This document shows, piece after piece, positions 1 to 64,000 of a stretch of 64,000 nt of DNA. The position numbers and the translations under genes were made by a program. The notes below the pieces were generated by a model that made no database searches, had not been told where the DNA came from, and saw only the letters and a list, made by a program, of their open reading frames with translations. The DNA is from Brucella pituitosa. Lineage in GTDB: Bacteria > Pseudomonadota > Alphaproteobacteria > Rhizobiales > Rhizobiaceae. Within the stretch, counting starts at the first letter, position 1. The number at the start of each line of letters is the position of its first letter. The DNA lies in NCBI RefSeq assembly GCF_003049685.1, contig NZ_PYSY02000001.1:744001-808000 (forward strand), written 5' to 3'.

Positions 1-1
1 T

Positions 2-625
2 CTCGATATGCTGGTGCAGAACCGCATTCCAGCGACGATCTTTGTCACTGGACGCTGGCTGAAGCAGAATGCGGAAGCCTTTGCGGTGATGAAGGCCCAT
101 CCTGACCTCTTCGACATCGAGAACCACGGCAATATGCATGTGCCAGCCATAACCAATGTGCAGACCATGTATAATATCAAAACGGCAGGTTCACTTGATG
201 CCGTTCGTTCAGAGATTGATGGTGGTGCTGATGCAATTTCGAAGTCAGGTGGATCAAAACCGCAATGGTATCGTGATGCAACGGCCCGCTATTCGACCGA
301 TGCGGTTAAACTCGCGGAAAGCATGGGTTACAAAATCGGCGGTTATTCATTGAATGGCGATCAGGGTGCATCACTGCTCGCGCCTGTCGTTGCACGGCGC
401 ATTTCGGCTGCACGCGATGGTGATGTCATCATTTCGCATATCAACCAGCCAACGCGCTCGGCAGGTGAGGGCGTGGCCAAAGGCATTCTGGCACTCCAGG
501 CCAAGGGCATGAAGTTTGTGAAGCTAAGAGATGTTGAGACGTCCATGACGCTTAACCCGGTGCCTGCACATAATCTGCATGCGGGTGCGCCTGCGGCGCT
601 TGCAAAGCCACCCGCAAGCAAGTGA
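2..625 (+). CDS. Polysaccharide deacetylase family protein, 3' part (5' end outside window)
   Basis: The reading frame is open to the first base of the window, so the gene begins upstream. The visible part starts LDMLVQNRIPATIFVTGRWL, the typical NodB-fold stretch (Leu-Leu-x-x-x-x-(I/V)-P-A-T-x-F-V-T-G). A later segment with GYSLNGDQGA and DGDVIISHINQP matches the C-terminal half of the NodB domain, where a His closes the active site. Such enzymes remove acetyl groups from N-acetylglucosamine-containing polymers, usually in the periplasm. The metal-binding Asp and His motifs of the N-terminal half lie outside the window, so activity and substrate cannot be judged. It converges on the next gene with only 12 bases between stops. 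Confidence 0.75.
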   Translation, partial: LDMLVQNRIPATIFVTGRWLKQNAEAFAVMKAHPDLFDIENHGNMHVPAITNVQTMYNIKTAGSLDAVRSEIDGGADAISKSGGSKPQWYRDATARYSTDAVKLAESMGYKIGGYSLNGDQGASLLAPVVARRISAARDGDVIISHINQPTRSAGEGVAKGILALQAKGMKFVKLRDVETSMTLNPVPAHNLHAGAPAALAKPPASK

Positions 626-637
626 TGGTTTGAGATC

Positions 638-1045
638 TCAACCGCCGTTAGTCTTGTCTTTTGGGGACAGGCTTTTCATGACTGCTGCATAGTTGCGGCC
701 AAGGCTTTCAAACAAAGCATTCTCGCCAGTCAGTGGAGCAACGGAAAGCGTCGTGCCGTCATTGCCTAATGTGACAAAGACAACCTGATCCTGCGGCTGG
801 CCTGCAATGGCAATTGCGCCAATGCGCTGTGCTTCACTGGTGTCGAGTGCAGGCATGTTGAACAGAACTTCTCCGCCTACACGTTCTGCTGCCTTGGCAA
901 GGGCAGTGTCAAATCCTTCGATCAGAACGTCGATGGCTCCGAGCGCGAATTCAAGCTCGACTGCTTCCAGCGTCATGACATCCTGTTCCGCTTCAACAGC
1001 ACTGGATGTAGCTGGCGCATGGCCATTATGAAGGGTGCGATCCAT
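638..1045 (-). CDS. Conserved hypothetical protein, 135 aa
   Basis: No family recognised with confidence. I chose the ATG at 1045 because a good ribosome-binding site (GGAGAGG) lies just upstream; a longer frame to 1117 has no such site. The protein starts MDRTLHNGHAPAT, is acidic, has no signal peptide or membrane segment, and has a compact alternating helix/strand look in its second half (QVVFVTLGNDGTTLSVAPL). No cysteines or obvious catalytic motifs are seen. Codon use looks like that of its neighbours. Function unknown. Confidence 0.6.
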   Translation of the reverse strand: MDRTLHNGHAPATSSAVEAEQDVMTLEAVELEFALGAIDVLIEGFDTALAKAAERVGGEVLFNMPALDTSEAQRIGAIAIAGQPQDQVVFVTLGNDGTTLSVAPLTGENALFESLGRNYAAVMKSLSPKDKTNGG

Positions 1046-1262
1046 GTCGTCCTCTCCGACGAATCCGAAAAAAGCCCCCATATACGCGATCATGCCCTTC
1101 GTTAGAAGTTGCTGCAATAGCTTTTATATTGATTTCACTCTATTTTTCCCGCTCACTCTTTGTAACTGGATGAATTGACAGTGCGCGCCCTGCCTTTTTC
1201 CTTTGCGGCTGAGCTGTCTCTGTTATGCATGGAAGCACTCTGAAACGCAGTTGGGACCCTGC

Positions 1263-2051
1263 ATGAGAAAACTTCGCTATCAACGCCGACAGTCGCGCTC
1301 AGCCATTTGGGCTTTGCGATTTGGCGTATTTGCGGCCGTGCTTTTGGCACTGGGGCTTATCCTGCACAGGTTCGGCAGGCTGGAAACGCCTGACTTTGTT
1401 CTGGTTGCTGCACTCAGTGGTGCTCTTGCGATACTCGCGCTGCTATGTGCAGCAAAAGGGCTGCGTAATTTGTGGGTCAATGGCGATAAGGGCGGTGCGC
1501 GCTCTTTCTGTGGCAGTTTTCTGGCATTTGCGGTGCTGCTGCCGCTCTGTTTTGCAGGCTCTCTTTGGTATGGCTCACCACGGCTTTATGATCTGACAAC
1601 TGATTTTGAGACGCCGCCGCAGTTTCCATCGACAATGCCGCCGCGCTTGCCACGTATGAACCCGCTGTTGGTTGACGTCGACGGCGATATGCTGGGGCAA
1701 ATGTCGGCTTATCCGGATGTGATGGGACGCCGCTATCCGGCAGCTCCAGATCGGGTTGCGCAAGGGGTTGAGAATACCCTCAAAGCCTTTGGCTGGACGC
1801 AAATTAGTCGCGATATTCCTTTGCCGGAACAGAATGCAACGCGTTTTGCTGCGACGGCCCACAGCCCTTTTCTTGGCTTGAAGAGCGATGTGGTTATCCG
1901 TCTGCTTGATGAAGGCGAAACCACTTACGTCGATATGCGGTCCTTGTCACGTTATGGAAAGCGGGACATGGGGCTGAATGCGGCTTTCATTACCGAGTTC
2001 TTGTCCGCGCTCGAAGGTGAGGTCAATAAAGCACCAGCCGATGTTGAATGA
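1263..2051 (+). CDS. DUF1499 family membrane protein
   Basis: The 262-residue protein has a basic N-terminus (MRKLRYQRRQSR) followed by about three hydrophobic segments (roughly residues 15-35, 45-65 and 80-100), then a soluble domain. The soluble part (YDLTTDFETPPQFP, then a region ending in VDMRSLSRYGKRDMGLNA) fits DUF1499, where the pattern 'V-D-x-R-S-x-S-R-x-G-x-x-D-x-G-x-N' is characteristic. The ATG at 1263 was preferred over an upstream start at 1203 because the extra residues are unlike the rest of the protein. Its stop directly abuts the stop of the converging MBL gene. Function of the family is unknown; location in the inner membrane is inferred. Confidence 0.75.
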   Translation: MRKLRYQRRQSRSAIWALRFGVFAAVLLALGLILHRFGRLETPDFVLVAALSGALAILALLCAAKGLRNLWVNGDKGGARSFCGSFLAFAVLLPLCFAGSLWYGSPRLYDLTTDFETPPQFPSTMPPRLPRMNPLLVDVDGDMLGQMSAYPDVMGRRYPAAPDRVAQGVENTLKAFGWTQISRDIPLPEQNATRFAATAHSPFLGLKSDVVIRLLDEGETTYVDMRSLSRYGKRDMGLNAAFITEFLSALEGEVNKAPADVE

Positions 2052-2957
2052 TCATCGCGGCTGATAGATACCATTTAGGGATGGGTTGCCATCAGTGATA
2101 ATTTCACCGCGCCCGACCAGATCTTCCAGATGTGCCAGTACCGAAAGCGCCGCAGCGCCATGCAGACGCGGATCGGTATCGCGATAGATCGCTTTGACCA
2201 TGTCCGGGATTGTGCGATCGCCTTGAATAATCCGCTCCAATATTGCGCGTTCGCGCATTTTACGATGTGCGCGCAATCCTCGCACAAACGCTGCTGGCTT
2301 GGTGACTGCACCTCCGTGGCCCGGCAGATAGATATGATCATCGCGTTCAAGCAGCTTCTCAAGCGAAGCCATGTAATCGCTCATCGAACCGTCTGGCGGC
2401 GCGACGATGGACGTCGCCCATGCCATCACGTGATCGGCAGAAAACAGGATGCCTGTGCCTTCGAGGCCGAAAGCCATGTGGTTGGCTGCATGGCCGGGCG
2501 TGTGGATGCCCCGCAGCACCCAACCGTCACCGTCTATCGTCTCCCCATCTGATAATGCCAGATCGGGTACGAAGTCGGTATCAGCGCTCGCCTCAAGCAA
2601 GTTCACTTCGCCGCTATAATAAGGACGGGCGGGGCGATGCGGACCCTCGGCAACGACAAGAGCACCGGTTTGTTCCTTCAGCCGCTTTGCAAGGGGGGAG
2701 TGGTCGCGATGGGTATGGCTTACAAAAATGTGGCTTACCGGACGCTTGGCAACTGCGGCGAGAAGAGCCTGAAAATGCGTTTCGTCCTCTGGACCCGGAT
2801 CGATAACGGCGAGCGTATCGGTCCCTAAGATATAGCTGTTTGTGCCATGAAATGTAAAAGCGCTCGGATTATTCGCAGTCAGGCGGAGCAGGTCTTCACG
2901 CAAGGCAACCGGTTCCCCGTATTCAGGGGAGAAGCTGCCGTCGAAATCAAGCGCCAT
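2052..2957 (-). CDS. MBL-fold metallo-hydrolase (LACTB2-like)
   Basis: The 301-residue protein carries the metallo-beta-lactamase signature HTHRDH at residues 81-86, the downstream TPGHAANH metal-site histidine and the SADHV segment with the bridging Asp. A C-terminal helical winged-helix-like part (residues about 220-300) matches the LACTB2 arrangement. The family hydrolyses ester or phosphodiester bonds with two zinc ions; the substrate here cannot be told from sequence. I chose the ATG at 2957; a TTG at 2969 would add four residues. Cytosolic, no signal peptide. It is monocistronic and convergent with the DUF1499 gene. Confidence 0.8.
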   Translation of the reverse strand: MALDFDGSFSPEYGEPVALREDLLRLTANNPSAFTFHGTNSYILGTDTLAVIDPGPEDETHFQALLAAVAKRPVSHIFVSHTHRDHSPLAKRLKEQTGALVVAEGPHRPARPYYSGEVNLLEASADTDFVPDLALSDGETIDGDGWVLRGIHTPGHAANHMAFGLEGTGILFSADHVMAWATSIVAPPDGSMSDYMASLEKLLERDDHIYLPGHGGAVTKPAAFVRGLRAHRKMRERAILERIIQGDRTIPDMVKAIYRDTDPRLHGAAALSVLAHLEDLVGRGEIITDGNPSLNGIYQPR

Positions 2958-3000
2958 TGAATAATCCAACTCGTTTTGGTTTGCCGGTTCATCTTCGGTT

Positions 3001-3075
3001 TAAAGCATTTTTAGCAAAAGTGCGAAGCGGTTTTGTGTGGGGTGATGAGCAAAAAGCAAACAATTAGAGTGGCTA
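3001..3075. repeat. Dispersed intergenic palindromic repeat, copy 1
   Basis: Contains the family core AGCAAAAGTGCGAAGCGG followed by a TTTT run, between two gene starts. The same core recurs at about eleven other intergenic sites in this window. Confidence 0.6.
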
Positions 3076-3234
3076 CAACGGTCCATTCTAAATTGGGCCG
3101 CTCTGATGCTTTGAACGGCTTAGGCCTTTTTCATAACTTTGTTGAAACTGCTTTGCGATTGACAATCTGTCGGCTGCAAAGCTTTGTAAGAGTGCGTCTC
3201 GAAACGTGTGAAATGGGTTTGTGGGGAGAAAAGC

Positions 3235-3756
3235 GTGAAGTTTGAAGTGCTGGAAGTTGAGCCGCTGACAAAGGCGGCTTTTGCGCCTTTTGGGGATGTT
3301 ATAGAGGTGGACGGCGCTGAGCGGCGTCTCATCAATAATGGCACGACGGAACGCTTTCACGATCTTGCCCGCGTCGAGGCTACCGGTACTGATGCGCGTG
3401 TTCTGATCAATATCTTTCGCGGACAATCTTTCGCAGCTCCAGTCGACATCGTGATGATGGAGCGACACCCTTTCGGATCGCAGGCTTTCGTGCCCTTGAA
3501 TGGCAGGCCGTTTCTGGTCGTAGTTGCAGAAGATGTCGAAGGCAAGCCTGCGCGACCGAAAGCGTTTCTGGCGCGGGGTGATCAGGGCGTCAACTACTGG
3601 CGTAATGTCTGGCATCATCCGCTTGTATCCCTTGAGCAGACGTCAGATTTTCTTATTGTTGACCGTGCAGGCAACGAGGGTAATCTGGAGGAATATTTCC
3701 TTCCGGATGTCGCCTATCGCATCGAGGCAATCCCGGCTTTCGAAACGCAAATCTGA
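3235..3756 (+). CDS. allA: Ureidoglycolate lyase (ureidoglycolate hydrolase family)
   Basis: The 173-residue protein matches the AllA family: an N-terminal [14 protein letters not shown] segment, the central [13 protein letters not shown] stretch and the RNVWHHPL motif near residue 125, all usual in this cupin-like fold. AllA releases glyoxylate and urea from ureidoglycolate, the last step of allantoin breakdown. The GTG at 3235 is the best start because GGGGAG lies five to ten bases upstream; the longer frame from 3208 would include that site in the coding region. Eight bases separate it from uraH, so the two are very likely co-transcribed for purine/ureide catabolism. Confidence 0.88.
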
Positions 3757-3764
3757 GGATCAAA

Positions 3765-4121
3765 ATGGGCAAGCTATCCACACATGTTCTCGACACTGCG
3801 CACGGTAGCCCGGCGGCAGCAATGCGGATTGAGCTTTATCGGCTTGGAGCTTTGGGAAAGACGGAATTGATCAAACGTATTGTGACCAATCTCGATGGTC
3901 GCACAGATGAGCCGTTGCTGAGCGGTAATGAAATGCAGGAAGGTATTTATGAGCTGCATTTTCATGTTGCCGAATATTTTGAAGCGCGCGGCGCCGACGT
4001 TGCCAATCCTCCCTTCCTCGATCTGATACCAATCCGTTTCGCGATAGCGGATGAAGACGGTAATTACCATGTGCCACTTCTGGTCAGTCCCTGGTCTTAT
4101 TCGACCTATCGCGGAAGCTGA
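3765..4121 (+). CDS. uraH: 5-hydroxyisourate hydrolase (transthyretin-like)
   Basis: The 118-residue protein has the hallmarks of HIU hydrolase: START-like STHVLD near the N-terminus with His7, Arg46 in [12 protein letters not shown], His102 in NYHVPLL and the invariant C-terminal tetrapeptide YRGS. These residues form the catalytic set that distinguishes the enzyme from transthyretin. It converts 5-hydroxyisourate, the product of urate oxidation, into OHCU. It follows allA by eight bases, consistent with a small urate/ureide operon; urate oxidase and OHCU decarboxylase are not in the window. Confidence 0.93.
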
Positions 4122-4148
4122 CTTATCCCCCTCTGCCTGAAAGCCATT

Positions 4149-4182
4149 AAGCTCCCCGCATTACCAACGCGAGGAGCTTTTT
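4149..4182 (+). terminator. Terminator-like hairpin that contains the ribosome-binding site of the next gene
   Basis: An 11-base stem (AAGCTCCCCGC against GCGAGGAGCTT, one mismatch) with a nine-base loop is followed by five T. It looks like the terminator of the allA-uraH operon, but its 3' arm holds GAGGAG at 4171-4176, the only ribosome-binding site for the ATG at 4183. Confidence 0.7.
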
Positions 4183-5019
4183 ATGGATCAAACACCAAAT
4201 CTCAAACTTCCCTATATCATGCCCAGTCAGGCGCAGAAGCACGTCACGCATAATGAGGCACTGCGATTGCTTGATGCGGTCGTACATCTCAGTGTGAAGT
4301 CGCGGGTGCAGACTGGCGCGCCGATCACGCCTCTATCCGGGGAGCGGCATATTGTTGCGAGCCAAGCTACCGGACAGTGGGCGGGACGAGAAGGAATGAT
4401 AGCCTTCTTCATTGATGACGGCTGGTCCTTTGTCGCAGTCGCAAAAGGCTGGCTTGCCTATGTCGAGGATGAAGGCAGATTGCTGGTGTTCAATGGCTCC
4501 GCGTGGGAAGTCACAGGTTCTGTGCCTGATAACCTGTCGCTGTCCATGCTTGGTGTGCAGGCCACAGCGGATGCAATCAACCGTTTTGCAATTTCGTCAG
4601 AAGCAAGCCTCTTTAACAATGCGGGCGCCGGTCATCAGATCAAAGTCAACAAACAGGCGGCCACAAATACGGCAAGTCTTTTATTCCAGTCAGGCTGGAC
4701 CGGGCATGCAGAGATGGGACTCAATGGCGACAATAATTTCAGCATCAAGGTTGGCGATGATGTCGGCAGTTGGCGCGAAGCTGTCAAAGTCGACCGTGCT
4801 ACTGGAAATGTTGCCGTAGGCTCAATATGGCCGGAAACTCGTCTGCATGTCGACGGGCCGATACGCCCTGCATCTTTTGCGATAGCAAATTTGCCATCGG
4901 CAGCAGCCCATGGTGCAGGGGCGATGGTTTTCGTCAGTGATGCAAGCACCGGCCCACAAATGGCCTATTCAAACGGCTCTGGCTGGCTCAGCATGCGAAC
5001 CGGCGCGGCAATTGCCTGA
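4183..5019 (+). CDS. DUF2793 protein, possible unlinked GTA tail fibre
   Basis: The 278-residue protein begins MDQTPNLKLPYIMPSQAQKH, the typical DUF2793 opening (P-x-L-x-L-P-Y-I-x-x-x-Q-A-Q-K-H-V-T-H-N-E-A). The first 110 residues are this domain with GREGMIAFFIDDGWSFVAV; the remainder is repetitive and beta-rich (NNAGAGHQIKVNK, NGDNNFSIKVGDD), as in trimeric fibre shafts. DUF2793 occurs in phage and GTA tail proteins; in Rhodobacter capsulatus an unlinked DUF2793 gene encodes the GTA tail fibre. No phage genes flank it here. The ribosome-binding site lies in a hairpin, so expression may be restrained. Tail-fibre role is inference. Confidence 0.8.
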   Translation: MDQTPNLKLPYIMPSQAQKHVTHNEALRLLDAVVHLSVKSRVQTGAPITPLSGERHIVASQATGQWAGREGMIAFFIDDGWSFVAVAKGWLAYVEDEGRLLVFNGSAWEVTGSVPDNLSLSMLGVQATADAINRFAISSEASLFNNAGAGHQIKVNKQAATNTASLLFQSGWTGHAEMGLNGDNNFSIKVGDDVGSWREAVKVDRATGNVAVGSIWPETRLHVDGPIRPASFAIANLPSAAAHGAGAMVFVSDASTGPQMAYSNGSGWLSMRTGAAIA

Positions 5020-5082
5020 TAGCTATCGATTGGACGCATCGGTTTTGCTGCGCCCTCTAAGCACAATTTGTTCGATGTGGTT

Positions 5083-6108
5083 TTAGAGAATGCCGGCCTT
5101 CTTGGCCTGCATGGACAGACGCTCATGAATAGTCAGAGTTTCACCGGCTCTCTGCAGCGGTGTTGTATCTTGAGCTTCACGCGCCTCCTTGGGCGTAAGT
5201 CCGAAACGGGCCTTAAAGGCTTTGGTCAGCTGTGTACTATCGTGAAATCCGCAGCGATAGGCAACTTCCTTCAAGGAAATCGTCTTACCGTTTTTGTCGA
5301 TGATAATCCGGTAGGCGAGATCCGATCGTTTGTCGCGAATAACCTTAGCGACGCCTTCATCTGGCTCAAAGGCGCGATAAAGATGCGAACGTGACATGCG
5401 GAAATGCTGTTGTATCGAATGGGGCCCCAGAAGCGGATTGGTGATGTTCTTGTCGATATAGGCGAGGATACGGTTGCGTATCGGCAGGTTGATCGGGACA
5501 CTTTCGACCGAACCTTTGTCTGCGCTTTTGATGCATGAAGCAAGTAGCACCAACATGGCATCCTTGGCTGCAATCAGTTCCGTCGCTGAAAGTTCCTGAA
5601 CAACATCATTCAAGCCACGCAGATATTCGAACAGGAGTTGGGTCGTTGGAGCTTCGGCCCTGAGAACCATGCCATGCAGATTGCGCCAGCCAACAAGTTT
5701 CTCAAGCTCCTGACGCGGCATGATGATGGTCAAGCGCGCGCCTGCTTCGGCTTGACTGGTTATGACTTGCGCCATGTCGAGAATGAACATGTCACCGGGC
5801 TTCGCGGAGACAGCAACGCCATTGAAGTCACCGCTCAGAGTGCCAGCGAGCATGGCCTGAAGAACATAATGATCAAGACCGTTTTGAGCGATGATATTCG
5901 TTGTACGTTCATAATGCTGACTGTTGAATGTTGTAGAGCCAACCAGCATGTTGCCGAAGGGGTAAGAACGTAATGTGCCGATAAAGCCTTTTTCATTTTC
6001 ATCGTCGAGCGATGAAACTTCGTAAAACAGCTTTACAGCGTCACGCCAGAAATCGTCTCGAATTTCAGGATCGACCATATCTGTCGATAAAAACAGCTCT
6101 TTTGTCAT
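5083..6108 (-). CDS. AraC-family transcriptional regulator
   Basis: A 341-residue one-component regulator. The first ~200 residues fit the AraC-binding-like domain (GDMFILDMAQVITSQAEAGARLTIIMPR), and the last ~100 residues hold two helix-turn-helix units: SIQQHFRMSRSHLYRAF and the family signature SLKEVAYRCGFHDSTQLTKAFKARFGLTP. It sits downstream of betB on the same strand but is separated by a strong palindromic terminator and has its own ~60-base promoter gap, so it is probably transcribed alone. Target genes and ligand are unknown; a link to choline metabolism is only suggested by position. Confidence 0.88.
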   Translation of the reverse strand: MTKELFLSTDMVDPEIRDDFWRDAVKLFYEVSSLDDENEKGFIGTLRSYPFGNMLVGSTTFNSQHYERTTNIIAQNGLDHYVLQAMLAGTLSGDFNGVAVSAKPGDMFILDMAQVITSQAEAGARLTIIMPRQELEKLVGWRNLHGMVLRAEAPTTQLLFEYLRGLNDVVQELSATELIAAKDAMLVLLASCIKSADKGSVESVPINLPIRNRILAYIDKNITNPLLGPHSIQQHFRMSRSHLYRAFEPDEGVAKVIRDKRSDLAYRIIIDKNGKTISLKEVAYRCGFHDSTQLTKAFKARFGLTPKEAREAQDTTPLQRAGETLTIHERLSMQAKKAGIL

Positions 6109-6283
6109 TCGTACCCCGTCGCGGGAGGCTATTGTTATGTTCCCGGCGCAGCTTATTCGATAATAGCAATCAATTAGTCGTTAAGATTCAATATAATAAG
6201 ATATATAGTGATCAATTTTTTGACAATTCGGAGTTTATCTACCGATATTGTGGCGTAAATATAATGCGGCATGATAAATACAG

Positions 6284-6325
6284 AAGACCCGATAATATTA
6301 GTTGTAACTAATATTATCGGGTCTT
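6284..6325. terminator. Perfect 42-bp palindrome after betB (bidirectional terminator candidate)
   Basis: Two perfect 20-base arms (AAGACCCGATAATATTAGTT and its complement) are separated by GT. The betB stop lies 24 bases away on the minus strand. The plus-strand side is followed by a T-rich stretch. It most likely ends the bet operon. Confidence 0.6.
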
Positions 6326-6348
6326 TGAAGTTTTAGCTAAGCAAAGAT

Positions 6349-7812
6349 TTAGTAAGGGCTGTCGACCTTGCCCATTTCTACATAGACGGTCTTGATCTGG
6401 CTATAATGCGTCAGAGCTGCGATGCCGTTTTCACGCCCTATGCCAGACTGTTTATAGCCGCCAAATGGCACTTCCACAGGTGTCAGATTATAGGCGTTGA
6501 TCCAGCAGGTTCCTGCCTTGATCTGTCCGATCACGCGATGTCCACGTGCAATGTCAGCTGTAAAGACGCCAGCCGCCAGGCCAAACTCCGTATCGTTGGC
6601 ACGTGCAACGACCTCTGCTTCATCAGAAAACTCCAGAACGCTCATGACAGGTCCAAAGATTTCTTCCCGGGCGATCGTCATATTGTCGGTCACGTCTGTG
6701 AAGATGGTCGGCTCAATGAAACAGCCTTTGTCGAATCCCTGCAGTTTTGGAATGCCACCGCCATAGGCAAGGGTTGCGCCTTCGGCTTTGCCTTTTTCGA
6801 TATAGGACAGAACCTTGTCGCGCTGTGCGCCATTGATAAGCGGCCCCATCTGGGTCGCTTCATCCAGCGGATCACCAATGCGGATTTTGCGTGTACGCTC
6901 GACAAGACGTTCGACAAATCGTTCATGCACATTCGTATGGACGAACACACGGGTGCCGTTGGAGCAGACCTGACCGGTTGAATAGAAATTGCCGAGCATC
7001 GCTCCGCCAATAGCGCTTTCAATATCTGCGTCGTCAAAAACGATAATTGGAGACTTGCCACCAAGCTCCATCGTGACGTGCTTCAGATGTTCGCCAGCCT
7101 GCGACATGATCCGCTTGCCAGTCGGGACGGATCCCGTCAGCGAAACTTTTGCGGTCAGTCGATGATTGACGAGTGCTGCCCCCACATCACCAAAACCCTG
7201 AACAACGTTGAACAGGCCATCGGGAAGACCTGCTTCCTTATAGGCTTCAGCCAGAGCGAGCGCGGAGAGGGGCGTGTTTTCTGATGGTTTGAAGATAAAG
7301 GCATTGCCCATGGCAAGCGCTGGGGCGGATTTCCATGCAGCGATCTGAATAGGATAATTCCATGCGCCAATGCCGACGCAGATGCCGAGCGCTTCGCGGC
7401 GCGTATAGGCAAACGATCCGCCAAGTTCTACGAACTCACCATTGAAACCGGAGATGATGCTGCCGAAAAATTCAAGTGCATCCGCAGCCGAGGCTGCATC
7501 CGCAACCAGTGTTTCCTGAAGTGCTTTCCCGGTATCGAGTGTCTCGAGCTTCGATAGTTTCTTGTTTTTCTCGCGTAAGATTTCAGCGGTGCGGCGCAGA
7601 ATGCGGCCGCGTTCGACAGGCTTGAGTGCTGCCCATTCGCCCTGCGCCTTGAGTGCTGCTGCATAGGCAGTTTCAATCACATCAGGCGTTGCCGAATAAA
7701 GCTTGGCGATTTCTTCGCCTGTTGCCGGATAGAAAACGGGTAGTGGTTTTCCTGTTTTGTCTTCTACGAATGCGCCGCCGATGAAATGCGAGGCTTTAGG
7801 TTGTACTTTCAT
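6349..7812 (-). CDS. betB: Betaine aldehyde dehydrogenase
   Basis: The 487-residue enzyme oxidises betaine aldehyde to glycine betaine with NAD(P). Aldehyde dehydrogenase motifs are plain: [16 protein letters not shown] with the catalytic Glu, the active-site Cys in [12 protein letters not shown], and [20 protein letters not shown] in the cofactor-binding part. I took the ATG at 7812, directly after GAGGAG, which gives the 487 residues usual for Brucella BetB; the frame could be extended to 7836 through a TTG. It is the last gene of betI-betA-betB and follows betA by 20 bases. Cytosolic, osmoprotection. Confidence 0.96.
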
Positions 7813-7832
7813 TTTATTCTCCTCGGGTTTCA

Positions 7833-9482
7833 TCAACGATCGGAAACTTGCCAGCGTGGGTTAATCCACGGTTCCTGATTGGAGCGCGCCAGGGGCGTGC
7901 GTCCCAGAATGTGGTCGGAAGCCTTTTCGCCGGTCATAATAGACGGCCCATTGAGATTGCCGTTTGTTATGCGCGGGAAAATAGACGAATCTGCAACACG
8001 CAGACCCTCAATTCCGATAACACGGCACTCAGGATCAACCACTGCCATCGGATCGTCAACTGAACCCATCTTACAGGTTCCGCAAGGATGGAATGCACTT
8101 TCCACATGTTCGCGAAGGAAGTTGTCGATTTCATCATCCGATTGCACATTCGCGCCGGGCTGAATTTCTGCGCCACTAAAGGGCGCGAAGGCATCCTGGC
8201 CGAATATTTCTCGTGTTAGCCGCACGCAATGGCGGAAATCCGCCCAGTCATCCTCGTGCGACATATAGTTGAACTGAATCCGTGGCTTTTCGCGTGGATT
8301 GGCTGAGCGCAGCGTAACACTGCCGCGAGATTTGGACCGCATCGGCCCGACATGTGCCTGAAATCCGTGTGATTGCGCTGCCGCCTTACCATCGTAACGA
8401 ATGGCGACGGGCAGGAAGTGATACTGAATGTCGGGATATTCTATCCCTGCCTTTGAGCGGACAAAGGCGGCAGATTCAAAATGGTTGGTGGCGCCATCTC
8501 CAGATTTGAAAAACAGCCATTGCGCGCCGATCATCGCCTTTGAGAACAGGTTCAGCTTAGAGTAGAGCGTGATAGGTTGCGTGCATTCCTGCTGGATATA
8601 GACTTCCAGATGATCTTGCAGATTCTGGCCGACGCCGGGACGGTCTGCAACCACATCGATACCATGTTCTTTCAGCTGTGCCGCAGGGCCAATGCCCGAC
8701 AACATCAGAAGCTTTGGAGAGTTAATCGACGAGGCTGCGATGATGACTTCGCGTCGTGCACGAATGGTTGAGAAGGTGCGGCCTGCTTCAATTTCGACGC
8801 CTACGGCGCGTTTGCCCTCAAGCACGATCTTCCGTGCAAGGCCTTTGACAAGCTTGACATTCGGACGTTTTAAAGCCGGTTTCAGATAGGCATTGGCAGC
8901 GGACCAGCGACGTCCATTATGGATCGTCTGCTCCATCGGGCCGAAGCCTTCCTGCTTTTGACCATTATAGTCTTCTGTCACTTCAAAGCCCGCCTGATGA
9001 CCTGCATCTACGAAGGCTTTGAACAGCGGATTGTCGCGTCGGCCACGCTGAATATGCAACGGACCATCCGTTCCGCGCCAGCCGTCCTGTCCGCCATGCG
9101 AGTTTTCCATTCGCTTGAAATAGGGCAGCACATCGGCATAGGACCAGCCGCGCGCGCCACTCTCCGACCAGTGATCGTAATCGCGGGCATGGCCACGCAC
9201 ATAGACCATGCCGTTGATCGAAGAAGAGCCGCCAACCACTTTGCCACGCGGCGTGACCAGGCTGCGTCCACCAATATGCGGCTCGGGCTCGGTCGAAAAT
9301 CCCCAATCATAAGTTTCCATATTCATGGGGAAGGAGAGAGCGGCAGGCATCTGGATCAGCGGTCCGATGTCCGGTCCGCCAAATTCGATCACGATAACCG
9401 AATGTCTGCCGTCTTCGGAGAGGCGATAGGCCATAGCTGAACCCGCAGAACCGGAGCCGATAATAACGAAGTCCGCTTCCAT
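7833..9482 (-). CDS. betA: Choline dehydrogenase (GMC oxidoreductase)
   Basis: The 549-residue flavoprotein oxidises choline to betaine aldehyde. The FAD-binding fold is visible at the N-terminus ([18 protein letters not shown]), followed by GMC signatures [19 protein letters not shown] and [16 protein letters not shown]; the C-terminal catalytic region has [13 protein letters not shown] and the final [13 protein letters not shown]. Sequence and length match Brucella BetA closely. An ATG six bases upstream at 9488 overlaps the betI stop as ATGA and could also be used; the chosen ATG has better spacing to GGTGGAG. Translational coupling to betI is likely. Membrane-associated in characterised relatives. 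Confidence 0.95.
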
Positions 9483-9484
9483 GC

Positions 9485-10069
9485 TCATTTCTCCACCGAA
9501 AGCTGAACGGCAATGTAATCTTCTACAAGAGCGATCGCCGATGTTGCATTTGGCGCGTCGGCACCCAGCGCATGGCGGATGTAAAGCCCGTCAATCAGCG
9601 CACCCGCACCTTCGGCAATGCGATTTGCATGGTCGCGGCTGGTCAGTTGTTGAAGTGCAAAGACGAAATTTGAATGCAGGCGGCGTGCATAAATGCGTAA
9701 AAGCCGTTTGGTGTCTTCTGATTGCTGCGCATGGACGTAGAAGGTGAGCCAGGCGGCAATCGTTTCCTGTGCAAACTGTGAAGCAGAAAAATTCACCGCA
9801 ATAATCGCTGCGATACGTTCTCGCGGCGTTTCAGTGAACTTCATTGCTGCATTCAGGTCGCTCCCAAGTTCGCGAAGCAGATGGCGCATGGTAGCGAGAA
9901 TGAGCTTGTCCTTGCCGCCAAAATAATGATGCGCGAGCGCGGGTGAGACGCCTGCTTCATGGGCAATCTGTGCAACAGTTACATCCAGCGAACCGCGTTG
10001 GCCGATTGTGCGGATGGCGGCGTCGATCAGTTCGCGCCGCCGTAAAGGTTCCATCCCGATCTTGGGCAT
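9485..10069 (-). CDS. betI: TetR-family repressor of choline-betaine genes
   Basis: The 194-residue protein has an N-terminal TetR helix-turn-helix ([30 protein letters not shown], residues about 28-57) and a BetI-type ligand domain. The [19 protein letters not shown] opening is the usual BetI start. BetI represses the bet genes and is released by choline. It is the first gene of the operon and overlaps the betA start. A perfect inverted repeat with 8-base arms lies 43-62 bases upstream and is the probable operator, giving autoregulation. Confidence 0.95.
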
Positions 10070-10111
10070 AATGGTTGTCCTGGTTTAAGGCTATTCCGGC
10101 ATATTTTATCT

Positions 10112-10131
10112 TTGATTGACTGATCAATCAA
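10112..10131. promoter_or_regulatory. Probable BetI operator
   Basis: TTGATTGA and TCAATCAA form perfect arms around CTGA in the gap upstream of betI. TetR-type repressors bind such repeats; the site could also influence the divergent greB-like gene 105 bases away. Confidence 0.65.
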
Positions 10132-10235
10132 TAAAAACTCGAAGGAATGAGGTCGTGTATTTTGGGACGATGGAAATATTAGTGAGATAAGGCCGTGGGC
10201 TTGCACGTATCGGCTGCTCTGCATACATTCGAAGG

Positions 10236-10703
10236 ATGAGCAGAGCTTTTACCAAGGAACAGGATGACGCTCCGACAGATCTCGGTGAGCGCCCCATAAG
10301 CCCGCATCGAAATCTCGTCACGCCAGATGGCATGAAGCTGATTGAGGATGAACTCGTGCGGTTGCAACGCGAATTGGCTGAAGCGAATGTCGCGGGCGAG
10401 CGCTCGGCAATTGCGCGCCTTTCGCGCGATTTGCGCTATTGGACCGCGCGACGCGAGACAGCGGAGCTGTCTGTGCCGGAGCCCGATAGCGATGTTGTGC
10501 GTTTTGGTATGACGGTCGATCTTGAAGATCTCGATGGAACAGCCCGCACATGGACTATTGTTGGCGAAGACGAAGCTGACCCGGCCAAGGGTAAGATATC
10601 CCACATGGCCCCGGTCGCCATTATGCTTTTCGGTAAGCCGGTAGGCGACGTTGTCATGATCAACGGTAAAGAATGGGAGATAGTGGCTGTGAAGGTGATC
10701 TAA
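10236..10703 (+). CDS. GreA/GreB-family transcription elongation factor
   Basis: The 155-residue protein begins MSRAFTKEQDD, as GreB does, then has a coiled-coil N-terminal part (LIEDELVRLQRELAEANVAGERSAIARLSRDLRYW, residues about 35-70) and a FKBP-like C-terminal domain with MTVDLEDLDG, HMAPVAIMLFGKPVGDVVMIN. Gre factors rescue backtracked RNA polymerase by stimulating transcript cleavage through acidic residues at the coiled-coil tip. The tip here lacks a clear D-x-x-E pair, so it could be a Gre-like anti-cleavage or Rnk-type variant. Its stop overlaps that of the converging doc gene by four bases. Confidence 0.8.
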   Translation: MSRAFTKEQDDAPTDLGERPISPHRNLVTPDGMKLIEDELVRLQRELAEANVAGERSAIARLSRDLRYWTARRETAELSVPEPDSDVVRFGMTVDLEDLDGTARTWTIVGEDEADPAKGKISHMAPVAIMLFGKPVGDVVMINGKEWEIVAVKVI

Positions 10704-11089
10704 CTTTCATCAAGAACTACAGTATGATCGCGGAAAAATGCGGAAGCGCCATGCTCATCGACTTCACTCGTTGATACCATCAGAACGAGTTGAATAATGT
10801 CTTCTTGCTCTGTTTCGAGACTGTAGCCATTGAAATACAAGAACAAGTCCGCTGTGGCTAGTCCTGTGCGCTTATTACCATCTATGAAAGGATGGTTTTT
10901 CAAGATACCGAACAAATAGGCCGCCGCGAGATCGAAGAGATCAGGTTCACCATAGGCCTGCTTTTGCAAGGGGCGAGCGAGAGCGGAATCCAGTAAGCCT
11001 GAATCCCGGATTCCCGGTGCGCCTCCATGCAGACGCAGTTGCTCATCGTGTAGAGCTTCAACAAATGCGCGAGAATGGAAATCAATCAT
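10700..11089 (-). CDS. doc: Doc/Fic-type toxin of a type II toxin-antitoxin pair
   Basis: The 129-residue protein belongs to the death-on-curing branch of Fic proteins: the catalytic loop HPFIDGNKRTG starts at His66. Doc phosphorylates EF-Tu in the P1 prophage system and thereby stops translation. The gene overlaps the upstream antitoxin gene by four bases (ATGA), so toxin translation depends on antitoxin translation. The toxin lacks an inhibitory alpha-inh motif of its own, consistent with inhibition by the partner. Whether this chromosomal copy kills is not known. Confidence 0.92.
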   Translation of the reverse strand: MIDFHSRAFVEALHDEQLRLHGGAPGIRDSGLLDSALARPLQKQAYGEPDLFDLAAAYLFGILKNHPFIDGNKRTGLATADLFLYFNGYSLETEQEDIIQLVLMVSTSEVDEHGASAFFRDHTVVLDES

Positions 11090-11316
11090 TTCGCAAGAAC
11101 GCGATAAGCCGTTTCGTATTTTTTCATCCGCTCGCGTGCGATCTGCATTTTCTTTTCGAAAACTTCGGGAGCGTCTTCGCTACGGGTTAGTCTCAGACCA
11201 TTTGCGTCAGTTGTGAGAACAAGTGTATCTCCGGTGTGCAGATTAAGCCGCTCCAGCACTTCCTTGGGCAGGATGACGCCTTCTGAATTGCCGATCTTGC
11301 GCAGGGTAACATTCAT
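11086..11316 (-). CDS. AbrB/MazE-type antitoxin
   Basis: A 76-residue SpoVT/AbrB-fold protein: VTLRKIGNSEGVILPKEVLERLNLHTGDTL (residues 3-32) is the swapped-hairpin DNA-binding domain. The C-terminal ~30 residues (PEVFEKKMQIARERMKKYE) form a charged helix that should wrap the Doc toxin. This pairing of AbrB-type DNA-binding domain with Doc differs from the Phd partner of phage P1. An 11-base inverted repeat immediately upstream is the likely autoregulatory operator. Confidence 0.88.
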   Translation of the reverse strand: MNVTLRKIGNSEGVILPKEVLERLNLHTGDTLVLTTDANGLRLTRSEDAPEVFEKKMQIARERMKKYETAYRVLAK

Positions 11317-11325
11317 GGCTTCTCT

Positions 11326-11355
11326 CCAGTGTTATAACTTATGATATAACATTGG
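11326..11355. promoter_or_regulatory. Inverted-repeat operator of the AbrB-Doc operon
   Basis: CCAGTGTTATA and TATAACATTGG form 11-base arms with one mismatch and an eight-base spacer, starting ten bases before the antitoxin ATG. AT-rich centre overlaps the likely -10 region, as in autoregulated toxin-antitoxin operons. Confidence 0.6.
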
Positions 11356-11375
11356 AGTTGCACTGTCTACGATGT

Positions 11376-12368
11376 CTACAGCCAGCCCTTTCTGCGGAAG
11401 TAGAAAAGCGGAAGCAGGGCTGAGGCGACCATCAGACCAAGCGCCATCGGATATCCCCAGGGTGAGTTCAATTCCGGCATGAAAGAGAAGTTCATGCCGT
11501 AGATGGACGCAACCAGTGTCGGTGGCATGAAGCCCACTGCCGCAACCGAGAAAATCTTGATGATAGCGTTTTGCTCGACTGAGATGAGGCCTACGATTGT
11601 ATCGAGCAGGAATGTGACTTTATTGGACAGAAAGTCCACGTAAGCAACAAGCGATTGCGCATCGCGTTCCAGCGACTTGATCCATGATCGGGTGTCTTTT
11701 TTGGTGGCGACGGGACTGTTGATCGCAGAAAGATAAACCAGCATGCGGCTGACGCCAGCAAGGCTTTCACGCATTCGGGATAGGAAGGTTCCCTGTCCAC
11801 CGATCTGCGTGAGGATATGCCGGAAATCCTCGGTCGTCATCGGTCGGGCCTTTGGTTGACGGCGATAGATGGAATGCGAGGCCGCGTCGATCTTACCCGC
11901 TACGCCTTCCAGAATATCCGCAAGCCTGTTGGTGGTGGCCTCGATAATTCCCAGCATGATGGAAAGGCCAGAGCATTTGGCAGGGATCAATCCGTTGCCG
12001 GGCTTTATGGCGCGCGCAATATAGATGCTGACGGACTTGGGATTGGCGTAACGCACAGTGACGAGCCGCGACCCATGCAGGATGAAGGTGACCGGTGCCA
12101 GTTCGCGGTGATCGAGATCAACTGCATGCAGGATCGGAACGGTCAGATACTGCGCACCGCTTTCCATGTAGAAGCGGCTTGATTCTTCAATCTCTGTCAT
12201 ATCTTCGCGTGTAGGGATGGAAATGCCGGTCCATGCCTCAACGATGTGATCTTCATTGACGCCCGGTGCGAGCAGGTCGATCCATATTACATTGTCGGGC
12301 AATGGGTTGCCCGGTTCTATCTCGACGCTTTCGAGATGATCTCCGTTAAGGCAGTAAAGCGTAATCAT
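11376..12368 (-). CDS. corA: CorA-family magnesium/cobalt transport protein
   Basis: The 330-residue protein has a large cytosolic N-terminal domain with WIDLLAPGVNEDHIVE and PTREDMTEIEESSRFY, a long stalk helix, and two C-terminal membrane segments. The YGMNF selectivity motif at the end of the first segment is the CorA signature, followed by an acidic/proline loop (FMPELNSPWG) and the second segment ending in RRKG. The protein forms a pentameric Mg2+ channel in the inner membrane. It stands alone, 59 bases upstream of the toxin-antitoxin operator on the same strand side. No M-box riboswitch was recognised upstream. Confidence 0.93.
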   Translation of the reverse strand: MITLYCLNGDHLESVEIEPGNPLPDNVIWIDLLAPGVNEDHIVEAWTGISIPTREDMTEIEESSRFYMESGAQYLTVPILHAVDLDHRELAPVTFILHGSRLVTVRYANPKSVSIYIARAIKPGNGLIPAKCSGLSIMLGIIEATTNRLADILEGVAGKIDAASHSIYRRQPKARPMTTEDFRHILTQIGGQGTFLSRMRESLAGVSRMLVYLSAINSPVATKKDTRSWIKSLERDAQSLVAYVDFLSNKVTFLLDTIVGLISVEQNAIIKIFSVAAVGFMPPTLVASIYGMNFSFMPELNSPWGYPMALGLMVASALLPLFYFRRKGWL

Positions 12369-12510
12369 GCGGCACCCGGTCCAATAGTCTCAATTTTAGC
12401 CTGCCACATTGCGCGAAAATTGTTAACGGAATGCGGCAGACACGGTTAAAGCAGATTAAGCGCCGCGTGTAATCCACATTGACATGCGAGATTATGACAG
12501 ATAATTCATC

Positions 12511-12527
12511 AAGTCATCCGATGACTT
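12511..12527. promoter_or_regulatory. Probable GntR operator overlapping the leader of the GntR gene
   Basis: AAGTCATC-C-GATGACTT is a perfect palindrome with 8-base arms around one base, ending nine bases before the ATG at 12537. FadR/GntR proteins bind short palindromes of this kind; occupancy would block the gene's own leader. Confidence 0.65.
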
Positions 12528-12536
12528 TGGTGATCT

Positions 12537-13214
12537 ATGGAAACGCTATCGAGAAAAAGCTTGGCGGATGCAGCCGAGCAGTCCATTCGGGCTGAAATTA
12601 CAGCGGGCAATTGGCGCGTGGGCGAACAACTGCCTAATGAAGCAAGTCTCTCTGCCAGATTGGGGGTCAGCCGCGGAACCGTGCGTGAAGCTGTGCGCGC
12701 GCTTGTCGCTCAAGGCATGCTGGAAACGAGGCAGGGTTCGGGAACCTATGTCTTATCAGCGGCCGATACGACCCGCAGCCTTGACCGGATTCGCCATACC
12801 AGCCTGCGTGATCGTTTTGAAACGCGGGCTGCCCTTGAAGTTGAAGCGGCGCGGCTTGCGGCGCAGCGGTCAACGCCGGAAACGATCCGTCATCTTGAAT
12901 TGAAGCTTGAGCAGCGCAGCAAACGTGCACACGACAGCAGAACCGATTTTGTATCGCGGGATTTTGCGTTTCACGAAGCCGTTGTTGCAGCATCGGGCAA
13001 TATCGCGCTGATTGCAGTCTATGCGTTCTTTTCCCAGTCCATTCGGGAATCGATAGAAGCAACACTCGACGGAGAGTTGCCGGAACCAGATCACGAAGAA
13101 CATCGTGCCATTGTTGAAGCCATAGCGAGCGGCAATCCCGATCTTGCGGGCGCTGCGGTGCGGCGATTTATGGCGCCATTGATTGAAGAACTTGAAAGGC
13201 TGTTGGCATCATGA
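12537..13214 (+). CDS. FadR-subfamily GntR transcriptional regulator
   Basis: The 225-residue protein has a winged helix-turn-helix at residues 8-75 (LPNEASLSARLGVSRGTVREAVRALVAQGMLETRQGSGTYV is the core) and an all-helical FCD ligand domain at about 85-215 with the metal-site pattern D-x-x-x-H (RDFAFHEAVV) and later His (HEEHRAIVEAI). The gene overlaps the start of the transporter gene by four bases (ATGA), so it most likely controls that transporter in response to its substrate. The upstream palindrome suggests autorepression. Confidence 0.9.
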   Translation: METLSRKSLADAAEQSIRAEITAGNWRVGEQLPNEASLSARLGVSRGTVREAVRALVAQGMLETRQGSGTYVLSAADTTRSLDRIRHTSLRDRFETRAALEVEAARLAAQRSTPETIRHLELKLEQRSKRAHDSRTDFVSRDFAFHEAVVAASGNIALIAVYAFFSQSIRESIEATLDGELPEPDHEEHRAIVEAIASGNPDLAGAAVRRFMAPLIEELERLLAS

Positions 13215-14515
13215 GCCACACAAATGAGATTTCGTCGCGTTCTGTGACGGAAGAAGAACTGGCGCAACATGCAGAGCCATTTGTCGATGCGGAAGCCGAT
13301 AGTGTGCCGCAGCCTGCCGCACAGCGTATGCCAAGTCCGGCTTTGCGTGTGCTGCTGGGCTTAAGCCTCGTGCTGATTGCAGCTAATCTGCGCCCCGTCT
13401 TTTCAAGTGTTTCGGTCCTTCTGCCAGAAATTATCGAAGCAACGGGTATGTCGGCAACTGCTGCAGGTATTTTGACGACATTGCCAGTTGTGTGTCTGGG
13501 TGTATTTGCACCTTTTGCACCGCGTCTCGCGCAGCGGTTCGGTGCTGAGCGCGTATTGCTTTTTGTGCTCGTGGTTTTGACCATCGGCACGGCAATCCGC
13601 GGCATCGGCAATTCGGCCTCCCTCTATATTGGCGCAATATTGGCTGGCGCTGCTATTGCGACCGGCAATGTTTTGCTGCCCGGTGTTGTGAAGCGTGATT
13701 TTCCTAAAACAGCTGCGATCATGACCGGCTTTTATACGATGGCGCTGTGCGGAGGCGCTGCCGCCGCAGCAGGTTTCACGATTCCGATTGAACACATGTT
13801 GGGTGGTTCGTGGAACCTGGCACTTGCGTTCTGGGCTATCCCGGCAGCTCTTGTACTCGCACTCTGGTTACCGCAGGCGCTACGTGCAAAGCACAATGTT
13901 GCGCATTCCGGATTTAAGGTCATCGGGCTCTGGAAAGATAAGCTTGCCTGGCAGGTTACGCTCTTTATGGGGCTGCAATCCTCCATGGCATACGTGGTTT
14001 TCGGCTGGCTTGCTCCGATCTTACGCGAGCAGGGCTTGAGTGCAACCGCGGCTGGGGGCTTGGTTTCGTTCTCAATCATGGTGCAGGTCGTGACCTGTCT
14101 TGCTATCCCGTCGATTGCCATTCGACAGAAAAGCCAGAGCTTACTCAACGCTGTGCTTTGCCTTTGCGCTGCCTTACCGTTGATCGGCTTTCTCTATCTG
14201 CCACAATGGAGCTTCTGGATACTGGCAGCCATTCAAGGAATTGGGCAGGGCGGTCTGATTGCAGCTGCGATGATGGTTATCGTACTGCGCTCGCCGGATT
14301 CCCATACGGCTGCACACCTCTCGGGCATGGCGCAGTGTGTAGGCTATACGCTGGCCTCCATCGGACCGCTGGTCGTGGGAATGATCCATGGTGCAACGGG
14401 CAGTTTTGCTGCCTGCGGTGTTTTCTTTGCCCTGCTTGGCGTGGGCGCTGCCATCAATGGCTGGGGCGCTGGACGGGCGCGACATGTCGGTGTGAAAGTA
14501 GTAAAAGAAGCATAA
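13211..14515 (+). CDS. CynX/NimT-family MFS transporter
   Basis: A 434-residue major facilitator with about twelve membrane segments after a ~45-residue soluble N-terminus. The opening LIAANLRPVFSSVSVLLPEI (first segment, with the N-L-R-P motif) is the signature of the CynX family (cyanate and nitroimidazole transport). It is translationally coupled to the GntR gene. The substrate cannot be deduced: no cyanase gene accompanies it. It ends at a bidirectional terminator. Confidence 0.85.
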   Translation: MSHTNEISSRSVTEEELAQHAEPFVDAEADSVPQPAAQRMPSPALRVLLGLSLVLIAANLRPVFSSVSVLLPEIIEATGMSATAAGILTTLPVVCLGVFAPFAPRLAQRFGAERVLLFVLVVLTIGTAIRGIGNSASLYIGAILAGAAIATGNVLLPGVVKRDFPKTAAIMTGFYTMALCGGAAAAAGFTIPIEHMLGGSWNLALAFWAIPAALVLALWLPQALRAKHNVAHSGFKVIGLWKDKLAWQVTLFMGLQSSMAYVVFGWLAPILREQGLSATAAGGLVSFSIMVQVVTCLAIPSIAIRQKSQSLLNAVLCLCAALPLIGFLYLPQWSFWILAAIQGIGQGGLIAAAMMVIVLRSPDSHTAAHLSGMAQCVGYTLASIGPLVVGMIHGATGSFAACGVFFALLGVGAAINGWGAGRARHVGVKVVKEA

Positions 14516-14517
14516 GA

Positions 14518-14547
14518 AAAAGCCCCGGAAAACCGGGGCTTTTGTCT
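14518..14547. terminator. Bidirectional intrinsic terminator
   Basis: AAAAGCCCCGG / CCGGGGCTTTT hairpin with an AAAA loop between the convergent transporter gene and DUF2267-like gene. Confidence 0.85.
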
Positions 14548-14560
14548 CTATAAAGCAGTC

Positions 14561-14923
14561 TTAGACGAACTGTCCGAGGCCGGGGATTGATCCGACCACT
14601 GCATCGACAGGTTCGTCGCCAGCCTTTTCCTTGGCAAAGCGGATGGTTTCCTTGGCAACGCCGGAGATTTCACCCATGCCGAGACCTGCACCCATCAGCT
14701 GAGTACCAAGGCCCATCACGCCACCCATAAGGCCGGAAAGCAGACCGCCACCCTTGACCTGCGAAATGGCTTCTTCGGCACCCGGGAATGCTGCAAGCAA
14801 CTGCTGTACTTTGTCAGCTGGGCCTTCCTTCTGCAGAAACGCCAGAATCATGCCAACAGCCTTTTGTGCCGTTGCTGCATCGATGCCGACATTCGAGGTG
14901 ATGCGCGCGATCAGTTCATCCAT
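14561..14923 (-). CDS. Small conserved protein, DUF2267/DUF2780-like
   Basis: A 120-residue protein: an acidic helical N-terminus (MDELIARITSNVGIDAATAQKAVGMILAFLQKEG) resembles the helical repeat of DUF2267-type proteins, followed by a glycine-rich segment (GGGLLSGLMGGVMGLGTQLMGAGLGMGE, residues about 58-85) and a C-terminal helix. The glycine-rich stretch is hydrophobic but not a classic membrane segment. No enzyme motif. Function unknown; the family label is tentative. Confidence 0.65.
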   Translation of the reverse strand: MDELIARITSNVGIDAATAQKAVGMILAFLQKEGPADKVQQLLAAFPGAEEAISQVKGGGLLSGLMGGVMGLGTQLMGAGLGMGEISGVAKETIRFAKEKAGDEPVDAVVGSIPGLGQFV

Positions 14924-15130
14924 GAGAGTCTCCCAAATTTCTTACGTTTACGTAATATGCATTCTCGTTGGCGCTTTGCAAGCTTTCCTAATTCAAAATA
15001 TTGGGAAATTCCTGCATTCCTATGACCACAAATTAAGTATCCAAGCCAAAATTCGGCTTTATCGTTGTTGCGTGACGGTGGTCCTAGTATATCGTAAAGG
15101 AAGCAAACCTTATACGGAGCGACCTGTTTA

Positions 15131-16645
15131 ATGACGGCCGATGATGCAATTTTCCTTGGTGCAAGCCGCAAACCAGATGATTCCTATCAGCAGCCTGAAT
15201 ATCTGGCGCTGAAATATGGGAACAGGCATGGGCTTGTAACCGGTGCAACAGGTACGGGTAAGACGGTGACATTGCAGGTCTTGGCCGAGAGTTTTTCGGC
15301 TGCAGGTGTTCCTGTTTTTTGCGCCGACATCAAAGGCGATCTTTCAGGCATTGCAGCAACAGGTATTGTCAATGACAACCTGACCAAGCGTGCAGCGGAA
15401 ATTAAGCTTGAACCATATGAAATGCGGGCTTCTCCAGTCATTTTCTGGGATATTTTCGGCGAGCAGGGCCATCCGGTTCGTGCGACCATTTCCGAAATGG
15501 GACCGCTGCTGCTTTCACGCCTGATGAGCCTCACGGATGCGCAGGAAGGTGTGCTTAATGTTGCCTTCCGTCTTGCCGACGAAGAAGGCCTGCTTCTGCT
15601 GGATTTGAAAGATCTGCAGGCAATGCTCACAGAAATGGCGGAGCGCTCAGCCGAACTCTCTGCAAAATACGGCAACGTCAACAAGGCGTCTGTCGGTGCA
15701 ATCCAGCGTTCATTGCTCGTGCTCGATCAGCAGGGTGGTTCCAAGTTTTTTGGCGAACCGGCGCTGCGCATTGCTGACCTGATGCGCACCACGACCGACG
15801 GACGCGGCGTGATAAGCGTGCTTGCGGCTGATAAACTGATGATGAGCCCGCGCCTTTATTCGACATTCCTGCTGTGGCTTATGTCTGAATTGTTCGAGGA
15901 ATTGCCGGAAGTGGGCGATCCCGATAAGCCGAAGCTCGTCTTCTTTTTCGATGAAGCGCATTTGCTGTTTGATGAAGCGCCTAAGGCATTGGTCGATCGT
16001 GTAGAGCAGGTGGTGCGCCTGATCCGCTCCAAGGGTGTCGGCGTTTATTTCGTGACGCAGAACCCGCTCGATGTGCCGGAAACGGTTCTCGCACAGCTCG
16101 GCAATCGTGTTCAGCACGCACTGCGCGCTTACACGCCACGTGAAACGAATGCGGTGAAGACGGCAGCCGATACGTTCCGGCCAAATCCGGATTTCAAGAC
16201 GTTTGAGGCGATTACCAGTCTTGCAACCGGTGAAGCACTGATTTCGACATTGCAGGCCAAAGGTGTGCCGTCGATGGTGCAGCGCACATTGATCCGTCCG
16301 CCATCGTCGCGAATTGGACCATTGACGCCAGATGAGCGTGCAAAGGTTATCGCGGCGAGCCCTGTTTCCGGACAGTACGATCAGACTGTCGATCGTGATT
16401 CTGCATTTGAAATGCTTGCCAGAAAGGCACAAGCAGCCGCTGCAGCACAGCAGAAGACCAAGGAAGAAGAATCCGGAGAAGGTGGCAGTATTCTCGGTGA
16501 TCTGGTTGGAACTGCATTGGGAACGGGGCGCCGTTCAGGACGTCAGACTGTTGCTGAGACTGCGATGAAGTCGGTGGTTCGGTCTGTCAGCAACTCACTC
16601 GGACGCGCGCTGGTTCGCGGTATTTTGGGTAGTTTCAAACGCTAA
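15131..16645 (+). CDS. HerA-like ATPase (DUF853 family)
   Basis: The 504-residue protein has Walker A GATGTGKT at residues 38-45, Walker B in KLVFFFDEAHLLF near residue 275, and the arginine-finger-rich C-terminal region with VYFVTQNPLDVPETVLAQLGNRVQHALRAYTPRE. DUF853 proteins are HerA/FtsK-like ATPases; a role in DNA translocation or conjugation-like processes has been proposed but not shown. The C-terminal ~80 residues are Ala/Gln- and Gly-rich (KAQAAAAAQQKTKEEESGEGG) and may be flexible. Single gene with its own terminator. Confidence 0.85.
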   Translation: MTADDAIFLGASRKPDDSYQQPEYLALKYGNRHGLVTGATGTGKTVTLQVLAESFSAAGVPVFCADIKGDLSGIAATGIVNDNLTKRAAEIKLEPYEMRASPVIFWDIFGEQGHPVRATISEMGPLLLSRLMSLTDAQEGVLNVAFRLADEEGLLLLDLKDLQAMLTEMAERSAELSAKYGNVNKASVGAIQRSLLVLDQQGGSKFFGEPALRIADLMRTTTDGRGVISVLAADKLMMSPRLYSTFLLWLMSELFEELPEVGDPDKPKLVFFFDEAHLLFDEAPKALVDRVEQVVRLIRSKGVGVYFVTQNPLDVPETVLAQLGNRVQHALRAYTPRETNAVKTAADTFRPNPDFKTFEAITSLATGEALISTLQAKGVPSMVQRTLIRPPSSRIGPLTPDERAKVIAASPVSGQYDQTVDRDSAFEMLARKAQAAAAAQQKTKEEESGEGGSILGDLVGTALGTGRRSGRQTVAETAMKSVVRSVSNSLGRALVRGILGSFKR

Positions 16646-16646
16646 A

Positions 16647-16748
16647 GCATGTCGCGGAAAAGTGGGGACCGGTTTTCCGTTAACGACATGCGTAAAAACA
16701 AAGACTTAAAGCGCGTCGTCTGGGTATAATCAAACGCGAAGTGCTTTA
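16647..16748. repeat. Dispersed intergenic palindromic repeat, copy 2 (most complete)
   Basis: GCATGTCG at 16647-16654 pairs with CGACATGC at 16684-16691, and GGAAAA with TTTTCC inside it; the tail GTAAAAACAAAGA and an AAAGCGC...GTGCTTTA palindrome follow. This copy defines the family best. Confidence 0.7.
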
Positions 16749-16772
16749 AGAACGCGACGTGTTATAAAAGAG

Positions 16773-16797
16773 AAAGCCCCCATAAAGGGGGCTTTTT
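16773..16797 (+). terminator. Intrinsic terminator downstream of the HerA-like gene
   Basis: AAAGCCCCC / GGGGGCTTT stem, ATAAA loop, T5 tail. It also lies just past the convergent L,D-transpeptidase gene and may serve both. Confidence 0.85.
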
Positions 16798-16824
16798 CAT
16801 TTGTTCATTAGAAATCAATTCAGA

Positions 16825-17541
16825 CTACATAACCAGAATAGGCGACTTCGCAGGTACGCGATTATAGAGGTCGATAATGTCCTGGTTCATCAGGCGTACG
16901 CAGCCCGACGAAACGGCTTTACCGATCGACCACCATTCAGGATTGCCGTGCAGGCGGTAGATCGTGTCTTTACCGTCTTTGAAGATGTAGAGCGCGCGCG
17001 CACCGAGTGGGTTCTTGAGACCTGGAGCCATGCCGCCATTGCGTGAGCTATATGGCTCGAGCTCTGGCTGACGGGCGACCATCTCATCCGGTGGCGTCCA
17101 GCGTGGCCATTCGCGCTTGTACTGTATGACTGCGCGGCCCGACCATGCAAACCCGTCGCGGCCAATGCCGACGCCGTAACGCATTGCCTGACCATTGCCG
17201 AGTACCAGATAGAGGAACCGGTTGGTGGTATCGACAACGATCGTGCCCGGCATTTCGCCTGTCGGATCCTGAACGACCTGGCGCAAGAAGCGCTTGTCCA
17301 TTTTCTGGATCGGAATGGCAGGAAGCTGAAAGCCATTGTCTTCCACTGCAGCATACATTGATGCCCAGCTTCCGTATGAGGCATCGACGTTCGCCTGCGG
17401 TGTCCTGTTAATAGGATTGCCCGAAGCATCCACATCGACAATTGGAACATTCTGCCCCAACTGAGCGCAACCGGCGAGGCCGGCCGCCGCTGTTGCTGTC
17501 ATGGCCGTAAGAAAAGAACGGCGGGTAAGGGTGGTGTGCAT
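16825..17541 (-). CDS. L,D-transpeptidase (YkuD domain), exported
   Basis: The 238-residue protein starts with twin Arg and a lipobox-like signal (MHTTLTRRSFLTAMTATAAAGLAGCAQ), so it is probably exported by Tat and perhaps lipid-anchored at Cys25. The YkuD domain fills the second half: IVVDTTNRFLYLVLGNGQAMRYGVGIGRDGF and the active site HGNPEW...SSGCVRLMNQDI with nucleophile Cys214. Such enzymes make 3-3 cross-links in peptidoglycan or attach outer-membrane proteins to it. Brucellaceae have several copies. Monocistronic. Confidence 0.9.
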   Translation of the reverse strand: MHTTLTRRSFLTAMTATAAAGLAGCAQLGQNVPIVDVDASGNPINRTPQANVDASYGSWASMYAAVEDNGFQLPAIPIQKMDKRFLRQVVQDPTGEMPGTIVVDTTNRFLYLVLGNGQAMRYGVGIGRDGFAWSGRAVIQYKREWPRWTPPDEMVARQPELEPYSSRNGGMAPGLKNPLGARALYIFKDGKDTIYRLHGNPEWWSIGKAVSSGCVRLMNQDIIDLYNRVPAKSPILVM

Positions 17542-17832
17542 ATGAAAACCAGATTAGTGACGGGAGGAGCTACAGATACAACGGTTAGGGTTAATGAAGT
17601 GCGACCAACCCGTTGCTTTGATCGCAAGTTGCGGTGTTTCAGTAATGCTGAACACTTTTTGTTCGGCGATTTGTGGGGGCAAAACGCCCCATAAATGTGG
17701 CCTCCCGCCGGTCGGAATAAGGCCTAAACGTGGCTAATACGATGGGATATGCCCCGTGTTGCCGCTGCGACACAATTTTGATCGCAACAGACCGTTATTG
17801 CATGAAGTTGCCCGTTCAAGTTTTAGTGAGAT
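17542..17832. other. Intergenic region without recognisable gene
   Basis: No frame here looks coding on either strand. It holds the promoter side of the L,D-transpeptidase gene. No repeat, operator or RNA was recognised. Confidence 0.5.
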
Positions 17833-18486
17833 TCAATCAAGGAGCTGAAGGCTCGGCAGAATAAGAGCAGGCGGATGTTGCTTATACTCGTCGGGCTGGT
17901 TGGACCGATTGATCCAGACGGAGCGCATTCCGAATCGCGCAGCACCTGCAACATCCCATCGATTGGATGACTGAAACGAGATTGCAGATGGGTAGAGCCG
18001 CCATTGTGTGGTGACAAGTTCATAGACGGCGGGTGCGGTTTTATAGCGCTGTACAGTGTCTACAGAGATTACGTCGTCGAGCAGAACATCAAGCGCCGAT
18101 GATTTAACTGCTGCCTCCAACATGGCCGGTGAGCCATTGGAGAGAATAGCCAAACGCGCGCCACGGCTTTTAAGGTTTTTGAGTGCAACCGGCACTTCAG
18201 GATAACAGTCGAGTTTCCAGTAGGCGTCGAGAAGATCGCTGCGAAGGGAAGGGGCTACGGAAGGATATCGCGCAAAAGCAAAATCCAGAGCTTCTTCTGT
18301 CAGCGCCCAGAAGTCTTTGTAGGCCCCCATAAGGCTTAGAACCCACGAATATTCCAGCTGCTTGGCGCGCCAAAGTTCCGAGAATAAACGACCATCAGGT
18401 CCGGCTTTATCCGCATGTTTACGCACGGCTGAGTGCACATCGAACAATGTGCCATAAGCGTCGAAAACATAAGAATTATAGGACAC
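17833..18486 (-). CDS. Haloacid dehalogenase, type II
   Basis: The 217-residue HAD-superfamily enzyme has the dehalogenase nucleophile motif FDAYGTLFDV (Asp9), LAILSNGSPAML with the Ser/Asn of motif II, Lys in RYKTAPAVYEL, and SSNRWDVAGAARFGM as the acidic motif region. (S)-2-haloacid dehalogenases hydrolyse haloacids with inversion. The GTG at 18486 is chosen: CGGAGA lies eight bases upstream. A frame from 18516 exists but is less likely. The variant 'SSNRWDVAGA' with Asn/Asp is typical of this subgroup. In vivo substrate unknown. Confidence 0.87.
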   Translation of the reverse strand: MSYNSYVFDAYGTLFDVHSAVRKHADKAGPDGRLFSELWRAKQLEYSWVLSLMGAYKDFWALTEEALDFAFARYPSVAPSLRSDLLDAYWKLDCYPEVPVALKNLKSRGARLAILSNGSPAMLEAAVKSSALDVLLDDVISVDTVQRYKTAPAVYELVTTQWRLYPSAISFQSSNRWDVAGAARFGMRSVWINRSNQPDEYKQHPPALILPSLQLLD

Positions 18487-18712
18487 CGATTTTCTCCGTT
18501 CGTGCATCAATCTCAAAAAAAGTAAAGTGGACCTTATCCTTATGCAATTTCAATAAAAATTCATTGCGATGAGCCGCGAATTTAGAATATGCGCCATTGC
18601 CGCCCGAGGCGTTGCGGCCTATGTAAGTTGCGCACGCAAGTTTCAGGGTATGTATTCGCTCTGCCCCCAGTAGCTGCCTATTGCAAGCTGAAAGACAAAG
18701 AGGAGAGTTCCA

Positions 18713-19309
18713 ATGGCTTTTGAACTGCCCGCCCTTCCGTACGATTATGACGCACTTGCTCCGTTCATGTCGCGCGAAACGCTCGAATTCCACCACGACA
18801 AGCACCATCAGGCATATGTTACCAATGGTAATAAGTTGCTTGAAGGTTCCGGCCTTGAAGGCAAGAGCCTCGAAGAAATCGTCAAGGAAAGCTTTGGCAA
18901 GAATCAGGCGCTCTTCAACAATGCAGGCCAGCACTACAACCATCTCCATTTCTGGAACTGGATGAAGAAAGACGGTGGCGGCAAGAAGCTGCCAGGCAAG
19001 CTTGAAAAGGCAGTTGAATCCGATCTCGGCGGCTATGACAAATTCCGCGAAGACTTCATTGCTGCCGGTGCTGGTCAGTTCGGTTCGGGCTGGGCATGGC
19101 TTTCGGTTAAGAACGGCAAGCTCGAAATCTCGAAGACTGCAAACGGTGAAAGCCCGCTGGTTCATGGCGCAACGCCAATCCTCGGCGTCGACGTATGGGA
19201 GCATTCCTATTACATCGATTACCGTAATGCGCGTCCGAAGTATCTTGAAGCTTTTGTCGATAGCCTCGTCAACTGGGACTACGTGCTTGAGCTTTACGAA
19301 AAGGCATAA
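18713..19309 (+). CDS. sodB: Superoxide dismutase, iron/manganese family (probably Fe)
   Basis: The 198-residue enzyme has the four metal ligands: His27 in FHHDKHH, His77 in NNAGQHYNHLHFW, and the Asp and His of DVWEHSYY near residue 160. Gln73 within NNAGQ is the position typical of iron enzymes. It converts superoxide to peroxide and oxygen in the cytosol. The start at MAFELPALPYDYDALAPFMS matches the family and follows GAGGAGAG. A strong terminator follows. Confidence 0.96.
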   Translation: MAFELPALPYDYDALAPFMSRETLEFHHDKHHQAYVTNGNKLLEGSGLEGKSLEEIVKESFGKNQALFNNAGQHYNHLHFWNWMKKDGGGKKLPGKLEKAVESDLGGYDKFREDFIAAGAGQFGSGWAWLSVKNGKLEISKTANGESPLVHGATPILGVDVWEHSYYIDYRNARPKYLEAFVDSLVNWDYVLELYEKA

Positions 19310-19335
19310 TCTGCCGCGTCAGTCGTAGGTATGAG

Positions 19336-19360
19336 AACCCCGCGAAAGCGGGGTTTTTCT
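19336..19360 (+). terminator. Intrinsic terminator of sodB
   Basis: AACCCCGC-GAAA-GCGGGGTT stem-loop with a TTTTTCTTTG tail. Confidence 0.9.
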
Positions 19361-19637
19361 TTGTTTAAATTTATGATTTCACACAAACATGATTAATATA
19401 ATCACGAATTATATTCGTTGTAGCTATGATAAGGCAGAATATCAGAAATAATAAACAATAGTATTTCAATCATGTTTTTCACATTCTCGTGAAGTGCCTG
19501 TAATAATCGATATAACCTCTGTGTGTTACTTTTGATAGTTGGGGTTTGTTCGATGCCTTTGTTGCAATGGTGGTGATTGTATCGGATATTTGTACCAAGG
19601 AACGAATTTTGTTCAATTTTTAGATGCGGAGGACCAT
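19361..19637. other. AT-rich intergenic region, promoter side of cytochrome c' gene
   Basis: No plausible gene. Strongly AT-rich from 19365 to 19545, in contrast to its neighbours. A frame open from 19539 joins the cytochrome gene but contains no signal peptide, so it is taken as leader. Confidence 0.5.
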
Positions 19638-20078
19638 ATGCGTTCATTTTTCCTTGCTGTCAGTTCAGTTGCGATTTTGACTGCCAGCGTGGCTCATGCC
19701 GATGTGATTGCTGACCGTCAGGCGATCATGAAGGATATGGGGCGTTCTGTTGGACAGCTCGCGCCGATGGTCAAAGGCGAGAAGCCTTTCGATGCTGCTA
19801 CCGCTCTGGCTGCACTTGAGAAGCTGGATGCTGACGCCAAGAAATTAGACGTCGATACTCTGTTCCCGGCAGGGTCCGATCAAGGCGATACAGAAGCTTC
19901 GCCCAAGATTTGGGAAAACAAGGAAGATTTCGTCAAGCACGTTGAAAAGTTCCGCTCCGACGCTGCCGCAGCGCTTGCCGCAAAGCCGCAGGATCTTGAT
20001 GCGTTGAAGCCAGCATTCCAGCAAGTCGCTGCCAATTGCGGTTCATGCCATCAAGTCTATCGTGTGAAAAAGAACTGA
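19638..20078 (+). CDS. Cytochrome c' (class II c-type cytochrome)
   Basis: The 146-residue protein has a signal peptide (MRSFFLAVSSVAILTASVAHA) and a four-helix class II cytochrome body; the single haem site CGSCH is at residues 134-138 close to the C-terminus, as the class requires. Cytochromes c' bind NO and may protect against nitrosative stress. GGAGGA lies six bases before the ATG at 19638, which decides the start. The diheme cytochrome gene follows after a repeat with a perfect palindrome. Confidence 0.9.
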   Translation: MRSFFLAVSSVAILTASVAHADVIADRQAIMKDMGRSVGQLAPMVKGEKPFDAATALAALEKLDADAKKLDVDTLFPAGSDQGDTEASPKIWENKEDFVKHVEKFRSDAAAALAAKPQDLDALKPAFQQVAANCGSCHQVYRVKKN

Positions 20079-20086
20079 TAAGAGCA

Positions 20087-20142
20087 TTTGAGCCAAAAGT
20101 GCGAAGCAGTTTTGCGTCGAATAATGCGTAAACTAAAGGGAT
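20087..20142. repeat. Dispersed intergenic palindromic repeat, copy 3
   Basis: Core AAAAGTGCGAAGCAG plus TTTTGCG and a GCGTAAACTAAAG tail, leading directly into the 32-bp palindrome. Confidence 0.6.
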
Positions 20143-20174
20143 AGAGCGGTTTCTGTTTAAACAGAAACCGCTCT
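20143..20174. promoter_or_regulatory. Perfect 32-bp palindrome between the two cytochrome genes
   Basis: AGAGCGGTTTCTGTTT is followed directly by its exact complement. It ends ten bases before the diheme cytochrome ATG, so as RNA it would fold next to the ribosome-binding region. It may be the end unit of the repeat family; there is no T-run after it. Confidence 0.55.
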
Positions 20175-20183
20175 GGCAGAACA

Positions 20184-21122
20184 ATGGTCCGTAAACTCGC
20201 ATATGCCGCAGGTGCTGTATTCATCATTGGTGCTGCTGCCTTCTGGGTGCTGACGACGCCTCAGACGGTGGATCAGTCGGTGATTGCATCTTTGCAGCCG
20301 GGTGACGCTACCAAGGGCGAGCAGGTGTTCTGGGCAGGGGGCTGTGCTTCCTGTCATGCTGCTCCCGGTGCGTCGGGTGACGACCGCAAGGTGCTTGCGG
20401 GTGGGCATGAACTGGTTTCGGATTTTGGCACATTCATCGCACCGAACATTTCTCCGTCAGAGCAAGGTATCGGTAACTGGACCTTGCATGATTTTGCCAA
20501 CGCAATGCTGAAAGGCGTGGGACGAGGTGGAGAGCATCTTTATCCGTCTTTCCCTTATACGTCTTACGCCAAAATGCAGCCGCAGGACGTTGCCGACCTC
20601 TTTGCTTACATGAAGACCTTGCCAACTTCTGACAATGTGGCAGCGCCGCACAAGTTGGGCTTTCCCTTCACGATTCGTCGTGGATTGGGGCTTTGGAAGC
20701 AGCTCTATCTTTCGGACAAACTAGTTGTGGACCTTGCAAGCGCATCCGACCAGGTGAAGCGTGGCCAGTATCTGACAGAAGCGCTCGGCCATTGCGGCGA
20801 GTGTCATACTCCACGCAACGTCATTGGTGGACTTGATACCAAGCAATGGATGGCTGGAGCGCTATCACCGGAAACCGGTAGCGATGGCCGTAAAGGCATC
20901 GTTCCCAATATTACCACAGGCGAGGGTGGCATCGGTGAATGGGGCGAGAACGATATCGCCTATGCATTGCAAAGCGGTTTCACGCCAGATTTCGATTCAC
21001 TTGGTGGGTCAATGGCGGATGTCGTTGCCAATATGGCGCATTTGACGGATGCTGATCGTGCGGCAATTGCTGCATATCTCAAAGCCATTCCAGCGCATAA
21101 AAATGGCTATCCAGCACGGTAA
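20184..21122 (+). CDS. Diheme c-type cytochrome, membrane-anchored
   Basis: The 312-residue protein has an N-terminal membrane anchor (residues 5-25, AYAAGAVFIIGAAAFWVL) and two cytochrome c domains with haem sites CASCH at 54-58 and CGECH at 204-208. IAPNISPSEQGIGNWT and VPNITTGEGGIGEWGENDI are the matching 'P-N-I-(S/T)' segments found in cytochrome subunits of alcohol/aldehyde and gluconate dehydrogenases. It probably passes electrons from a periplasmic dehydrogenase or to a terminal oxidase. The ribosome-binding site is weak and adjoins a palindrome. Confidence 0.88.
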   Translation: MVRKLAYAAGAVFIIGAAAFWVLTTPQTVDQSVIASLQPGDATKGEQVFWAGGCASCHAAPGASGDDRKVLAGGHELVSDFGTFIAPNISPSEQGIGNWTLHDFANAMLKGVGRGGEHLYPSFPYTSYAKMQPQDVADLFAYMKTLPTSDNVAAPHKLGFPFTIRRGLGLWKQLYLSDKLVVDLASASDQVKRGQYLTEALGHCGECHTPRNVIGGLDTKQWMAGALSPETGSDGRKGIVPNITTGEGGIGEWGENDIAYALQSGFTPDFDSLGGSMADVVANMAHLTDADRAAIAAYLKAIPAHKNGYPAR

Positions 21123-21161
21123 AGCAATCAAGCCAAAAAGTGGTCCGCTTTTATCGTGAGC
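21121..21161. repeat. Dispersed intergenic repeat, partial copy 4
   Basis: AAAGCAATCAAGCCAAAAAG and TGGTCCGCTTTT fill the gap between two convergent genes; only half of the unit is kept. Confidence 0.45.
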
Positions 21162-22850
21162 TCAGGCCGTTCTGATCTCTTCCAGCCCAAGCTCCTTGAT
21201 CATCGCTTGCCGCATGACGAATTTCTGTATCTTGCCAGTTATGGTCATGGGAAACTCATCCACAAAACGGACATGCGCCGGGATTTTGTAATGAGCGATG
21301 TGCTGCTTGCAGAATGCAATAAATTCTTCTTCACTAAGCTCTCGGTCTCGATGCAGCTTGATCCATACGCAGATTATCTCACCGAATTTATTGTCTGGAA
21401 CACCGAAAACCTGAGCATCGCTGATAGCCGGGTGGGTGAATAGAAATTCTTCGATCTCTCGCGGATAGATATTTTCACCACCGCGAATAATCAGATCCTT
21501 AATGCGTCCGACGATGTTGCAATAGCCTTCCGCATCAATGGTCGCGAGATCCCCTGTATGCATCCATCCAGCATCGTCAATTGCTTCTGCAGAGGCGACG
21601 GCATCTGCCCAGTATCCACGCATGACGCTGTATCCGCGGGTCAGTAATTCGCCTTTCTCGCCGCGTGGTGCGATCTTGCCATCTGCATTGATAATTTTCA
21701 CTTCGAGATGCGGATGAATGCGACCGACCGTCGAGACGCGCCTTTCCAGCGGGTCGGTCGTTGCACTTTGAAAACTGACCGGACTTGTTTCGGTCATGCC
21801 ATAGGCAATGGTGATTTCACTCTGATGCATTTCACTGACCACCCGCCGCATGATCTCAATCGGGCACGGCGAACCAGCCATGATGCCGGTGCGCAGACTG
21901 GTGAGATCGAAACGCGAAAATTCCGGATGGTCGAGCATCGAAATGAACATGGTCGGCACGCCATGCAGGCCGGTACATTTCTCGTCTTCGACCGTTTGCA
22001 GTGTGAGCAGAGGATCGAAGCTGTCATTGGGAATGACCATGCAGGCGCCGTGTGTCACACAGGCCAGATTGCCCAGAACCATGCCGAAGCAGTGATAGAA
22101 AGGAACAGGAATACAAAGCCGGTCCTGCTCACTGAGCCGCATCGCCTCGCCAATGAAGAAACCATTATTGAGAATATTGTGATGAGTGAGCGTCGCCCCT
22201 TTGGGGCTACCTGTGGTGCCACTGGTGAACTGGATATTAATCGGATCGTCAAATTGCAGCTCGTCTGCAAGCTGTAGCCGTTGTTTAATCGTGGTTGCGT
22301 TGCCGGAAATTGCGACTTCATCGAAATTAAACATGCCAGTCGTCCGCTCTTCCCCCAGGCGAATGACGCAACGCAGCCCCGGTAAGTGCTCTGAGCTGAG
22401 ATAACCGGGCCGCGCATCACCAAGCTCTGGAACGATCGAGCGAAGAATTTCAATGTAATTGCTGGTTTTGAGGGAAGGGGTAAGGATAAGCGCTGCGCAT
22501 TCGACCTTTGCCAGAACGTGCTTGAGTTCATGCGCGCGATAGGCTGGATTGATATTGACGAGAATAAGCCCCGCCTTCGCACTCGCGAACTGTGTGAGCA
22601 GCCATTCCACATTGTTGGGCGACCAGATGCCTATGCGCTCGCCGGGTTGGAGACCGATTGCAAGCAGTCCTTCGGCCAGCGCATCGGTACGGTTCTTTAA
22701 TTCGTTATAGGTTAGTCGGATATTCTGGTGACGTACCACAACTGCCGGGCGGTTGGGATATTTCTCTGCTATCAGATCAAGATGGTTGCCGATGGTGTCG
22801 CCAATGAGTGGCGTTTCGTTTGCACCGTGAACGTAGCTCGCCTGCTGCAT
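21162..22850 (-). CDS. AMP-dependent fatty acyl-CoA synthetase
   Basis: The 562-residue adenylate-forming ligase shows the P-loop [42 protein letters not shown] and [23 protein letters not shown], ending with the catalytic lysine in [13 protein letters not shown]. It activates a carboxylic acid as acyl-AMP and transfers it to CoA; the overall form resembles the ACSF2/FadD branch for medium- and long-chain fatty acids. The ATG at 22850 follows GGGAG at a suitable distance; the frame extends to 22901 but the added residues are not family-like. Confidence 0.9.
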
Positions 22851-22935
22851 ATATCCAATACTCCCAATCGATATGTCTGCACTTCTCGGACAGCATGACA
22901 TTAAGATGGAGGACGGAAAATCACAGTTTTGTGGT

Positions 22936-22986
22936 TAGAGTATTCGAGCCAAAAGTGCGATCCGGTCTTAAATAGATGTGCTCTAA
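22936..22986. repeat. Dispersed intergenic repeat, copy 5
   Basis: GAGCCAAAAGTGCGATCCGG then GTGCTCTAA; the right end includes the stop codon of the following minus-strand gene. Confidence 0.5.
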
Positions 22987-23327
22987 CGCTTTGTGCAGCG
23001 CACCACCGTCGGCAGTCCGGCATTGGTGTATTTGCTCTGCATGGTATAGAGCCAGCCTTTGCACTCGGACATGGTTTTGAAGCAGCGGAAGCGGTCGATG
23101 GGCACTAGCCCGTCTCCATCACTGACAAATGGGGAATCGTCCACGCCGCTGAACTGGCCGACGATAACGCCGCTGCCGCGCGGCGGTGTATTGCAACGCT
23201 GGCCCGCATATTCGCTGACGTTCTTGCGGACTTGTGCGCTGGCGGTTGTGACGGACGGCAAAGCAACAAGGGCGGAAACGATCAAACTCATTGAAGCTAT
23301 TGAAACGGTGATGCCGGAACGTAACAT
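22983..23327 (-). CDS. Exported hypothetical protein, 114 aa
   Basis: A small protein with a signal peptide (MLRSGITVSIASMSLIVSALVALPSVTTASA, cleavage after ASA near residue 32). The mature part has four cysteines (RCNTPP, RFRC, SECKGW, VVRCTKR), suggesting two disulphides in the periplasm. AAGGGAG precedes the ATG at 23327 and decides the start. No family recognised. Its stop lies inside a dispersed repeat. Confidence 0.7.
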   Translation of the reverse strand: MLRSGITVSIASMSLIVSALVALPSVTTASAQVRKNVSEYAGQRCNTPPRGSGVIVGQFSGVDDSPFVSDGDGLVPIDRFRCFKTMSECKGWLYTMQSKYTNAGLPTVVRCTKR

Positions 23328-23574
23328 GGGCTTCTCCCTTGATCCGAAGCTATTCAACTAAAGTGATTATACGACACTCTGGGAAGTTTTCTAAGCTCAA
23401 GTTTTCGTGCAAGTTCAGATGAATACTCACTAAATTAGTATATTGACTTTTCCTTTCACTGAAATTTTTTAGAAGAATATTGTATTTGTCTGGAGTATTT
23501 CTAGCAAAAACGAGAAGCGGTTTTGTTTGGTGGGTTGGGTATCTCGGCTAATCCCGAACAGAATATAGAAACCT
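23328..23574. other. Intergenic region with one repeat copy
   Basis: No gene seen. It contains the promoter of the exported small protein and, at 23495-23545, copy 6 of the dispersed repeat (core GCAAAAACGAGAAGCGG, then TTTTG). Confidence 0.5.
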
Positions 23575-23617
23575 GAAAATGAGAATTCCCGCCTAATAAA
23601 ATCAGACGGGAATTCTC
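23575..23617 (-). terminator. Terminator of the oligopeptidase B gene
   Basis: GAGAATTCCCG and CGGGAATTCTC form perfect 11-base arms around a 15-base loop, with ATTTTC after it on the minus strand. Confidence 0.75.
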
Positions 23618-23644
23618 GGCGTTTTACTGTTCAAACCTTAAAAA

Positions 23645-25738
23645 TTAAGCTTTGCCAACCACTTTCAGTGCAAAAACATAGGTGTAAGCAACTTCTTCAA
23701 GCCGCGAGAAACGACCTGACGCGCCAGCATGGCCTGCATCCATGTTGATGCGGAAGAGAACTGGATGATCATCGGTCTTGAGCTCACGCAGCTTGGCTAC
23801 CCATTTTGCCGGTTCCCAATAGGTAACGCGTGGGTCGGTCAGGCCTGCCACAGCGAGTATGCGCGGATAGGCTTGCGAACTGACATTATCGTAAGGCGAA
23901 TAGGCTGCAATATTGCGATAATCAGCCTCAGAGTTGATCGGATTTCCCCATTCAGGCCATTCCGGCGGTGTGAGTGGCAATGTGTCATCAAGCATGGTGT
24001 TGAGCACATCGACAAATGGAACTTCCGCGATGATACCGCCAAAAGCATCTGGTGCCATATTGGCAATCGCGCCCATCAGCATGCCTCCAGCCGAGCCACC
24101 ATGTGCGACGATACGGTCATGGCTTGTGAAGCCTTCTTTGACGAGATGCTTTGCTGCGGCGATGAAATCCGTGAACGTATTGATTTTTGTTTCACGTTTG
24201 CCGTTTTCGTACCAGGCGAAGCCTTTGTCTTTGCCGCCGCGAATATGTGCGATGGCATAGATGAAGCCACGATCAACAAGCGAAAGCCGCGATGTGCTGA
24301 AACTTGCCGGAATGGTGATACCATAAGAGCCGTAGCCGTAGAGCAGACACGGTGCAGAGCCATCGAGCTTCGTGTCCTTATGATAAATCAGCGAGACAGG
24401 AACCAGTTCGCCATCCGCGGCCGGCGCAAGGATACGACGTGTTACATAGTCTTCGATATTGTGGCCGGAAGGCACTTCCTGCGTTTTAAGCAGAACGCGT
24501 TCGCGCGTGCGCATGTTATAGTCGAAGAGTTGCTCCGGCGTCGTCATCGAGGAATATGAGAACCGGATTACTTCGGTATCGTATTCAGCACTGCCATGCA
24601 GGCCGAGAGAATAAGCTTCTTCATCAAATGCGATAGCATGTTGTTCGCCGGTTTTACGATCGTGAATAACAATGCGCGGCAAGCCATTATCCCGCTCCAT
24701 CCAGATCAGATGATGTTTGAAAGCGCCATGCGAAAGGATAAGACGCCCTGGAACTTCAGCGACGACTTCCTCCCAGTTTTCCGGCTGCGGTGCAGATGCT
24801 GGAGCGCGCATGATCTTAAAGTCTTTGGCGCCATCGACATTGGTCAGAATGAAAAATTCATCGCCACCGGGCGCGAGGTCGTATTCAACACCAGTCTTGC
24901 GCTCCATGACGAGCTGAGGCTTTGCAGCCGGATCATTTGCAGGCAACAGCCAGCATTCAGAGGTTTCGTGGTCGTGAATATCTATGAAAACATAATCGTC
25001 GAGTGAAGAACCGCCAACGCCCAGGAAAAAGCCAGGATCCTGTTCTTCATAGATCAGCTTATCCTGCGCTTGATCTGTGCCGATCTCGTGATAGAAAACC
25101 TTTGAAGGTCGATGGTTTTCATCCAGCAAAGTATAAAAGAAACCTTTGCTGTTCGCGTCCCAGGTGCCACCTCCATTGGTGTCGGTGAGTATATCTCCAA
25201 GGTCTGACATGGAGTTCAACTCGCGAACTCTGAGTTTATAAAACTCTGATCCCTTGTCGTCGTAACCCCAGATCAAACGATTGTGATCGGGCGAGTGGTC
25301 AGCTGAAGCGAGGCGGAAGTAAGCCTTGCCTTCTGCTTCCTTGTCGCCGTCGAGGAGAATGGTTTCCGCACCGCCATCGCGTGGCGTGCGAATGAAATAA
25401 GGCTGCTCACCACCGGTTCGATAAGAAACGCCATAAGCAAACGGGCCGTCTTTTGACGGAATGGATGAATCGTCTTCCTTGATGCGACCGCGCATCTCAG
25501 CAAAAAGCTGCTTCTGGAGCGCATCCGTGTCCTGCATCAAAGCCGATTGATAGGCATTTTCAGCCTCCAGATGCGTGCGAATTTCAGGCGCGAGAACCGA
25601 TGGATCTTTGAATACTTCCTGCCAGTTATCTGCGCGTAACCATGCATAATCATCGATGCGGGTAATACCGTGACGGGTATCCTTCGCTGGATGCTTCGGT
25701 GCTTTGGGGGGCTGAGGAAAATTGGTGTCGTGTGGCAT
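23645..25738 (-). CDS. ptrB: Oligopeptidase B (S9A serine peptidase)
   Basis: The 697-residue enzyme has the N-terminal beta-propeller half of prolyl-oligopeptidases and a C-terminal alpha/beta-hydrolase half. Catalytic elements are clear: GGSAGGMLMG with the nucleophile Ser, VAGLTDPRVTYWEPAKW with the Asp, and MDAGHAGASGRF with the His. ETSECWLLPAND and IRGGKDKGFAWYENGK are typical of oligopeptidase B, which cuts short peptides after basic residues in the cytosol. The ATG at 25738 gives MPHDTNFPQPPK; a TTG at 25759 is less likely. It follows msrB on the same strand after a terminator. Confidence 0.93.
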   Translation of the reverse strand: MPHDTNFPQPPKAPKHPAKDTRHGITRIDDYAWLRADNWQEVFKDPSVLAPEIRTHLEAENAYQSALMQDTDALQKQLFAEMRGRIKEDDSSIPSKDGPFAYGVSYRTGGEQPYFIRTPRDGGAETILLDGDKEAEGKAYFRLASADHSPDHNRLIWGYDDKGSEFYKLRVRELNSMSDLGDILTDTNGGGTWDANSKGFFYTLLDENHRPSKVFYHEIGTDQAQDKLIYEEQDPGFFLGVGGSSLDDYVFIDIHDHETSECWLLPANDPAAKPQLVMERKTGVEYDLAPGGDEFFILTNVDGAKDFKIMRAPASAPQPENWEEVVAEVPGRLILSHGAFKHHLIWMERDNGLPRIVIHDRKTGEQHAIAFDEEAYSLGLHGSAEYDTEVIRFSYSSMTTPEQLFDYNMRTRERVLLKTQEVPSGHNIEDYVTRRILAPAADGELVPVSLIYHKDTKLDGSAPCLLYGYGSYGITIPASFSTSRLSLVDRGFIYAIAHIRGGKDKGFAWYENGKRETKINTFTDFIAAAKHLVKEGFTSHDRIVAHGGSAGGMLMGAIANMAPDAFGGIIAEVPFVDVLNTMLDDTLPLTPPEWPEWGNPINSEADYRNIAAYSPYDNVSSQAYPRILAVAGLTDPRVTYWEPAKWVAKLRELKTDDHPVLFRINMDAGHAGASGRFSRLEEVAYTYVFALKVVGKA

Positions 25739-25759
25739 GTAAAATCCAGTAAAAAGCAA

Positions 25760-25796
25760 ATGAAATCAGTCCGAACCGTTGAAGAGGTCCGGACTG
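25760..25796 (-). terminator. Terminator of msrB
   Basis: CAGTCCGGACC / GGTTCGGACTG arms around an eight-base loop followed by ATTTCATTTG on the minus strand. Confidence 0.75.
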
Positions 25797-25810
25797 TAAG
25801 AGCTAAGTTA

Positions 25811-26230
25811 TCAGTCCTGATCGAAGATCAGTGCGTTTCCGTTCATGCAATAGCGGAGACCTGTTGGTGCTGGGCCGTCAGGGAAAACATGCCCCAGATG
25901 TGCATCGCAGTCGGAACAGCGAATTTCGGTGCGGGTCATGCCATAGGAATGATCTTCAAAGGCAGCCACGGCATCCGGTTCGATTGGTTGATAGAAGCTT
26001 GGCCATCCGGTCCCGGATTCGTATTTTGCTTCCGATTTATACAACGGGCGATCACAGCAAACGCAGCGATAAATACCGTGCAGGGAACTGTCGAAGTTGG
26101 GGCTGGAGAATGCACGTTCAGTGCCATGCTGACGGGTGATCTGGTACTGGATCGGCGTAAGTTGCTCGCGCCATTCCGCATCAGTCTTTATAACCTTCAA
26201 TGTGCGGGATTTATCGGCAGAGTTAGACAT
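25811..26230 (-). CDS. msrB: Peptide methionine-(R)-S-oxide reductase
   Basis: The 139-residue protein has the MsrB layout: two zinc-binding pairs CVCC and CSDC, the YESGTGWPSFY substrate stretch and the active-site RYCMNGNAL with Cys128. It reduces methionine-R-sulphoxide in proteins using thioredoxin. The resolving Cys at the usual position in the CVCC/YESGTGW region is not obvious beyond the zinc pairs. No export signal, so cytosolic. The 628-base gap upstream holds its promoter. Confidence 0.95.
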   Translation of the reverse strand: MSNSADKSRTLKVIKTDAEWREQLTPIQYQITRQHGTERAFSSPNFDSSLHGIYRCVCCDRPLYKSEAKYESGTGWPSFYQPIEPDAVAAFEDHSYGMTRTEIRCSDCDAHLGHVFPDGPAPTGLRYCMNGNALIFDQD

Positions 26231-26858
26231 TTATATCTCCTCTCTTGTGCGAAGCCATGTGGATTGGACAGACGCACAGTGCAAATTAGGCATAAACTCT
26301 TCAATACACTACTAAATTGCTTGTGCATCTGAATGCCGGCATGTGCTCTATGGTTCGTAGCGATTATATAGTTGGTGGATAAGCCAAATGCGAGCTGATC
26401 TGAATGAAATATATTTTAATTATGCCTTTTTGCTGCCCGACTCCCTATTCAATGTCGCAATCAATAAATTGTGTTTGCAGTGGCGGTGGTAAATAGACTT
26501 GGCAGAAAAAAACTATTGCTTATGTGTGAGCTACAAATTAAGGAAGCGGCGGAAAAGAGATGCTCATCCCCCTATACTCGAGAATAAATGACAGAGCTGA
26601 CAACAGCGCCGAATGCGTTTGGCTAGTTTGAATAGCGCTTCACGTTTTGTGTTTAAGTACACTGTATTTGCACATCCAAGAAGAATTCAATTCTGTTAAT
26701 GTAATGTGGTTTGACAATTCTATTGCAAATGGCACTATTCATTGATACTTGCATCGCCGAATGAGTTGGGCAGGGCATAAGAATTTCGCGTAGACGGCAA
26801 TCGGTTCTGAGAGCTGCAGTCTGCTTGAGCTAAAGCAAAGACAAAAAAAGGAAAAACA
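26231..26858. other. Long AT-rich intergenic region upstream of mucR
   Basis: This is the largest non-coding gap. Both strands were read and no coding frame was supported. Base composition is clearly richer in A/T than the flanks, with T-A steps that MucR-type proteins favour. It must carry the divergent promoters of msrB and mucR and a mucR leader of roughly 100 or more bases. Confidence 0.55.
26711..26740 (+). promoter_or_regulatory. Putative mucR promoter
   Basis: TTGACA at 26711-26716 is followed after 18 bases by CTATTC, near the alphaproteobacterial CTTGAC/CTATAT consensus. MucR-type genes are autorepressed, and the flanks are AT-rich. Confidence 0.4.
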
Positions 26859-27287
26859 ATGGAAAACCCTGAAATCTTCGACGAGAGCGCAGAATTGCTT
26901 CTCAGCCTTACTGCTGATGTTGTTGCTGCCTATGTCGGAAACAACTCCATTCGTGCGAGCGAACTACCTCTCCTGATTTCGGAAGTGCATTCTGCTTTCA
27001 AGCGTCACGTTGAGCGTGAAGAAGCTCCGGTCGTTGTTGAAAAGCCGAAGCCAGCAGTCAATCCTAAGAAGTCAGTTACTGACGATTATATCATCTGTCT
27101 GGAAGACGGTAAGAAGTTCAAGTCGCTTAAGCGTCACCTGATGACCCACTACAGCATGACCCCTGAACAGTACCGTGAAAAGTGGGATCTTGATCCTAAC
27201 TATCCAATGGTTGCTCCTAACTATGCAGCAGCACGTTCGCGTCTTGCAAAGAAGATGGGCCTGGGCCGCAAGCCTAAGGACGCGTAA
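26859..27287 (+). CDS. mucR: MucR/Ros-family zinc-finger regulator
   Basis: The 142-residue protein has an acidic helical N-terminus for oligomerisation ([19 protein letters not shown]) and a Ros-type finger in the C-terminal half: Cys80, Asp83, His93 and His97 within [21 protein letters not shown]. The second Cys of Ros is Asp here, as in Brucella MucR. MucR is a global repressor of virulence, exopolysaccharide and cell-cycle-linked genes, binding AT-rich DNA in an H-NS-like way. GGAAAAAC precedes the ATG. It ends at a strong hairpin terminator. Confidence 0.97.
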
Positions 27288-27323
27288 TCGAATCTGATTC
27301 AATCAGATCGGCGCTCTGATTTT

Positions 27324-27370
27324 GGCCCGGAAAGCATGGATTTTCTACATGCGTTCCGGGCCATTATTTT
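27324..27370 (+). terminator. Terminator of mucR
   Basis: GGCCCGGAAAGCATG pairs with CATGCGTTCCGGGCC (one bulged position) and is followed by ATTATTTT. Confidence 0.85.
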
Positions 27371-27731
27371 ATGTTTGTTCATTTTTTGTGGGCATTCGGC
27401 GTATATTCCTCCCGCCGAGGCGGTCGAACGCCTGTTTTAAGGCGATATGGCGATTGAGGTCATAACTCCAGTGACTGTTGACGCCTTTCAGACGTTCACG
27501 TTCGATCAGACGACCGAGCTTTGTCTGCGCCTGTATCCGCTCTGCTTCCGGTGCGTTTAATAACTTATCCATATCAATCCCGGCGATCATTTGCAGTGCC
27601 ACGCGCTGCATCGCGCATATTCGCTCTTCTTTTCTCGCAGCCAGAAAATTTATGCTCGCTTGTTTCAGTGCAACTGCCTTCATTTTTATCCTCATCAGTT
27701 TGTTGCGGGTTCTGATGAGAGGATCGCTCAT
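27369..27731 (-). CDS. Hypothetical basic helical protein, 120 aa
   Basis: No family recognised. The protein is strongly basic and predicted mostly helical (KLMRIKMKAVALKQASINFLAARKEERI; EAERIQAQTKLGRLIERERLKG). No signal peptide or cysteine-rich motif. It converges on mucR across the mucR terminator and diverges from the DnaA-like gene, with which it shares a 138-base control region holding DnaA-box-like sites. Coding is supported by length, consistent codon use and the absence of an alternative frame; function unknown. Confidence 0.6.
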   Translation of the reverse strand: MSDPLIRTRNKLMRIKMKAVALKQASINFLAARKEERICAMQRVALQMIAGIDMDKLLNAPEAERIQAQTKLGRLIERERLKGVNSHWSYDLNRHIALKQAFDRLGGRNIRRMPTKNEQT

Positions 27732-27741
27732 GTTCGATGTT

Positions 27742-27816
27742 GTTGGATAAGATTCCTATTTAATATGATTGCAGTGGATATATGCCCCGCTTCACGTTGT
27801 AAAAAACTTATCCACG
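27742..27816. promoter_or_regulatory. Cluster of DnaA-box-like sequences upstream of the DnaA-domain gene
   Basis: TTATCCACG at 27808-27816 matches the DnaA box TTATCCACA at 8 of 9 bases. AGTGGATAT at 27773-27781 and GTTGGATAA at 27742-27750 match its complement at 7 of 9. The DNA between is AT-rich. Function is inferred. Confidence 0.45.
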
Positions 27817-27869
27817 CTTGCAATTTTCTCACTATAAGAAGATATTCCTATTACGGTGAGGAAAGATGA

Positions 27870-28322
27870 ATGTCTTTGGAACTAACAGATATCATCCATA
27901 CCCGGGCTGAGGCTCTTGAGGTTTTAAAAGTGATCGCAACGCGACACGGACGAGCACTCAAGATCGATAATTCTGGTCGTGCGTTGGGGCGAAGGCGTCA
28001 GGAAAAAAGCGTGGAACTTTGTGACGCTCTGATTGATCTGTTGTCCGCATATTTTGCTGTTAGCGGTGCAGAACTGCGCTCGCCCTTGCGATGCAGAAGG
28101 GAGGTGGCGCAAGTCAGGCAGTTGGGGATGTACCTTGCACACACGTCGTTCGGAATGGTGATGAGCGAAGTCGCGGTCGGGTTTGCCCGGGATCGCACTA
28201 CGGTCATGTATGCCTGCCATCTGGTGGAGGACAGGCGTGATGACGAAGATTACGATGCCATAGTTTCCAAGCTGGAAAAGATGGTCGGTCTGGGATTCTC
28301 TGCTTGGAGGATGGCAGCATGA
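27870..28322 (+). CDS. Orphan DnaA domain IV-like DNA-binding protein
   Basis: The 150-residue protein has only the C-terminal DNA-binding part of DnaA: RREVAQVRQLGMYLAHTSFGMVMSEVAVGFARDRTTVMYACHLVEDRR (residues about 78-125) follows the domain IV pattern 'R-x-x-A-M-Y-L ... E-I-(G)-x-x-F-G-R-D-H-T-T-V-x-H-A'. The usual D-H-T-T is D-R-T-T here. There is no AAA+ domain, so it cannot act as an initiator on its own; it probably binds DnaA-box-like DNA as a regulator. GAGG precedes the ATG. It overlaps the next gene as ATGA, so the two are coupled. Confidence 0.85.
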   Translation: MSLELTDIIHTRAEALEVLKVIATRHGRALKIDNSGRALGRRRQEKSVELCDALIDLLSAYFAVSGAELRSPLRCRREVAQVRQLGMYLAHTSFGMVMSEVAVGFARDRTTVMYACHLVEDRRDDEDYDAIVSKLEKMVGLGFSAWRMAA

Positions 28323-29098
28323 GCGATGTGTTTTCGACTTCGGAAGCCAGAATCCTGCGCTTTCTTAAGCACGGTGGATGTGATGTTCAGGATTCTGTAC
28401 GTGAAACGCACGTCTTGCTTGTGGGAGAGCAGGGAACAATCGCTGCAACGCGTGTAGAACTCGAGGCGATGCAGAAACGCGGCATTTTGCTCTGCGACGG
28501 GCAGCGGATAGTGATCTCTGGGGCTGCACGTAAGACTGCGAGTAAAAACATAAAAACTGCACGGAAGACGGAAACGGTCGAATTTGAGCATGGGGAAAGG
28601 ATCGAAATCAATCCGTCTGAATCTCCTCTGGCCAAGCTTTATCGTCTGCGCAATGGCGATGGCGAGAGTTTTATTTCTGACGATGAATTTCGTGCAGGCG
28701 AGCGATTGCGCGCTGATTTTACACGCGGCTCCATGATGCCGTCAATTTCCGCGCGATGGGATGTCGGCATCCGTAACTCATCGCGGTCGGGCCCAGGCGG
28801 AATGGCCGAACTCACGGATATTGCGCTTGCAAGTCGGATGCGGGTTGAGCGAGCGCTGGAAGCAGTCGGACCGGAGTTGAGCGGTGTCCTGATCGATGTG
28901 TGTTGTTTTCTGAAAGGGCTTGAGACCGTAGAGCGGGAACGTCAGTGGCCGGTGCGGTCAGGAAAAATGCTGCTTAAGACAGGTCTCGCCATGCTGCACA
29001 GGCATTACAGTCCACAGGCACAAGAACGGCGATCTCCTGAGGTTTTGCATTGGGGTGCGACCGACTATCGACCAACTGCTCACCCAAATCAGAGCTGA
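28319..29098 (+). CDS. DUF6456 domain protein
   Basis: A 259-residue protein translated from the ATG overlapping the stop of the DnaA-like gene. The N-terminal ~70 residues look like a winged-helix unit (ARILRFLKHGGCDVQ..., then GTIAATRVELEAMQKRGILLC). The C-terminal part from about residue 95 (SPLAKLYRLRNGDGESFISDDEFRAGERLRADFTR ... DVCCFLKGLETVERERQWPVRSGKMLLKTGLAMLHRHY) fits DUF6456, a helix-turn-helix-like family common beside DnaA-domain proteins in Rhizobiales. The conserved pairing suggests the two act together; the function is unknown. Confidence 0.82.
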   Translation: MSDVFSTSEARILRFLKHGGCDVQDSVRETHVLLVGEQGTIAATRVELEAMQKRGILLCDGQRIVISGAARKTASKNIKTARKTETVEFEHGERIEINPSESPLAKLYRLRNGDGESFISDDEFRAGERLRADFTRGSMMPSISARWDVGIRNSSRSGPGGMAELTDIALASRMRVERALEAVGPELSGVLIDVCCFLKGLETVERERQWPVRSGKMLLKTGLAMLHRHYSPQAQERRSPEVLHWGATDYRPTAHPNQS

Positions 29099-29150
29099 AT
29101 TAGAGCGTATCCCGAAAAGTGTGCAACGGTTTTTGGATAAGCTGCGCGGA
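29099..29150. repeat. Dispersed intergenic repeat, copy 7
   Basis: TAGAGCGTATCCCGAAAAG, TGTGCAACGG and a TTTTTGG run lie between the DUF6456 gene and the amidase gene. Confidence 0.55.
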
Positions 29151-29210
29151 TTGACTGCATTGACCTATCCAGAAGTTTGAATAAGAAGACGTCAAATACC
29201 GGGGGTTAAA

Positions 29211-30503
29211 ATGCAAAGCAGTCAGCAAAATCTGGAACGAGTTCTGTCAAAGCTGGAGGCGCGTGCAGGTGACGAACAGGTGTTCGGCACGGTCTATGCA
29301 GATGGAGCACGTGCTGAGGCTGATGCATCAGACAGACGCCTGAAAGAAGGGCGCTCACTCGGCCCGCTCGACGGACGAATTGTTTCGATCAAGGATTTGT
29401 TCGATGTGAGAGGGGAGCCGACATTAGCGGGTTCCGTCATTCGCAAATCGGCTTTGCATGCGAATAACGACGCAGTCGTCGTTCAGAGGCTGAAAGACGC
29501 CGGTGCAGTCATTGTTGGCAAAACCCATATGACAGAGTTTGCTTTTACTGCGGTCGGATTAAACCCGCATTACGGCGTGCCGGGTAATGCGATTGATTCA
29601 AGCCGGGTTCCCGGTGGTTCCTCCTCAGGCGCTGCGGTTTCTGCGGCTGAAGGTACCAGCGAGATAGCAATCGGCTCCGATACGGGCGGCTCCATTCGCA
29701 TCCCTGCGGCTCTGAATGGCTTGGTAGGCTTTAAACCAACCGCCCGTCGCATTCCGCTGGATGGCGCTTTTCCGCTGACGCCCGCTCTTGATTCAATCGG
29801 ACCTTTGGCCAAAACGGTCGCCGACTGCATTCTCGCGGATGCTGTGATGGCGGGTGAAGCGCCGATTCTGCCAGAGGCAGCATCGTTAGATGGACTGACC
29901 GTAGGATTGCCAAAAGGCCTGCTTTTGTCGGAGTCGGAACCAGAGGTAACTGCTGCATTCAACTCGGCAATTTCGGTTCTGACCGCAGCAGGCCTGCGGG
30001 TCGTTGAGCTGGAACTGGATGATCTCATTCTTCAACTGCGCGATGCGACGCGCATTGGTTCGATTGTAGGTATCGCAGCCAGTCGTATTCATGCCGAAAC
30101 ATGGCTCAAAGATCCAGACGCGAATGTCGATGACAGGGTAAAGCATACGCTTGCAAAGCGGTTGGGCGTCTCGGATGAGGACTTCGCAGCATTGATGCAG
30201 ACGAGAACACGGCTCGCATATGAAATGGAACAACGGCTAGCTGGCATTGATTTTTTTGTGACGCCGACAACGCCGATTGTTGCGCCAACAATTGCATCGG
30301 TCAGCGACAATTCTGCCGAATATGACCGCGTTGAGAGCCTATTGTTGCGAAATACGCAAATTGCCAATCAATTTGATCTTTGCAGCATAACGCTGCCGCT
30401 GCCTGTTACGGGGTTACCGGTCGGTCTGATGATGACGGCACGCCATGGAACCGACAGGCAATTGCTGTCCGCAGCACTGTCGGTTGAACGCTTGTTAGGC
30501 TGA
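29211..30503 (+). CDS. Amidase-signature family amidohydrolase
   Basis: The 430-residue enzyme has the complete Ser-cisSer-Lys triad: Lys61 (VSIKDLFDV), cis-Ser137 in VPGGSSSGAAV, and nucleophile Ser161 in GSDTGGSIRIPAA. The 24-residue spacing between the two serines equals that of known members. The family hydrolyses amides; GatA of the tRNA amidotransferase is a member but the lack of adjacent gatC/gatB and the shorter length point to a stand-alone amidase. Substrate unknown. Its last nine bases overlap the end of the converging sufE. Confidence 0.9.
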   Translation: MQSSQQNLERVLSKLEARAGDEQVFGTVYADGARAEADASDRRLKEGRSLGPLDGRIVSIKDLFDVRGEPTLAGSVIRKSALHANNDAVVVQRLKDAGAVIVGKTHMTEFAFTAVGLNPHYGVPGNAIDSSRVPGGSSSGAAVSAAEGTSEIAIGSDTGGSIRIPAALNGLVGFKPTARRIPLDGAFPLTPALDSIGPLAKTVADCILADAVMAGEAPILPEAASLDGLTVGLPKGLLLSESEPEVTAAFNSAISVLTAAGLRVVELELDDLILQLRDATRIGSIVGIAASRIHAETWLKDPDANVDDRVKHTLAKRLGVSDEDFAALMQTRTRLAYEMEQRLAGIDFFVTPTTPIVAPTIASVSDNSAEYDRVESLLLRNTQIANQFDLCSITLPLPVTGLPVGLMMTARHGTDRQLLSAALSVERLLG

Positions 30504-30920
30504 AACTTTGAGCGCTTCGGCATCACGGCGAATACGCGCGACCATGGAACGCAAACCGTTGGAGCGCTGCGGTGTGAGATGCTCATCAAGTCCAAGCTTT
30601 TTGAGCACTTCCTCCGGATCAGACGATACGATTTCTGAAGCCTTACGACCTGAATAGAAGGCGAGCACGATTGCAACCAGACCGCGCACAATATGCGCAT
30701 CAGAATCGCCCAGAAATTCAATAACCGGATCATCACCTTCATGCGGAATGGTCTTGAGCCACACTTGGCTGACACAGCCCTGCACTTTGTGAGCAGCATC
30801 GCGGGCATCGTCTGGATAGGCTGGTAATTCCTTGCCGAGATCAATCACATAACGATAGCGGTCTTCCCAATCGTCGAGAAATTCGAAGTCGGAGATGATG
30901 CTGTCGATGGTGGTAGTCAT
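30495..30920 (-). CDS. sufE: Cysteine desulfuration protein SufE
   Basis: The 141-residue protein accepts sulphur from the SufS desulphurase for Fe-S cluster assembly. The acceptor Cys49 lies in KVQGCVSQVW; SNGLRSMVARI near the C-terminus is also typical. The ATG at 30920 gives the usual MTTTIDSIISDFEFLDDWEDR opening; an upstream frame to 30977 adds non-family residues. Not linked to other suf genes in this window. It overlaps the amidase gene tail to tail. Confidence 0.94.
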   Translation of the reverse strand: MTTTIDSIISDFEFLDDWEDRYRYVIDLGKELPAYPDDARDAAHKVQGCVSQVWLKTIPHEGDDPVIEFLGDSDAHIVRGLVAIVLAFYSGRKASEIVSSDPEEVLKKLGLDEHLTPQRSNGLRSMVARIRRDAEALKVSA

Positions 30921-31043
30921 GATACTTGCCCGAAATCCATTTGGTATATGCGGCCTATATAGTGACAAAAGCCGCAAACGTCACGGAAAACCGTTAGTTC
31001 TTTGTAGGAATTGCGCTGGTTCGATAATGCTTAGGAATAATAG

Positions 31044-31511
31044 TTAGAGCGGTTCCGACGATTCAATCTTAGCTGGAACCGCTTTAAGCGTACGCAGTGC
31101 CACTGAGCGCGGTGTGGGAATCGGAACAATGTGTGACGAGCTTGATGTCGGCTCGGCTGGCAGCTCTTGTTTCGCGACAATGGGCACAACTGGATCAGAT
31201 GATTGCTGTTTTGTGCCGAAACGGTCGCTCAGATATTCGAGTATGCCGCCGCTACGTTCGAGCATTCCACTTGCGGCGCTGGAAAGAAATGATGTTCCGT
31301 TCTCACAGAACGAAGGGTTGTTTACACAGAGCTTGCCGATTTCCAACGCTGTTTTGCCATTGGCCAATAGCTGATCAACGGAGTCGGGCTCGCCTTTGGC
31401 CTGAACCGAAGCCTTTTGAGGCGTTGTTTTTTCGTCCGCAGGAAAGAAGTGCGGCATTACCATGAATGCCAGCGACAGCCAGATTGCGGATTTGATGAGA
31501 AAACGGATCAT
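31044..31511 (-). CDS. DUF5330 family protein, membrane-anchored
   Basis: A 155-residue protein with an N-terminal hydrophobic anchor (FLIKSAIWLSLAFMVMPHFF) and a short conserved stretch GKTALEIGKLCVNNPSFCENG (residues about 52-72) containing two Cys, which defines DUF5330 in Rhizobiales. The tail is Ser/Pro-rich and variable. The last ~15 codons lie within a palindrome of the dispersed-repeat type (AGCGGTTCC at 31048-31056 against GGAACCGCT at 31075-31083), so the C-terminus may derive from a repeat insertion. Function unknown. Confidence 0.78.
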   Translation of the reverse strand: MIRFLIKSAIWLSLAFMVMPHFFPADEKTTPQKASVQAKGEPDSVDQLLANGKTALEIGKLCVNNPSFCENGTSFLSSAASGMLERSGGILEYLSDRFGTKQQSSDPVVPIVAKQELPAEPTSSSSHIVPIPTPRSVALRTLKAVPAKIESSEPL

Positions 31512-31818
31512 TACGCTCGGGGTTTGTTGGCCGGGATTGGTGGGATCATTGTCCTCTCAATTTGAAAAGATTCCGTAACCAAGTGGTTAGAGACTGTCAG
31601 GAGCGGTTGTCATAGGCGCGAGAGAGCCTCCAGCGTGTCGATATCCACCATCTGTTTACCATAGCGGAAAAACTCGGGCTCTGATCTGTCAGATTCTGCA
31701 TAGAGACGTTCAAGATGCTCTCGCTTTATCGTTTCTTTAAAGCCTCACCTGCAATTCTAGCGTCAACAGGCAGATCCCTGATGGATAAGCCGCGCGAGTA
31801 TTGAGTGGGTAAGGCAAG
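31512..31818. other. Intergenic region with a possible gene remnant
   Basis: Between divergent genes. No gene with a start codon is visible, but on the minus strand a 44-codon open stretch (31610-31744) reads like protein (ERLYAESDRSEPEFFRYG) without a usable start. The promoters of the DUF5330 and histidine kinase genes must lie here. Confidence 0.4.
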
Positions 31819-33669
31819 TTGAACGCCATTCTTTTAAACGTAGCACAGACCGTAGGCACGAAGGTGCAGGCGTTTGCGCGTTTTCACGAACGTTTTTGCC
31901 AGCGCTGGACCGAGCAGTCGGATGCATCTGCGATTCGGGTTGTTGGCTCGTTCATGCTCGTTCCGGTTCTCCTGTTTGCCGCCGTGCTCGCTTCTGGTGT
32001 TACGACAGATTTTGCAGCACTTGCTGTGCTCGGTGCCAGTTTCGCCGGCGCTGCGATGATTTTCTGTGCTTTGAGCCTGATGGGCTTGAGTGTCACTGCT
32101 CTTGGAACATTGAATTTCGCGATCTATGGCGCGGGTCTTGCCGCAATTGGTATATTTGCGAGCACCAGCACTATCGCTCTTTGGGTGATGGCCGCAGCCT
32201 TGCCGCTTGAGGTCTGGTTTGTAAGCCGCAAGCCCTTGGCAACGTTTGCAGGTGTGCCGCTTGCAGGGTTGGTTTTGAGCACTTTTGCACTGACAAGCGG
32301 TACTTCAGTTGCTGGTGGATCATTGGCGTCGCTGATCGTCTTGATGCTTTACGTGGCAAGCCTCGTTGCTCGCAGCTTCACAATTAAAAGTGCTGTTGCA
32401 TCGAAACCGCTCGCACAGCAAAAGCCCGTGGTTGCAAAGGGCGATGTTCAGCTCTCAATGGATTTTGAGGGTGTCATCACCGAGATTGATACACAGTCGG
32501 CAGCACTTCTCGGCGTAGAGCCTAAGATGTGTGAAGGCATTGCATTGATTGACCGCGTTCACGTCGCTGATCGGGTAGAATATCTATCGCTTCTTGCAGA
32601 CTTGCGTTCGGGTCATTCTGCGCGTCCGGCGAATATCCGCCTGCGCACGCTTGAGAATGGCAATCCGGTTTTCCTCGCTTTCCGCATGGAAGGTCTTGCC
32701 GTCAATGGCATCATTACACTTGTTGGGCGCTCGCTTGAGGGTGAACAGAAGCTTATTGAAGAAATCAATGCGCTGAAGGCGCAGCTTGAAGCCGAGCGTA
32801 TCGGCAAAGGTCGTCTGCTCGCAACTGTGAGCCATGAACTGCGCACGCCATTAAACTCGATCATCGGCTTTTCAGATATGCTGTCGCATGAAATGGGCTG
32901 CCAGCTGCAGAATGAAAAGCAGCGCGAATATGCAGGTCTTATTCATAAGTCGGGCCATTATCTGCTGGAGCTGGTGAACTCAGTGCTTGATAATTCGCGG
33001 CTTGAAATTGGCACTTATCGCATTGAACCACAGAGTTTCATTTTCCGCGACGCGGCTGAAATGTGTGCCGCAGTCATGCTCCCGCAAGCTGAAAAGAAGG
33101 GCCTTGCGCTTTGCCATCGTGTGAATGCGACTACGGGAGAAGTGGTGGCCGACCGTCGCGCAGTGCAGCAGATTTTGCTCAACCTCACAGCCAATGCGGT
33201 AAAGTTCACGGAATCGGGCGGTTGCGTCACTATCGATGCGGCGCGCGTGATGGTCGATGGCCGGCCTCAGCTCGAAATTATCGTTTCCGATACTGGTATT
33301 GGTATCGAGCCAGAAGACATGCAGCGCATTGGATCGCCTTTCGTGCGGGCCGACAATAACTATACACGCGCGCAAGAGGGGACTGGTCTTGGCCTGTCAG
33401 TGGTCAAGGGCTTGGTGGAACTGCACCAGGGCACAATGCAAATTAAAAGCTGTGTGGGCGAAGGAACGGTCGTAACCGTTCACTTGCCAGTGGCGGGTCC
33501 GCAAAAACTGTTCGAACAGGATTTTTTGGGAGCAGAAGATCAACAGCAGCTTGGCACGGTGATTGACATGCACCGTCACCAGGGAGAACGGAATAATGAG
33601 TGGCAGAAAGACGAAGACCGGGAACAAGGCCCAGAGCGGATCGATGCGCAAACCCGCAAAACAGCATAG
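31819..33669 (+). CDS. Membrane PAS-domain sensor histidine kinase
   Basis: The 616-residue protein has about five to six membrane segments (residues 40-195), a PAS-like domain (about 210-315, LSMDFEGVITEIDTQSAALLGVEP), the phospho-acceptor box TVSHELRTPLNSIIGFSDMLSHEM near residue 335, and an ATPase domain with NLTANAVKFTESGG, VSDTGIGIEPEDM and EGTGLGLSVVKGLVELH. The H-box resembles the DivJ/PleC/PdhS group that controls DivK in alphaproteobacteria, but assignment to one of them is not certain. No response regulator is adjacent. The start is a TTG preceded by AAGG; no better start exists before the first membrane segment. Confidence 0.88.
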   Translation: MNAILLNVAQTVGTKVQAFARFHERFCQRWTEQSDASAIRVVGSFMLVPVLLFAAVLASGVTTDFAALAVLGASFAGAAMIFCALSLMGLSVTALGTLNFAIYGAGLAAIGIFASTSTIALWVMAAALPLEVWFVSRKPLATFAGVPLAGLVLSTFALTSGTSVAGGSLASLIVLMLYVASLVARSFTIKSAVASKPLAQQKPVVAKGDVQLSMDFEGVITEIDTQSAALLGVEPKMCEGIALIDRVHVADRVEYLSLLADLRSGHSARPANIRLRTLENGNPVFLAFRMEGLAVNGIITLVGRSLEGEQKLIEEINALKAQLEAERIGKGRLLATVSHELRTPLNSIIGFSDMLSHEMGCQLQNEKQREYAGLIHKSGHYLLELVNSVLDNSRLEIGTYRIEPQSFIFRDAAEMCAAVMLPQAEKKGLALCHRVNATTGEVVADRRAVQQILLNLTANAVKFTESGGCVTIDAARVMVDGRPQLEIIVSDTGIGIEPEDMQRIGSPFVRADNNYTRAQEGTGLGLSVVKGLVELHQGTMQIKSCVGEGTVVTVHLPVAGPQKLFEQDFLGAEDQQQLGTVIDMHRHQGERNNEWQKDEDREQGPERIDAQTRKTA

Positions 33670-34618
33670 TTTCGGCCGCCGCCTGCTCAAATTCTTTTTC
33701 AGCTCGGCTTCCGCGCTGGCGATTTTCGCTGGCGATTTCATTGTACGCAATCCCGTCCTAACGGGCGGTGCAACAGCGTTTGCCGTGGTGTTGGGCTTTG
33801 TTTCGGCCAACGCACTCTGGTATCAACCCGAAGCACATAATGCAGTCTTCTTCAAAACACGTGCAGACTTCGTCTTCAAGGCAACGCCGCGCGCAGTTCT
33901 GCCCGGCACGGCTGAAGTAGATAAACCTCAAGAATCGCTAACGAAAACTGCAAGCACAGAAACGCCTGAGACCACACTACCGCAATCGCAGACGGAAGTC
34001 GCAGAATTGTCTCCGGATCGGTTGCAAGTTACAGGTTCTATCGATGAGATGCTGCCAGCGCTTGCGCCCAATGCCGATATTGAGATCGCACGGCTGCAAC
34101 AAAGGCTGTTGACGCTCGGCATCTACCAAGGCGCAGTTGATGGCTTCACAGGTCCTCAAACCCGTGAGGCTATCGACCGTTGGCAGGCTCTTCAGAAGAA
34201 GGTTAGCGTTCCGGCACAAAATGGTGCAACGCAGGCGACAACTGAAGACGACGTGGCTAAGGTGATCGACTTGGCCGTACCGTCGCCCCGCCCTGAGCCT
34301 GCTGTCTTGAAAGCCGACAAAATGGCAAAGCGTGCGCCCGATCTTGCTTCGCTGGAACGCAAGCCAGCACAGGAAAAGAAGCAAACAGCGGCAGCACCAG
34401 CAGTGCAGCAGCAGGCGAATATCTCCTCACAGGACATCGTGCGTGTGCAGGCTGGCCTGAAGGCTTTTGGCAATGAAATGGTGAGTGTTGACGGTGTTCC
34501 GGGTAAATCCACACAGGATGCTATTCGCGAGTTCCAGAAACTGTTCAACTTGCGGGTAACCGGCGAAGTTGACGCTGCATTGATCTCCAAAATGCGTGAA
34601 ATCGGGCTCATAAGTTGA
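33596..34618 (+). CDS. Membrane-anchored peptidoglycan-binding domain protein
   Basis: The 340-residue protein has a basic N-terminus, one membrane segment (about residues 50-75, NPVLTGGATAFAVVLGFVSANALWY), a low-complexity linker, and two PG_binding_1 repeats: IARLQQRLLTLGIYQGAVDGFTGPQTREAIDRWQ (about 175-210) and VRVQAGLKAFGNEMVSVDGVPGKSTQDAIREFQ (about 280-315). It likely tethers the inner membrane to the wall. The ATG at 33596 after GGGAGAACGG lies 74 bases inside the upstream kinase gene in another frame, so the two genes are tightly linked. Confidence 0.82.
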   Translation: MSGRKTKTGNKAQSGSMRKPAKQHSFGRRLLKFFFSSASALAIFAGDFIVRNPVLTGGATAFAVVLGFVSANALWYQPEAHNAVFFKTRADFVFKATPRAVLPGTAEVDKPQESLTKTASTETPETTLPQSQTEVAELSPDRLQVTGSIDEMLPALAPNADIEIARLQQRLLTLGIYQGAVDGFTGPQTREAIDRWQALQKKVSVPAQNGATQATTEDDVAKVIDLAVPSPRPEPAVLKADKMAKRAPDLASLERKPAQEKKQTAAAPAVQQQANISSQDIVRVQAGLKAFGNEMVSVDGVPGKSTQDAIREFQKLFNLRVTGEVDAALISKMREIGLIS

Positions 34619-34631
34619 TCCAAGGTGAACC

Positions 34632-34982
34632 ATGCGCCTGACATCGGATTTCTGGGTTTCGGCATTGATCCGTAAAGTACAGGGAGAGGGCGGCTTTGCT
34701 TATCTCGCCCGTCGTGGTGCTAAAGAAGCAGGTGCGATCTTCATCAAGCTCAGCTCGCGCTTCGGCACCTGCGACCTATACTCACCAGCTCCGCAAACGT
34801 CCTATGAAGAAAATACCGATGGAGAGCGCATGTTTTTGCGTATCCTCCATGATGTCGAGGATATCAAAGCAAGTGAGCGTATGGAGCGCGAAGTCCGCTT
34901 TGATCCTGATCTGTGGTTAATTGAGTTGGAAGATGTTGCCGACCCGGCGAGCCTGTTTTTAGTTACACCGGATAGTTTATAG
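34632..34982 (+). CDS. DUF1491 family protein
   Basis: A 116-residue protein matching DUF1491: MRLTSDFWVSALIRKVQGEGGFAYLARRGAKEAGAIFIKL at the start and RFDPDLWLIELEDV near the end are typical. Family members are small alphaproteobacterial proteins of unknown role. It follows the peptidoglycan-binding gene by 13 bases and is probably in the same transcript; the stop overlaps the end of the converging DUF2336 gene. Confidence 0.88.
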   Translation: MRLTSDFWVSALIRKVQGEGGFAYLARRGAKEAGAIFIKLSSRFGTCDLYSPAPQTSYEENTDGERMFLRILHDVEDIKASERMEREVRFDPDLWLIELEDVADPASLFLVTPDSL

Positions 34983-35957
34983 GCTCGAACGCAGCGTTGC
35001 CGGGTTTTCATCCGCAGCAGTTATCATCTCGCGCAGTTTGCTGCGCAGTAGTTTCGACATGTCATCAGCTTTCCAGCGCCGCACAAGCATCATCGCTTTC
35101 TCGCGGTCGATAGAACGATAGATCTGAATGAATTCTCGCAGGCTATGGCGGTCCGCTGCAACGGGGCCCAGAATTGCGGACATGGTCATGAAGCATTCGG
35201 CGGCTGATAGGCCGAGTGCACGTAAGGCTATCGGCAGATGCGATTCTGGCCATTGGCCGATAATGCGGTCTGCACGTTCAAACGATACGTCCAGTGAATC
35301 GGCCAATGCTGTGCGGAAAATCTGATCATCAATCAAAAGTGCTGTGTCGATAAGGTGTTCGGGGCCCGACAGCGCACTTGTGCCGAAAAAAGACGGCTGC
35401 TGGGGTAAGTCATTATTCGGATTTTCGTTGTTGCTCAGATCCGCCGATGTGCTGGGCATATCGGTTTCAAGACCAGCAAGATTTTCCTGTAATGCCAACA
35501 AGCGATCAATTGCTGGATCAGCGAAGCTTTGCAGCACGCCTTTTAATATTGGGTCGTCAGACTGCCTGCGCGCGATGGCGCGGGCATGGGCAAGGCCGTT
35601 CTTACCGATAGTCTCGACGAGATCTTCTGACCTGAGAACCGGAGAACGCAGAAGAATAGGGGCCGAAATCTCAACGGGTTCGTTTGCGAGCGACAGGACA
35701 AGACGGCGCGGTGCTTCTTCGATCTGCGCAATTGCATGGGCAGCTTGCCGTTTGCCGCGCATGGTTGCACGCTCAAGCAGCGGAAATGTCAGGTCTTCAA
35801 GCTGATGAGCTTCCTGACGTCCGGGACGCGTGATCGAGGCAAACGCAGCTATTGCAGCGACCAGAAGGTCGTCTGCTTTGCTACCATCAGCTCTTGATTT
35901 TGATTGGTTCCGATTACCTGAAATCTCTTCCAGGATGCGGAACTGATCGTTTGTCAC
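34977..35957 (-). CDS. DUF2336 family protein
   Basis: A 326-residue, mainly helical protein of the DUF2336 family (HEAT-like repeats): LLERATMRGKRQAAHAIAQIEEAPRRLVLSLANEPVEISAPIL and LVETIGKNGLAHARAIARRQSD are characteristic. A PdeM/PilZ-like catalytic site is absent. In Caulobacter and relatives DUF2336 proteins are linked with flagellar or surface regulation, but nothing here shows this. Monocistronic. Confidence 0.85.
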   Translation of the reverse strand: MTNDQFRILEEISGNRNQSKSRADGSKADDLLVAAIAAFASITRPGRQEAHQLEDLTFPLLERATMRGKRQAAHAIAQIEEAPRRLVLSLANEPVEISAPILLRSPVLRSEDLVETIGKNGLAHARAIARRQSDDPILKGVLQSFADPAIDRLLALQENLAGLETDMPSTSADLSNNENPNNDLPQQPSFFGTSALSGPEHLIDTALLIDDQIFRTALADSLDVSFERADRIIGQWPESHLPIALRALGLSAAECFMTMSAILGPVAADRHSLREFIQIYRSIDREKAMMLVRRWKADDMSKLLRSKLREMITAADENPATLRSSL

Positions 35958-36081
35958 GCAAGGTACTCCGGTAGGCTAAAACTATTAACGCGGCCTGCCG
36001 CATGTCGGCAGATTGGATAATAGGTATGAAGCCTTAGCAACTTATTAACCGTGAGTAAGAAAGTGTCTGTTTTGCAGGTGG

Positions 36082-36624
36082 TTAACTCGCTTCATACGGC
36101 AGACAGTTGGCTTGGGTGAGGAAGTTTTTCACCTGCTGCTGCCAGCTTGCGTCTGGAACGAAACTTCTCAGGACAACTGCGGCCTCGCTGATGTCCTGCT
36201 CGATGATGATGGAGCGACCGTCGTTTTGCATGCCCTCGGCGCGAAGAGCCGCAATGCCGATCGGATCAGCGATAATCAGATCGAGCTCTCGATCGTTCGA
36301 TACATTGTCGTTGAGACTATAAAGATTATCGCCATTGGGTGCATAAACAGACAGCGACCAGAAAGGCAGATTGCCTTTCGCAGTGATATGTACGGGCCCA
36401 TCCGTGAGATCAAAGCGGCATGCTGCCTGTTCCATCAGCGGATCCTGATCGCTTACAAGTCCCGATTTCTCGGAAAGATAATGAAAGCGATAGCCATCAC
36501 CCAAGGCTTCCAGATGCGACCAGGCATTTTTGCTTGAATAAAACGGGACGAGCAGCAGAACGGCGATATGCACGATTGCGGCACCAACCAGACCAAGAAG
36601 CAACAGGCGGACGATTTTAGCCAC
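36082..36624 (-). CDS. DUF1254-like membrane-anchored protein
   Basis: A 180-residue protein with one N-terminal membrane segment (IVRLLLLGLVGAAIVHIAVLLLVPF) and a periplasmic domain (VHITAKGNLPFWSLSVYAPNGDNLYSLNDN). The GTG at 36624 is the start: GGAGGCG lies right upstream, and it overlaps the end of the DUF1214 gene by eight bases. In larger proteins DUF1254 and DUF1214 occur fused; here they are separate coupled genes. Family label is moderately sure, function unknown. Confidence 0.7.
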   Translation of the reverse strand: MAKIVRLLLLGLVGAAIVHIAVLLLVPFYSSKNAWSHLEALGDGYRFHYLSEKSGLVSDQDPLMEQAACRFDLTDGPVHITAKGNLPFWSLSVYAPNGDNLYSLNDNVSNDRELDLIIADPIGIAALRAEGMQNDGRSIIIEQDISEAAVVLRSFVPDASWQQQVKNFLTQANCLPYEAS

Positions 36625-37213
36625 GGCACGCCTCCACAGTTGTGACAGGCACAATACGCGGCATGACGAGATCAATCAGTCCGGAAGAGCTCGCAGCTGG
36701 TGTGTCGTAGAGGGTCATGACCAGCACAAAATTGCCGCTTCCTTCGACAGGAAGCCAGTTGTCAGGGCTGGCACTCGGTCCCACGGTGACTTGCACGCTG
36801 CCGTCGTTTTCATAAAGCACTTCACGTGAATGAAGTGCTGGCTGGAGGCCCATGCGCGGTGTAATCGGTTCCAGATTGGAATTGGCCGGATAAAGGGTCC
36901 AGAAACGCGCCGACGGTGTGAAACCGCTCAGACGGTAGCTGCATCCGCGTTTAAGTTCGCGTCCGTTGCTATCGCGGCGTGCGTAAAAGGGAAGCCCTTC
37001 TGCAGCCCCCAGCGCGAGATAGGCTTTGCGTGCAGCTCGCGCCTTGGAATAAGGGTCAGCGTCGATTGTGCCAGAGGCCGGATAGGCATTCCACGCTCCG
37101 AGCTGTAATTCGCCGAAGCCGTCAAAATGGTCGAGTGTGTAATCGGTTGCCCATATGCCGCCGCCAAGCGCAATAGCCAGTACCGCCACGACTGTGAGAA
37201 TTATTTTCAGCAT
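36617..37213 (-). CDS. DUF1214 domain protein, membrane-anchored
   Basis: The 198-residue protein has an N-terminal membrane anchor (IILTVVAVLAIALGGGIWA) and a DUF1214 domain: FTPSARFWTLYPAN..., SREVLYENDGSVQVTVGP, NWLPVEGSGNFVLVMTLYDTP. First gene of the DUF1214-DUF1254 pair. A MITE-like element ends only four bases upstream of its ATG, so no normal ribosome-binding site is present; expression may be lost or altered, or use the element's sequence. Confidence 0.8.
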   Translation of the reverse strand: MLKIILTVVAVLAIALGGGIWATDYTLDHFDGFGELQLGAWNAYPASGTIDADPYSKARAARKAYLALGAAEGLPFYARRDSNGRELKRGCSYRLSGFTPSARFWTLYPANSNLEPITPRMGLQPALHSREVLYENDGSVQVTVGPSASPDNWLPVEGSGNFVLVMTLYDTPAASSSGLIDLVMPRIVPVTTVEACRG

Positions 37214-37215
37214 TC

Positions 37216-37485
37216 TAGGGTCTGTGGAGAATTAGTTTTGAAGCGTGGTATGGATGAAAATAGCACAGGTTTAGGAGCAAAGCCGAAGGTGGAGTGGTTC
37301 TCCATCGAGGTTTTGCGACGCGAAGCTGGGCCATTTTCACCATATCCTTTCAGGACGTGGCGGATTTTGTTTCTGAATACGTCGAACAGCCCTTGTGGAG
37401 ATACACTCCACGGCGTCCTGTTCTCCTGTTCAGAAACAAAATCCGTCTCACGCCGCGCTCAAAACCTAATTCCCCACAGACCCTA
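37216..37485. mobile_element. MITE-like element, 266 bp, TA-flanked (IS630/mariner type)
   Basis: The left end GGGTCTGTGGAGAATTAG (37218 on) and the right end CTAATTCCCCACAGACCC (to 37483) are inverted copies that extend to about 25 bases with one mismatch and one indel. The dinucleotide TA flanks both ends, as after IS630/mariner insertion. Inside, a second inverted repeat has 16-base arms at 37362-37377 and 37429-37444 (GGATTTTGTTTCTGAA and complement), and within that GTGGAG/CTCCAC. There is no transposase frame, so movement would need an enzyme in trans. Confidence 0.7.
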
Positions 37486-37511
37486 AGCGTTTCTGGTTTA
37501 AATTTGGTCAT

Positions 37512-37588
37512 TAGAAATGCTCTATCTCTTTGTTTTTGCGCACAACTTGTTCCGAAAACCGGTGCCAACTTTTCGGGATGTGCTCTAT
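37512..37588. repeat. Dispersed intergenic repeat, copy 9
   Basis: AGAAATGCTCTATCTCTTTG, TTTTTGCGCACAAC, then CGAAAACCGG and CTTTTCGGGATGTGCTCTA: the inverse orientation of copy 2, ending at the PBP gene stop. Confidence 0.65.
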
Positions 37589-37590
37589 GC

Positions 37591-39750
37591 TCAAAGTACC
37601 GATACTTTGGTGCGTCCGGCAAGGGCCGGAACAGGCGGTGCGTTACGGAGTTTGTCGTTAAGCTCCTTGAGCGCTTTCGTGGCCACCGGTGAGAGAACTC
37701 GCGGTGGCGCTACCATCATTTCGTCGGGCTTGTCCTTGGACGCAATTTTAGGCTCTGTCGTTTTTGCAGGGGCCGGGAAGGCGGGCGTAATGCCCGGTAT
37801 CGGCTTCAGTTCAATATTCTGATGCGCATAGCTCATCATTCGTTGCCAGGCCATGGCAGGCAGGACACCGCCGGTCAGTTCTTTCATCGGGGTAAAATTG
37901 TCATTGCCAAACCAGACAGCAGCAGTGAAATTGCCTGTAAAACCGACAAACCATGCATCGCGGTAATTCTGCGTTGTACCGGTCTTGCCGCCCACGCGTG
38001 TCATTGGCAGCGCCGCACGGCGAGCAGTGCCGCGTTCAGGAACCTGCACCAGCATAGAGTTCATCTCGAAAGCAGCTTTTTCAGACAGAGCGCGATGAGG
38101 CTTGAGTGCGTCGCGCGTGAAATCCCACAGAACCTTACCCTCCGACGAAATGATTTGCGTGAATGCGTGGCGATTGCCAGCCATGCCGCCGTTCGGGAAC
38201 ACATTGAAGCCCGTTGCCTGATCCATCACGGTCATTTCCGATGTGCCAAGTACCATCGTTTTGTGCGACGAAATCGGCGATTCCACGCCCATGGCTTTGG
38301 TCAGTGCAACGATAGGGGCCGTGGTCAGATGATCGCGCGCAAGCCTGACAGGCACTGAATTCAGTGAACGCACCAGTGCGGTTGTCAAATCAACGCGACC
38401 GGCGAAACTGCGACCGTAGTTGCGGGGAGACCAATTGCCCCAACTGATAGGTGCGTCGGAAACAATTGTATTGGGCGTCAGGCCCTTTTCCATTGCTGCT
38501 GCATAAACATAGGGCTTGAAGGACGATCCCGCCTGACGCAGCGCCTTGGTCGCACGATTGAACTGGCTTTCGCCGTAGTCGCGTCCGCCGACAAGCGCGC
38601 GTACCGATCCGTCATTTGCGATCACAACCGTTGCAGCTTCGGACACGTTATATTCCTTGCCGTGCTGGCGGAGATGATACTCAAGCGATTCTTCTGCAGC
38701 CTTCTGAAGGTTGCGGTCGAGTGTCGTGCGCACGGTGAGTGTGTGTTGCGGCAGTTTTCCTGCAACCTTTTTCACTTCTTCAAAAGCCCAGTCGAGGAAG
38801 TAATCGGGACTTTCGTTCTTGGCGCGGTCGATCACACTTGCAGGATTGCGGCGCGCAACCGCGACCTGGCCATCACTCATGAAGCCACTCTCCACCATAT
38901 TGGAAAGCACAACATTTGCGCGGGCACGCGCGGCGGGGAGATTAACATGCGGTGCGAATTTGGCGGGCGCTTTGAACAGGCCTGCCAGCATTGCAGCTTC
39001 GGCAAGGTTCACATCTTTGATGTTCTTGCCGAAATAAAACTCGGATGCCGCCGCTATCCCAAAGGTGCCGCCACCCATATAGGCGCGGTCCAGATAAAGC
39101 TGGAGTATCTCTTTCTTGGTAAGATTGCTTTCAAGCCATAGAGCGAGAAACGCTTCCTTGATCTTCCGTTCGAGGGTTCGCTCGTTCGAAAGAAACAGGT
39201 TTTTGGCCAACTGTTGCGTGAGTGTCGAGCCGCCCTGAACCACACCATTGGCACGGAGGTTCTGGCTCAGTGCACGGCTTAGACCCCAGACGTCAATGCC
39301 GTAATGATCAAAGAAACGGCGGTCTTCTGTGCCAAGCACGGCCTTGATGACATGATCTGGAAGTTCATCAATAGGTACTGCCTGTCGGTGCAGAATACCA
39401 CGTTGGCCAAGTTCGTTGCCGTAGCGGTCGAGAAATGTAACCGCATAATCGTCCTGTGCGCGCCAATCTTTCTTGGTTTCCTCAAATGCGGGCATGGCAA
39501 GTGCCAGCATGATGACGGAACCTATGACGCCGAGCGTGAAGCCTTCATCCAGAACTTCTACGACGAGGCGCCTGAAGCCCCTTACACGAAAGCGGCGAGA
39601 GAAGATGGTGATATTCTCCCACCACTCCCCGGCATAAAAACGAAGATTATAGAGGCCGGAATCGATCCAGGCATCAAAGCCAATCAAACGCGAAACCCGG
39701 AATGGTTTGCGCTTTTGCTCTTCAGGATCTTTTTTCGCCGTTTTACGCAT
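37591..39750 (-). CDS. Penicillin-binding protein 1A family (bifunctional)
   Basis: The 719-residue protein has a cytosolic N-terminus, one membrane anchor (VIGSVIMLALAMPAF, about residues 75-90), a family 51 glycosyltransferase domain (TEDRRFFDHYGIDVWG with the catalytic Glu, then QGGSTLTQQLAKNLFLS) and a transpeptidase domain with GSSFKPYVYAAAMEKG (Ser-x-x-Lys), SLNS (S-x-N) and GGKTGTTQNYRDAWFVGFT (KTG). It polymerises and cross-links peptidoglycan. The C-terminal ~60 residues are a Pro/Lys-rich tail. Confidence 0.92.
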   Translation of the reverse strand: MRKTAKKDPEEQKRKPFRVSRLIGFDAWIDSGLYNLRFYAGEWWENITIFSRRFRVRGFRRLVVEVLDEGFTLGVIGSVIMLALAMPAFEETKKDWRAQDDYAVTFLDRYGNELGQRGILHRQAVPIDELPDHVIKAVLGTEDRRFFDHYGIDVWGLSRALSQNLRANGVVQGGSTLTQQLAKNLFLSNERTLERKIKEAFLALWLESNLTKKEILQLYLDRAYMGGGTFGIAAASEFYFGKNIKDVNLAEAAMLAGLFKAPAKFAPHVNLPAARARANVVLSNMVESGFMSDGQVAVARRNPASVIDRAKNESPDYFLDWAFEEVKKVAGKLPQHTLTVRTTLDRNLQKAAEESLEYHLRQHGKEYNVSEAATVVIANDGSVRALVGGRDYGESQFNRATKALRQAGSSFKPYVYAAAMEKGLTPNTIVSDAPISWGNWSPRNYGRSFAGRVDLTTALVRSLNSVPVRLARDHLTTAPIVALTKAMGVESPISSHKTMVLGTSEMTVMDQATGFNVFPNGGMAGNRHAFTQIISSEGKVLWDFTRDALKPHRALSEKAAFEMNSMLVQVPERGTARRAALPMTRVGGKTGTTQNYRDAWFVGFTGNFTAAVWFGNDNFTPMKELTGGVLPAMAWQRMMSYAHQNIELKPIPGITPAFPAPAKTTEPKIASKDKPDEMMVAPPRVLSPVATKALKELNDKLRNAPPVPALAGRTKVSVL

Positions 39751-39991
39751 AAACTCTACTTCGGCACCGTGAGAATTGGGAGACGAGCAAAACCTGCCCT
39801 TTAATCATAACAGATTAATAAGCGAGAACTCACGTTAATTAGTAAACGAAATTCATAAAACTTTTGGGAAAAAAATCAGAATTAGGAAAATAGTCCTTGA
39901 CGGTGTAACGGTGGTTTGCTATCAATTAGATACAGTCAAGAAAGTGTGGCTGATGCTGATAACAGCCTCGATACCCCCGGCTTTATCGGCA
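39751..39991. other. AT-rich promoter region between the PBP gene and the GTA cluster
   Basis: Divergent control region, with an AT-rich middle (39800-39890). No gene and no clear CtrA-type TTAA-N7-TTAA site seen. Confidence 0.45.
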
Positions 39992-40032
39992 ACGCAAAAC
40001 CCCGGAAGCAAATTGCTTTCGGGGTTTTGCGT
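39992..40032. promoter_or_regulatory. Near-perfect 41-bp palindrome upstream of the GTA cluster
   Basis: ACGCAAAACCCCGGAAGCAA pairs fully with the following TTGCTTTCGGGGTTTTGCGT (one G-T) around a single A. No T-run follows on either strand, so it is less like a simple terminator. It begins 45 bases before the first GTA gene. Confidence 0.6.
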
Positions 40033-40076
40033 AAAAGGGGTCCAAGTTTACTGCAAAGCATATTGGGCAAAGCTTT

Positions 40077-40580
40077 TTGAAAACGCGAAAAATTGACGAG
40101 CGTCGCGAGGCGCGGGTCAGGCTGGCTTTTCGCCTGCAAACAAAACACGATATAGCAAGCGCGGACGTCGCGCAGATGATGGGGCTCTCCGAGAAAACCT
40201 ATCGCATTCGTATCCGGCGTCTCGGTTTGGATGATCAAGATAACAACAAGCCCTCAAGTTCAGAAAGCGCTCTTCAGCGTTTGCAGTCGGAACTGAATAA
40301 GCTGATCGACGGTGATGAACTGCCGGACAAGAGCAAGGCTGAAGCGCTGATGGCGCTGGCCAAGGCTGTTAAGACTGTCGGCGAACTCGCTTCCGAAACA
40401 GCTCCATCCGAGCAATGTCGCGAAACTGGCGCGGTGGTGAGCCTGAGTGAAATTAGGCGGGCTTTAGCACGCATAGACAGGAGAATTGACGAACTTGCAC
40501 AAAGGCGCGCGCGGGAAATCTTGGGGCGCGGGCTTGACGCAACAACAGATAATGGCGGCGGAATGCGAGTGGCTGATTGA
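40077..40580 (+). CDS. Putative GTA small terminase-like protein
   Basis: A 167-residue protein with a helix-turn-helix unit near the N-terminus (DIASADVAQMMGLSEKTYRIRIRRLGL, residues about 24-50) and a helical C-terminus (SEIRRALARIDRRIDELAQRRAREIL). Its position directly before the large terminase, and the DNA-binding fold, suggest the small terminase (g1 place) of the cluster; similarity to a named family is not clear. The start is uncertain: TTG at 40077 is used, TTG at 40095 is possible. It overlaps the next gene by about 95 bases. Confidence 0.6.
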   Translation: MKTRKIDERREARVRLAFRLQTKHDIASADVAQMMGLSEKTYRIRIRRLGLDDQDNNKPSSSESALQRLQSELNKLIDGDELPDKSKAEALMALAKAVKTVGELASETAPSEQCRETGAVVSLSEIRRALARIDRRIDELAQRRAREILGRGLDATTDNGGGMRVAD

Positions 40581-41787
40581 GGCGCGTGACGCGCAATTGC
40601 CGCCATCGGGCGACTGGCGGGTCTGGTTAATTCTCGGCGGCCGCGGTTCTGGCAAGACAAGGGCAGGCGCTGAGTGGGTGTCTGGCATGGCGCTTGGACT
40701 TGCGCCTTTCGCGACGCGAGCGTGTGGACATATCGCACTTATCGGTGAGACCTTTGCCGATGCACGTGAGGTGATGGTGGACGGTCCATCGGGTATTCTG
40801 TCTGTCTCACGTGCCAATCGGCCACGCTATGAAACGACGCGGCGACGGCTCCTCTGGGATAATGGCGCTGTGGCGTCACTCTATTCCTCTGAAGACCCGG
40901 ATGGTTTGCGTGGTCCGCAATTTGATGCCGCATGGTGCGATGAACTGGCGAAATGGAAGAACCCGCAAGCCACATGGGACATGTTGCAGTTTGGCTTGCG
41001 ACTGGGCGATTTTCCTCGTCAGGTTGTGACGACGACGCCACGTGCGGTGCCGTTGCTGAAAACGCTGATGACTGACGATTCAGTTGCAATGACACATATG
41101 CGGACATCGGAAAATGCCAGCAATCTGGCCGATGGTTTCATGCAGGCCATCAATCAGCGTTATGCCGGCACGCGGCTTGGGCGACAAGAGCTCGATGGCG
41201 AGTTGATTGAAGAACGCGCCGGTGCTTTGTGGTCGAGGGAGCGGATCGAACAATGTTTCGAACCGGAGGCACCGCAGCTTGTGCGTATTCTGGTAGCCGT
41301 TGATCCGCCCGCTTCATCGGGCAAATCGTCGGATGCCTGTGGAATAGTGGTTGCCGGTATCGATGAAAATGGCATTGGCCATGTGCTTGCTGATGAAAGC
41401 ATGTCGATGGCCAAGCCGCATCAGTGGGCGCGCCGCGCGATTGCGCTCTATCACAGCTTTGAGGCTGATGCGATTTTGGCCGAAGTCAATCAGGGGGGCG
41501 AGATGGTTGCGGCTGTTCTTTCGGCAGAAGACGCCTCTGTGCCCGTCCTGATGCGGAGGGCATCGCGTGGCAAGTGGCTGCGTGCCGAGCCGGTCGCGGC
41601 GCTTTATGAGCAAGACCGCGTTTGGCATGCCGGACGATTTCCGGCGCTTGAAGATGAGATGTGTGATTTTGCGCCCGAAGGTCTATCGAGCGGGCGCTCG
41701 CCGGATCGTCTTGACGCGCTGGTCTGGGCTTTGGGCGAGTTGATGCTTGGTGCAGACCGAAAGCCGCGTATCCGCCGCTTTGGTTAG
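40486..41787 (+). CDS. GTA large terminase subunit
   Basis: The 433-residue protein is a packaging ATPase/nuclease: Walker A GGRGSGKT at 51-58, Walker B in FDAAWCDELAKW near 145, and the RNase H-like nuclease with VAVDPPAS and DRLDALVWALGELML near the end. It corresponds to g2 of the Rhodobacter GTA, which packages random host DNA headfuls. The TTG at 40486 is weak; an ATG at 40552 (MAAECEWL) is an alternative. Confidence 0.92.
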   Translation: MTNLHKGARGKSWGAGLTQQQIMAAECEWLIEARDAQLPPSGDWRVWLILGGRGSGKTRAGAEWVSGMALGLAPFATRACGHIALIGETFADAREVMVDGPSGILSVSRANRPRYETTRRRLLWDNGAVASLYSSEDPDGLRGPQFDAAWCDELAKWKNPQATWDMLQFGLRLGDFPRQVVTTTPRAVPLLKTLMTDDSVAMTHMRTSENASNLADGFMQAINQRYAGTRLGRQELDGELIEERAGALWSRERIEQCFEPEAPQLVRILVAVDPPASSGKSSDACGIVVAGIDENGIGHVLADESMSMAKPHQWARRAIALYHSFEADAILAEVNQGGEMVAAVLSAEDASVPVLMRRASRGKWLRAEPVAALYEQDRVWHAGRFPALEDEMCDFAPEGLSSGRSPDRLDALVWALGELMLGADRKPRIRRFG

Positions 41788-41888
41788 AGCATAATCCGAC
41801 CGGAGTGAAACGAGGATCAATAAGATTATGCTTAAAATAAAAGGGTTTAGAGCGCCGGTCTGATTTAATCAAATCGAAACGCGCTCTA
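41788..41888. repeat. Dispersed palindromic repeat, copy 10, inside the GTA cluster
   Basis: AGCATAATC pairs with GATTATGCT (41824-41832), and TAGAGCG (41848-41854) with CGCTCTA (41882-41888). It begins right after the terminase stop and fills the whole gap before the portal gene. Confidence 0.65.
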
Positions 41889-41917
41889 AACATTCAGATA
41901 AATTGGAGAGCCAATAT

Positions 41918-43111
41918 ATGGCGTGGAACTGGCCGTGGCGCAGAAGTGCCGCGAATGCACCGTCACATTCTTATGACGGGCGGCAGACCAAGATGGCGAA
42001 CGGCTTTGTGGCCTTGCATATGGAACGTGGGCCTTCGTGGATTGCGCGGGATTATACATCGCTCGCCCGCGAGGGGTTTATGCGCAATCCGGTGGCGCAC
42101 CGCTGTGTGCGACTGATCGCGGAAGCGGCGAGCAATGTGCCTTTGCTGCTTTATGAAGGAACCGCCGAACATGAGACACATCCGTTGCTGGATCTCATTG
42201 TGAGGCCGCAGGGCGGTCTGGATGGAAGCAGTTTCTTCGAGAGGCTTTACGGGCATCTGCTGATTTCCGGCAATGCCTATGTGGAGCGTGTTGATTTGCC
42301 GAGTGGTCGCATGGAGTTGCATCTTTTGCGGCCAGAACGGGTAACACTTGAAACATCGAGCGATGGCTGGCCGCAATCGCTGGTCTATCGTTCGGGCAAC
42401 GCAAGCAGAGCCGTATCGCTTTCTGGATCAGCCCCTTCCGGGCTGCACCTCAAATTGTTCCATCCGCTGGACGATCATTATGGATTTCCGCCGCTGGAAG
42501 CAGCTCTTATGGCGCTCGATATTCACAATGCGGCCGGCGCCTGGAACAAGGCATTGCTGGATAATTCCGCACGTCCTTCTGGTGCTCTTGTGTATGCGCC
42601 AAAAGACGGCGGCAATCTGACGGAAGAGCAGTTCGAGCGGCTGAAGGTGGAACTGGAGGAAGGTTATACGGGCGCATCAGGCGCGGGACGTCCGTTGCTT
42701 CTTGAAGGTGGGCTTGATTGGAAGGCCATGGGCTACAGTCCACAGGACATGGATTTCATAGAGGCGAAAAATGGAGCCGCACGTGACATCACACTGGCTT
42801 TTGGCGTGCCGCCGATGCTGCTCGGCATTCCGGGCGACAATACTTACGCCAATTATGCAGAAGCCAATCGTGCCTTCTATCGCCTGACCGTGTTGCCGCT
42901 GATCAACCGCACCGCCAAAGCGCTGGGCTGTTGGCTTGGGCCGCTGTTTGGTGATGACCTCAGACTTGAGCATGATTCAGACCGGATTGAGGGGCTGTCA
43001 CTTGAGCGCGAGTCCTTGTGGCGGCGTGTCTCGGAGGCTTCGTTCCTGAGTGACGATGAAAAACGCGATGCGGTTGGTTATCAGCCGCGTGCAGAAAGGA
43101 GAACGCCATGA
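41918..43111 (+). CDS. GTA portal protein
   Basis: The 397-residue protein is an HK97-type portal: NPVAHRCVRLIAEAASNVPLLLYEG at residues about 50-75, GNAYVERV, PLDDHYGFPPLEAALMALDIHNAAGAWNKALLDNSARPSGAL, and FGVPPMLLGIPGDNTYANYAEANRAFYRLTVLPLI. It forms the dodecameric ring through which DNA enters the head (g3). TTGGAG lies nine bases before the ATG at 41918. The next gene overlaps its stop by four bases. Confidence 0.94.
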   Translation: MAWNWPWRRSAANAPSHSYDGRQTKMANGFVALHMERGPSWIARDYTSLAREGFMRNPVAHRCVRLIAEAASNVPLLLYEGTAEHETHPLLDLIVRPQGGLDGSSFFERLYGHLLISGNAYVERVDLPSGRMELHLLRPERVTLETSSDGWPQSLVYRSGNASRAVSLSGSAPSGLHLKLFHPLDDHYGFPPLEAALMALDIHNAAGAWNKALLDNSARPSGALVYAPKDGGNLTEEQFERLKVELEEGYTGASGAGRPLLLEGGLDWKAMGYSPQDMDFIEAKNGAARDITLAFGVPPMLLGIPGDNTYANYAEANRAFYRLTVLPLINRTAKALGCWLGPLFGDDLRLEHDSDRIEGLSLERESLWRRVSEASFLSDDEKRDAVGYQPRAERRTP

Positions 43112-43485
43112 GCAATCTGAGCGAAACCGTTCTGACTTCCGATGCGACATTGGTGTGGTTCGCAAAAATTGCTGGAGCCGTGGCAGGTTCTGCGGTCTCG
43201 CTGGCCTATATGCTGCCAAACGGCAAGCGTGAGGCGGCAATCCGTTTCGCAGTCGGCATCATATGCGGGATGGTTTTTGGCGGCGCGGCAGGGGTGAAAA
43301 TCGCTGAAACACTGTCGTTACAGACTCTTCTTGGCCGCGCGGAACTGATGCTGATGGGATCGACTGCTGCAAGCCTTGCCGCTTGGTCCGCACTCGGCGT
43401 TCTCAAGCGCTTTGCTGAACGAGCCAAGCAGGCAACGCTTCCCGGAATTCCATTTTCTGAGAGGAGCAGGAATGGCAAACTCTGA
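43108..43485 (+). CDS. GTA small membrane protein (DUF6107-like, g3.5 position)
   Basis: A 125-residue protein with two or three hydrophobic segments (about 20-38, 45-70 and 80-98) and a basic tail. It lies between portal and prohead protease, the place of g3.5 in RcGTA. Its role is unknown. Coupled by ATGA to the portal gene. Confidence 0.7.
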   Translation: MSNLSETVLTSDATLVWFAKIAGAVAGSAVSLAYMLPNGKREAAIRFAVGIICGMVFGGAAGVKIAETLSLQTLLGRAELMLMGSTAASLAAWSALGVLKRFAERAKQATLPGIPFSERSRNGKL

Positions 43486-44143
43486 ATTCAGGCTTGAAAC
43501 CAAGCGCGCCCATCTTGCACTGGAAGAGGTTGAAATTGACGGCAGCTTCTCGGGTTATGCCAGTGTCTTTGGTTTGGCCGACCTGGGCAATGACGTTATC
43601 GAAAAGGGCGCTTTTGCGAAGTCGCTTTCATCCCGAAAGTCATCGGGTGTGCGTATGCTTTGGCAGCACGATGCTGCCGAACCGATAGGCGTATGGACGG
43701 ATATTCGTGAAGATGCACGTGGGCTGTATGTCGAGGGCAGGCTTGCTAAAGGCGTTGCGCGGGCACGCGAAGCTCTGGAGCTGATGCGCGCGGGCGGACT
43801 TGATGGGCTGTCCATTGGGTTCCGCACTGTCAAGGCACGCAAGGATGTGCATACCGGCTTACGCCACATTGTTGAAGCGGATCTCTGGGAAATCTCGGTG
43901 GTCACGTTTCCGATGCTGCCACAGGCGCGAATTAATAATCTGATGGCTGAATTGCCAACAGTCAGACAGTTTGAACGCTGGCTCACGCGGGATGCGGGGC
44001 TGAGCCGTTCCGCTGCACGTACGGTGATAGCAAAAGGCTATGCAGCACTTGCAGCTTTTCACGGCAGGGACGGGCGGGAAGCCATCCAGTCAGACAATGC
44101 AGGCCTCGCACGGCGTATGCGCGCCGCCTGCAAGATGATGTGA
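43472..44143 (+). CDS. GTA HK97-type prohead protease
   Basis: The 223-residue protein is a phage U35 prohead protease: GSFSGYASVFGLADLGNDVIEKGAFAKSL, VRMLWQHDAAEPIGVW with the catalytic His, and ARAREALELMRAGGLDGLSIGFR with the Ser. It cleaves the N-terminal delta domain of the capsid protein during maturation (g4). GAGAGGAG precedes the ATG at 43472. The C-terminal ~50 residues after FPMLPQARINNL are extra. Confidence 0.93.
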   Translation: MANSEFRLETKRAHLALEEVEIDGSFSGYASVFGLADLGNDVIEKGAFAKSLSSRKSSGVRMLWQHDAAEPIGVWTDIREDARGLYVEGRLAKGVARAREALELMRAGGLDGLSIGFRTVKARKDVHTGLRHIVEADLWEISVVTFPMLPQARINNLMAELPTVRQFERWLTRDAGLSRSAARTVIAKGYAALAAFHGRDGREAIQSDNAGLARRMRAACKMM

Positions 44144-44164
44144 TTTAACGAAAACAGGATCAAT

Positions 44165-45439
44165 ATGAAAAATATCAATGCAATCCCGCTCGAAACCAAG
44201 AGCGTGGAAACGAAGGCGCTTGGCTCGAATCTCGGCAATGACGGCGATGTGTCGGAAGCTTTCGATGAATTTATGACAGCATTCTCGGCTTTTCGCGAAG
44301 CCAACGATGAACGCCTGAAGAAGGTCGAAAAAAGTGCTGATGTCGATGTGCTTTTGCGCGATAAGGTTGATCGCATCAACCGCGCTCTTGATGAACAGAA
44401 GCAGGCCCTCGATCAATATGTGCTGAAAACTGCACGCCCGCCAATGGGCAAGAATATGCCTGTGGCCAATGTTGAACATAAACAGGCATTCGATGGGTAT
44501 GTTCGTCGCGGCGATGAACAGGCGCTGCGCGGCATTGAACTGAAAGCACATTCCTATGCTTCCGGTCCGGATGGTGGCTATCTTGTTCCTGCAGAACTCG
44601 AAACGGAAATCGGTCGCAGGCTGGCAGTACTTTCTCCGATCCGCGGCATCTCCAGCGTACGTCAGGTTTCAGGCGCCGTCCTGAAAAAGCCATTCTCGGT
44701 GAGCGGTCCTGCCACGGGCTGGGTCGGTGAAACCGATGCACGTCCACAGACTGCATCGGCAAAGCTTGCGGAACTCCAGTTCCCCACTATGGAAATCTAC
44801 GCAATGCCAGCGGCAACCTCATCGTTGCTCGATGATGCTGCAGTCAATGTGGAACAGTGGATTGCTGAGGAAGTGGAAGCAGCTTTTGCTGAACAGGAAG
44901 GCGCTGCGTTTATCACCGGTAACGGTGTGAACAAGCCGATGGGCTTCCTGAGCTACGATACTGTCGAGGATGCAAGCTGGGCATGGGGCAAGATTGGTCA
45001 CATCGCAACTGGTGTTGATGGTGCGCTACCTGCTTCTAATCCATCCGATAAGCTCATCGAACTCATCTATGCGCTGAAAGCCGGTTATCGACAGAACGCA
45101 AATTTTGTCATGAACCGCAAGACCCAGAGCGTGCTGCGCAAGCTCAAAGATGCTGACGGTAATTATCTCTGGCAGCCACCTGCAGCTGTCGGCGAGAAGG
45201 CATCACTCATGGGATTTGGTCTTGTTGAAGCTGAGCATATGCCGGACATTGGAGCCGACAGTACTCCGATTGCTTTTGGCGATTTCGAGCGTGGTTATCT
45301 GGTTGTGGATCGTATTGGTTTGCGTGTTTTGCGCGATCCATATTCCGCCAAGCCATATGTGCTGTTCTACACCACCAAGCGTGTGGGTGGTGGTGTGCAG
45401 GACTTCGATGCGATCAAGCTTCTGAAATTTGCAGCTTAA
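44165..45439 (+). CDS. GTA HK97-fold major capsid protein
   Basis: The 424-residue protein starts with a helical coiled-coil delta domain (residues about 30-105, AFREANDERLKKVEKSADVDVLLRDKVDRIN), which the protease removes; the HK97 core follows with DGGYLVPAELETEIGRRLAVLSPIRGISSVR and ends with DPYSAKPYVLFYTTKRVGGGVQDFDAIKLLKFA. It builds the GTA head (g5). A hairpin terminator follows closely. Confidence 0.96.
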   Translation: MKNINAIPLETKSVETKALGSNLGNDGDVSEAFDEFMTAFSAFREANDERLKKVEKSADVDVLLRDKVDRINRALDEQKQALDQYVLKTARPPMGKNMPVANVEHKQAFDGYVRRGDEQALRGIELKAHSYASGPDGGYLVPAELETEIGRRLAVLSPIRGISSVRQVSGAVLKKPFSVSGPATGWVGETDARPQTASAKLAELQFPTMEIYAMPAATSSLLDDAAVNVEQWIAEEVEAAFAEQEGAAFITGNGVNKPMGFLSYDTVEDASWAWGKIGHIATGVDGALPASNPSDKLIELIYALKAGYRQNANFVMNRKTQSVLRKLKDADGNYLWQPPAAVGEKASLMGFGLVEAEHMPDIGADSTPIAFGDFERGYLVVDRIGLRVLRDPYSAKPYVLFYTTKRVGGGVQDFDAIKLLKFAA

Positions 45440-45449
45440 AAACGCATAC

Positions 45450-45475
45450 GACAGCGGTTTTGCTGTCATTTTTTA
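45450..45475 (+). terminator. Intrinsic terminator after the capsid gene
   Basis: GACAGC/GCTGTC stem with a GGTTTT loop and ATTTTTTAC tail, 11 bases after the capsid stop. It would separate head-gene from tail-gene transcription or lower readthrough. Confidence 0.6.
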
Positions 45476-45599
45476 CAGTCCTTTTCGGGGAAACCCTGCC
45501 GATTTTGGCAGCTAGATTCAGTTCGCGAACACGTTGAATCTTTTTCTGGGGTGTCATGCGTAACTGTCTGATTTGAGAGTTATTTTAAGGGGAAAATAA

Positions 45600-46160
45600 A
45601 TGACAATGTTTCTTGTCACGCCACCGGCGCTCGAGCCGGTGACGGTTGCCGACGCGCGCGCATTTTTGCGAATTTCTACTGAAAGCGAAGACGACATTCT
45701 GCGGCGTCTCATCAAGACGGCCCGTGAGCTTGTTGAAGCCGAAACGGGGTTGGCACTTATCAACCAGACATGGCGTTTGCGCGTGGATCGCTGGCCGCGT
45801 TCAGGGCGTCTGGCTCTATTTAAGTATCCGGCTAAGGCGGTGACCGCTGTGGTTGCCTATCAACCGGATGGAAGTGCCATCAGCATGGAACCGGAAGAGT
45901 TTATGCTCCAGCATGGCCGACGACCTCAACGCGTTTATATGGCACAATATCCAGACGCGCAGTCTTTCTGCGGTCTAGAGGTGGATTTCATTGCCGGGTT
46001 TGGCGAGACCGGCGTTGAAGTGCCGGACGCGATCAAACAGGCGATACTCACTCTGACTGCACACCTATATGAAAACCGCGCTGGCCTCGACAGCAAGCAG
46101 GCGGAACTTCCGCCGATGGTCGGTCAGATGGTGGATAGTTGGCGACGCATATCCCTATGA
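45600..46160 (+). CDS. GTA head-tail connector (gp6/phiE125 gp8-like)
   Basis: The 186-residue protein begins VTPPALEPVTVADARAFLRIST, the standard opening of head-tail connector proteins of this type, followed by DDILRRLIKTARELVEAETGLALINQTWRL and a helical C-terminus VPDAIKQAILTLTAHLYENR. It forms the adaptor ring under the portal (g6). AAGGGG precedes the ATG. The next gene overlaps as ATGA. Confidence 0.92.
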   Translation: MTMFLVTPPALEPVTVADARAFLRISTESEDDILRRLIKTARELVEAETGLALINQTWRLRVDRWPRSGRLALFKYPAKAVTAVVAYQPDGSAISMEPEEFMLQHGRRPQRVYMAQYPDAQSFCGLEVDFIAGFGETGVEVPDAIKQAILTLTAHLYENRAGLDSKQAELPPMVGQMVDSWRRISL

Positions 46161-46495
46161 ACAATGTGCTGTTTATTGATCCAGGCCAGCTCACAGCCGA
46201 GCTGGCCTTGGAAGCCATGCATCCGATTGCAGATGGTATGGGCGGTTATCGTGAAACCTGGTCGGAAATTGCATCGGTATGGGGGCGCATCGAACCCGTA
46301 TCGAGCAACCAGAGAGATTTTGGCATCCGCCCACGCCCAGAAATAACGCATCGCATTCTGGTGCGTTATCGCGCGGACATTTCATCCGATCAGCGTTTGC
46401 GTAAGGGCGGACGCATATTTGTGCTGCGTTCAGTACATGATCCGGATGAAAGCGGACGCTACCTCATTTGTCTTGCAGTGGAGGAGGGGCGTTGA
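46157..46495 (+). CDS. GTA head-closure (stopper) protein
   Basis: A 112-residue beta-rich protein with DGMGGYRETWSEIASVWGRIEPVSSNQRDFGIRPRPEITHRILVRYR and FVLRSVHDPDESGRYLICLAVEEGR: the head-tail joining family of SPP1 gp16 / HK97 gp10 type (g7). Coupled to the connector gene. Confidence 0.9.
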   Translation: MNNVLFIDPGQLTAELALEAMHPIADGMGGYRETWSEIASVWGRIEPVSSNQRDFGIRPRPEITHRILVRYRADISSDQRLRKGGRIFVLRSVHDPDESGRYLICLAVEEGR

Positions 46496-46668
46496 ACCTC
46501 ACCATGAAGCTGACCTTCGAAGGTCTCATCCGGGCGCTGCGTTTCAGGCAGGCAGCTGTGCGGGAGGATATTGCCGTCGGGCGTTTGGACACCCGAGGTG
46601 ACAATCAGAAAACGAGCGGGGATCAAAATGAAGAATGGCGCGAGCGCATTGCAGAAAGCACTTTATGA
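46492..46668 (+). CDS. Possible small overlapping GTA gene, 58 aa
   Basis: From a TTG whose last bases overlap the stopper stop (TTGA), or from the ATG at 46504, a frame of 54-58 residues runs 41 bases into the next gene. Protein MKLTFEGLIRALRFRQAAVRED has an N-terminal helix that looks genuine, while the rest is charged and less regular. No family recognised. It may be a real coupled small gene or simply leader. Confidence 0.4.
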   Translation: MNLTMKLTFEGLIRALRFRQAAVREDIAVGRLDTRGDNQKTSGDQNEEWRERIAESTL

Positions 46669-47038
46669 GGCCTTGAAGAACGACGACGAGCTTATTGAAA
46701 CTCTTGGTGGCGAGCACGTTTATGATCACGTGCCACCTAAAACGCCTTTCCCCTATGTCACGTTGGGTGAAACACTTAGCAAGGACTGGAGTACGGCAAG
46801 TGAGCCGGGGGGCGAACATTTTCTCAATATCCAGATATGGGCGCGCGAGGCAGGACGCAAGCGTGTGCTTGATATTGCCGGGCGCATTGCCACGCGGCTC
46901 GATGAGGAGCCGCTTGAAGTGGATGGGCATAAGGTCATCAATCTCATGCTGACGGAAGTTTTGGCACGTAACACCGATGGGTTCGGCAGTTATCTCGGCA
47001 CCATGCGCTATCGCGCAGTGACTGAACCCGCTGATTAA
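46628..47038 (+). CDS. GTA tail terminator protein (DUF3168)
   Basis: The 136-residue protein belongs to DUF3168: LYEALKNDDELIETLGGEHVYDHVPPKTPFPYVTLGE at the start and ARNTDGFGSYLGTMRYRAVTEP at the end. The family closes the tail tube end (g8). GGGGATC precedes the ATG at 46628; upstream residues in the frame are not family-like. Confidence 0.93.
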   Translation: MKNGASALQKALYEALKNDDELIETLGGEHVYDHVPPKTPFPYVTLGETLSKDWSTASEPGGEHFLNIQIWAREAGRKRVLDIAGRIATRLDEEPLEVDGHKVINLMLTEVLARNTDGFGSYLGTMRYRAVTEPAD

Positions 47039-47115
47039 TTCGCATCCAGAAAAGTGTGAAGCGGCTTTCGGACAATGTGCGCTCAAAAACAAATACTTGG
47101 AGCGGACCCGTTCTA
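47036..47115. repeat. Dispersed palindromic repeat, copy 11, inside the GTA cluster
   Basis: CGCATCCAGAAAAGTGTGAA, GCGGCTTTCGG, then GTGCGCTC and AAAAACAAATACTTGG match copies 2 and 9. It lies between tail terminator and major tail genes. Confidence 0.6.
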
Positions 47116-47130
47116 ATCGTTAGTTATTAC

Positions 47131-47174
47131 GCGTTTCCAGACGCAAACCCGTTTTTCATTTTCGCTGGAAACGC
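47131..47174 (+). promoter_or_regulatory. Inverted repeat in the leader of the major tail gene
   Basis: GCGTTTCCAG and CTGGAAACGC are perfect 10-base arms spaced by 24 bases, ending 19 bases before the ATG. It could be an operator or an mRNA stem. Confidence 0.4.
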
Positions 47175-47193
47175 ACAATTCAAGGATCAATAA

Positions 47194-47607
47194 ATGGCAG
47201 CTCAACGCGGCAAGGATATCTTGCTGAAAATCGCAGCCGGTGAAAATGCGTTTGAAACTTGTGCGGGTTTGCGCACCAAACGCATCGCTTTCAATGCCGA
47301 AACAGTGGACGTAACGGACGCCGATGCAGCTGGCCGCTGGCGGCAGTTACTGGCTGGAAGCGGTGTGCAGCGCGCTTCGGTTAGTGGATCAGGTATTTTC
47401 AAGGATGCGGCATCGGATGCATTGATCCGTAGCCTCTTCTTTAATGGAGAGATCCGCAACTGGCAGGTCGTGTTGCCGGATTTCGGCACCGTTACGGGAC
47501 CGTTTCAGATTGTGGCACTTGAGTATGGCGGCAATCATGATGCTGAAGTGACTTTCGAGATCGCACTGGAATCGGCGGGGCTGATTGCATTTGGAGAGGC
47601 TCTATGA
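47194..47607 (+). CDS. GTA major tail (tube) protein, TP901-1 family
   Basis: The 137-residue protein begins MAAQRGKDILLKIA and contains FETCAGLRTKRIAFNAETVDVTDADAAGRWRQLLAGSGVQRASVSGSGIFKD, the TP901-1-like tail-tube pattern. It forms the stacked tail rings (g9). The next gene overlaps its stop (ATGA). Confidence 0.93.
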   Translation: MAAQRGKDILLKIAAGENAFETCAGLRTKRIAFNAETVDVTDADAAGRWRQLLAGSGVQRASVSGSGIFKDAASDALIRSLFFNGEIRNWQVVLPDFGTVTGPFQIVALEYGGNHDAEVTFEIALESAGLIAFGEAL

Positions 47608-47951
47608 TGGTCAACCGCCGTCGTGGTGAGGTTGCGGCAAAACTGGACGGCCGCGATTGGACACTCTGCCTTACTCTTGGCGCGCTTGCCGAGCTGGAAG
47701 TGGCATTTGAAGCAGATAATCTGTCAGACCTTATTGCACGCTTTTCGACAGGACGACTTGCCGCCCATGATATGCAGCGCATCATTTGCGCAGGCCTGCA
47801 TGGTGGCGGTCATAATGTGAGCTATGACGATGTTGCAGAAATGCGGGCTGAAGGCGGTGCAGCCGGGTTCGCATATATCGTTTCATCACTTCTGACTGCC
47901 ACATTCGGAAGCGCTGAAAAGCCGGAAAGCGATTCCACGTCAAACCCTTGA
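47604..47951 (+). CDS. GTA gp10-type tail assembly protein
   Basis: A 115-residue protein with RRRGEVAAKLDGRDWTLCLTLGALAELEVAFEADNLSDLIARFSTG, the family of GTA gp10 (Phage_TAC_11). It acts with the small following gene as a tail-assembly chaperone for the tape measure. ATG ATG at the start; both in use is possible. Coupled on both sides. Confidence 0.9.
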   Translation: MMVNRRRGEVAAKLDGRDWTLCLTLGALAELEVAFEADNLSDLIARFSTGRLAAHDMQRIICAGLHGGGHNVSYDDVAEMRAEGGAAGFAYIVSSLLTATFGSAEKPESDSTSNP

Positions 47952-48163
47952 GTGCCGCAGTTGAATCAGATCCTTCACAGAAGCCTTTTCCATGGGATGA
48001 GGTTATGCGGGCAGGATTTGGTTTGCTGCGGCTTTCCTCAAGAGATTTCTGGGCAATGACCCCACGCGAATTTGCAGCGGCCCTCGGACCCGTGTCGCGC
48101 GACAGCTATGCTCCTTCGCGTGCGACGCTTGATGCGCTCATGCACGCTTTTCCCGACAGGTAA
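47948..48163 (+). CDS. GTA small tail chaperone (Phage_TAC_6 type, g10.1)
   Basis: A 71-residue protein with PFPWDEVMRAGFGLLRLSSRDFWAMTPREFAAALG: the family of small GTA tail proteins (rcc01693 type). The only start near the family's usual opening is a TTG that overlaps the preceding stop (TTGA), so it depends on coupling. Six bases precede the tape measure start. Confidence 0.82.
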   Translation: MSAAVESDPSQKPFPWDEVMRAGFGLLRLSSRDFWAMTPREFAAALGPVSRDSYAPSRATLDALMHAFPDR

Positions 48164-48168
48164 TTTAA

Positions 48169-48717
48169 ATGACAGATGAAACCGTAACCGTTTCTGTTGA
48201 AGCGGACACGAGCGCGTTCGATCGCGCATTGACCGATCTTGAAAAGCGCTCGTCGAGCTTCGGCTCCAACCTCACGACGGCACTAAAAAGCGCTATTGTA
48301 TCCGGTAAAGGACTGGAAGATGTGCTGCGCGGCCTCGCAAGCAATCTGGCAGGCTCAGCACTATCGGCTGGTCTCCAGCCATTACAAAGTTTGGGCTCGT
48401 CGCTGATGTCGGGCATGATGACGGGTATCCGTGGCATCATGCCATTTGCCAAAGGCGGTGTGGTTTCCAGTCCGACTTACTTTGGCATGGGCAATGGTTC
48501 GCTGGGCCTAACCGGGGAAGCAGGTGCAGAAGCCATCCTACCGCTCGCGCGTGGTGCAGACGGCAGGCTTGGAGTTGCAACAGGTGGCAATGCTGGCAAA
48601 CCTGTGCAGGTCGTCTTCAATATGTCTTCACCCGATGCATCCTCTTTCCGCAAATCCGAAGCGCAGCTTTCGACCATGCTGGCAGGTGCCGTGCGCCGCG
48701 GCGCGCGGAGACTTTGA
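48169..48717 (+). CDS. GTA tail tape measure protein (short)
   Basis: A 182-residue protein with ADTSAFDRALTDLEKRSSSFGSNLTTALKSAIVSGKGLEDVLRGLASNLAGSALSAGLQPLQSLGSSL, a helical tape with hydrophobic core, then PFAKGGVVSSPTYFGMGNGSLGLTGEAGAEAILPLARGADGRLGV, the usual C-terminal GTA gp11 segment. Tape proteins set tail length; this is much shorter than in siphophages but near RcGTA g11, so a short tail is implied. Confidence 0.9.
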   Translation: MTDETVTVSVEADTSAFDRALTDLEKRSSSFGSNLTTALKSAIVSGKGLEDVLRGLASNLAGSALSAGLQPLQSLGSSLMSGMMTGIRGIMPFAKGGVVSSPTYFGMGNGSLGLTGEAGAEAILPLARGADGRLGVATGGNAGKPVQVVFNMSSPDASSFRKSEAQLSTMLAGAVRRGARRL

Positions 48718-48718
48718 G

Positions 48719-49348
48719 ATGGAAGCTTTTCACGATGTCCGTTTTCCACTCGGGGTTTCCTTCGGCGCAACCGGAGGGCCGGAATGGCGCAATGAAATCG
48801 TTACGCTCACATCCGGCATGGAAAAGCGTAACGCCCGCTGGGCACATTCCCGACGCCATTTTGATGCAGGCACGGGATTGCGTTCGCTTGACGATTTGAA
48901 AGCCGTGCTTGCCTTCTTCGAGGCCCGGCATGGTTCACTCCATAGTTTTCGTTTCCGCGACTCATTTGATTTTTCATCCGCTGCGGGCAGCGCAGCGCCG
49001 TCGCCATTCGATCAACAGATTGGAATAGGCGACGGAGCAAGCGTTAAGTTCCAGCTCATCAAACGCTACGAAGCTTATGATCGTCCGATTACACGGCCGG
49101 TTGATGAATCGGTACTGATTGGCGTCAACGGTGTGCGACTTGCAGAAGGCGAGGCGTTCACGCTCGACAGTGCCAACGGTAACGTTACTTTCATGCCTGA
49201 TTATCGGCCTGCCGTAGGCGCCGTCGTGACGGCGGGCTTTCTCTTCGATGTGCCAGTACGCTTCGATACAGACAGGCTGATGGCCAGCATTGCGTCGTTT
49301 CAGGCAGGCGAAATCCCTTCCATTCCGATTGTCGAGGTCAAGATATGA
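48719..49348 (+). CDS. GTA distal tail protein (DUF2460, g12)
   Basis: The 209-residue protein matches DUF2460: FHDVRFPLGVSFGATGGPEWRNEIVTLTSGMEKRNARWAHSRRHFDAGTGLRSLDDLKAVLAFFEARHGSLHSFRFRD and the final MASIASFQAGEIPSIPIVEVKI. It is the distal tail adaptor. The ATG begins two bases after the tape measure stop; the next gene overlaps as ATGA. Confidence 0.95.
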   Translation: MEAFHDVRFPLGVSFGATGGPEWRNEIVTLTSGMEKRNARWAHSRRHFDAGTGLRSLDDLKAVLAFFEARHGSLHSFRFRDSFDFSSAAGSAAPSPFDQQIGIGDGASVKFQLIKRYEAYDRPITRPVDESVLIGVNGVRLAEGEAFTLDSANGNVTFMPDYRPAVGAVVTAGFLFDVPVRFDTDRLMASIASFQAGEIPSIPIVEVKI

Positions 49349-50220
49349 TCCCTGTTCCGGCAGCGCTTGAATCACATTTGAAGGGTGAAGTCACAACCCA
49401 TTGCTTTGCCTGGCTTATAAGACGTTCGGATGGGGTTGTGCTTGGTTTCACAGACCATGATCGTGACTTGTTTCTGGATGGAATTGCCTGCGAGCCGCTG
49501 ACGGGTCTGAACAGCAGCGAAGCCACGACAACACTCGGGCTGTCTGTTGCGGGCGGCGAGGTCGAAGGTGCGTTGTCTTCAACACGTATCAGCGACGTCG
49601 ATATTGAGCAGGGCCGTTACGACGGAGCGGTCATCGAAAGCTATCTGGTCAATTGGACAAGCCCTGAACAGTACATGCTTCTGCGCCGCTGGACCGTTGG
49701 CACGATCAGCCGATCCGGTGGCCGATTTGTCATGGAGTTGAAAGGCGCTGCGGCTGCTTTCGATGCCGTTTGCGGCCGCCGGGTTCTGCGTCAGTGCAAT
49801 GCTGTTTTGGGCGATAAACGCTGTGGTGTGAACCAAAGCGATCCTCGGTTCGCTGCTTCTGGATCGGTAACAGTTGCTGATGGCTCGATGCTGGCGGTGG
49901 CTGGACTTGAGGGTTTTGCAAGTGGTTGGTTTGCCGAAGGGTTGCTTGTTTGGACAAGTGGGAAAAGCTCGGGAAAAGCAATTCGAGTTCTGGGACAGAA
50001 TGGTAACAGTCTGCGTTTGATTGAAGCGCCTATTCTGCCGGTGGAAACCGGCGACACGTTTCGTGTCCTTGCCGGTTGCGACAAGAGCTTTGCAACCTGC
50101 AAAACAAAATTCGCAAATGGCACCAATTTTCAAGGCTTTCCGCATCTTCCCGGCAATGACGCAGCCTTCGCCTATGTCAGCGGCGGTAATGAATATGACG
50201 GAAGTGCATTGGTGCCATGA
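49345..50220 (+). CDS. GTA baseplate hub protein (DUF2163, g13)
   Basis: A 291-residue protein of DUF2163: HCFAWLIRRSDGVVLGFTDHDRDLFLDG at the start and the Cys-rich zone RRVLRQCNAVLGDKRCGVNQ and AGCDKSFATCKTKFANGTNFQGFPHLPGND near the end. Cysteines in these motifs bind an iron-sulphur cluster in the RcGTA hub structure. Coupled to g14. Confidence 0.95.
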   Translation: MIPVPAALESHLKGEVTTHCFAWLIRRSDGVVLGFTDHDRDLFLDGIACEPLTGLNSSEATTTLGLSVAGGEVEGALSSTRISDVDIEQGRYDGAVIESYLVNWTSPEQYMLLRRWTVGTISRSGGRFVMELKGAAAAFDAVCGRRVLRQCNAVLGDKRCGVNQSDPRFAASGSVTVADGSMLAVAGLEGFASGWFAEGLLVWTSGKSSGKAIRVLGQNGNSLRLIEAPILPVETGDTFRVLAGCDKSFATCKTKFANGTNFQGFPHLPGNDAAFAYVSGGNEYDGSALVP

Positions 50221-50651
50221 TGGTTGCCGAGAGAGTTTTGGCTGAGGCCGAAAGCTGGATAGGTACGCCCTATCGCCACGGCGCATCAATGCGTGGTGTA
50301 AGCTGTGATTGTCTCGGGCTGGTACGCGGTATTTGGCGGGCGCTTTATGGCAATGAGCCAGAACATCCGGGGGCTTATGCACCTGACTGGGCGGAGGCCG
50401 CTTCCGGCGATCCGCTTATGGAAGCGGCGCAAAGGCATATGAGATCACGCATCAGCGGTAATCCTCAGCCGGGTGACTTGCTCATCTTCCGCTGGCGCGC
50501 CGATGTTGCGGCGAAGCATCTTGGCATCATGACGAGAGAGAACCGCTTTATCCATGCCTATGAAGGTCATCACGTGATGGCTTCTGCCTTGGTGCCGCAA
50601 TGGCGCAAGCGGATTGCCGGTATTTTTATCTTCCCTGACGCGAAAGTGTAA
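50217..50651 (+). CDS. GTA NlpC/P60 peptidase (g14)
   Basis: A 144-residue NlpC/P60 hydrolase: WIGTPYRHGASMRGVSCDCLGLVRGIWRALYG holds the catalytic Cys32 in D-C-L-G-L; the His is in AAKHLGIMTRENRFIHAYEG. It is mounted at the tail tip and cuts peptidoglycan on entry to the recipient. Four bases follow before the next gene. Confidence 0.95.
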   Translation: MMVAERVLAEAESWIGTPYRHGASMRGVSCDCLGLVRGIWRALYGNEPEHPGAYAPDWAEAASGDPLMEAAQRHMRSRISGNPQPGDLLIFRWRADVAAKHLGIMTRENRFIHAYEGHHVMASALVPQWRKRIAGIFIFPDAKV

Positions 50652-50654
50652 GCA

Positions 50655-53600
50655 ATGGCGACTATCGTTCTGCAAGCGGTTGGTGCTGCTGTTGGCGGCA
50701 TTTTTGGCCCTGTAGGGGCAGCGATCGGTGCTGGTCTGGGCGCTATGGGCGGCTATGCCATCGATACGGCGATCATCAATTCCACCCGCCATATGGAAGG
50801 TGCGCGCCTCAATGGTGGTCGCCTGGCAACAGCAGAAGAAGGTGCCGCACTTCCCTTTGTCTACGGCACAGCGCGGCTTTCAGGCACGTTGATCTGGGCG
50901 ACGCGGTTTGAAGAAAAGAAAACCACCGAACGCCAAGGCGGCAAAGGTGGTCCGAAAGTGACTAGTTACAGCTATTTCGGCAATGCAGCCTATGCCGTTG
51001 CTGAAGGTGAAATCGCTGGCATCCGTCGTGTCTGGGCTGATGGTCAGGAACTTGATCTCACTGACATTGACATGCGCATCTATCGCGGTACGCAGGAACA
51101 ACAGCCTGATCCCTTGATTGAGGCCAAGCAGGGAACAGGCAACGCGCCTGCCTATCGCGGCACTGCTTATGTGGTGTTTGAACGTATTCCGCTCGATGTG
51201 TATGGAAACCGTCTGCCACAATTCCAGTTCGAGGTCATGCGGCCGGTAGGCAAGGTGGCGCGCGATGTCCGTGCTGTGGCGCTCATTCCGGGCTCCACCG
51301 AGTTCGGCCTGTCGCCAAGTCCGGTCAAAGATAGGCCTTTTCCGGGTGAAAGCCGCACGATCAACCGCAATGCAAGGCGCGGGCGCAGCGATTGGACGGT
51401 CGCCATGGACGAGTTGCAGATGCTGTGCCCGAACCTACGCCATGTGGCAATTGTTCTACCATGGTTTGGTAATGATCTGAGGGCTGGTGCGTGCAGTATT
51501 CGCCCAGGTGTCACGCATCAGAGCACATTGTCCTCAAGCCAGACCTGGAAGGTTGAAAATGTCACTCGTGCTGATGCACATCTTATTTCGACCAGTGGTG
51601 ACGGTGCGGCTTATGGCGGAACCCCTTCCGATCAGAGCGTAATCGACGCTATTCGTGACGCGAAAGCGCGCGGTCTTAAGGTTACGCTTTATCCGTTCAT
51701 CATGATGGACGTGCCTGCCGACAATCGGTTGCCGTCGCCTTATGGTGGTGTTGGACAATCCGTCTATCCATGGCGCGGACGTATCACCTGCCATCCCGCA
51801 ATCGGTGTTGCTGGTTCTCCAGACAAGACAGCCGAAGCAGGAAATCAGGTCTCAGCTTTCGTCAACGGAACATGGGGTTACAGGCGTTTCTTGAATCACT
51901 GTGCAAATCTGGTGGTGCAGGCTGGCGGTGTCGATGCCTTTTTGCTTGGTTCAGAATTACGCGGCCTTACCAGCATCCGTGACAGCCGCGAAAATTTTCC
52001 TTTCGTCACGTATCTTTGCGCGCTGGCCACGGAGATGCGGGTGAAGCTGGGCAGTGCCTGCAGCATAACCTACGGTGCCGACTGGACTGAATATTTTGGA
52101 TATCAGGCACAGGATGGCAGCGGCGATCTGTTTTTCAATCTCGATCCGCTATGGTCACACTCTGCAGTGGATGCAGTAGGCATCGACAATTATATGCCGC
52201 TTGCCGATTGGCGGGATAGTGATTTCGATGGCGGGAACCCTGATCGGTTCGAAAGCCCTTATGACCTCGATGGTTTGACAGCGAGCGTAGAAACGGGGGA
52301 GGGCTTTGACTGGTATTACGCGAGCAGCGAAGACCGTGTCGCGCGTGTTCGTACACCGATTAGCGATGGGCTTGCTGGCAAACCGTGGGTCTATCGCTAC
52401 AAGGATATTCGCGCCTGGTGGAGCAATCCGCATTATAACCGCATTGATGGGACAGAGGTTGCTGCACCGACAGTTTGGGTGCCGCAATCCAAGCCAATTT
52501 GGTTTACAGAACTTGGATGCCCGGCAGTAGACAAAGGTCCGAACCAGCCCAATGTTTTTCCTGATCCCAAATCGTCGGAAAATGCGACGCCATATTTCTC
52601 GAACGGCTCACGCGCCGATATCGGTATGGACCGGTTCCTGCGCGCACATTTCAAGCACTGGCCGGGAAACAATCCGGTTTCAACTGTCTATGGCGGGTCG
52701 ATGTTGGACATGGATCGCATTTATTTGTGGTCCTGGGATACGCGACCGTTTCCGGAGTTTCCACTGAAAGGCGACGTGTGGGGCGATACGCCAAACTGGC
52801 GCCTCGGTCACTGGCTTAACGGTCGCGTCAGTGGAGTTTCGCTTGATGAACTGATTGCTGCCATACTGGCCGATTTTGAATTGCCTGAAGCGGATTGTAC
52901 TGCTGCGGATGGGCATCTCACCGGGTTTGTTATTTCGGAACCGTCAACAGCACGCGGTGTTCTGGAACCGCTGATGAATGTGTTTGGCGTGCATGGGTTT
53001 GAGCAGGCAGGCCGGTTTGTGTTTCGGAGTATCACCCGTGCAGCTCCTGCGCTCGATGTGGCGCATATGCTGGTCGAGCCACAGGATGGCGAAGCGCTGA
53101 ACTCTGTTCTCGAAGATCAGGGCGATCTGCCTTCCGTGGCCGAGCTATACTGTAATGATCCGCTGCGCGACTTTCAGGTTGTCGGCGCATCCGTGCGTCG
53201 CGATACAGGTCAGGGCACTGAAAGCCTCAGCCTATCTGGCTCGATGGAAACAGGGCAGGCAACTGCCCTTGCCGAAAGCTGGATGGCGCGCCGCTATGCT
53301 GAACGACGAACGGCAAGTTTCTCTTTGCCGTGGTCTGAGGCTGCACTTCACGTGGGCGACCGTGTCCGGCTTGAATTGCTGGGAGGCGGGCGCGACTATA
53401 TCGTATCGGCGCTGGAAGATGGCGAAGTACGGGCTGTCAAAGCCGTCGCCCTTGCACCGAATGTCGTGTTTGCAGACAAAGGTGAAACTCCAAAGTTTCC
53501 ACCGGGAAAACCGGCCTCAGATATGAAGCCGATTTTTCACCTCATAGATCTGCCGCTTTGGCCGAGTGCGGAAGCCCCCGCTGGTCAGTTCCGCGTTGCG

Positions 53601-54461
53601 TGTCATGCGAAGCCATGGCGCGGTGTCGCGGCTTACGCGTCACCATCCGACGATGGTTTTGCTGAACGCAGCTTGATCGGTGAACGCGCTGTAATGGGTG
53701 AACTGACAAGGCCGCTTATAGGAGCTCCGAGCGGACGTTTGATCGACGGGAATGCGATAGAGCTTGTACTTTACTCAGGCGAACTGGGATCAAAGCCACT
53801 TACTCAGATATTGAACGGGGCCAATACGGCATTTCTAAAATCCCCCAATGGAGAATGGGAAGTTTTTCAGTTTCTCGAAGCAGAAGAGATTGGACAAAAC
53901 CGCTGGCGATTGAGCAGGCTTTTACGCGGACAGCTTGGTACGGAAACAGCAAGCCTCATTGAGAAGCCAGTCGGGACCCCGTTTGTATTGCTTGACGGTG
54001 GGGTGCAGGACATTGGTCTGCTAGCTTCCGAAATCGGGTTTGAGCTGAACTGGCGCATAGGGGCGGCAGGCAAATCGTTCTCGGATGAGTTCTTCGATAC
54101 CGTGAAGGCAGTCGGCGGCTTGCAAGCCCTGAAGCCTTTAAGCCCGGTACATCTTAGGACCGAACAACTCGCCAATGGTGATTTGTCGGTTCACTGGATC
54201 AGGCGTGGGCGGATCGATGCTGATAGCTGGATGGGTGAGGATATTCCGCTTGGGGAAGAGCGTGAAGCCTATCAGGTGGAAATCTGGCAGTCCGATGCAC
54301 TTGTGCGCAGTGCAAAGGTGCAAACCGCGTCCTGGATTTATCCGGTTTCGGAACGTCTTGCTGAACTAGACACAAAAGAATTCCAGATTCGCGTTGCGAT
54401 GGTGAGTGCAAAAACTAGAGCTGGTGATTTCGCTACGCTCGATATTTCAAATATTTTGTGA
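50655..54461 (+). CDS. GTA host-contact megatron protein (TIM barrel, g15)
   Basis: The 1268-residue protein is the largest of the cluster. N-terminal: a glycine-rich hydrophobic segment (AVGGIFGPVGAAIGAGLGAMGGYAID). Middle: GTA TIM-barrel domain (about 230-550; DELQMLCPNLRHVAIVLPWFGNDLRAG, then SDQSVIDAIRDAKARGLKVTLYPFIMMD and WFTELGCPAVDKGPNQPNVF). Then a phage-tail_3/hub segment (about 650-850) and C-terminal beta domains. It recognises the recipient surface and carries glycoside-hydrolase-like folds. Confidence 0.96.
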   Translation: MATIVLQAVGAAVGGIFGPVGAAIGAGLGAMGGYAIDTAIINSTRHMEGARLNGGRLATAEEGAALPFVYGTARLSGTLIWATRFEEKKTTERQGGKGGPKVTSYSYFGNAAYAVAEGEIAGIRRVWADGQELDLTDIDMRIYRGTQEQQPDPLIEAKQGTGNAPAYRGTAYVVFERIPLDVYGNRLPQFQFEVMRPVGKVARDVRAVALIPGSTEFGLSPSPVKDRPFPGESRTINRNARRGRSDWTVAMDELQMLCPNLRHVAIVLPWFGNDLRAGACSIRPGVTHQSTLSSSQTWKVENVTRADAHLISTSGDGAAYGGTPSDQSVIDAIRDAKARGLKVTLYPFIMMDVPADNRLPSPYGGVGQSVYPWRGRITCHPAIGVAGSPDKTAEAGNQVSAFVNGTWGYRRFLNHCANLVVQAGGVDAFLLGSELRGLTSIRDSRENFPFVTYLCALATEMRVKLGSACSITYGADWTEYFGYQAQDGSGDLFFNLDPLWSHSAVDAVGIDNYMPLADWRDSDFDGGNPDRFESPYDLDGLTASVETGEGFDWYYASSEDRVARVRTPISDGLAGKPWVYRYKDIRAWWSNPHYNRIDGTEVAAPTVWVPQSKPIWFTELGCPAVDKGPNQPNVFPDPKSSENATPYFSNGSRADIGMDRFLRAHFKHWPGNNPVSTVYGGSMLDMDRIYLWSWDTRPFPEFPLKGDVWGDTPNWRLGHWLNGRVSGVSLDELIAAILADFELPEADCTAADGHLTGFVISEPSTARGVLEPLMNVFGVHGFEQAGRFVFRSITRAAPALDVAHMLVEPQDGEALNSVLEDQGDLPSVAELYCNDPLRDFQVVGASVRRDTGQGTESLSLSGSMETGQATALAESWMARRYAERRTASFSLPWSEAALHVGDRVRLELLGGGRDYIVSALEDGEVRAVKAVALAPNVVFADKGETPKFPPGKPASDMKPIFHLIDLPLWPSAEAPAGQFRVACHAKPWRGVAAYASPSDDGFAERSLIGERAVMGELTRPLIGAPSGRLIDGNAIELVLYSGELGSKPLTQILNGANTAFLKSPNGEWEVFQFLEAEEIGQNRWRLSRLLRGQLGTETASLIEKPVGTPFVLLDGGVQDIGLLASEIGFELNWRIGAAGKSFSDEFFDTVKAVGGLQALKPLSPVHLRTEQLANGDLSVHWIRRGRIDADSWMGEDIPLGEEREAYQVEIWQSDALVRSAKVQTASWIYPVSERLAELDTKEFQIRVAMVSAKTRAGDFATLDISNIL

Positions 54462-54480
54462 AAATCAGAAAGGAAATCTA

Positions 54481-54687
54481 ATGGCTGAAGATAAGCCTTG
54501 GTATCTGTCTCGTACTGTTTGGGCTGGATTGGTCGCTCTGTTTTTATCGTTGGCTGGCGCTTTTGGCCTTATCAGCGATACGGTCGATCAGGGCGCTTTA
54601 ACTGATGTATTGCTGCAACTTGCGACCGGCATCGCTGGCCTTATTGCTGTTTTTGGTCGCATAGGGGCAACTTCGCGCATTTCATAA
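54481..54687 (+). CDS. Holin-like small membrane protein
   Basis: A 68-residue protein: SRTVWAGLVALFLSLAGAFGLI and ALTDVLLQLATGIAGLIAVFGRIGATSRI form two likely membrane helices, with a charged N-terminus (MAEDKPWYL). This pattern is found in small phage proteins annotated as holins. AAGGAAATC precedes the ATG at 54481, 19 bases after the megatron gene stop. Release of GTA needs lysis, so a holin role is plausible but unproven; no endolysin gene is adjacent. Confidence 0.6.
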   Translation: MAEDKPWYLSRTVWAGLVALFLSLAGAFGLISDTVDQGALTDVLLQLATGIAGLIAVFGRIGATSRIS

Positions 54688-54692
54688 TTTTA

Positions 54693-54795
54693 TAAAGCGT
54701 GATAGCAAAGTTTTGAAAAGTGGCATAGTTCCGGAATGTTGACGGATGTCCCGGATAATATTATGCATAAAAACAATAGTTTAGAATGGCGCCAC
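54693..54795. repeat. Dispersed intergenic repeat, copy 12, at the 3' end of the GTA cluster
   Basis: TAAAGCGTGATAGCAAAG, GAAAAGTGGC, CCGGAATG, then GCATAAAAACAATAG and TTAGAATGGCGCC; a diverged copy. It leads into the feu region. Confidence 0.45.
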
Positions 54796-54902
54796 TCAGG
54801 GTTTTCTGATTGGAGCTGTTTTACAGGCCCAAATTCCTTTGTGCCTATAAGCGGGGACGATTGTTCATGCATCGTTCAGCTGAAAGGCGCTATAAAAGGG
54901 AC

Positions 54903-55202
54903 ATGATGAAACAGAACCCTGCTCTCAAAATTTTCGCGCTTCTGGCCGTTAGCATTGGTCTGTTGCCGGTTGATGCCGGTGCCTTGCCAATAGCGACGCC
55001 CCAGAAGTCTAATCTTCTGGTTGTCGCTGCTGGCGATTGTGCGGCGGTGGGCGAACAAGTGGCTGCCTCACAGGGTGGCCAGTTGGCCAAGGCAACTCCG
55101 ACCACGCAGAATGGCCGCGCCATGTGTGTGATCGTGGTACTTGTCCCCGGCCGCGATGGCGAACGCCCGCGCCGTGTAGAAGTAGCCGTCCCCGCACAGT
55201 AA
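54903..55202 (+). CDS. Small secreted protein upstream of feuP, FeuN candidate
   Basis: A 99-residue protein with a signal peptide (MMKQNPALKIFALLAVSIGLLPVDAGA, cleavage near residue 27) and a short periplasmic part with two Cys (GDCAAVGEQ and RAMCVIVV). It ends 25 bases before feuP, so the three genes are probably one operon. In Sinorhizobium meliloti a small periplasmic protein FeuN encoded beside feuP restrains FeuQ; position, size and export fit, but sequence identity was not checked. A longer start at 54867 is possible. Confidence 0.65.
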   Translation: MMKQNPALKIFALLAVSIGLLPVDAGALPIATPQKSNLLVVAAGDCAAVGEQVAASQGGQLAKATPTTQNGRAMCVIVVLVPGRDGERPRRVEVAVPAQ

Positions 55203-55227
55203 TACACCCCCGCGAGGAGCCTCAAAC

Positions 55228-55917
55228 TTGCGTATCCTGATCGTTGAAGACGACAAGGACCTGAACAGGCAGCTCTCGGATGCGATGGTTGCCACAGGCT
55301 ATGTTGTTGATAGTGCTTTCGATGGCGAAGAGGGCCATCATCTGGGCGATACCGAACCTTACGATGCTGTGATCCTCGATATTGGCCTTCCGCAGATGGA
55401 TGGCATCAGTGTTGTTGAACGCTGGCGCCGCAGTGGCCGCACCATGCCGGTTCTGATGCTGACAGCGCGTGATCGCTGGAGTGATAAGGTTGCGGGTATT
55501 GATGCTGGTGCCGACGATTATGTCGCCAAGCCTTTTCATATCGAAGAGGTTTTGGCTCGATTGCGCGCATTGATCCGTCGAGCTGCCGGCCATGCGTCGT
55601 CGGAACTGGTCTGCGGTTCTCTGCATCTTGATACAAAGACGTCGAAAGCCAGTGTGGATGGCGTTGCGTTGAAACTGACATCCCACGAATATCGCCTGCT
55701 TTCATATCTCATGCATCATATGGACGAGGTTGTTTCGCGGACGGAGCTGGTTGAGCATCTCTATGATCAGGACTTTGACCGTGATTCCAACACGATCGAA
55801 GTTTTCGTTGGTCGTCTGCGCAAAAAGATGGGCGTCGATCTGATCGAAACTGTGCGCGGCATGGGCTATCGCATCCGTTCGGACGGGCAAGATGATACGA
55901 GAGGGAACGGGAACTGA
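55228..55917 (+). CDS. feuP: OmpR-family response regulator
   Basis: The 229-residue regulator has a receiver domain with VEDDKDL, Asp51 in AVILDIGLPQMDG, and Lys in DDYVAKPFH, and a C-terminal winged helix (HEYRLLSYLMHHMDEVVSRTELVEHLYDQDFDRDSNTIEVFVGRLRKKMGVDLIETVRGMGYRI). The start is TTG after GAGGAG. With feuQ and the downstream cyc/ccm genes the order equals Rhizobium feuPQ-cycHJKL; in rhizobia FeuP controls osmoadaptation and cyclic glucan export, and was first linked to iron uptake. In the same operon as the candidate FeuN gene. Confidence 0.92.
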   Translation: MRILIVEDDKDLNRQLSDAMVATGYVVDSAFDGEEGHHLGDTEPYDAVILDIGLPQMDGISVVERWRRSGRTMPVLMLTARDRWSDKVAGIDAGADDYVAKPFHIEEVLARLRALIRRAAGHASSELVCGSLHLDTKTSKASVDGVALKLTSHEYRLLSYLMHHMDEVVSRTELVEHLYDQDFDRDSNTIEVFVGRLRKKMGVDLIETVRGMGYRIRSDGQDDTRGNGN

Positions 55918-55940
55918 AGCTTTTTAGCGTTTTCCCCCCG

Positions 55941-57302
55941 TTGCGTTCACTAGCGATACGCGTTGTCACCCTTTCGACGCTCTGGGTCATTTTAGCGCTC
56001 GTCGTTGTGGCAACGCTTATCAGCACACTTTATGGCGATGCTGCACGCAACAATTTCGAGCGGCTTCTGACTGCGCATTTGTTCAGTCTTGTAGGTGCTG
56101 TCAGCATATCGCCGGACGGCACTCTTCAAGGCCGTCCCGAGCTTGGCGAGCTGCGCTATTCCAGTCCGCTTTCCGGTTGGTATTGGTCTGTTGATCCCGT
56201 TTCTTCAAACATCAATGGCAAGTTGCAATCGCTATCTCTGGTAGGGCGTATTGTGCCTGAGATACCGATAAATCAAGCGCCGTTCGATAGTTCCTTTATG
56301 CGCAGCTATACGCTCCCGGGCTTGAATGGTGAGGAACTCTACATTGTAGAAACCGAAGTCGTTCTTGATAATGACAACCGCGTTGCGCGTTTCCGCGTGA
56401 TGGGAAACCTGAGTGAAGTCATGAGTGAAATCTCGGACTTCCGCAGTAAGCTTGCTCTTTATCTGGCGATTTTCGGGCTTGGCAGTGTCTTCATCAATGC
56501 TGGCATTATTCTCTTTGGTTTGCGTCCACTTGATAAAGTGCGACAGGCTCTGGCTGATATTCGCGAAGGGCGGTCAGCAAAACTCGGTACGTCACTGCCA
56601 CTGGAAATCGCGCCACTGGCAAACGAGATGAATGCTCTTATTGAAAATAACCGTCGTATCGTTGAGCGTTCGCGAACGCAGGTTGGCAATCTTGCTCATT
56701 CTTTGAAAACGCCGTTGTCTGTGCTGACAAATGAAGCGCGGACCATGGGGGGCGAACAGGGGCGAGTTGTTCTAGAGCAGAGTGAAGCCATGCAGGTGCA
56801 GATACAGCATTATCTGCAACGTGCTCGCATCGCTGCTCAACGTGACAGTGTCGTATTCAGAACGCCGGTCACTCCAGTGCTTGAGCGGATGGAGCGAGTG
56901 ACCGCAAAGCTTAATCCTGCTTTCAAAATCACATTCAGAAATGTGTTGCCGGAGGCGGTTTTTGCTGGCGAAAAGGAAGACTTGGAAGAAATTGCCGGTA
57001 ATCTGCTGGAGAATGCGGGCAAATGGGGGCGCAGACAGATTGAGATCGTTTTGCGACCGGCCGCTGATGCGCAACGGCAGTTTGAGATTTTGATAGAGGA
57101 TGACGGTCCGGGCCTTGCTCCGGATAAGATCGAACAAGCACTGAAACGTGGCAACCGTGTCGATGAGACCAAGCCGGGTACGGGGCTTGGATTGGCAATC
57201 GTTCAGGACACCGTCCGGGAATATGGTGGCACCTTGCATTTGGGCAAAAGCAACTGGGGCGGACTGCAGGTGCGCGTTGTGTTGCCGCTGACTGAAGATT
57301 GA
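55941..57302 (+). CDS. feuQ: Sensor histidine kinase FeuQ
   Basis: The 453-residue kinase has two membrane segments (about 8-28 and 172-193) around a periplasmic sensor, then a HAMP-like linker, the H-box VGNLAHSLKTPLSVL with His253, and the ATPase part with NLLENAGKWG, EDDGPGLAPD and KPGTGLGLAIVQDTVREYGG. The start is uncertain: TTG at 55941 has no ribosome-binding site, while a CTG at 55914 overlapping the feuP stop (CTGA) with GAGGGAACGG upstream would add MKLFSVFPP. It phosphorylates FeuP. Confidence 0.9.
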   Translation: MRSLAIRVVTLSTLWVILALVVVATLISTLYGDAARNNFERLLTAHLFSLVGAVSISPDGTLQGRPELGELRYSSPLSGWYWSVDPVSSNINGKLQSLSLVGRIVPEIPINQAPFDSSFMRSYTLPGLNGEELYIVETEVVLDNDNRVARFRVMGNLSEVMSEISDFRSKLALYLAIFGLGSVFINAGIILFGLRPLDKVRQALADIREGRSAKLGTSLPLEIAPLANEMNALIENNRRIVERSRTQVGNLAHSLKTPLSVLTNEARTMGGEQGRVVLEQSEAMQVQIQHYLQRARIAAQRDSVVFRTPVTPVLERMERVTAKLNPAFKITFRNVLPEAVFAGEKEDLEEIAGNLLENAGKWGRRQIEIVLRPAADAQRQFEILIEDDGPGLAPDKIEQALKRGNRVDETKPGTGLGLAIVQDTVREYGGTLHLGKSNWGGLQVRVVLPLTED

Positions 57303-57398
57303 TAGTTGTTTTTGCCACGGGGCGAAGTAGAAGGTTAGACTTATTAGCTGCATCCTACGATAGTATGCATGCTCATTTTTTATGAAGGCCGGTTTGTT

Positions 57399-57845
57399 AT
57401 GATGATGGTATCAAGGTTTTCCGCTCCTTTTCTGGTCGCTTCGATGGCGTTCATGCTTGCTGCCTGTGGAACATCCGGTGGTGGAAAAGGTTTGGGACTG
57501 ACTTCGCTTGGCGGGTCGTCGTCATCAGCAGAAACACGTCCAAATTTGCTGGCACCACTCGGGAACGGGCTTTTGGGCAGTTCGGCAGGGCAGTTGACCG
57601 CAGGTGATCGCAAGAAGGCGCTCGAAGCAGAATATCGTGCGCTTGAATATTCGCCTGCTGGTAAGGTAGTTTCATGGAGTGGCAGTGGATCGACATCTGG
57701 GGATGTAACAGCTGCACAGCCTTATCAGGTGGGTTCCCAGAACTGCCGCCAATATACCCACACTTTTACAATTGCAGATTCAATGCAAACTGCGCGCGGT
57801 ACTGCATGCCGTAATGCGGATGGAAGCTGGACGCCACTGAACTGA
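57399..57845 (+). CDS. Outer-membrane lipoprotein, 17 kDa surface antigen-like
   Basis: The 148-residue protein starts with a lipoprotein signal (SMAFMLAACGTSGGG, lipidated Cys at about residue 23), a Gly/Ser-rich linker, then a domain with ALEYSPAGKVVSWSGSGSTSGDVTA and CRQYTHTFTIADSMQTARGTACRNADGSW, as found in rickettsial 17 kDa antigen and related Rhizobiales proteins. ATG at 57399; the frame continues upstream to 57369. Stands between feuQ and the ccm operon. Structural role in the envelope inferred. Confidence 0.82.
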   Translation: MMMVSRFSAPFLVASMAFMLAACGTSGGGKGLGLTSLGGSSSSAETRPNLLAPLGNGLLGSSAGQLTAGDRKKALEAEYRALEYSPAGKVVSWSGSGSTSGDVTAAQPYQVGSQNCRQYTHTFTIADSMQTARGTACRNADGSWTPLN

Positions 57846-57936
57846 TCGCTGCAGGCCTTTGCGGCGAATTGCCCTAGGCTGCAACTTCCGGCAGGTTAGT
57901 GTTGGTTTTTCCTTCGGCTGAGATTAAGTCTCAGCC

Positions 57937-59070
57937 ATGGAATTCTGGTTGACTGCCGCATTGCTGACTCTTGCAGCTACATTGACTGTTTTGTTACCGC
58001 TGACACGGAACAAGCAGGAATTTTTGGCCCCTGAAAAGAACGATCTGGAAGTGTATCGCGACCAGTTGCGCGAGGTTGAGGCCGACGCTGCGCGCGGCAT
58101 GATCGATACTCCCAGCGCCGAACAGGCTCGTATCGAAATCTCCCGTCGCATTCTGAATGCCGAAAAGGCCAGCGCGGAATCGGCTGCCACTATACGGAAA
58201 GCTCGATCTGGTCGGGTACTGGCTCTCGCAGCTGTACTGGCTGTCCCTTTGATCGCCTGGGGTGTCTACCCGCTTTTCGGAGCTCCTGACACACCGGCGA
58301 TGCCATTGGCGGCGCGCTTGGCGAATAGCCCGCAGAACAGCTCTGTTGATGAACTCATTGCTCGCGCCGAAGCGCATCTTGCACAAAACCCCAATGATGC
58401 GCGCGGATGGGATGTATTGGCGCCAATTTATCTGCGGATTGGTCGCGGTGCTGATGCAGTCAACGCCTACCGTTCAGCGATTCGACTTGAAGGTGAAAAT
58501 TTCCAACGAATTCTAGGTCTTGGTGAAGCATTGATCGGAGTATCCGGTGGGCCGGTCACAGCCGAGGCGGAAGGCTTGTTTGAAAAAGCGGCTACGCTCG
58601 AGCCTGATGACATCCGGCCGCAATATTATCTTGCGCAAGGTGAGATGCAGGATGGCAATGCTGACGGTGCAGTAAAGAGATTGCAGACCGTCCTCGATAA
58701 AGCACCGAAAGATGCGCCTTGGCGCGCACAGGTTGAACAGACAATTGCGCGCATTCGCGGAACTGCTCCGCAGGCCCCTGCGAACGGTCCTACAACCGAG
58801 GATGTAGACGCTGCAGCTTCCATGAGCCCTGAAGATCGTCAGGCCATGGTTGAAGGTATGGTTCAACGTTTGGACGAAAGTCTTCGCGAAAATGGCGGGG
58901 ATATTGATAGCTGGAAGCGCCTGGTGCGCTCCTATATGATCCTTAATCGTCGAGATGATGCACTTGATGCGCTGAAACGTGGAGTTGCGGCGCTGGATGG
59001 TGAAAAACGGGCTGAGCTGACAGGCTTTGCCGCAGGGTTGGGTTTGGAAGCAGGGAGCGCAACACAATGA
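57937..59070 (+). CDS. ccmI: Cytochrome c biogenesis protein CcmI (CycH)
   Basis: The 377-residue protein has an N-terminal membrane segment, a coiled-coil stretch ([32 protein letters not shown]), a second segment ([20 protein letters not shown]) and a periplasmic TPR domain ([48 protein letters not shown]). It binds apocytochrome c and hands it to CcmF/CcmH. First gene of ccmI-ccmE-ccmF-ccmH; overlap ATGA with ccmE. Confidence 0.94.
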
Positions 59071-59564
59071 GTGCGACTGCAGAAAGCAACGGGCGCAATA
59101 CGAAGCCAAAGGACAGTTTAGCCCGCACAGTCAGTCAGAGAAAGCGCAAGCGTCTGATGTTGATCGGCGGTGCGTTGACCGTTCTCGCTGTCGCGGTTGG
59201 CCTCATGCTTATGGCTTTTAATCAGGATATTCGATTTTTCCGAACACCTGCCGATTTGACTGAACAGGAAATCACCTCCGGTGCCCGGTTCCGTTTGGGT
59301 GGCCTTGTTGAAGAAGGCTCTGTGATGCGTGAAGGCAGTGAACTGCGCTTTACTGTCACCGACACAATCAAGACGGTCAAAGTTGTCTTCGAGGGTATTG
59401 CTCCAGATCTTTTCCGTGAGGGACAAGGTGTCGTTGCGGAAGGTCGCTTTGGTTCTGACGGCGTGTTTCGAGCTGATAATGTGCTCGCCAAACACGATGA
59501 AAATTATGTTCCGAAAGACCTCGCCGACAGTCTGAAGAAAAAGGGCGTTTGGGAAGGTCAATGA
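59067..59564 (+). CDS. ccmE: Haem chaperone CcmE (CycJ)
   Basis: The 165-residue protein has a membrane anchor ([19 protein letters not shown]) and an OB-fold periplasmic domain: [28 protein letters not shown] and [13 protein letters not shown] with the haem-linking His143 and Tyr147. It carries haem from CcmABCD (not in this window) to CcmF. ATGA overlap with ccmI. Confidence 0.96.
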
Positions 59565-59607
59565 TGAGTATCGGGCCAATAATCGGAATTGGAACTGGAA
59601 AAAGCTT

Positions 59608-61599
59608 ATGAATGTCGAGATTGGTCATTTCGCGCTTGTTCTGGCACTGGCCCTCTCAGTGGTTCAGTCTGTTGCACCCGTTGTAGGCGCGCAGCGTAGA
59701 GACATGCAGCTGATGGGCGTGGCAGTACCAACTGCACTGGCCGTCTTTGCGCTGATTGCCTTCTCTTTCGTGGTTCTGACCTTCGCCTATGTCGTCTCTG
59801 ATTTTTCCGTCCTCAATGTGGTTGAAAACTCTCATTCACAAAAGCCGATGCTTTATAAAATTACCGGCGTTTGGGGCAATCATGAAGGCTCCATGTTGCT
59901 GTGGGTACTGATCCTCAGTTTCTTCAGTGCGCTGGTTGCAGCTTTTTCCGGCAATCTGCCGGAAACCCTGCGTGCGAATGTCCTTGGCGTTCAGGGCTGG
60001 ATTGGAACCGCCTTTCTGGCCTTCATCATTTTCACATCCAATCCATTCACACGCATCATTCCGGCACCGATTGAAGGCGGCGATCTGAACCCTATCCTTC
60101 AGGATATCGGCCTCGCGATCCATCCACCGTTGCTCTATCTCGGCTATGTCGGCTTTTCTGTATGCTTTTCCTTTGCCGTAGCTGCTCTGATTGAAGGCCG
60201 TATTGATGCGGCGTGGGCGCGTTGGGTTCGCCCCTGGGCGCTGGTCGCCTGGATGTTCCTGACCGGCGGCATCGCAATGGGCTCTTACTGGGCCTATTAC
60301 GAGCTCGGCTGGGGCGGTTGGTGGTTTTGGGATCCGGTCGAAAATGCGTCCTTCATGCCATGGCTTGTCGGAACGGCGCTGCTGCATTCGGCCATTGTCA
60401 TGGAAAAGCGATCCGCCCTCAAAATCTGGACAGTGCTGCTCGCGATCCTGACCTTCTCACTATCGCTTTTGGGAACCTTCCTTGTGCGTTCCGGTGTGCT
60501 GACGTCAGTGCATAGTTTCGCGACTGATCCGGGGCGGGGCCTTTTCATTCTCGCTATTCTTGCCATCTTTATCGGTGGTTCGCTGTCGCTTTTTGCTCTG
60601 CGTGTTCAGAGCTTGTCTTCGGGCGGACTGTTTCAGCCGATCTCGCGCGAAGGTGCGCTGGTCTTCAACAATCTCTTCCTCACAACTGCTGCTGCGACCG
60701 TTCTTATTGGCACACTCTATCCGCTGTTGCTGGAAGTGTTGACTGGCGACAAGATTTCGGTCGGAGCTCCCTTCTTCAACATGACCTTCGGGCCATTGAT
60801 GATCCCGCTGCTGTTCGCTGTGCCTTTCGGTCCGCTGCTCGCCTGGAAGCGCGGGGACCTGTACGGCGTTGCGCAACGGCTGATGACAGCATTCGCATTG
60901 TCGCTCATTACGGTCGGTATCGTGATTTGGCGCAGCGAGGCTCACTCAGTCCTTGCAGCTCTCGGCATTGGTCTTGCTGTATGGCTGATTCTCGGTAGCC
61001 TGACTGACCTCTGGTTGAAGGCCGGTATTGGCAAGGTTTCCGCGAGCAAAGCATTTTCGCGCTTTAAAGGATTGCCACGTTCAGTGTTCGGAACAGCTCT
61101 TGCGCATATTGGCCTGGGCGTAACTCTGCTCGGTATTATAAGCGTCACCACCTATGGTACCGAAAGTGTATTGCTGATGCGTCCGGGCGATACGACAAAG
61201 GTCGCGAATTATTCGCTGCGCTTTGAAGGTCTGCGTCCTTTGACCGGTTCGAATTTCACTGAAAACCGCGGTACGTTTACGCTGCTGGATTCGTCAAATC
61301 GCGATCTGGGCCTGATCGAGCCATCCAAGAGGTTTTTCCCGGCCCGTCAGATGCCGACCACTGAATCAGGCATCCGGACTCTGTGGTTCAGTCAGGTTTA
61401 TGTGGCTCTGGGTGACGAACCTGGCAATGGTTCCATTGTCGTGCGCGTTTGGTGGAAGCCGGATGTCACACTGATCTGGTACGGTGCGCTGATCATGATG
61501 GTGGGAGCTATCTTCTCGCTCGCAGATCGCCGCCTGCGTGTTGGCGCTCCATCAAAGACGCGCAAGTCCGCGTCGAAGGAAGCGGAGGCAACAGCATGA
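59608..61599 (+). CDS. ccmF: Haem lyase subunit CcmF (CycK)
   Basis: The 663-residue protein has about 13-15 membrane segments and the tryptophan-rich WWD domain [20 protein letters not shown], along with [17 protein letters not shown] and [50 protein letters not shown]. It ligates haem to apocytochrome c. Strong family match and length. Coupled with ccmH (ATGA). Confidence 0.97.
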
Positions 61600-62072
61600 G
61601 GATAGGCAAACGTCTTTCCCTGCTTCTTCTCGGATTGTCGCTGGTCTTTAGCGGATCAGCCGCTTTGGCTGTCAATCCGGACGAGGTGCTCGCCGATCCT
61701 CAGCTTGAAAAACGTGCGCGCGAGATATCTGCGGAACTTCGCTGCATGGTATGTCAGAACGAATCTATTGACGATTCCAATGCGGAACTGGCGCGCGACC
61801 TGCGTGTTCTCGTGCGTGAACGCCTGACTTCTGGCGATTCTGATAAGCAGGTTATGGACTTTGTCGTAGATCGTTATGGCGAATTCGTCCTGCTTAAACC
61901 CCGGTTCAATGCACAGACAGCACTCCTTTGGGGTTTTCCGGTGCTGATTCTTTTGATTGGTGGGGTTGCTTTGGCCATTGCGTTCCGTCGGCGCAACACG
62001 GCAGCTGAAGTCCAAAAGCCGTTGTCGGAACGAGAAAAAGCCGAGCTTTCCAGGCTTCTCGACGATAAGTAA
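61596..62072 (+). CDS. ccmH: Cytochrome c biogenesis protein CcmH (CycL)
   Basis: The 158-residue protein has a signal anchor, the thiol motif [23 protein letters not shown] with Cys50 and Cys53, and a C-terminal membrane segment ([21 protein letters not shown]). It reduces the apocytochrome disulphide ahead of haem attachment. Short form without the TPR part, which is supplied by CcmI. It ends 168 bases before degP. Confidence 0.96.
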
Positions 62073-62240
62073 GCCAGTATTCGGTTCTGATTTTCTTCTC
62101 AAACCTTACAAAACTTTCATCTTCCGGAAATTGAGCGGTAAGGTAGCCCGAACTATCTTGAGCTCTATAAAGGATTACAGGACCAGATTTGCCTTGGTGG
62201 GAATTCTTGGTCCGGGATTGCTGCTCGTAAGGAGAGACAG

Positions 62241-63785
62241 ATGTCGAAGATCATAACTTCAAAGTATCGCAAGGGTGTTGCAGCCGTAGCGCTGTCAGCC
62301 GCGCTGGCCGGTGCGTTCGTCGCAACCGGCCCAATGGGCGTGATGAACAATGCCCGCGCCGAAGCAGTCAGTGTCACTCCGCCTCAGCAGGCAGGCTTTG
62401 CCGATCTGGTTGAAAAAGTGCGCCCGGCAGTCGTTAGCGTTCGCGTCAAGAAAGATGTGCAGGAAGCCGATAGCCGTGGTCAGCAGTTCGGAACGCCCCC
62501 CGGTTTCGATCAGCTGCCAGATGGCCATCCGCTAAAGCGCTTCTTCCGTGATTTCGGCATGGAGCCTCGTGGCGACGCACGTCCCGATAGTCGCCGTCCG
62601 GGCAATCGCGGCAAGCCGCGTCCGGGTCATGAACGTCCAGTGGCACAGGGGTCCGGCTTCTTCATTTCTGAAGACGGTTATCTCGTCACCAACAACCACG
62701 TTGTTTCTGATGGTGACGCCTACAGCGTCGTTCTCGATGACGGCACCGAACTCGATGCGAAGCTGATAGGCACCGACGCGCGTACAGATCTTGCTGTCCT
62801 TAAGATCGATGATGCCAAGCGCAAGTTCACATATGTGAAGCTCGGTGATGACAACAAGATCCGGGTGGGCGATTGGGTCGTTGCTGTTGGCAATCCGTTT
62901 GGTCTTGGCGGCACGGTCACATCCGGTATCGTTTCAGCTCGTGGTCGTGACATCGGCGCAGGTCCTTACGACGATTTTATCCAGATTGATGCAGCGGTTA
63001 ACAAAGGCAACTCTGGTGGCCCGGCTTTCGATCTTTCCGGCGAAGTCATTGGCATCAACACCGCAATCTTCTCACCTTCGGGTGGCAGCGTAGGTATCGC
63101 CTTTGCAATTCCAGCATCGACTGCCAAGCAGGTCGTCGATCAGCTGATCAAGAAGGGGTCGGTTGAGCGTGGTTGGATTGGCGTGCAAATCCAGCCGGTA
63201 AGCAAGGACATTGCCGCTTCGCTTGGTCTCGCTGAAGAAAAGGGCGCTCTGGTCGCATCCCCTCAGGCTGACGGTCCGGCTGCAAAGGCAGGCATCAAGG
63301 CCGGTGATGTAATCACAGCCGTTAATGGTGAAACTGTTCAGGACCCACGTGATCTTGCTCGTAAGGTTGCCAATATCATTCCCGGTGAAAAGGCTGCTCT
63401 GACTGTTTGGCGTAAGAATAAGGCTGAAGAAGTCGATATTACGATTGCGGCCATGCCACAGGATCTCGGCAAGGCGGACAGCCAGTCCGGCGGCGGTGAC
63501 ACCGAACAGGGTGGATCACTCGACACCTATGGTCTGACGGTTACGCCGTCGGAAGATGGTGACGGCGTAGTTGTCACCAATGTTGATCCTGATAGCGATG
63601 CGTCCGACCGTGGTATCCGTTCCGGTGACATCATAGTCTCAGTAAACAATCAGGTCGTCAAAAGTGCCAAGGATATCGACAAGGCGATTGAAGAAGCTTC
63701 AAAGGCTGGTCGTAAGGCAGTGCTGTTGCAACTTCAGAGCAACGACCAGAGTCGCTTCGTAGCCCTTCCAATCGATCAGGGATAA
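62241..63785 (+). CDS. degP: Periplasmic serine protease DegP/HtrA
   Basis: The 514-residue protein has a signal peptide (cleavage near ARA, residue 40), a trypsin-like domain with the triad His153 (VTNNHVVSDGD), Asp183 (ARTDLAVLKID) and Ser258 (NKGNSGGPAF), and two PDZ domains (about 300-390 and 420-510). It degrades misfolded envelope proteins; Brucella htrA mutants are sensitive to oxidative stress. GGAGAGAC precedes the ATG. It ends with a clear terminator. Confidence 0.97.
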   Translation: MSKIITSKYRKGVAAVALSAALAGAFVATGPMGVMNNARAEAVSVTPPQQAGFADLVEKVRPAVVSVRVKKDVQEADSRGQQFGTPPGFDQLPDGHPLKRFFRDFGMEPRGDARPDSRRPGNRGKPRPGHERPVAQGSGFFISEDGYLVTNNHVVSDGDAYSVVLDDGTELDAKLIGTDARTDLAVLKIDDAKRKFTYVKLGDDNKIRVGDWVVAVGNPFGLGGTVTSGIVSARGRDIGAGPYDDFIQIDAAVNKGNSGGPAFDLSGEVIGINTAIFSPSGGSVGIAFAIPASTAKQVVDQLIKKGSVERGWIGVQIQPVSKDIAASLGLAEEKGALVASPQADGPAAKAGIKAGDVITAVNGETVQDPRDLARKVANIIPGEKAALTVWRKNKAEEVDITIAAMPQDLGKADSQSGGGDTEQGGSLDTYGLTVTPSEDGDGVVVTNVDPDSDASDRGIRSGDIIVSVNNQVVKSAKDIDKAIEEASKAGRKAVLLQLQSNDQSRFVALPIDQG

Positions 63786-63816
63786 TGGTTGCATGACGCT
63801 GAGTATCTGAAAACAA

Positions 63817-63856
63817 AATGCCAGGCGGACAACCCGCCTGGCATTCCTTCATTTTC
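63817..63856 (+). terminator. Terminator of degP
   Basis: AATGCCAGGCGG pairs with CCGCCTGGCATT around a short loop and is followed by CCTTCATTTTC. Confidence 0.8.
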
Positions 63857-63883
63857 TCCAACGATCCGGTTTATAGTATCGCC

Positions 63884-64000
63884 ATGAAGATTCTCGTTAT
63901 CGAAGACGACCGCGAAGCGGCCCGCTATCTTGAGAAGGCCTTTACTGAGGCTGGACATTCTGCCGACATCGCTGGCGATGGTGAGATCGGTTATGCGCTG
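63884..64000 (+). CDS. Response regulator, 5' part (cut by window end)
   Basis: The visible 39 residues (MKILVIEDDREAARYLEKAF) are the start of a receiver domain with the acidic DD pair. A response regulator follows degP in several rhizobia, in which it is paired with a histidine kinase. Function of the rest cannot be judged. Confidence 0.85.
   Translation, partial: MKILVIEDDREAARYLEKAFTEAGHSADIAGDGEIGYAL

What the first reader, a model, noticed from the sequence alone, without database searches (positions are those of the whole stretch)
40077..54687. Complete, apparently intact RcGTA-type gene transfer agent cluster in a Brucella-like genome
Sixteen or seventeen plus-strand genes in canonical GTA order, mostly coupled by ATGA/TTGA overlaps, with no frameshift or stop inside any core gene. 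No integrase, repressor, replication gene or lysogeny module is present. Conserved open frames over 14.6 kb argue that the cluster is under selection, whereas a dead prophage should decay. GTA production has hardly been studied in this family.
Basis: partly seen in the sequence, partly recalled or inferred. Interest (0 to 1): 0.7.

Follow-up and report, generated by a model that had tools for sequence, protein, structure and literature searches.

The report
Intact bacterial gene transfer agent cluster
This environmental relative of Brucella carries a complete tamed-phage gene set that probably packs and ships pieces of the host's own DNA; such sets are already known in its relatives, but here its genes are shown to be under selection, its likely on-switch is found next to it, and a promoter pattern shared with many relatives suggests how that switch works.

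Summary
Window 40077-54687 is a complete RcGTA-type gene transfer agent cluster: 19 plus-strand ORFs, none broken. The kind is known, order-wide and in Brucella. Selection maintains it: in 10 pairs of genus genomes with the cluster, dN/dS is 0.067-0.096, like neighbouring genes (0.059-0.119); in 10 pairs involving decayed copies the remnants always run higher. Yet loss is common: 9 of 35 genus genomes lost the cluster at the same site (at least four times) and 4 carry one lesion.

The split activator gafY/gafZ lies 11 kb upstream (27870-29098); the genome's only DUF2793 (fibre) match is at 4183-5019. gafZ is found in 35 of 35 genomes. The promoter core TTGACnnCGTnACGG recurs upstream of terL in other genera; its partial palindrome lies between -35 and -10, where Caulobacter GafZ binds. 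A covarying terminator-like hairpin sits in the leader. GafY resembles DnaA's DNA-binding domain, and TTATCC(A/C)C, a DnaA-box-like site, stands before gafY. I infer activation plus anti-termination as in Caulobacter. Against a GTA-only role, promoter and gafYZ persist in genomes without the cluster. Particle production is untested.

The parts
4121..4130 (+). ACTTATCCCC, DnaA-box-like element upstream of the DUF2793 gene
   Evidence: One of only two ACTTATCCMC in the window, the other being upstream of gafY (expected 0.10; pattern chosen after seeing these two promoters). TTATCC at this place in 18 of 18 genus sequences that I chose to align.
4183..5019 (+). DUF2793 protein, candidate GTA tail fibre
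   Evidence: Only PF10983 hit in the genome, 109.9 bits. PMC10883770 (passage) names DUF2793 as the RcGTA tail fibre family. Matches 8gtc chain S (E 5.6e-11; labelled 'Ribonuclease III' there), an entry that also holds a megatron protein.
27745..27760 (-). AATAGGAATCTTATCC, copy of the AGGA..TCC element upstream of gafY
   Evidence: 3 hits of AATAGGAAWATAGTCC at up to 3 mismatches in 64 kb, all at gafY or the GTA promoter; 0 of 100 shuffles reach 3. In part of the genus only.
27806..27815 (+). ACTTATCCAC, DnaA-box-like element upstream of gafY
   Evidence: TTATCC here in 35 of 35 genus genomes; TTATCC(A/C)C in 13 of 18 order-level gafY upstreams, shuffles mean 0.23.
27837..27852 (-). second AGGA..TCC-type element, just upstream of gafY
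27870..28322 (+). gafY, DnaA domain-IV-like activator half
   Evidence: Part of TIGR00362 DnaA matched (43.2 bits, cut-off 343.9) and PRK06030.1-1 'hypothetical protein' above cut-off; matches DnaA chains 3pvp and 1j1v, besides weaker chance-like kinase hits; open over at least 90% in 34 of 35 genus genomes.
28319..29098 (+). gafZ, DUF6456 activator half (GafA C-terminal homologue)
   Evidence: PF20057, 150.2 bits, single hit in the genome; hit in 35 of 35 genus genomes, open over at least 90% in 33, not in the error-rich G002 and G009. MucR and SufE neighbours as in PMC9638019 section 10.
39881..39896 (+). ATTAGGAAAATAGTCC element of the GTA promoter
   Evidence: nearly invariant in 34 genus leaders; AGGA-N5-8-TCCT in 11 of 19 family leaders, 0 of 300 shuffles as high.
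39897..39925 (+). GTA promoter: -35 TTGACG, spacer with GTGTAACGG (degenerate form of CCGTNACGG), -10-like TATCAA
   Evidence: Only exact TTGACNNYGTNACGGTG in the genome; the core is within 1 mismatch in 33 of 34 genus leaders and recurs in family and order leaders. The consensus promoter scan does not list it.
39992..40032 (+). leader hairpin, terminator-like, 44 nt before the g1 start
   Evidence: Found in 22 of 25 assessable genomes with the cluster; 94.2% paired, 9 of 16 pairs with double changes; leader fold z -5.99.
40077..40580 (+). g1, putative small terminase
   Evidence: Position; open in the window; weak PHROG DNA-binding hit only.
40486..41787 (+). g2, large terminase
   Evidence: PF03237, PF17289; ATPase and nuclease motif blocks kept, with few substitutions, in 25 genomes.
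41784..41890 (+). dispersed palindromic repeat in the terL-portal gap
   Evidence: Copies at 85-91% identity elsewhere in the genome; fold z -5.47. Same insert here and in G006; G011 has a different one.
41918..43111 (+). g3, portal
   Evidence: PF04860.
43108..43485 (+). g3.5, DUF6107, hydrophobic small protein
   Evidence: PF19602; open in several relatives that lost the rest.
43472..44143 (+). g4, prohead protease
   Evidence: PF04586; motif blocks conserved.
44165..45439 (+). g5, major capsid
   Evidence: PF05065; matches RcGTA capsid Rcc01687, E 2.7e-92.
45600..46160 (+). g6, head-tail adaptor
   Evidence: PF05135; phrog_442.
46157..46495 (+). g7, head closure
   Evidence: PF05521.
46492..46668 (+). 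58-aa ORF, alignable in the genus, no family
46628..47038 (+). g8, tail terminator
   Evidence: PF11367; phrog_176.
47041..47120 (+). dispersed repeat in the g8-g9 gap
   Evidence: Copies at 76-85% identity elsewhere in the genome; this gap is over 60 bp, with varied sequence, in 13 of 27 genomes measured. Weak fold of its own, z -0.50.
47194..47607 (+). g9, tail tube
   Evidence: PF06199; matches RcGTA Rcc01691, E 1.7e-46.
47604..47951 (+). g10, tail assembly chaperone (GTA-gp10)
   Evidence: PF11836.
47948..48163 (+). g10.1, tail assembly chaperone
   Evidence: PF09550.
48169..48717 (+). g11, short tape measure
   Evidence: NF058675 RcGTA_tape, 130.8 bits, below the 220-bit cut-off; PHROG tape measures.
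48719..49348 (+). g12, distal tail protein, DUF2460
   Evidence: PF09343.
49345..50220 (+). g13, hub protein
   Evidence: PF09931, PF09356.
50217..50651 (+). g14, NlpC/P60 peptidase
   Evidence: PF00877; TIGR02219.
50655..54461 (+). g15, megatron
   Evidence: NF048004, 1655.7 bits; matches the RcGTA entry 6tba.
54481..54687 (+). 68-aa holin-like ORF
   Evidence: phrog_34682 holin, E 1.5e-5; no Pfam hit.

Best explanation
The cluster encodes an RcGTA-type gene transfer agent that is passed on with the chromosome and kept by selection. Shown: a complete, open structural set with conserved enzyme motif blocks; purifying selection like that on neighbouring genes; the same chromosomal site across the genus; a split GafA-type activator (gafY, gafZ) 11 kb upstream; a conserved promoter and leader hairpin. 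Inferred: GafY, a DnaA domain-IV-like protein, reads DnaA-box-like and/or AGGA..TCC elements at its own promoter, the fibre gene and the GTA promoter; GafZ loads at the CGTNACGG element between -35 and -10 and carries RNA polymerase past the leader terminator; TerS/TerL fill small heads with host DNA; the DUF2793 fibre binds recipients; the holin-like protein with an unidentified endolysin lyses the producer. Frequent loss in one part of the genus fits a costly trait favoured in some life styles only. The stated confidence is for a maintained GTA under GafYZ; the anti-termination step alone I put near 0.45.
For: Genes and order; closest solved relatives of capsid and tail tube are RcGTA proteins and megatron matches the RcGTA entry. 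dN/dS 0.067-0.096 in 10 pairs with the cluster against 0.059-0.119 for neighbours; higher than neighbours in 10 of 10 pairs with decayed copies. 17 of 20 splits shared between GTA and flank trees. gafZ and full-length capsid on one contig and strand, 10-20 kb apart, in 25 of 25 genus genomes (compared by hand). Promoter conservation. Hairpin covariation.
Against: 9 of 35 genomes lost the cluster and 4 have one lesion. No expression, particle or packaging data exist here. The promoter core persists within 1 mismatch in 8 of the 9 genomes without the cluster and within 2 in G034, and the hairpin in 6 of 9, so neither is tied to a working GTA. The left half of the spacer palindrome is degenerate in the window and in most of the genus. 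The hairpin is weak or absent in 3 of 25 genus genomes with the cluster, and one convincing case was seen among the other genera sampled. The element searches began from patterns seen in this genus; only the family and order sets are partly independent. No IHF site was tested. GTA and flank trees disagree at three splits. G011, which has the cluster, shows no DUF2793 hit of the usual strength.
Confidence: 0.8

Rival explanations
1. A decaying prophage remnant that happens to be open in this strain.
For: 9 of 35 genus genomes show remnants or loss and 4 have a single lesion.
Against: Pairs with the cluster show dN/dS 0.067-0.096, equal to neighbours, while true remnants score higher than their neighbours in 10 of 10 pairs. 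17 of 35 genomes match all 19 ORFs without a break and 2 more miss only one small ORF.
Confidence: 0.05
2. A small but self-sufficient prophage or satellite.
For: Virus collections file such clusters as viruses: 80 IMG/VR contigs kept, and GenBank MW091529.1.
Against: No integrase, replication or lysogeny gene recognised; same site between pbp and the response regulator gene; mostly congruent trees; 41 of the 80 kept IMG/VR contigs are just 14.0-15.3 kb long, the size of the cluster alone.
Confidence: 0.04
3. A domesticated particle with another use, such as a bacteriocin-like tail or a vesicle-like export particle.
For: Nothing direct.
Against: Terminase, portal, protease and capsid are as constrained as tail genes, so heads and packaging matter.
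Confidence: 0.03
4. A constrained but silent GTA: genes kept until recently, particles no longer made in this strain.
For: Frequent recent loss in the genus; two repeats lie in gaps of the operon, one of them strongly foldable.
Against: The closest genomes G006 and G015 match all 19 ORFs too and are constrained.
Confidence: 0.15
5. The promoter block and leader hairpin serve another transcript (a small RNA, the divergent pbp gene, or a residual DUF6107 unit), not anti-termination of the GTA operon.
For: The promoter core persists in all 9 genomes without the cluster (at most 1 mismatch in 8, 2 in G034), the hairpin in 6 of 9.
Against: The promoter core is also found upstream of terL in other genera; no Rfam family matches.
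Confidence: 0.3

Closest known systems
RcGTA of Rhodobacter capsulatus
   Same: Gene order; capsid, tail tube and megatron sequence; GafA-type activator by homology.
   Different: Activator split into gafY and gafZ; gafYZ 11 kb and the fibre gene about 35 kb from the cluster here, at dispersed loci in R. capsulatus (gene numbers in PMC9638019 passages); extra g3.5 DUF6107; head-spike genes were not searched for.
CcGTA of Caulobacter crescentus (PMC9632790, PMC11150451, passages)
   Same: Split GafY/GafZ; palindromic element between -35 and -10; terminator early in the operon.
   Different: Palindrome letters differ (GCGCCCG-CTGGCGC there, CCGTNACGG in relatives here); the terminator-like hairpin lies in the leader before g1 here, downstream of the first gene gtaT there; AGGA..TCC sits just upstream of -35 rather than far upstream.
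GTA-like clusters of Hyphomicrobiales, Brucella included (PMC6821227, PMC9836097, PMC9638019, PMC12946183, passages)
   Same: Same cluster and activator synteny (mucR, DnaA-like gene, gafA, sufE). Repeated loss is known too: PMC7363004 (passages) infers loss in four nodulating lineages.
   Different: Only a member; the selection test, the loss series in this genus and the promoter signature are added here.

Membership tests
RcGTA-type (alphaproteobacterial type I) GTA | Head-tail cluster g1-g15 in canonical order with RcGTA homologues | tested here: met
   g1 by position only
RcGTA-type (alphaproteobacterial type I) GTA | No integration or replication module | tested here: met
   None recognised among the 19 ORFs
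RcGTA-type (alphaproteobacterial type I) GTA | Vertical inheritance with the host | tested here: met
   Same site across the genus; 17 of 20 splits shared with flanks, three conflicts
RcGTA-type (alphaproteobacterial type I) GTA | Structural genes under purifying selection | tested here: met
RcGTA-type (alphaproteobacterial type I) GTA | GafA or GafYZ activator encoded in the genome | tested here: met
RcGTA-type (alphaproteobacterial type I) GTA | Particles packaging mostly random host DNA of a few kb | not testable with these tools
   Needs wet work
RcGTA-type (alphaproteobacterial type I) GTA | Gene transfer to recipients | not testable with these tools
   Needs wet work
Rhodogtaviriformidae (formal viriform family) | Classified members so far restricted to Rhodobacterales | tested here: not met
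   PMC9662315 passage; the host here is Brucella-like
CcGTA-type GafYZ anti-termination control | Split GafY and GafZ | tested here: met
CcGTA-type GafYZ anti-termination control | Palindrome between -35 and -10 | tested here: inconclusive
   CCGTNACGG exact in 8 of the 24 stretches and in G010, G026, G028; degenerate left half in the window
CcGTA-type GafYZ anti-termination control | Terminator early in the operon overcome by GafZ | tested here: inconclusive
   Hairpin conserved by covariation; read-through not testable here
CcGTA-type GafYZ anti-termination control | IHF site at the promoter | not tested
   -
Self-propagating prophage | Integrase, replication and lysogeny genes | tested here: not met

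The most novel reading that the evidence does not exclude
Hyphomicrobiales GTAs share one cis-regulatory code: a DnaA-derived activator, GafY, that still reads DnaA-box-like TTATCC(A/C)C at gafYZ and (in this genus) the fibre gene, an AGGA..TCC dyad shared by gafYZ and the GTA promoter, and a TTGACnnCGTnACGG core whose spacer palindrome loads GafZ for anti-termination; in this genus a covarying leader terminator makes GTA production an anti-termination switch. In addition the unit gafYZ - GTA promoter - DUF6107 has a use apart from particles, because in most species that lost the cluster these parts, and little else, are left open and constrained.
Probability: 0.45. Interest if true: 0.65.

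Novelty: new member of a known kind. Interest (0 to 1): 0.5.

Why it matters
GTA genes are widespread in this order, yet how they are switched on has been worked out in only a few species. A short promoter signature that occurs once in this genome (exact pattern) and recurs across genera gives a handle to find GTA operons and to predict regulators. The genus is also a natural experiment: at least four losses of the cluster, with gafYZ still open in 8 of 9 such genomes (the ninth is an error-rich assembly), which makes the question 'what else does GafYZ do?' directly testable. Virus collections hold many such clusters as viruses.

Tried and rejected
Promoter and terminator consensus scan: nothing above shuffles; the GTA promoter is not listed because the scan demands a T at the end of -10. 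Rfam on the window: no match. tRNA: none. A palindrome ACAGTC-N8-TGACTGT seen in the leader was searched in the window and dropped (chance level). TTATCCMCNCTTGCA at up to 2 mismatches: one hit, chance level. Hairpins in the g5-g6 gap: terminator-like in 14 of 27 genomes against a mononucleotide-shuffle mean of 2.66 and maximum of 8; suggestive but patchy, not used in the main argument. Repeats in gaps as terminators like Caulobacter terGTA: dropped because the inserts differ between genomes. Leader hairpin in other genera: 20 loci given, 19 with a terL start inside the stretch; only L354 exceeds all its shuffles, and its hairpin lies 176 nt before g1. DUF6107 as a general host gene: weakened, since family-wide it nearly always goes with megatron; by hand comparison the exceptions are G327, G416 and G517, with weak hits in G438 and G490. 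DUF6107 order-wide: 1 of 249, the window's own genome. Paper search for MW091529.1: nothing. An exploratory four-sequence alignment used wrong stretches and is not used. Structure prediction and fold search were not run.

Full report
What is there. Window 40077-54687 holds 19 open plus-strand ORFs (g12 was framed wrongly and corrected) in the order of the R. capsulatus GTA. Pfam, PHROGs and NCBIfam identify most of them: terminase, portal, DUF6107, S78 protease, HK97 capsid, connectors, tail tube, GTA-gp10 chaperone, short tape measure (RcGTA_tape at 130.8 bits, below its cut-off of 220), DUF2460, hub, NlpC/P60, and megatron at 1655.7 bits against a cut-off of 800. Closest solved relatives of capsid and tail tube are Rcc01687 and Rcc01691, and megatron matches the RcGTA entry 6tba. 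g1 and a 58-aa ORF between g7 and g8 have no firm family. The last ORF is holin-like (PHROG, E 1.5e-5). The window is C1:744001-808000 of a 5.5-Mb, 10-contig genome; the nearest named capsid is 98% identical, from Brucella grignonensis.

State across the genus. All 35 genus genomes held were searched with the capsid, and stretches around the site were compared gene by gene (recount). 17 of 35 match all 19 ORFs over at least 90% without a stop before the last codons; G020 misses only most of the 58-aa ORF and G026 only the last small ORF, making 19. Four have one lesion in an otherwise full cluster (stop in g12 of G001, stop in g2 of G011, broken g9 in G013, two stops in g15 of G016). Two are cut by contig ends (G022, and G028, which also has partial matches of some small genes). 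One (G009, 69% complete) is broken in host genes as well and was left out of judgement. Nine have lost most or all of the cluster at the same site (G002, G005, G008, G012, G018, G023, G027, G033, G034). For G005 the contig ends at the site, but no capsid is found in that genome; G002 is error-rich, but its site is 1.8 kb long without the cluster. On a tree of eight flanking proteins the losses fall in four groups that each have a relative with the cluster: G012 with G008; G034; G002 with G018 and G033; and G005, G023 and G027 beside G007 and G030. Nodes inside the last two groups are weakly supported (0.40-0.72). Taking loss without regain, I claim at least four losses, with more likely, since the remnants differ in structure.

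Selection. Nei-Gojobori dN/dS over 10 pairs in which both genomes have the cluster is 0.067-0.096, against 0.059-0.119 for a set of neighbours that includes gafY, gafZ and DUF2793. Five of the 10 pairs include a genome with one lesion; the other five give 0.069-0.096 against 0.063-0.119. In 10 further pairs with at least one decayed copy, the surviving pieces score 0.108-0.306 and exceed their neighbours in 10 of 10; these rest on few genes, in two pairs on g3.5 alone. Enzyme motif blocks of terminase, protease and NlpC peptidase are conserved, with a few substitutions, in the 25 genomes aligned. Trees of 12 GTA genes and of the flanks for 23 genomes share 17 of 20 splits; three conflict, some with full support, so exchange between lineages has probably occurred.

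Control genes in the same window. PF20057 (DUF6456) has one hit in the genome, at window 28607-29011, preceded by a DnaA-like gene (27870-28322) and MucR, with SufE beyond an amidase (MucR, amidase and SufE identified by eye). This is the arrangement that PMC9638019 (section 10 read) gives for gafA of Hyphomicrobiales, Brucellaceae included; gafY and gafZ are the Caulobacter names (PMC9632790, passages). In 25 of 25 genus genomes with a full-length capsid, gafZ lies on the same contig and strand, 10-20 kb away (compared by hand). Order-wide, of 30 genomes with at most 10 contigs and both hits visible in the capped listings, I count by hand 17 with gafZ within 70 kb of megatron and 13 without, 5 of these on another contig. 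The only DUF2793 match of the genome lies in the ORF 4183-5019; 18 of the 25 have their DUF2793 gene on the GTA contig, 36-103 kb from the capsid, once on the other strand (by hand). PMC10883770 (passage) names DUF2793 as the tail fibre family.

What stays after loss. gafZ is hit in 35 of 35 genomes; both halves are open over at least 90% in 33 of 35, the others being the error-rich G002 and G009, so in 8 of the 9 genomes without the cluster. In the four pairs of which both lack the cluster gafZ has dN/dS 0.13-0.14, and 0.33 in G018-G033, which rests on two changes; the pairs with the cluster give 0.07-0.16. DUF2793 is shortened in G005, G012 and G033, but G011, which has the cluster, shows only a weaker, different DUF2793 hit. 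DUF6107 remains as an open frame in G008, G012, G018, G023, G033 and G034, and as a match to residues 1-114 in G002; it is partial in G005 and gone in G027. Its dN/dS in the four pairs without the cluster is 0.17-0.24, relaxed from 0.00-0.10 in pairs with it but below 1 (binomial P 0.0039 in the sister pair G018-G033). Family-wide it nearly always goes with megatron (167 and 194 of 247; 162 shared by hand comparison), so a lasting separate role is doubtful; no paper in the searched library mentions DUF6107.

Promoter. The 34 leaders between pbp and the g1 site that could be read share a block ATAGGAAAATAGTCC-TTGACnGCGTAACGGTG-nTTTGnTAG (26 aligned, eight with longer or shortened leaders left out there; all 34 scanned). 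The core TTGACnnCGTnACGGTG is within one mismatch in 33 of 34 and within two in G034. This includes all 9 genomes without the cluster, which weakens the link to a working GTA. Searching the core in 20 family and 80 IMG/VR loci, 24 distinct stretches had enough upstream sequence (the other 76 lacked a terL match, had under 900 nt upstream or were duplicates); 14 of 24 match with at most one mismatch (13 of 23 without the copy of the window itself), while equal lengths inside terL give 0 of 24 below four mismatches. In an order-level set, 20 loci given and 15 with a terL match and upstream sequence, 8 of 15 match with at most two mismatches; one shuffle each and terL-internal controls give 0 of 15. 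In the own genome TTGACNNYGTNACGGTG occurs exactly once, at the GTA promoter; at one mismatch there are four more, against one for the reversed control. The CGTnACG core lies between the -35 and the -10-like box, where PMC11150451 (passages) places the GafZ-binding palindrome in Caulobacter. The full CCGTNACGG is seen in 8 of the 24 stretches and in G010, G026 and G028; in the window the left half is degenerate.

Shared elements. AATAGGAAWATAGTCC at up to three mismatches occurs three times in 64 kb, twice upstream of gafY and once in the GTA promoter (0 of 100 shuffles reach three). AGGA-N5-8-TCCT is found in 11 of 19 family GTA leaders and 5 of 18 order-level gafY upstreams (0 of 300 shuffles as high in both), and in 3 of 15 order-level GTA leaders (8 of 300 as high). 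TTATCC is present upstream of gafY in 35 of 35 genus genomes and upstream of DUF2793 in 18 of 18 that I chose to align; TTATCC(A/C)C is in 13 of 18 order-level gafY upstreams (0 of 300) but is not enriched in GTA leaders (2 of 19 and 2 of 15). For some searches, 20 loci were given in each set and those without a match or with too little upstream sequence dropped. GafY aligns with DnaA DNA-binding domains (which also lists weak kinase hits that I take for chance), and its FARDRTTVMYA stretch resembles the FGRDHTTVMYA of DnaA in that alignment; that this signature reads the DnaA box is recalled knowledge. Shuffles keep base composition only, and the patterns came from this genus.

Leader hairpin. 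A hairpin of about 16 pairs (39992-40032) ends 44 nt before g1 in the window. It is found in 22 of 25 assessable genomes with the cluster (G009 counted, G022 not assessable), weak in G003 and not found in G010 and G026, and in 6 of the 9 without. Over 24 sequences, 3 of them from genomes without the cluster, 94.2% of cells pair (shuffled mean 87.2, slid versions 27.6-57.5) and 9 of 16 pairs show double changes (shuffled mean 4.4, slid versions 0-6); relatedness inflates such counts. The leader as a whole folds with z -5.99. In G007 and G030 it is a textbook terminator followed by six or more T. Among 19 loci of other genera one convincing leader hairpin was seen.

Mechanism. From these parts and the Caulobacter work I infer: gafYZ, autoregulated, is switched on in stress; GafY recruits polymerase at its elements; GafZ loads at the spacer element and prevents termination in the leader; the operon makes small heads and short tails; headful packaging takes host DNA; lysis frees particles. 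Every step after 'the genes and elements exist and are conserved' is inference. That promoter, gafYZ and often DUF6107 stay behind after loss may mean a second job for this unit, or simply slow decay.

Known or new. GTA clusters are known order-wide (PMC6821227, PMC9662315, passages) and in Brucella (PMC12946183, PMC9836097, passages), and loss is known elsewhere in the order (PMC7363004, passages). I file this as a new member of a known kind. In the open PMC library I found no report of this promoter signature, leader hairpin or loss pattern (listings; Shakya et al. 2017 is not held, and could not be checked). Interest 0.5: the base finding is expected, the regulatory signature and the natural loss series are worth following.

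Noticed in passing
GenBank MW091529.1 (locus L182): Deposited as 'Bacteriophage sp. 103231, partial genome' from sewage; the gene order is a GTA cluster of this kind (34% of the query covered, 75.8% identical), followed by two genes labelled 'antibiotic efflux protein' where the window has a response regulator and histidine kinase. It looks like bacterial chromosome filed as a phage.
   Followed up: partly
L263-L342 (IMG/VR): 221 stretches in viral contigs encode relatives of the capsid; of the 80 kept, 41 contigs are 14.0-15.3 kb, the size of the GTA cluster, and L263 has a capsid 100% identical to the window's. GTA clusters are filed as viruses.
   Followed up: no
window 41784-41890 and 47041-47120: Dispersed repeats with many copies in the genome sit in two operon gaps; the g8-g9 gap is over 60 bp, with varied sequence, in 13 of 27 genomes measured.
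   Followed up: partly
window 45450-45467: Terminator-like hairpin right after the capsid gene; such hairpins occur in this gap in 14 of 27 genomes, perhaps setting high capsid against low tail expression.
   Followed up: partly
G002, G005, G008, G012, G018, G023, G033, G034: Open or partial DUF6107 frames left, with the GTA promoter still upstream, where most of the cluster is gone.
   Followed up: partly
G308, G329, G409, G487, G491 and others: Several family genomes have two megatron genes, hence perhaps two GTA-type clusters.
   Followed up: no
G005, G012, G033: The DUF2793 gene is shortened in three genomes that also lost the GTA cluster; but G011, with the cluster, shows no usual DUF2793 hit either, perhaps an assembly gap.
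   Followed up: partly
L208 (JAHREI010000009.1): A contig titled Bacillus subtilis carries a GTA capsid 74% identical to the window's, like the Pseudochrobactrum hits beside it in the list; probably contamination or a mislabelled record.
   Followed up: no
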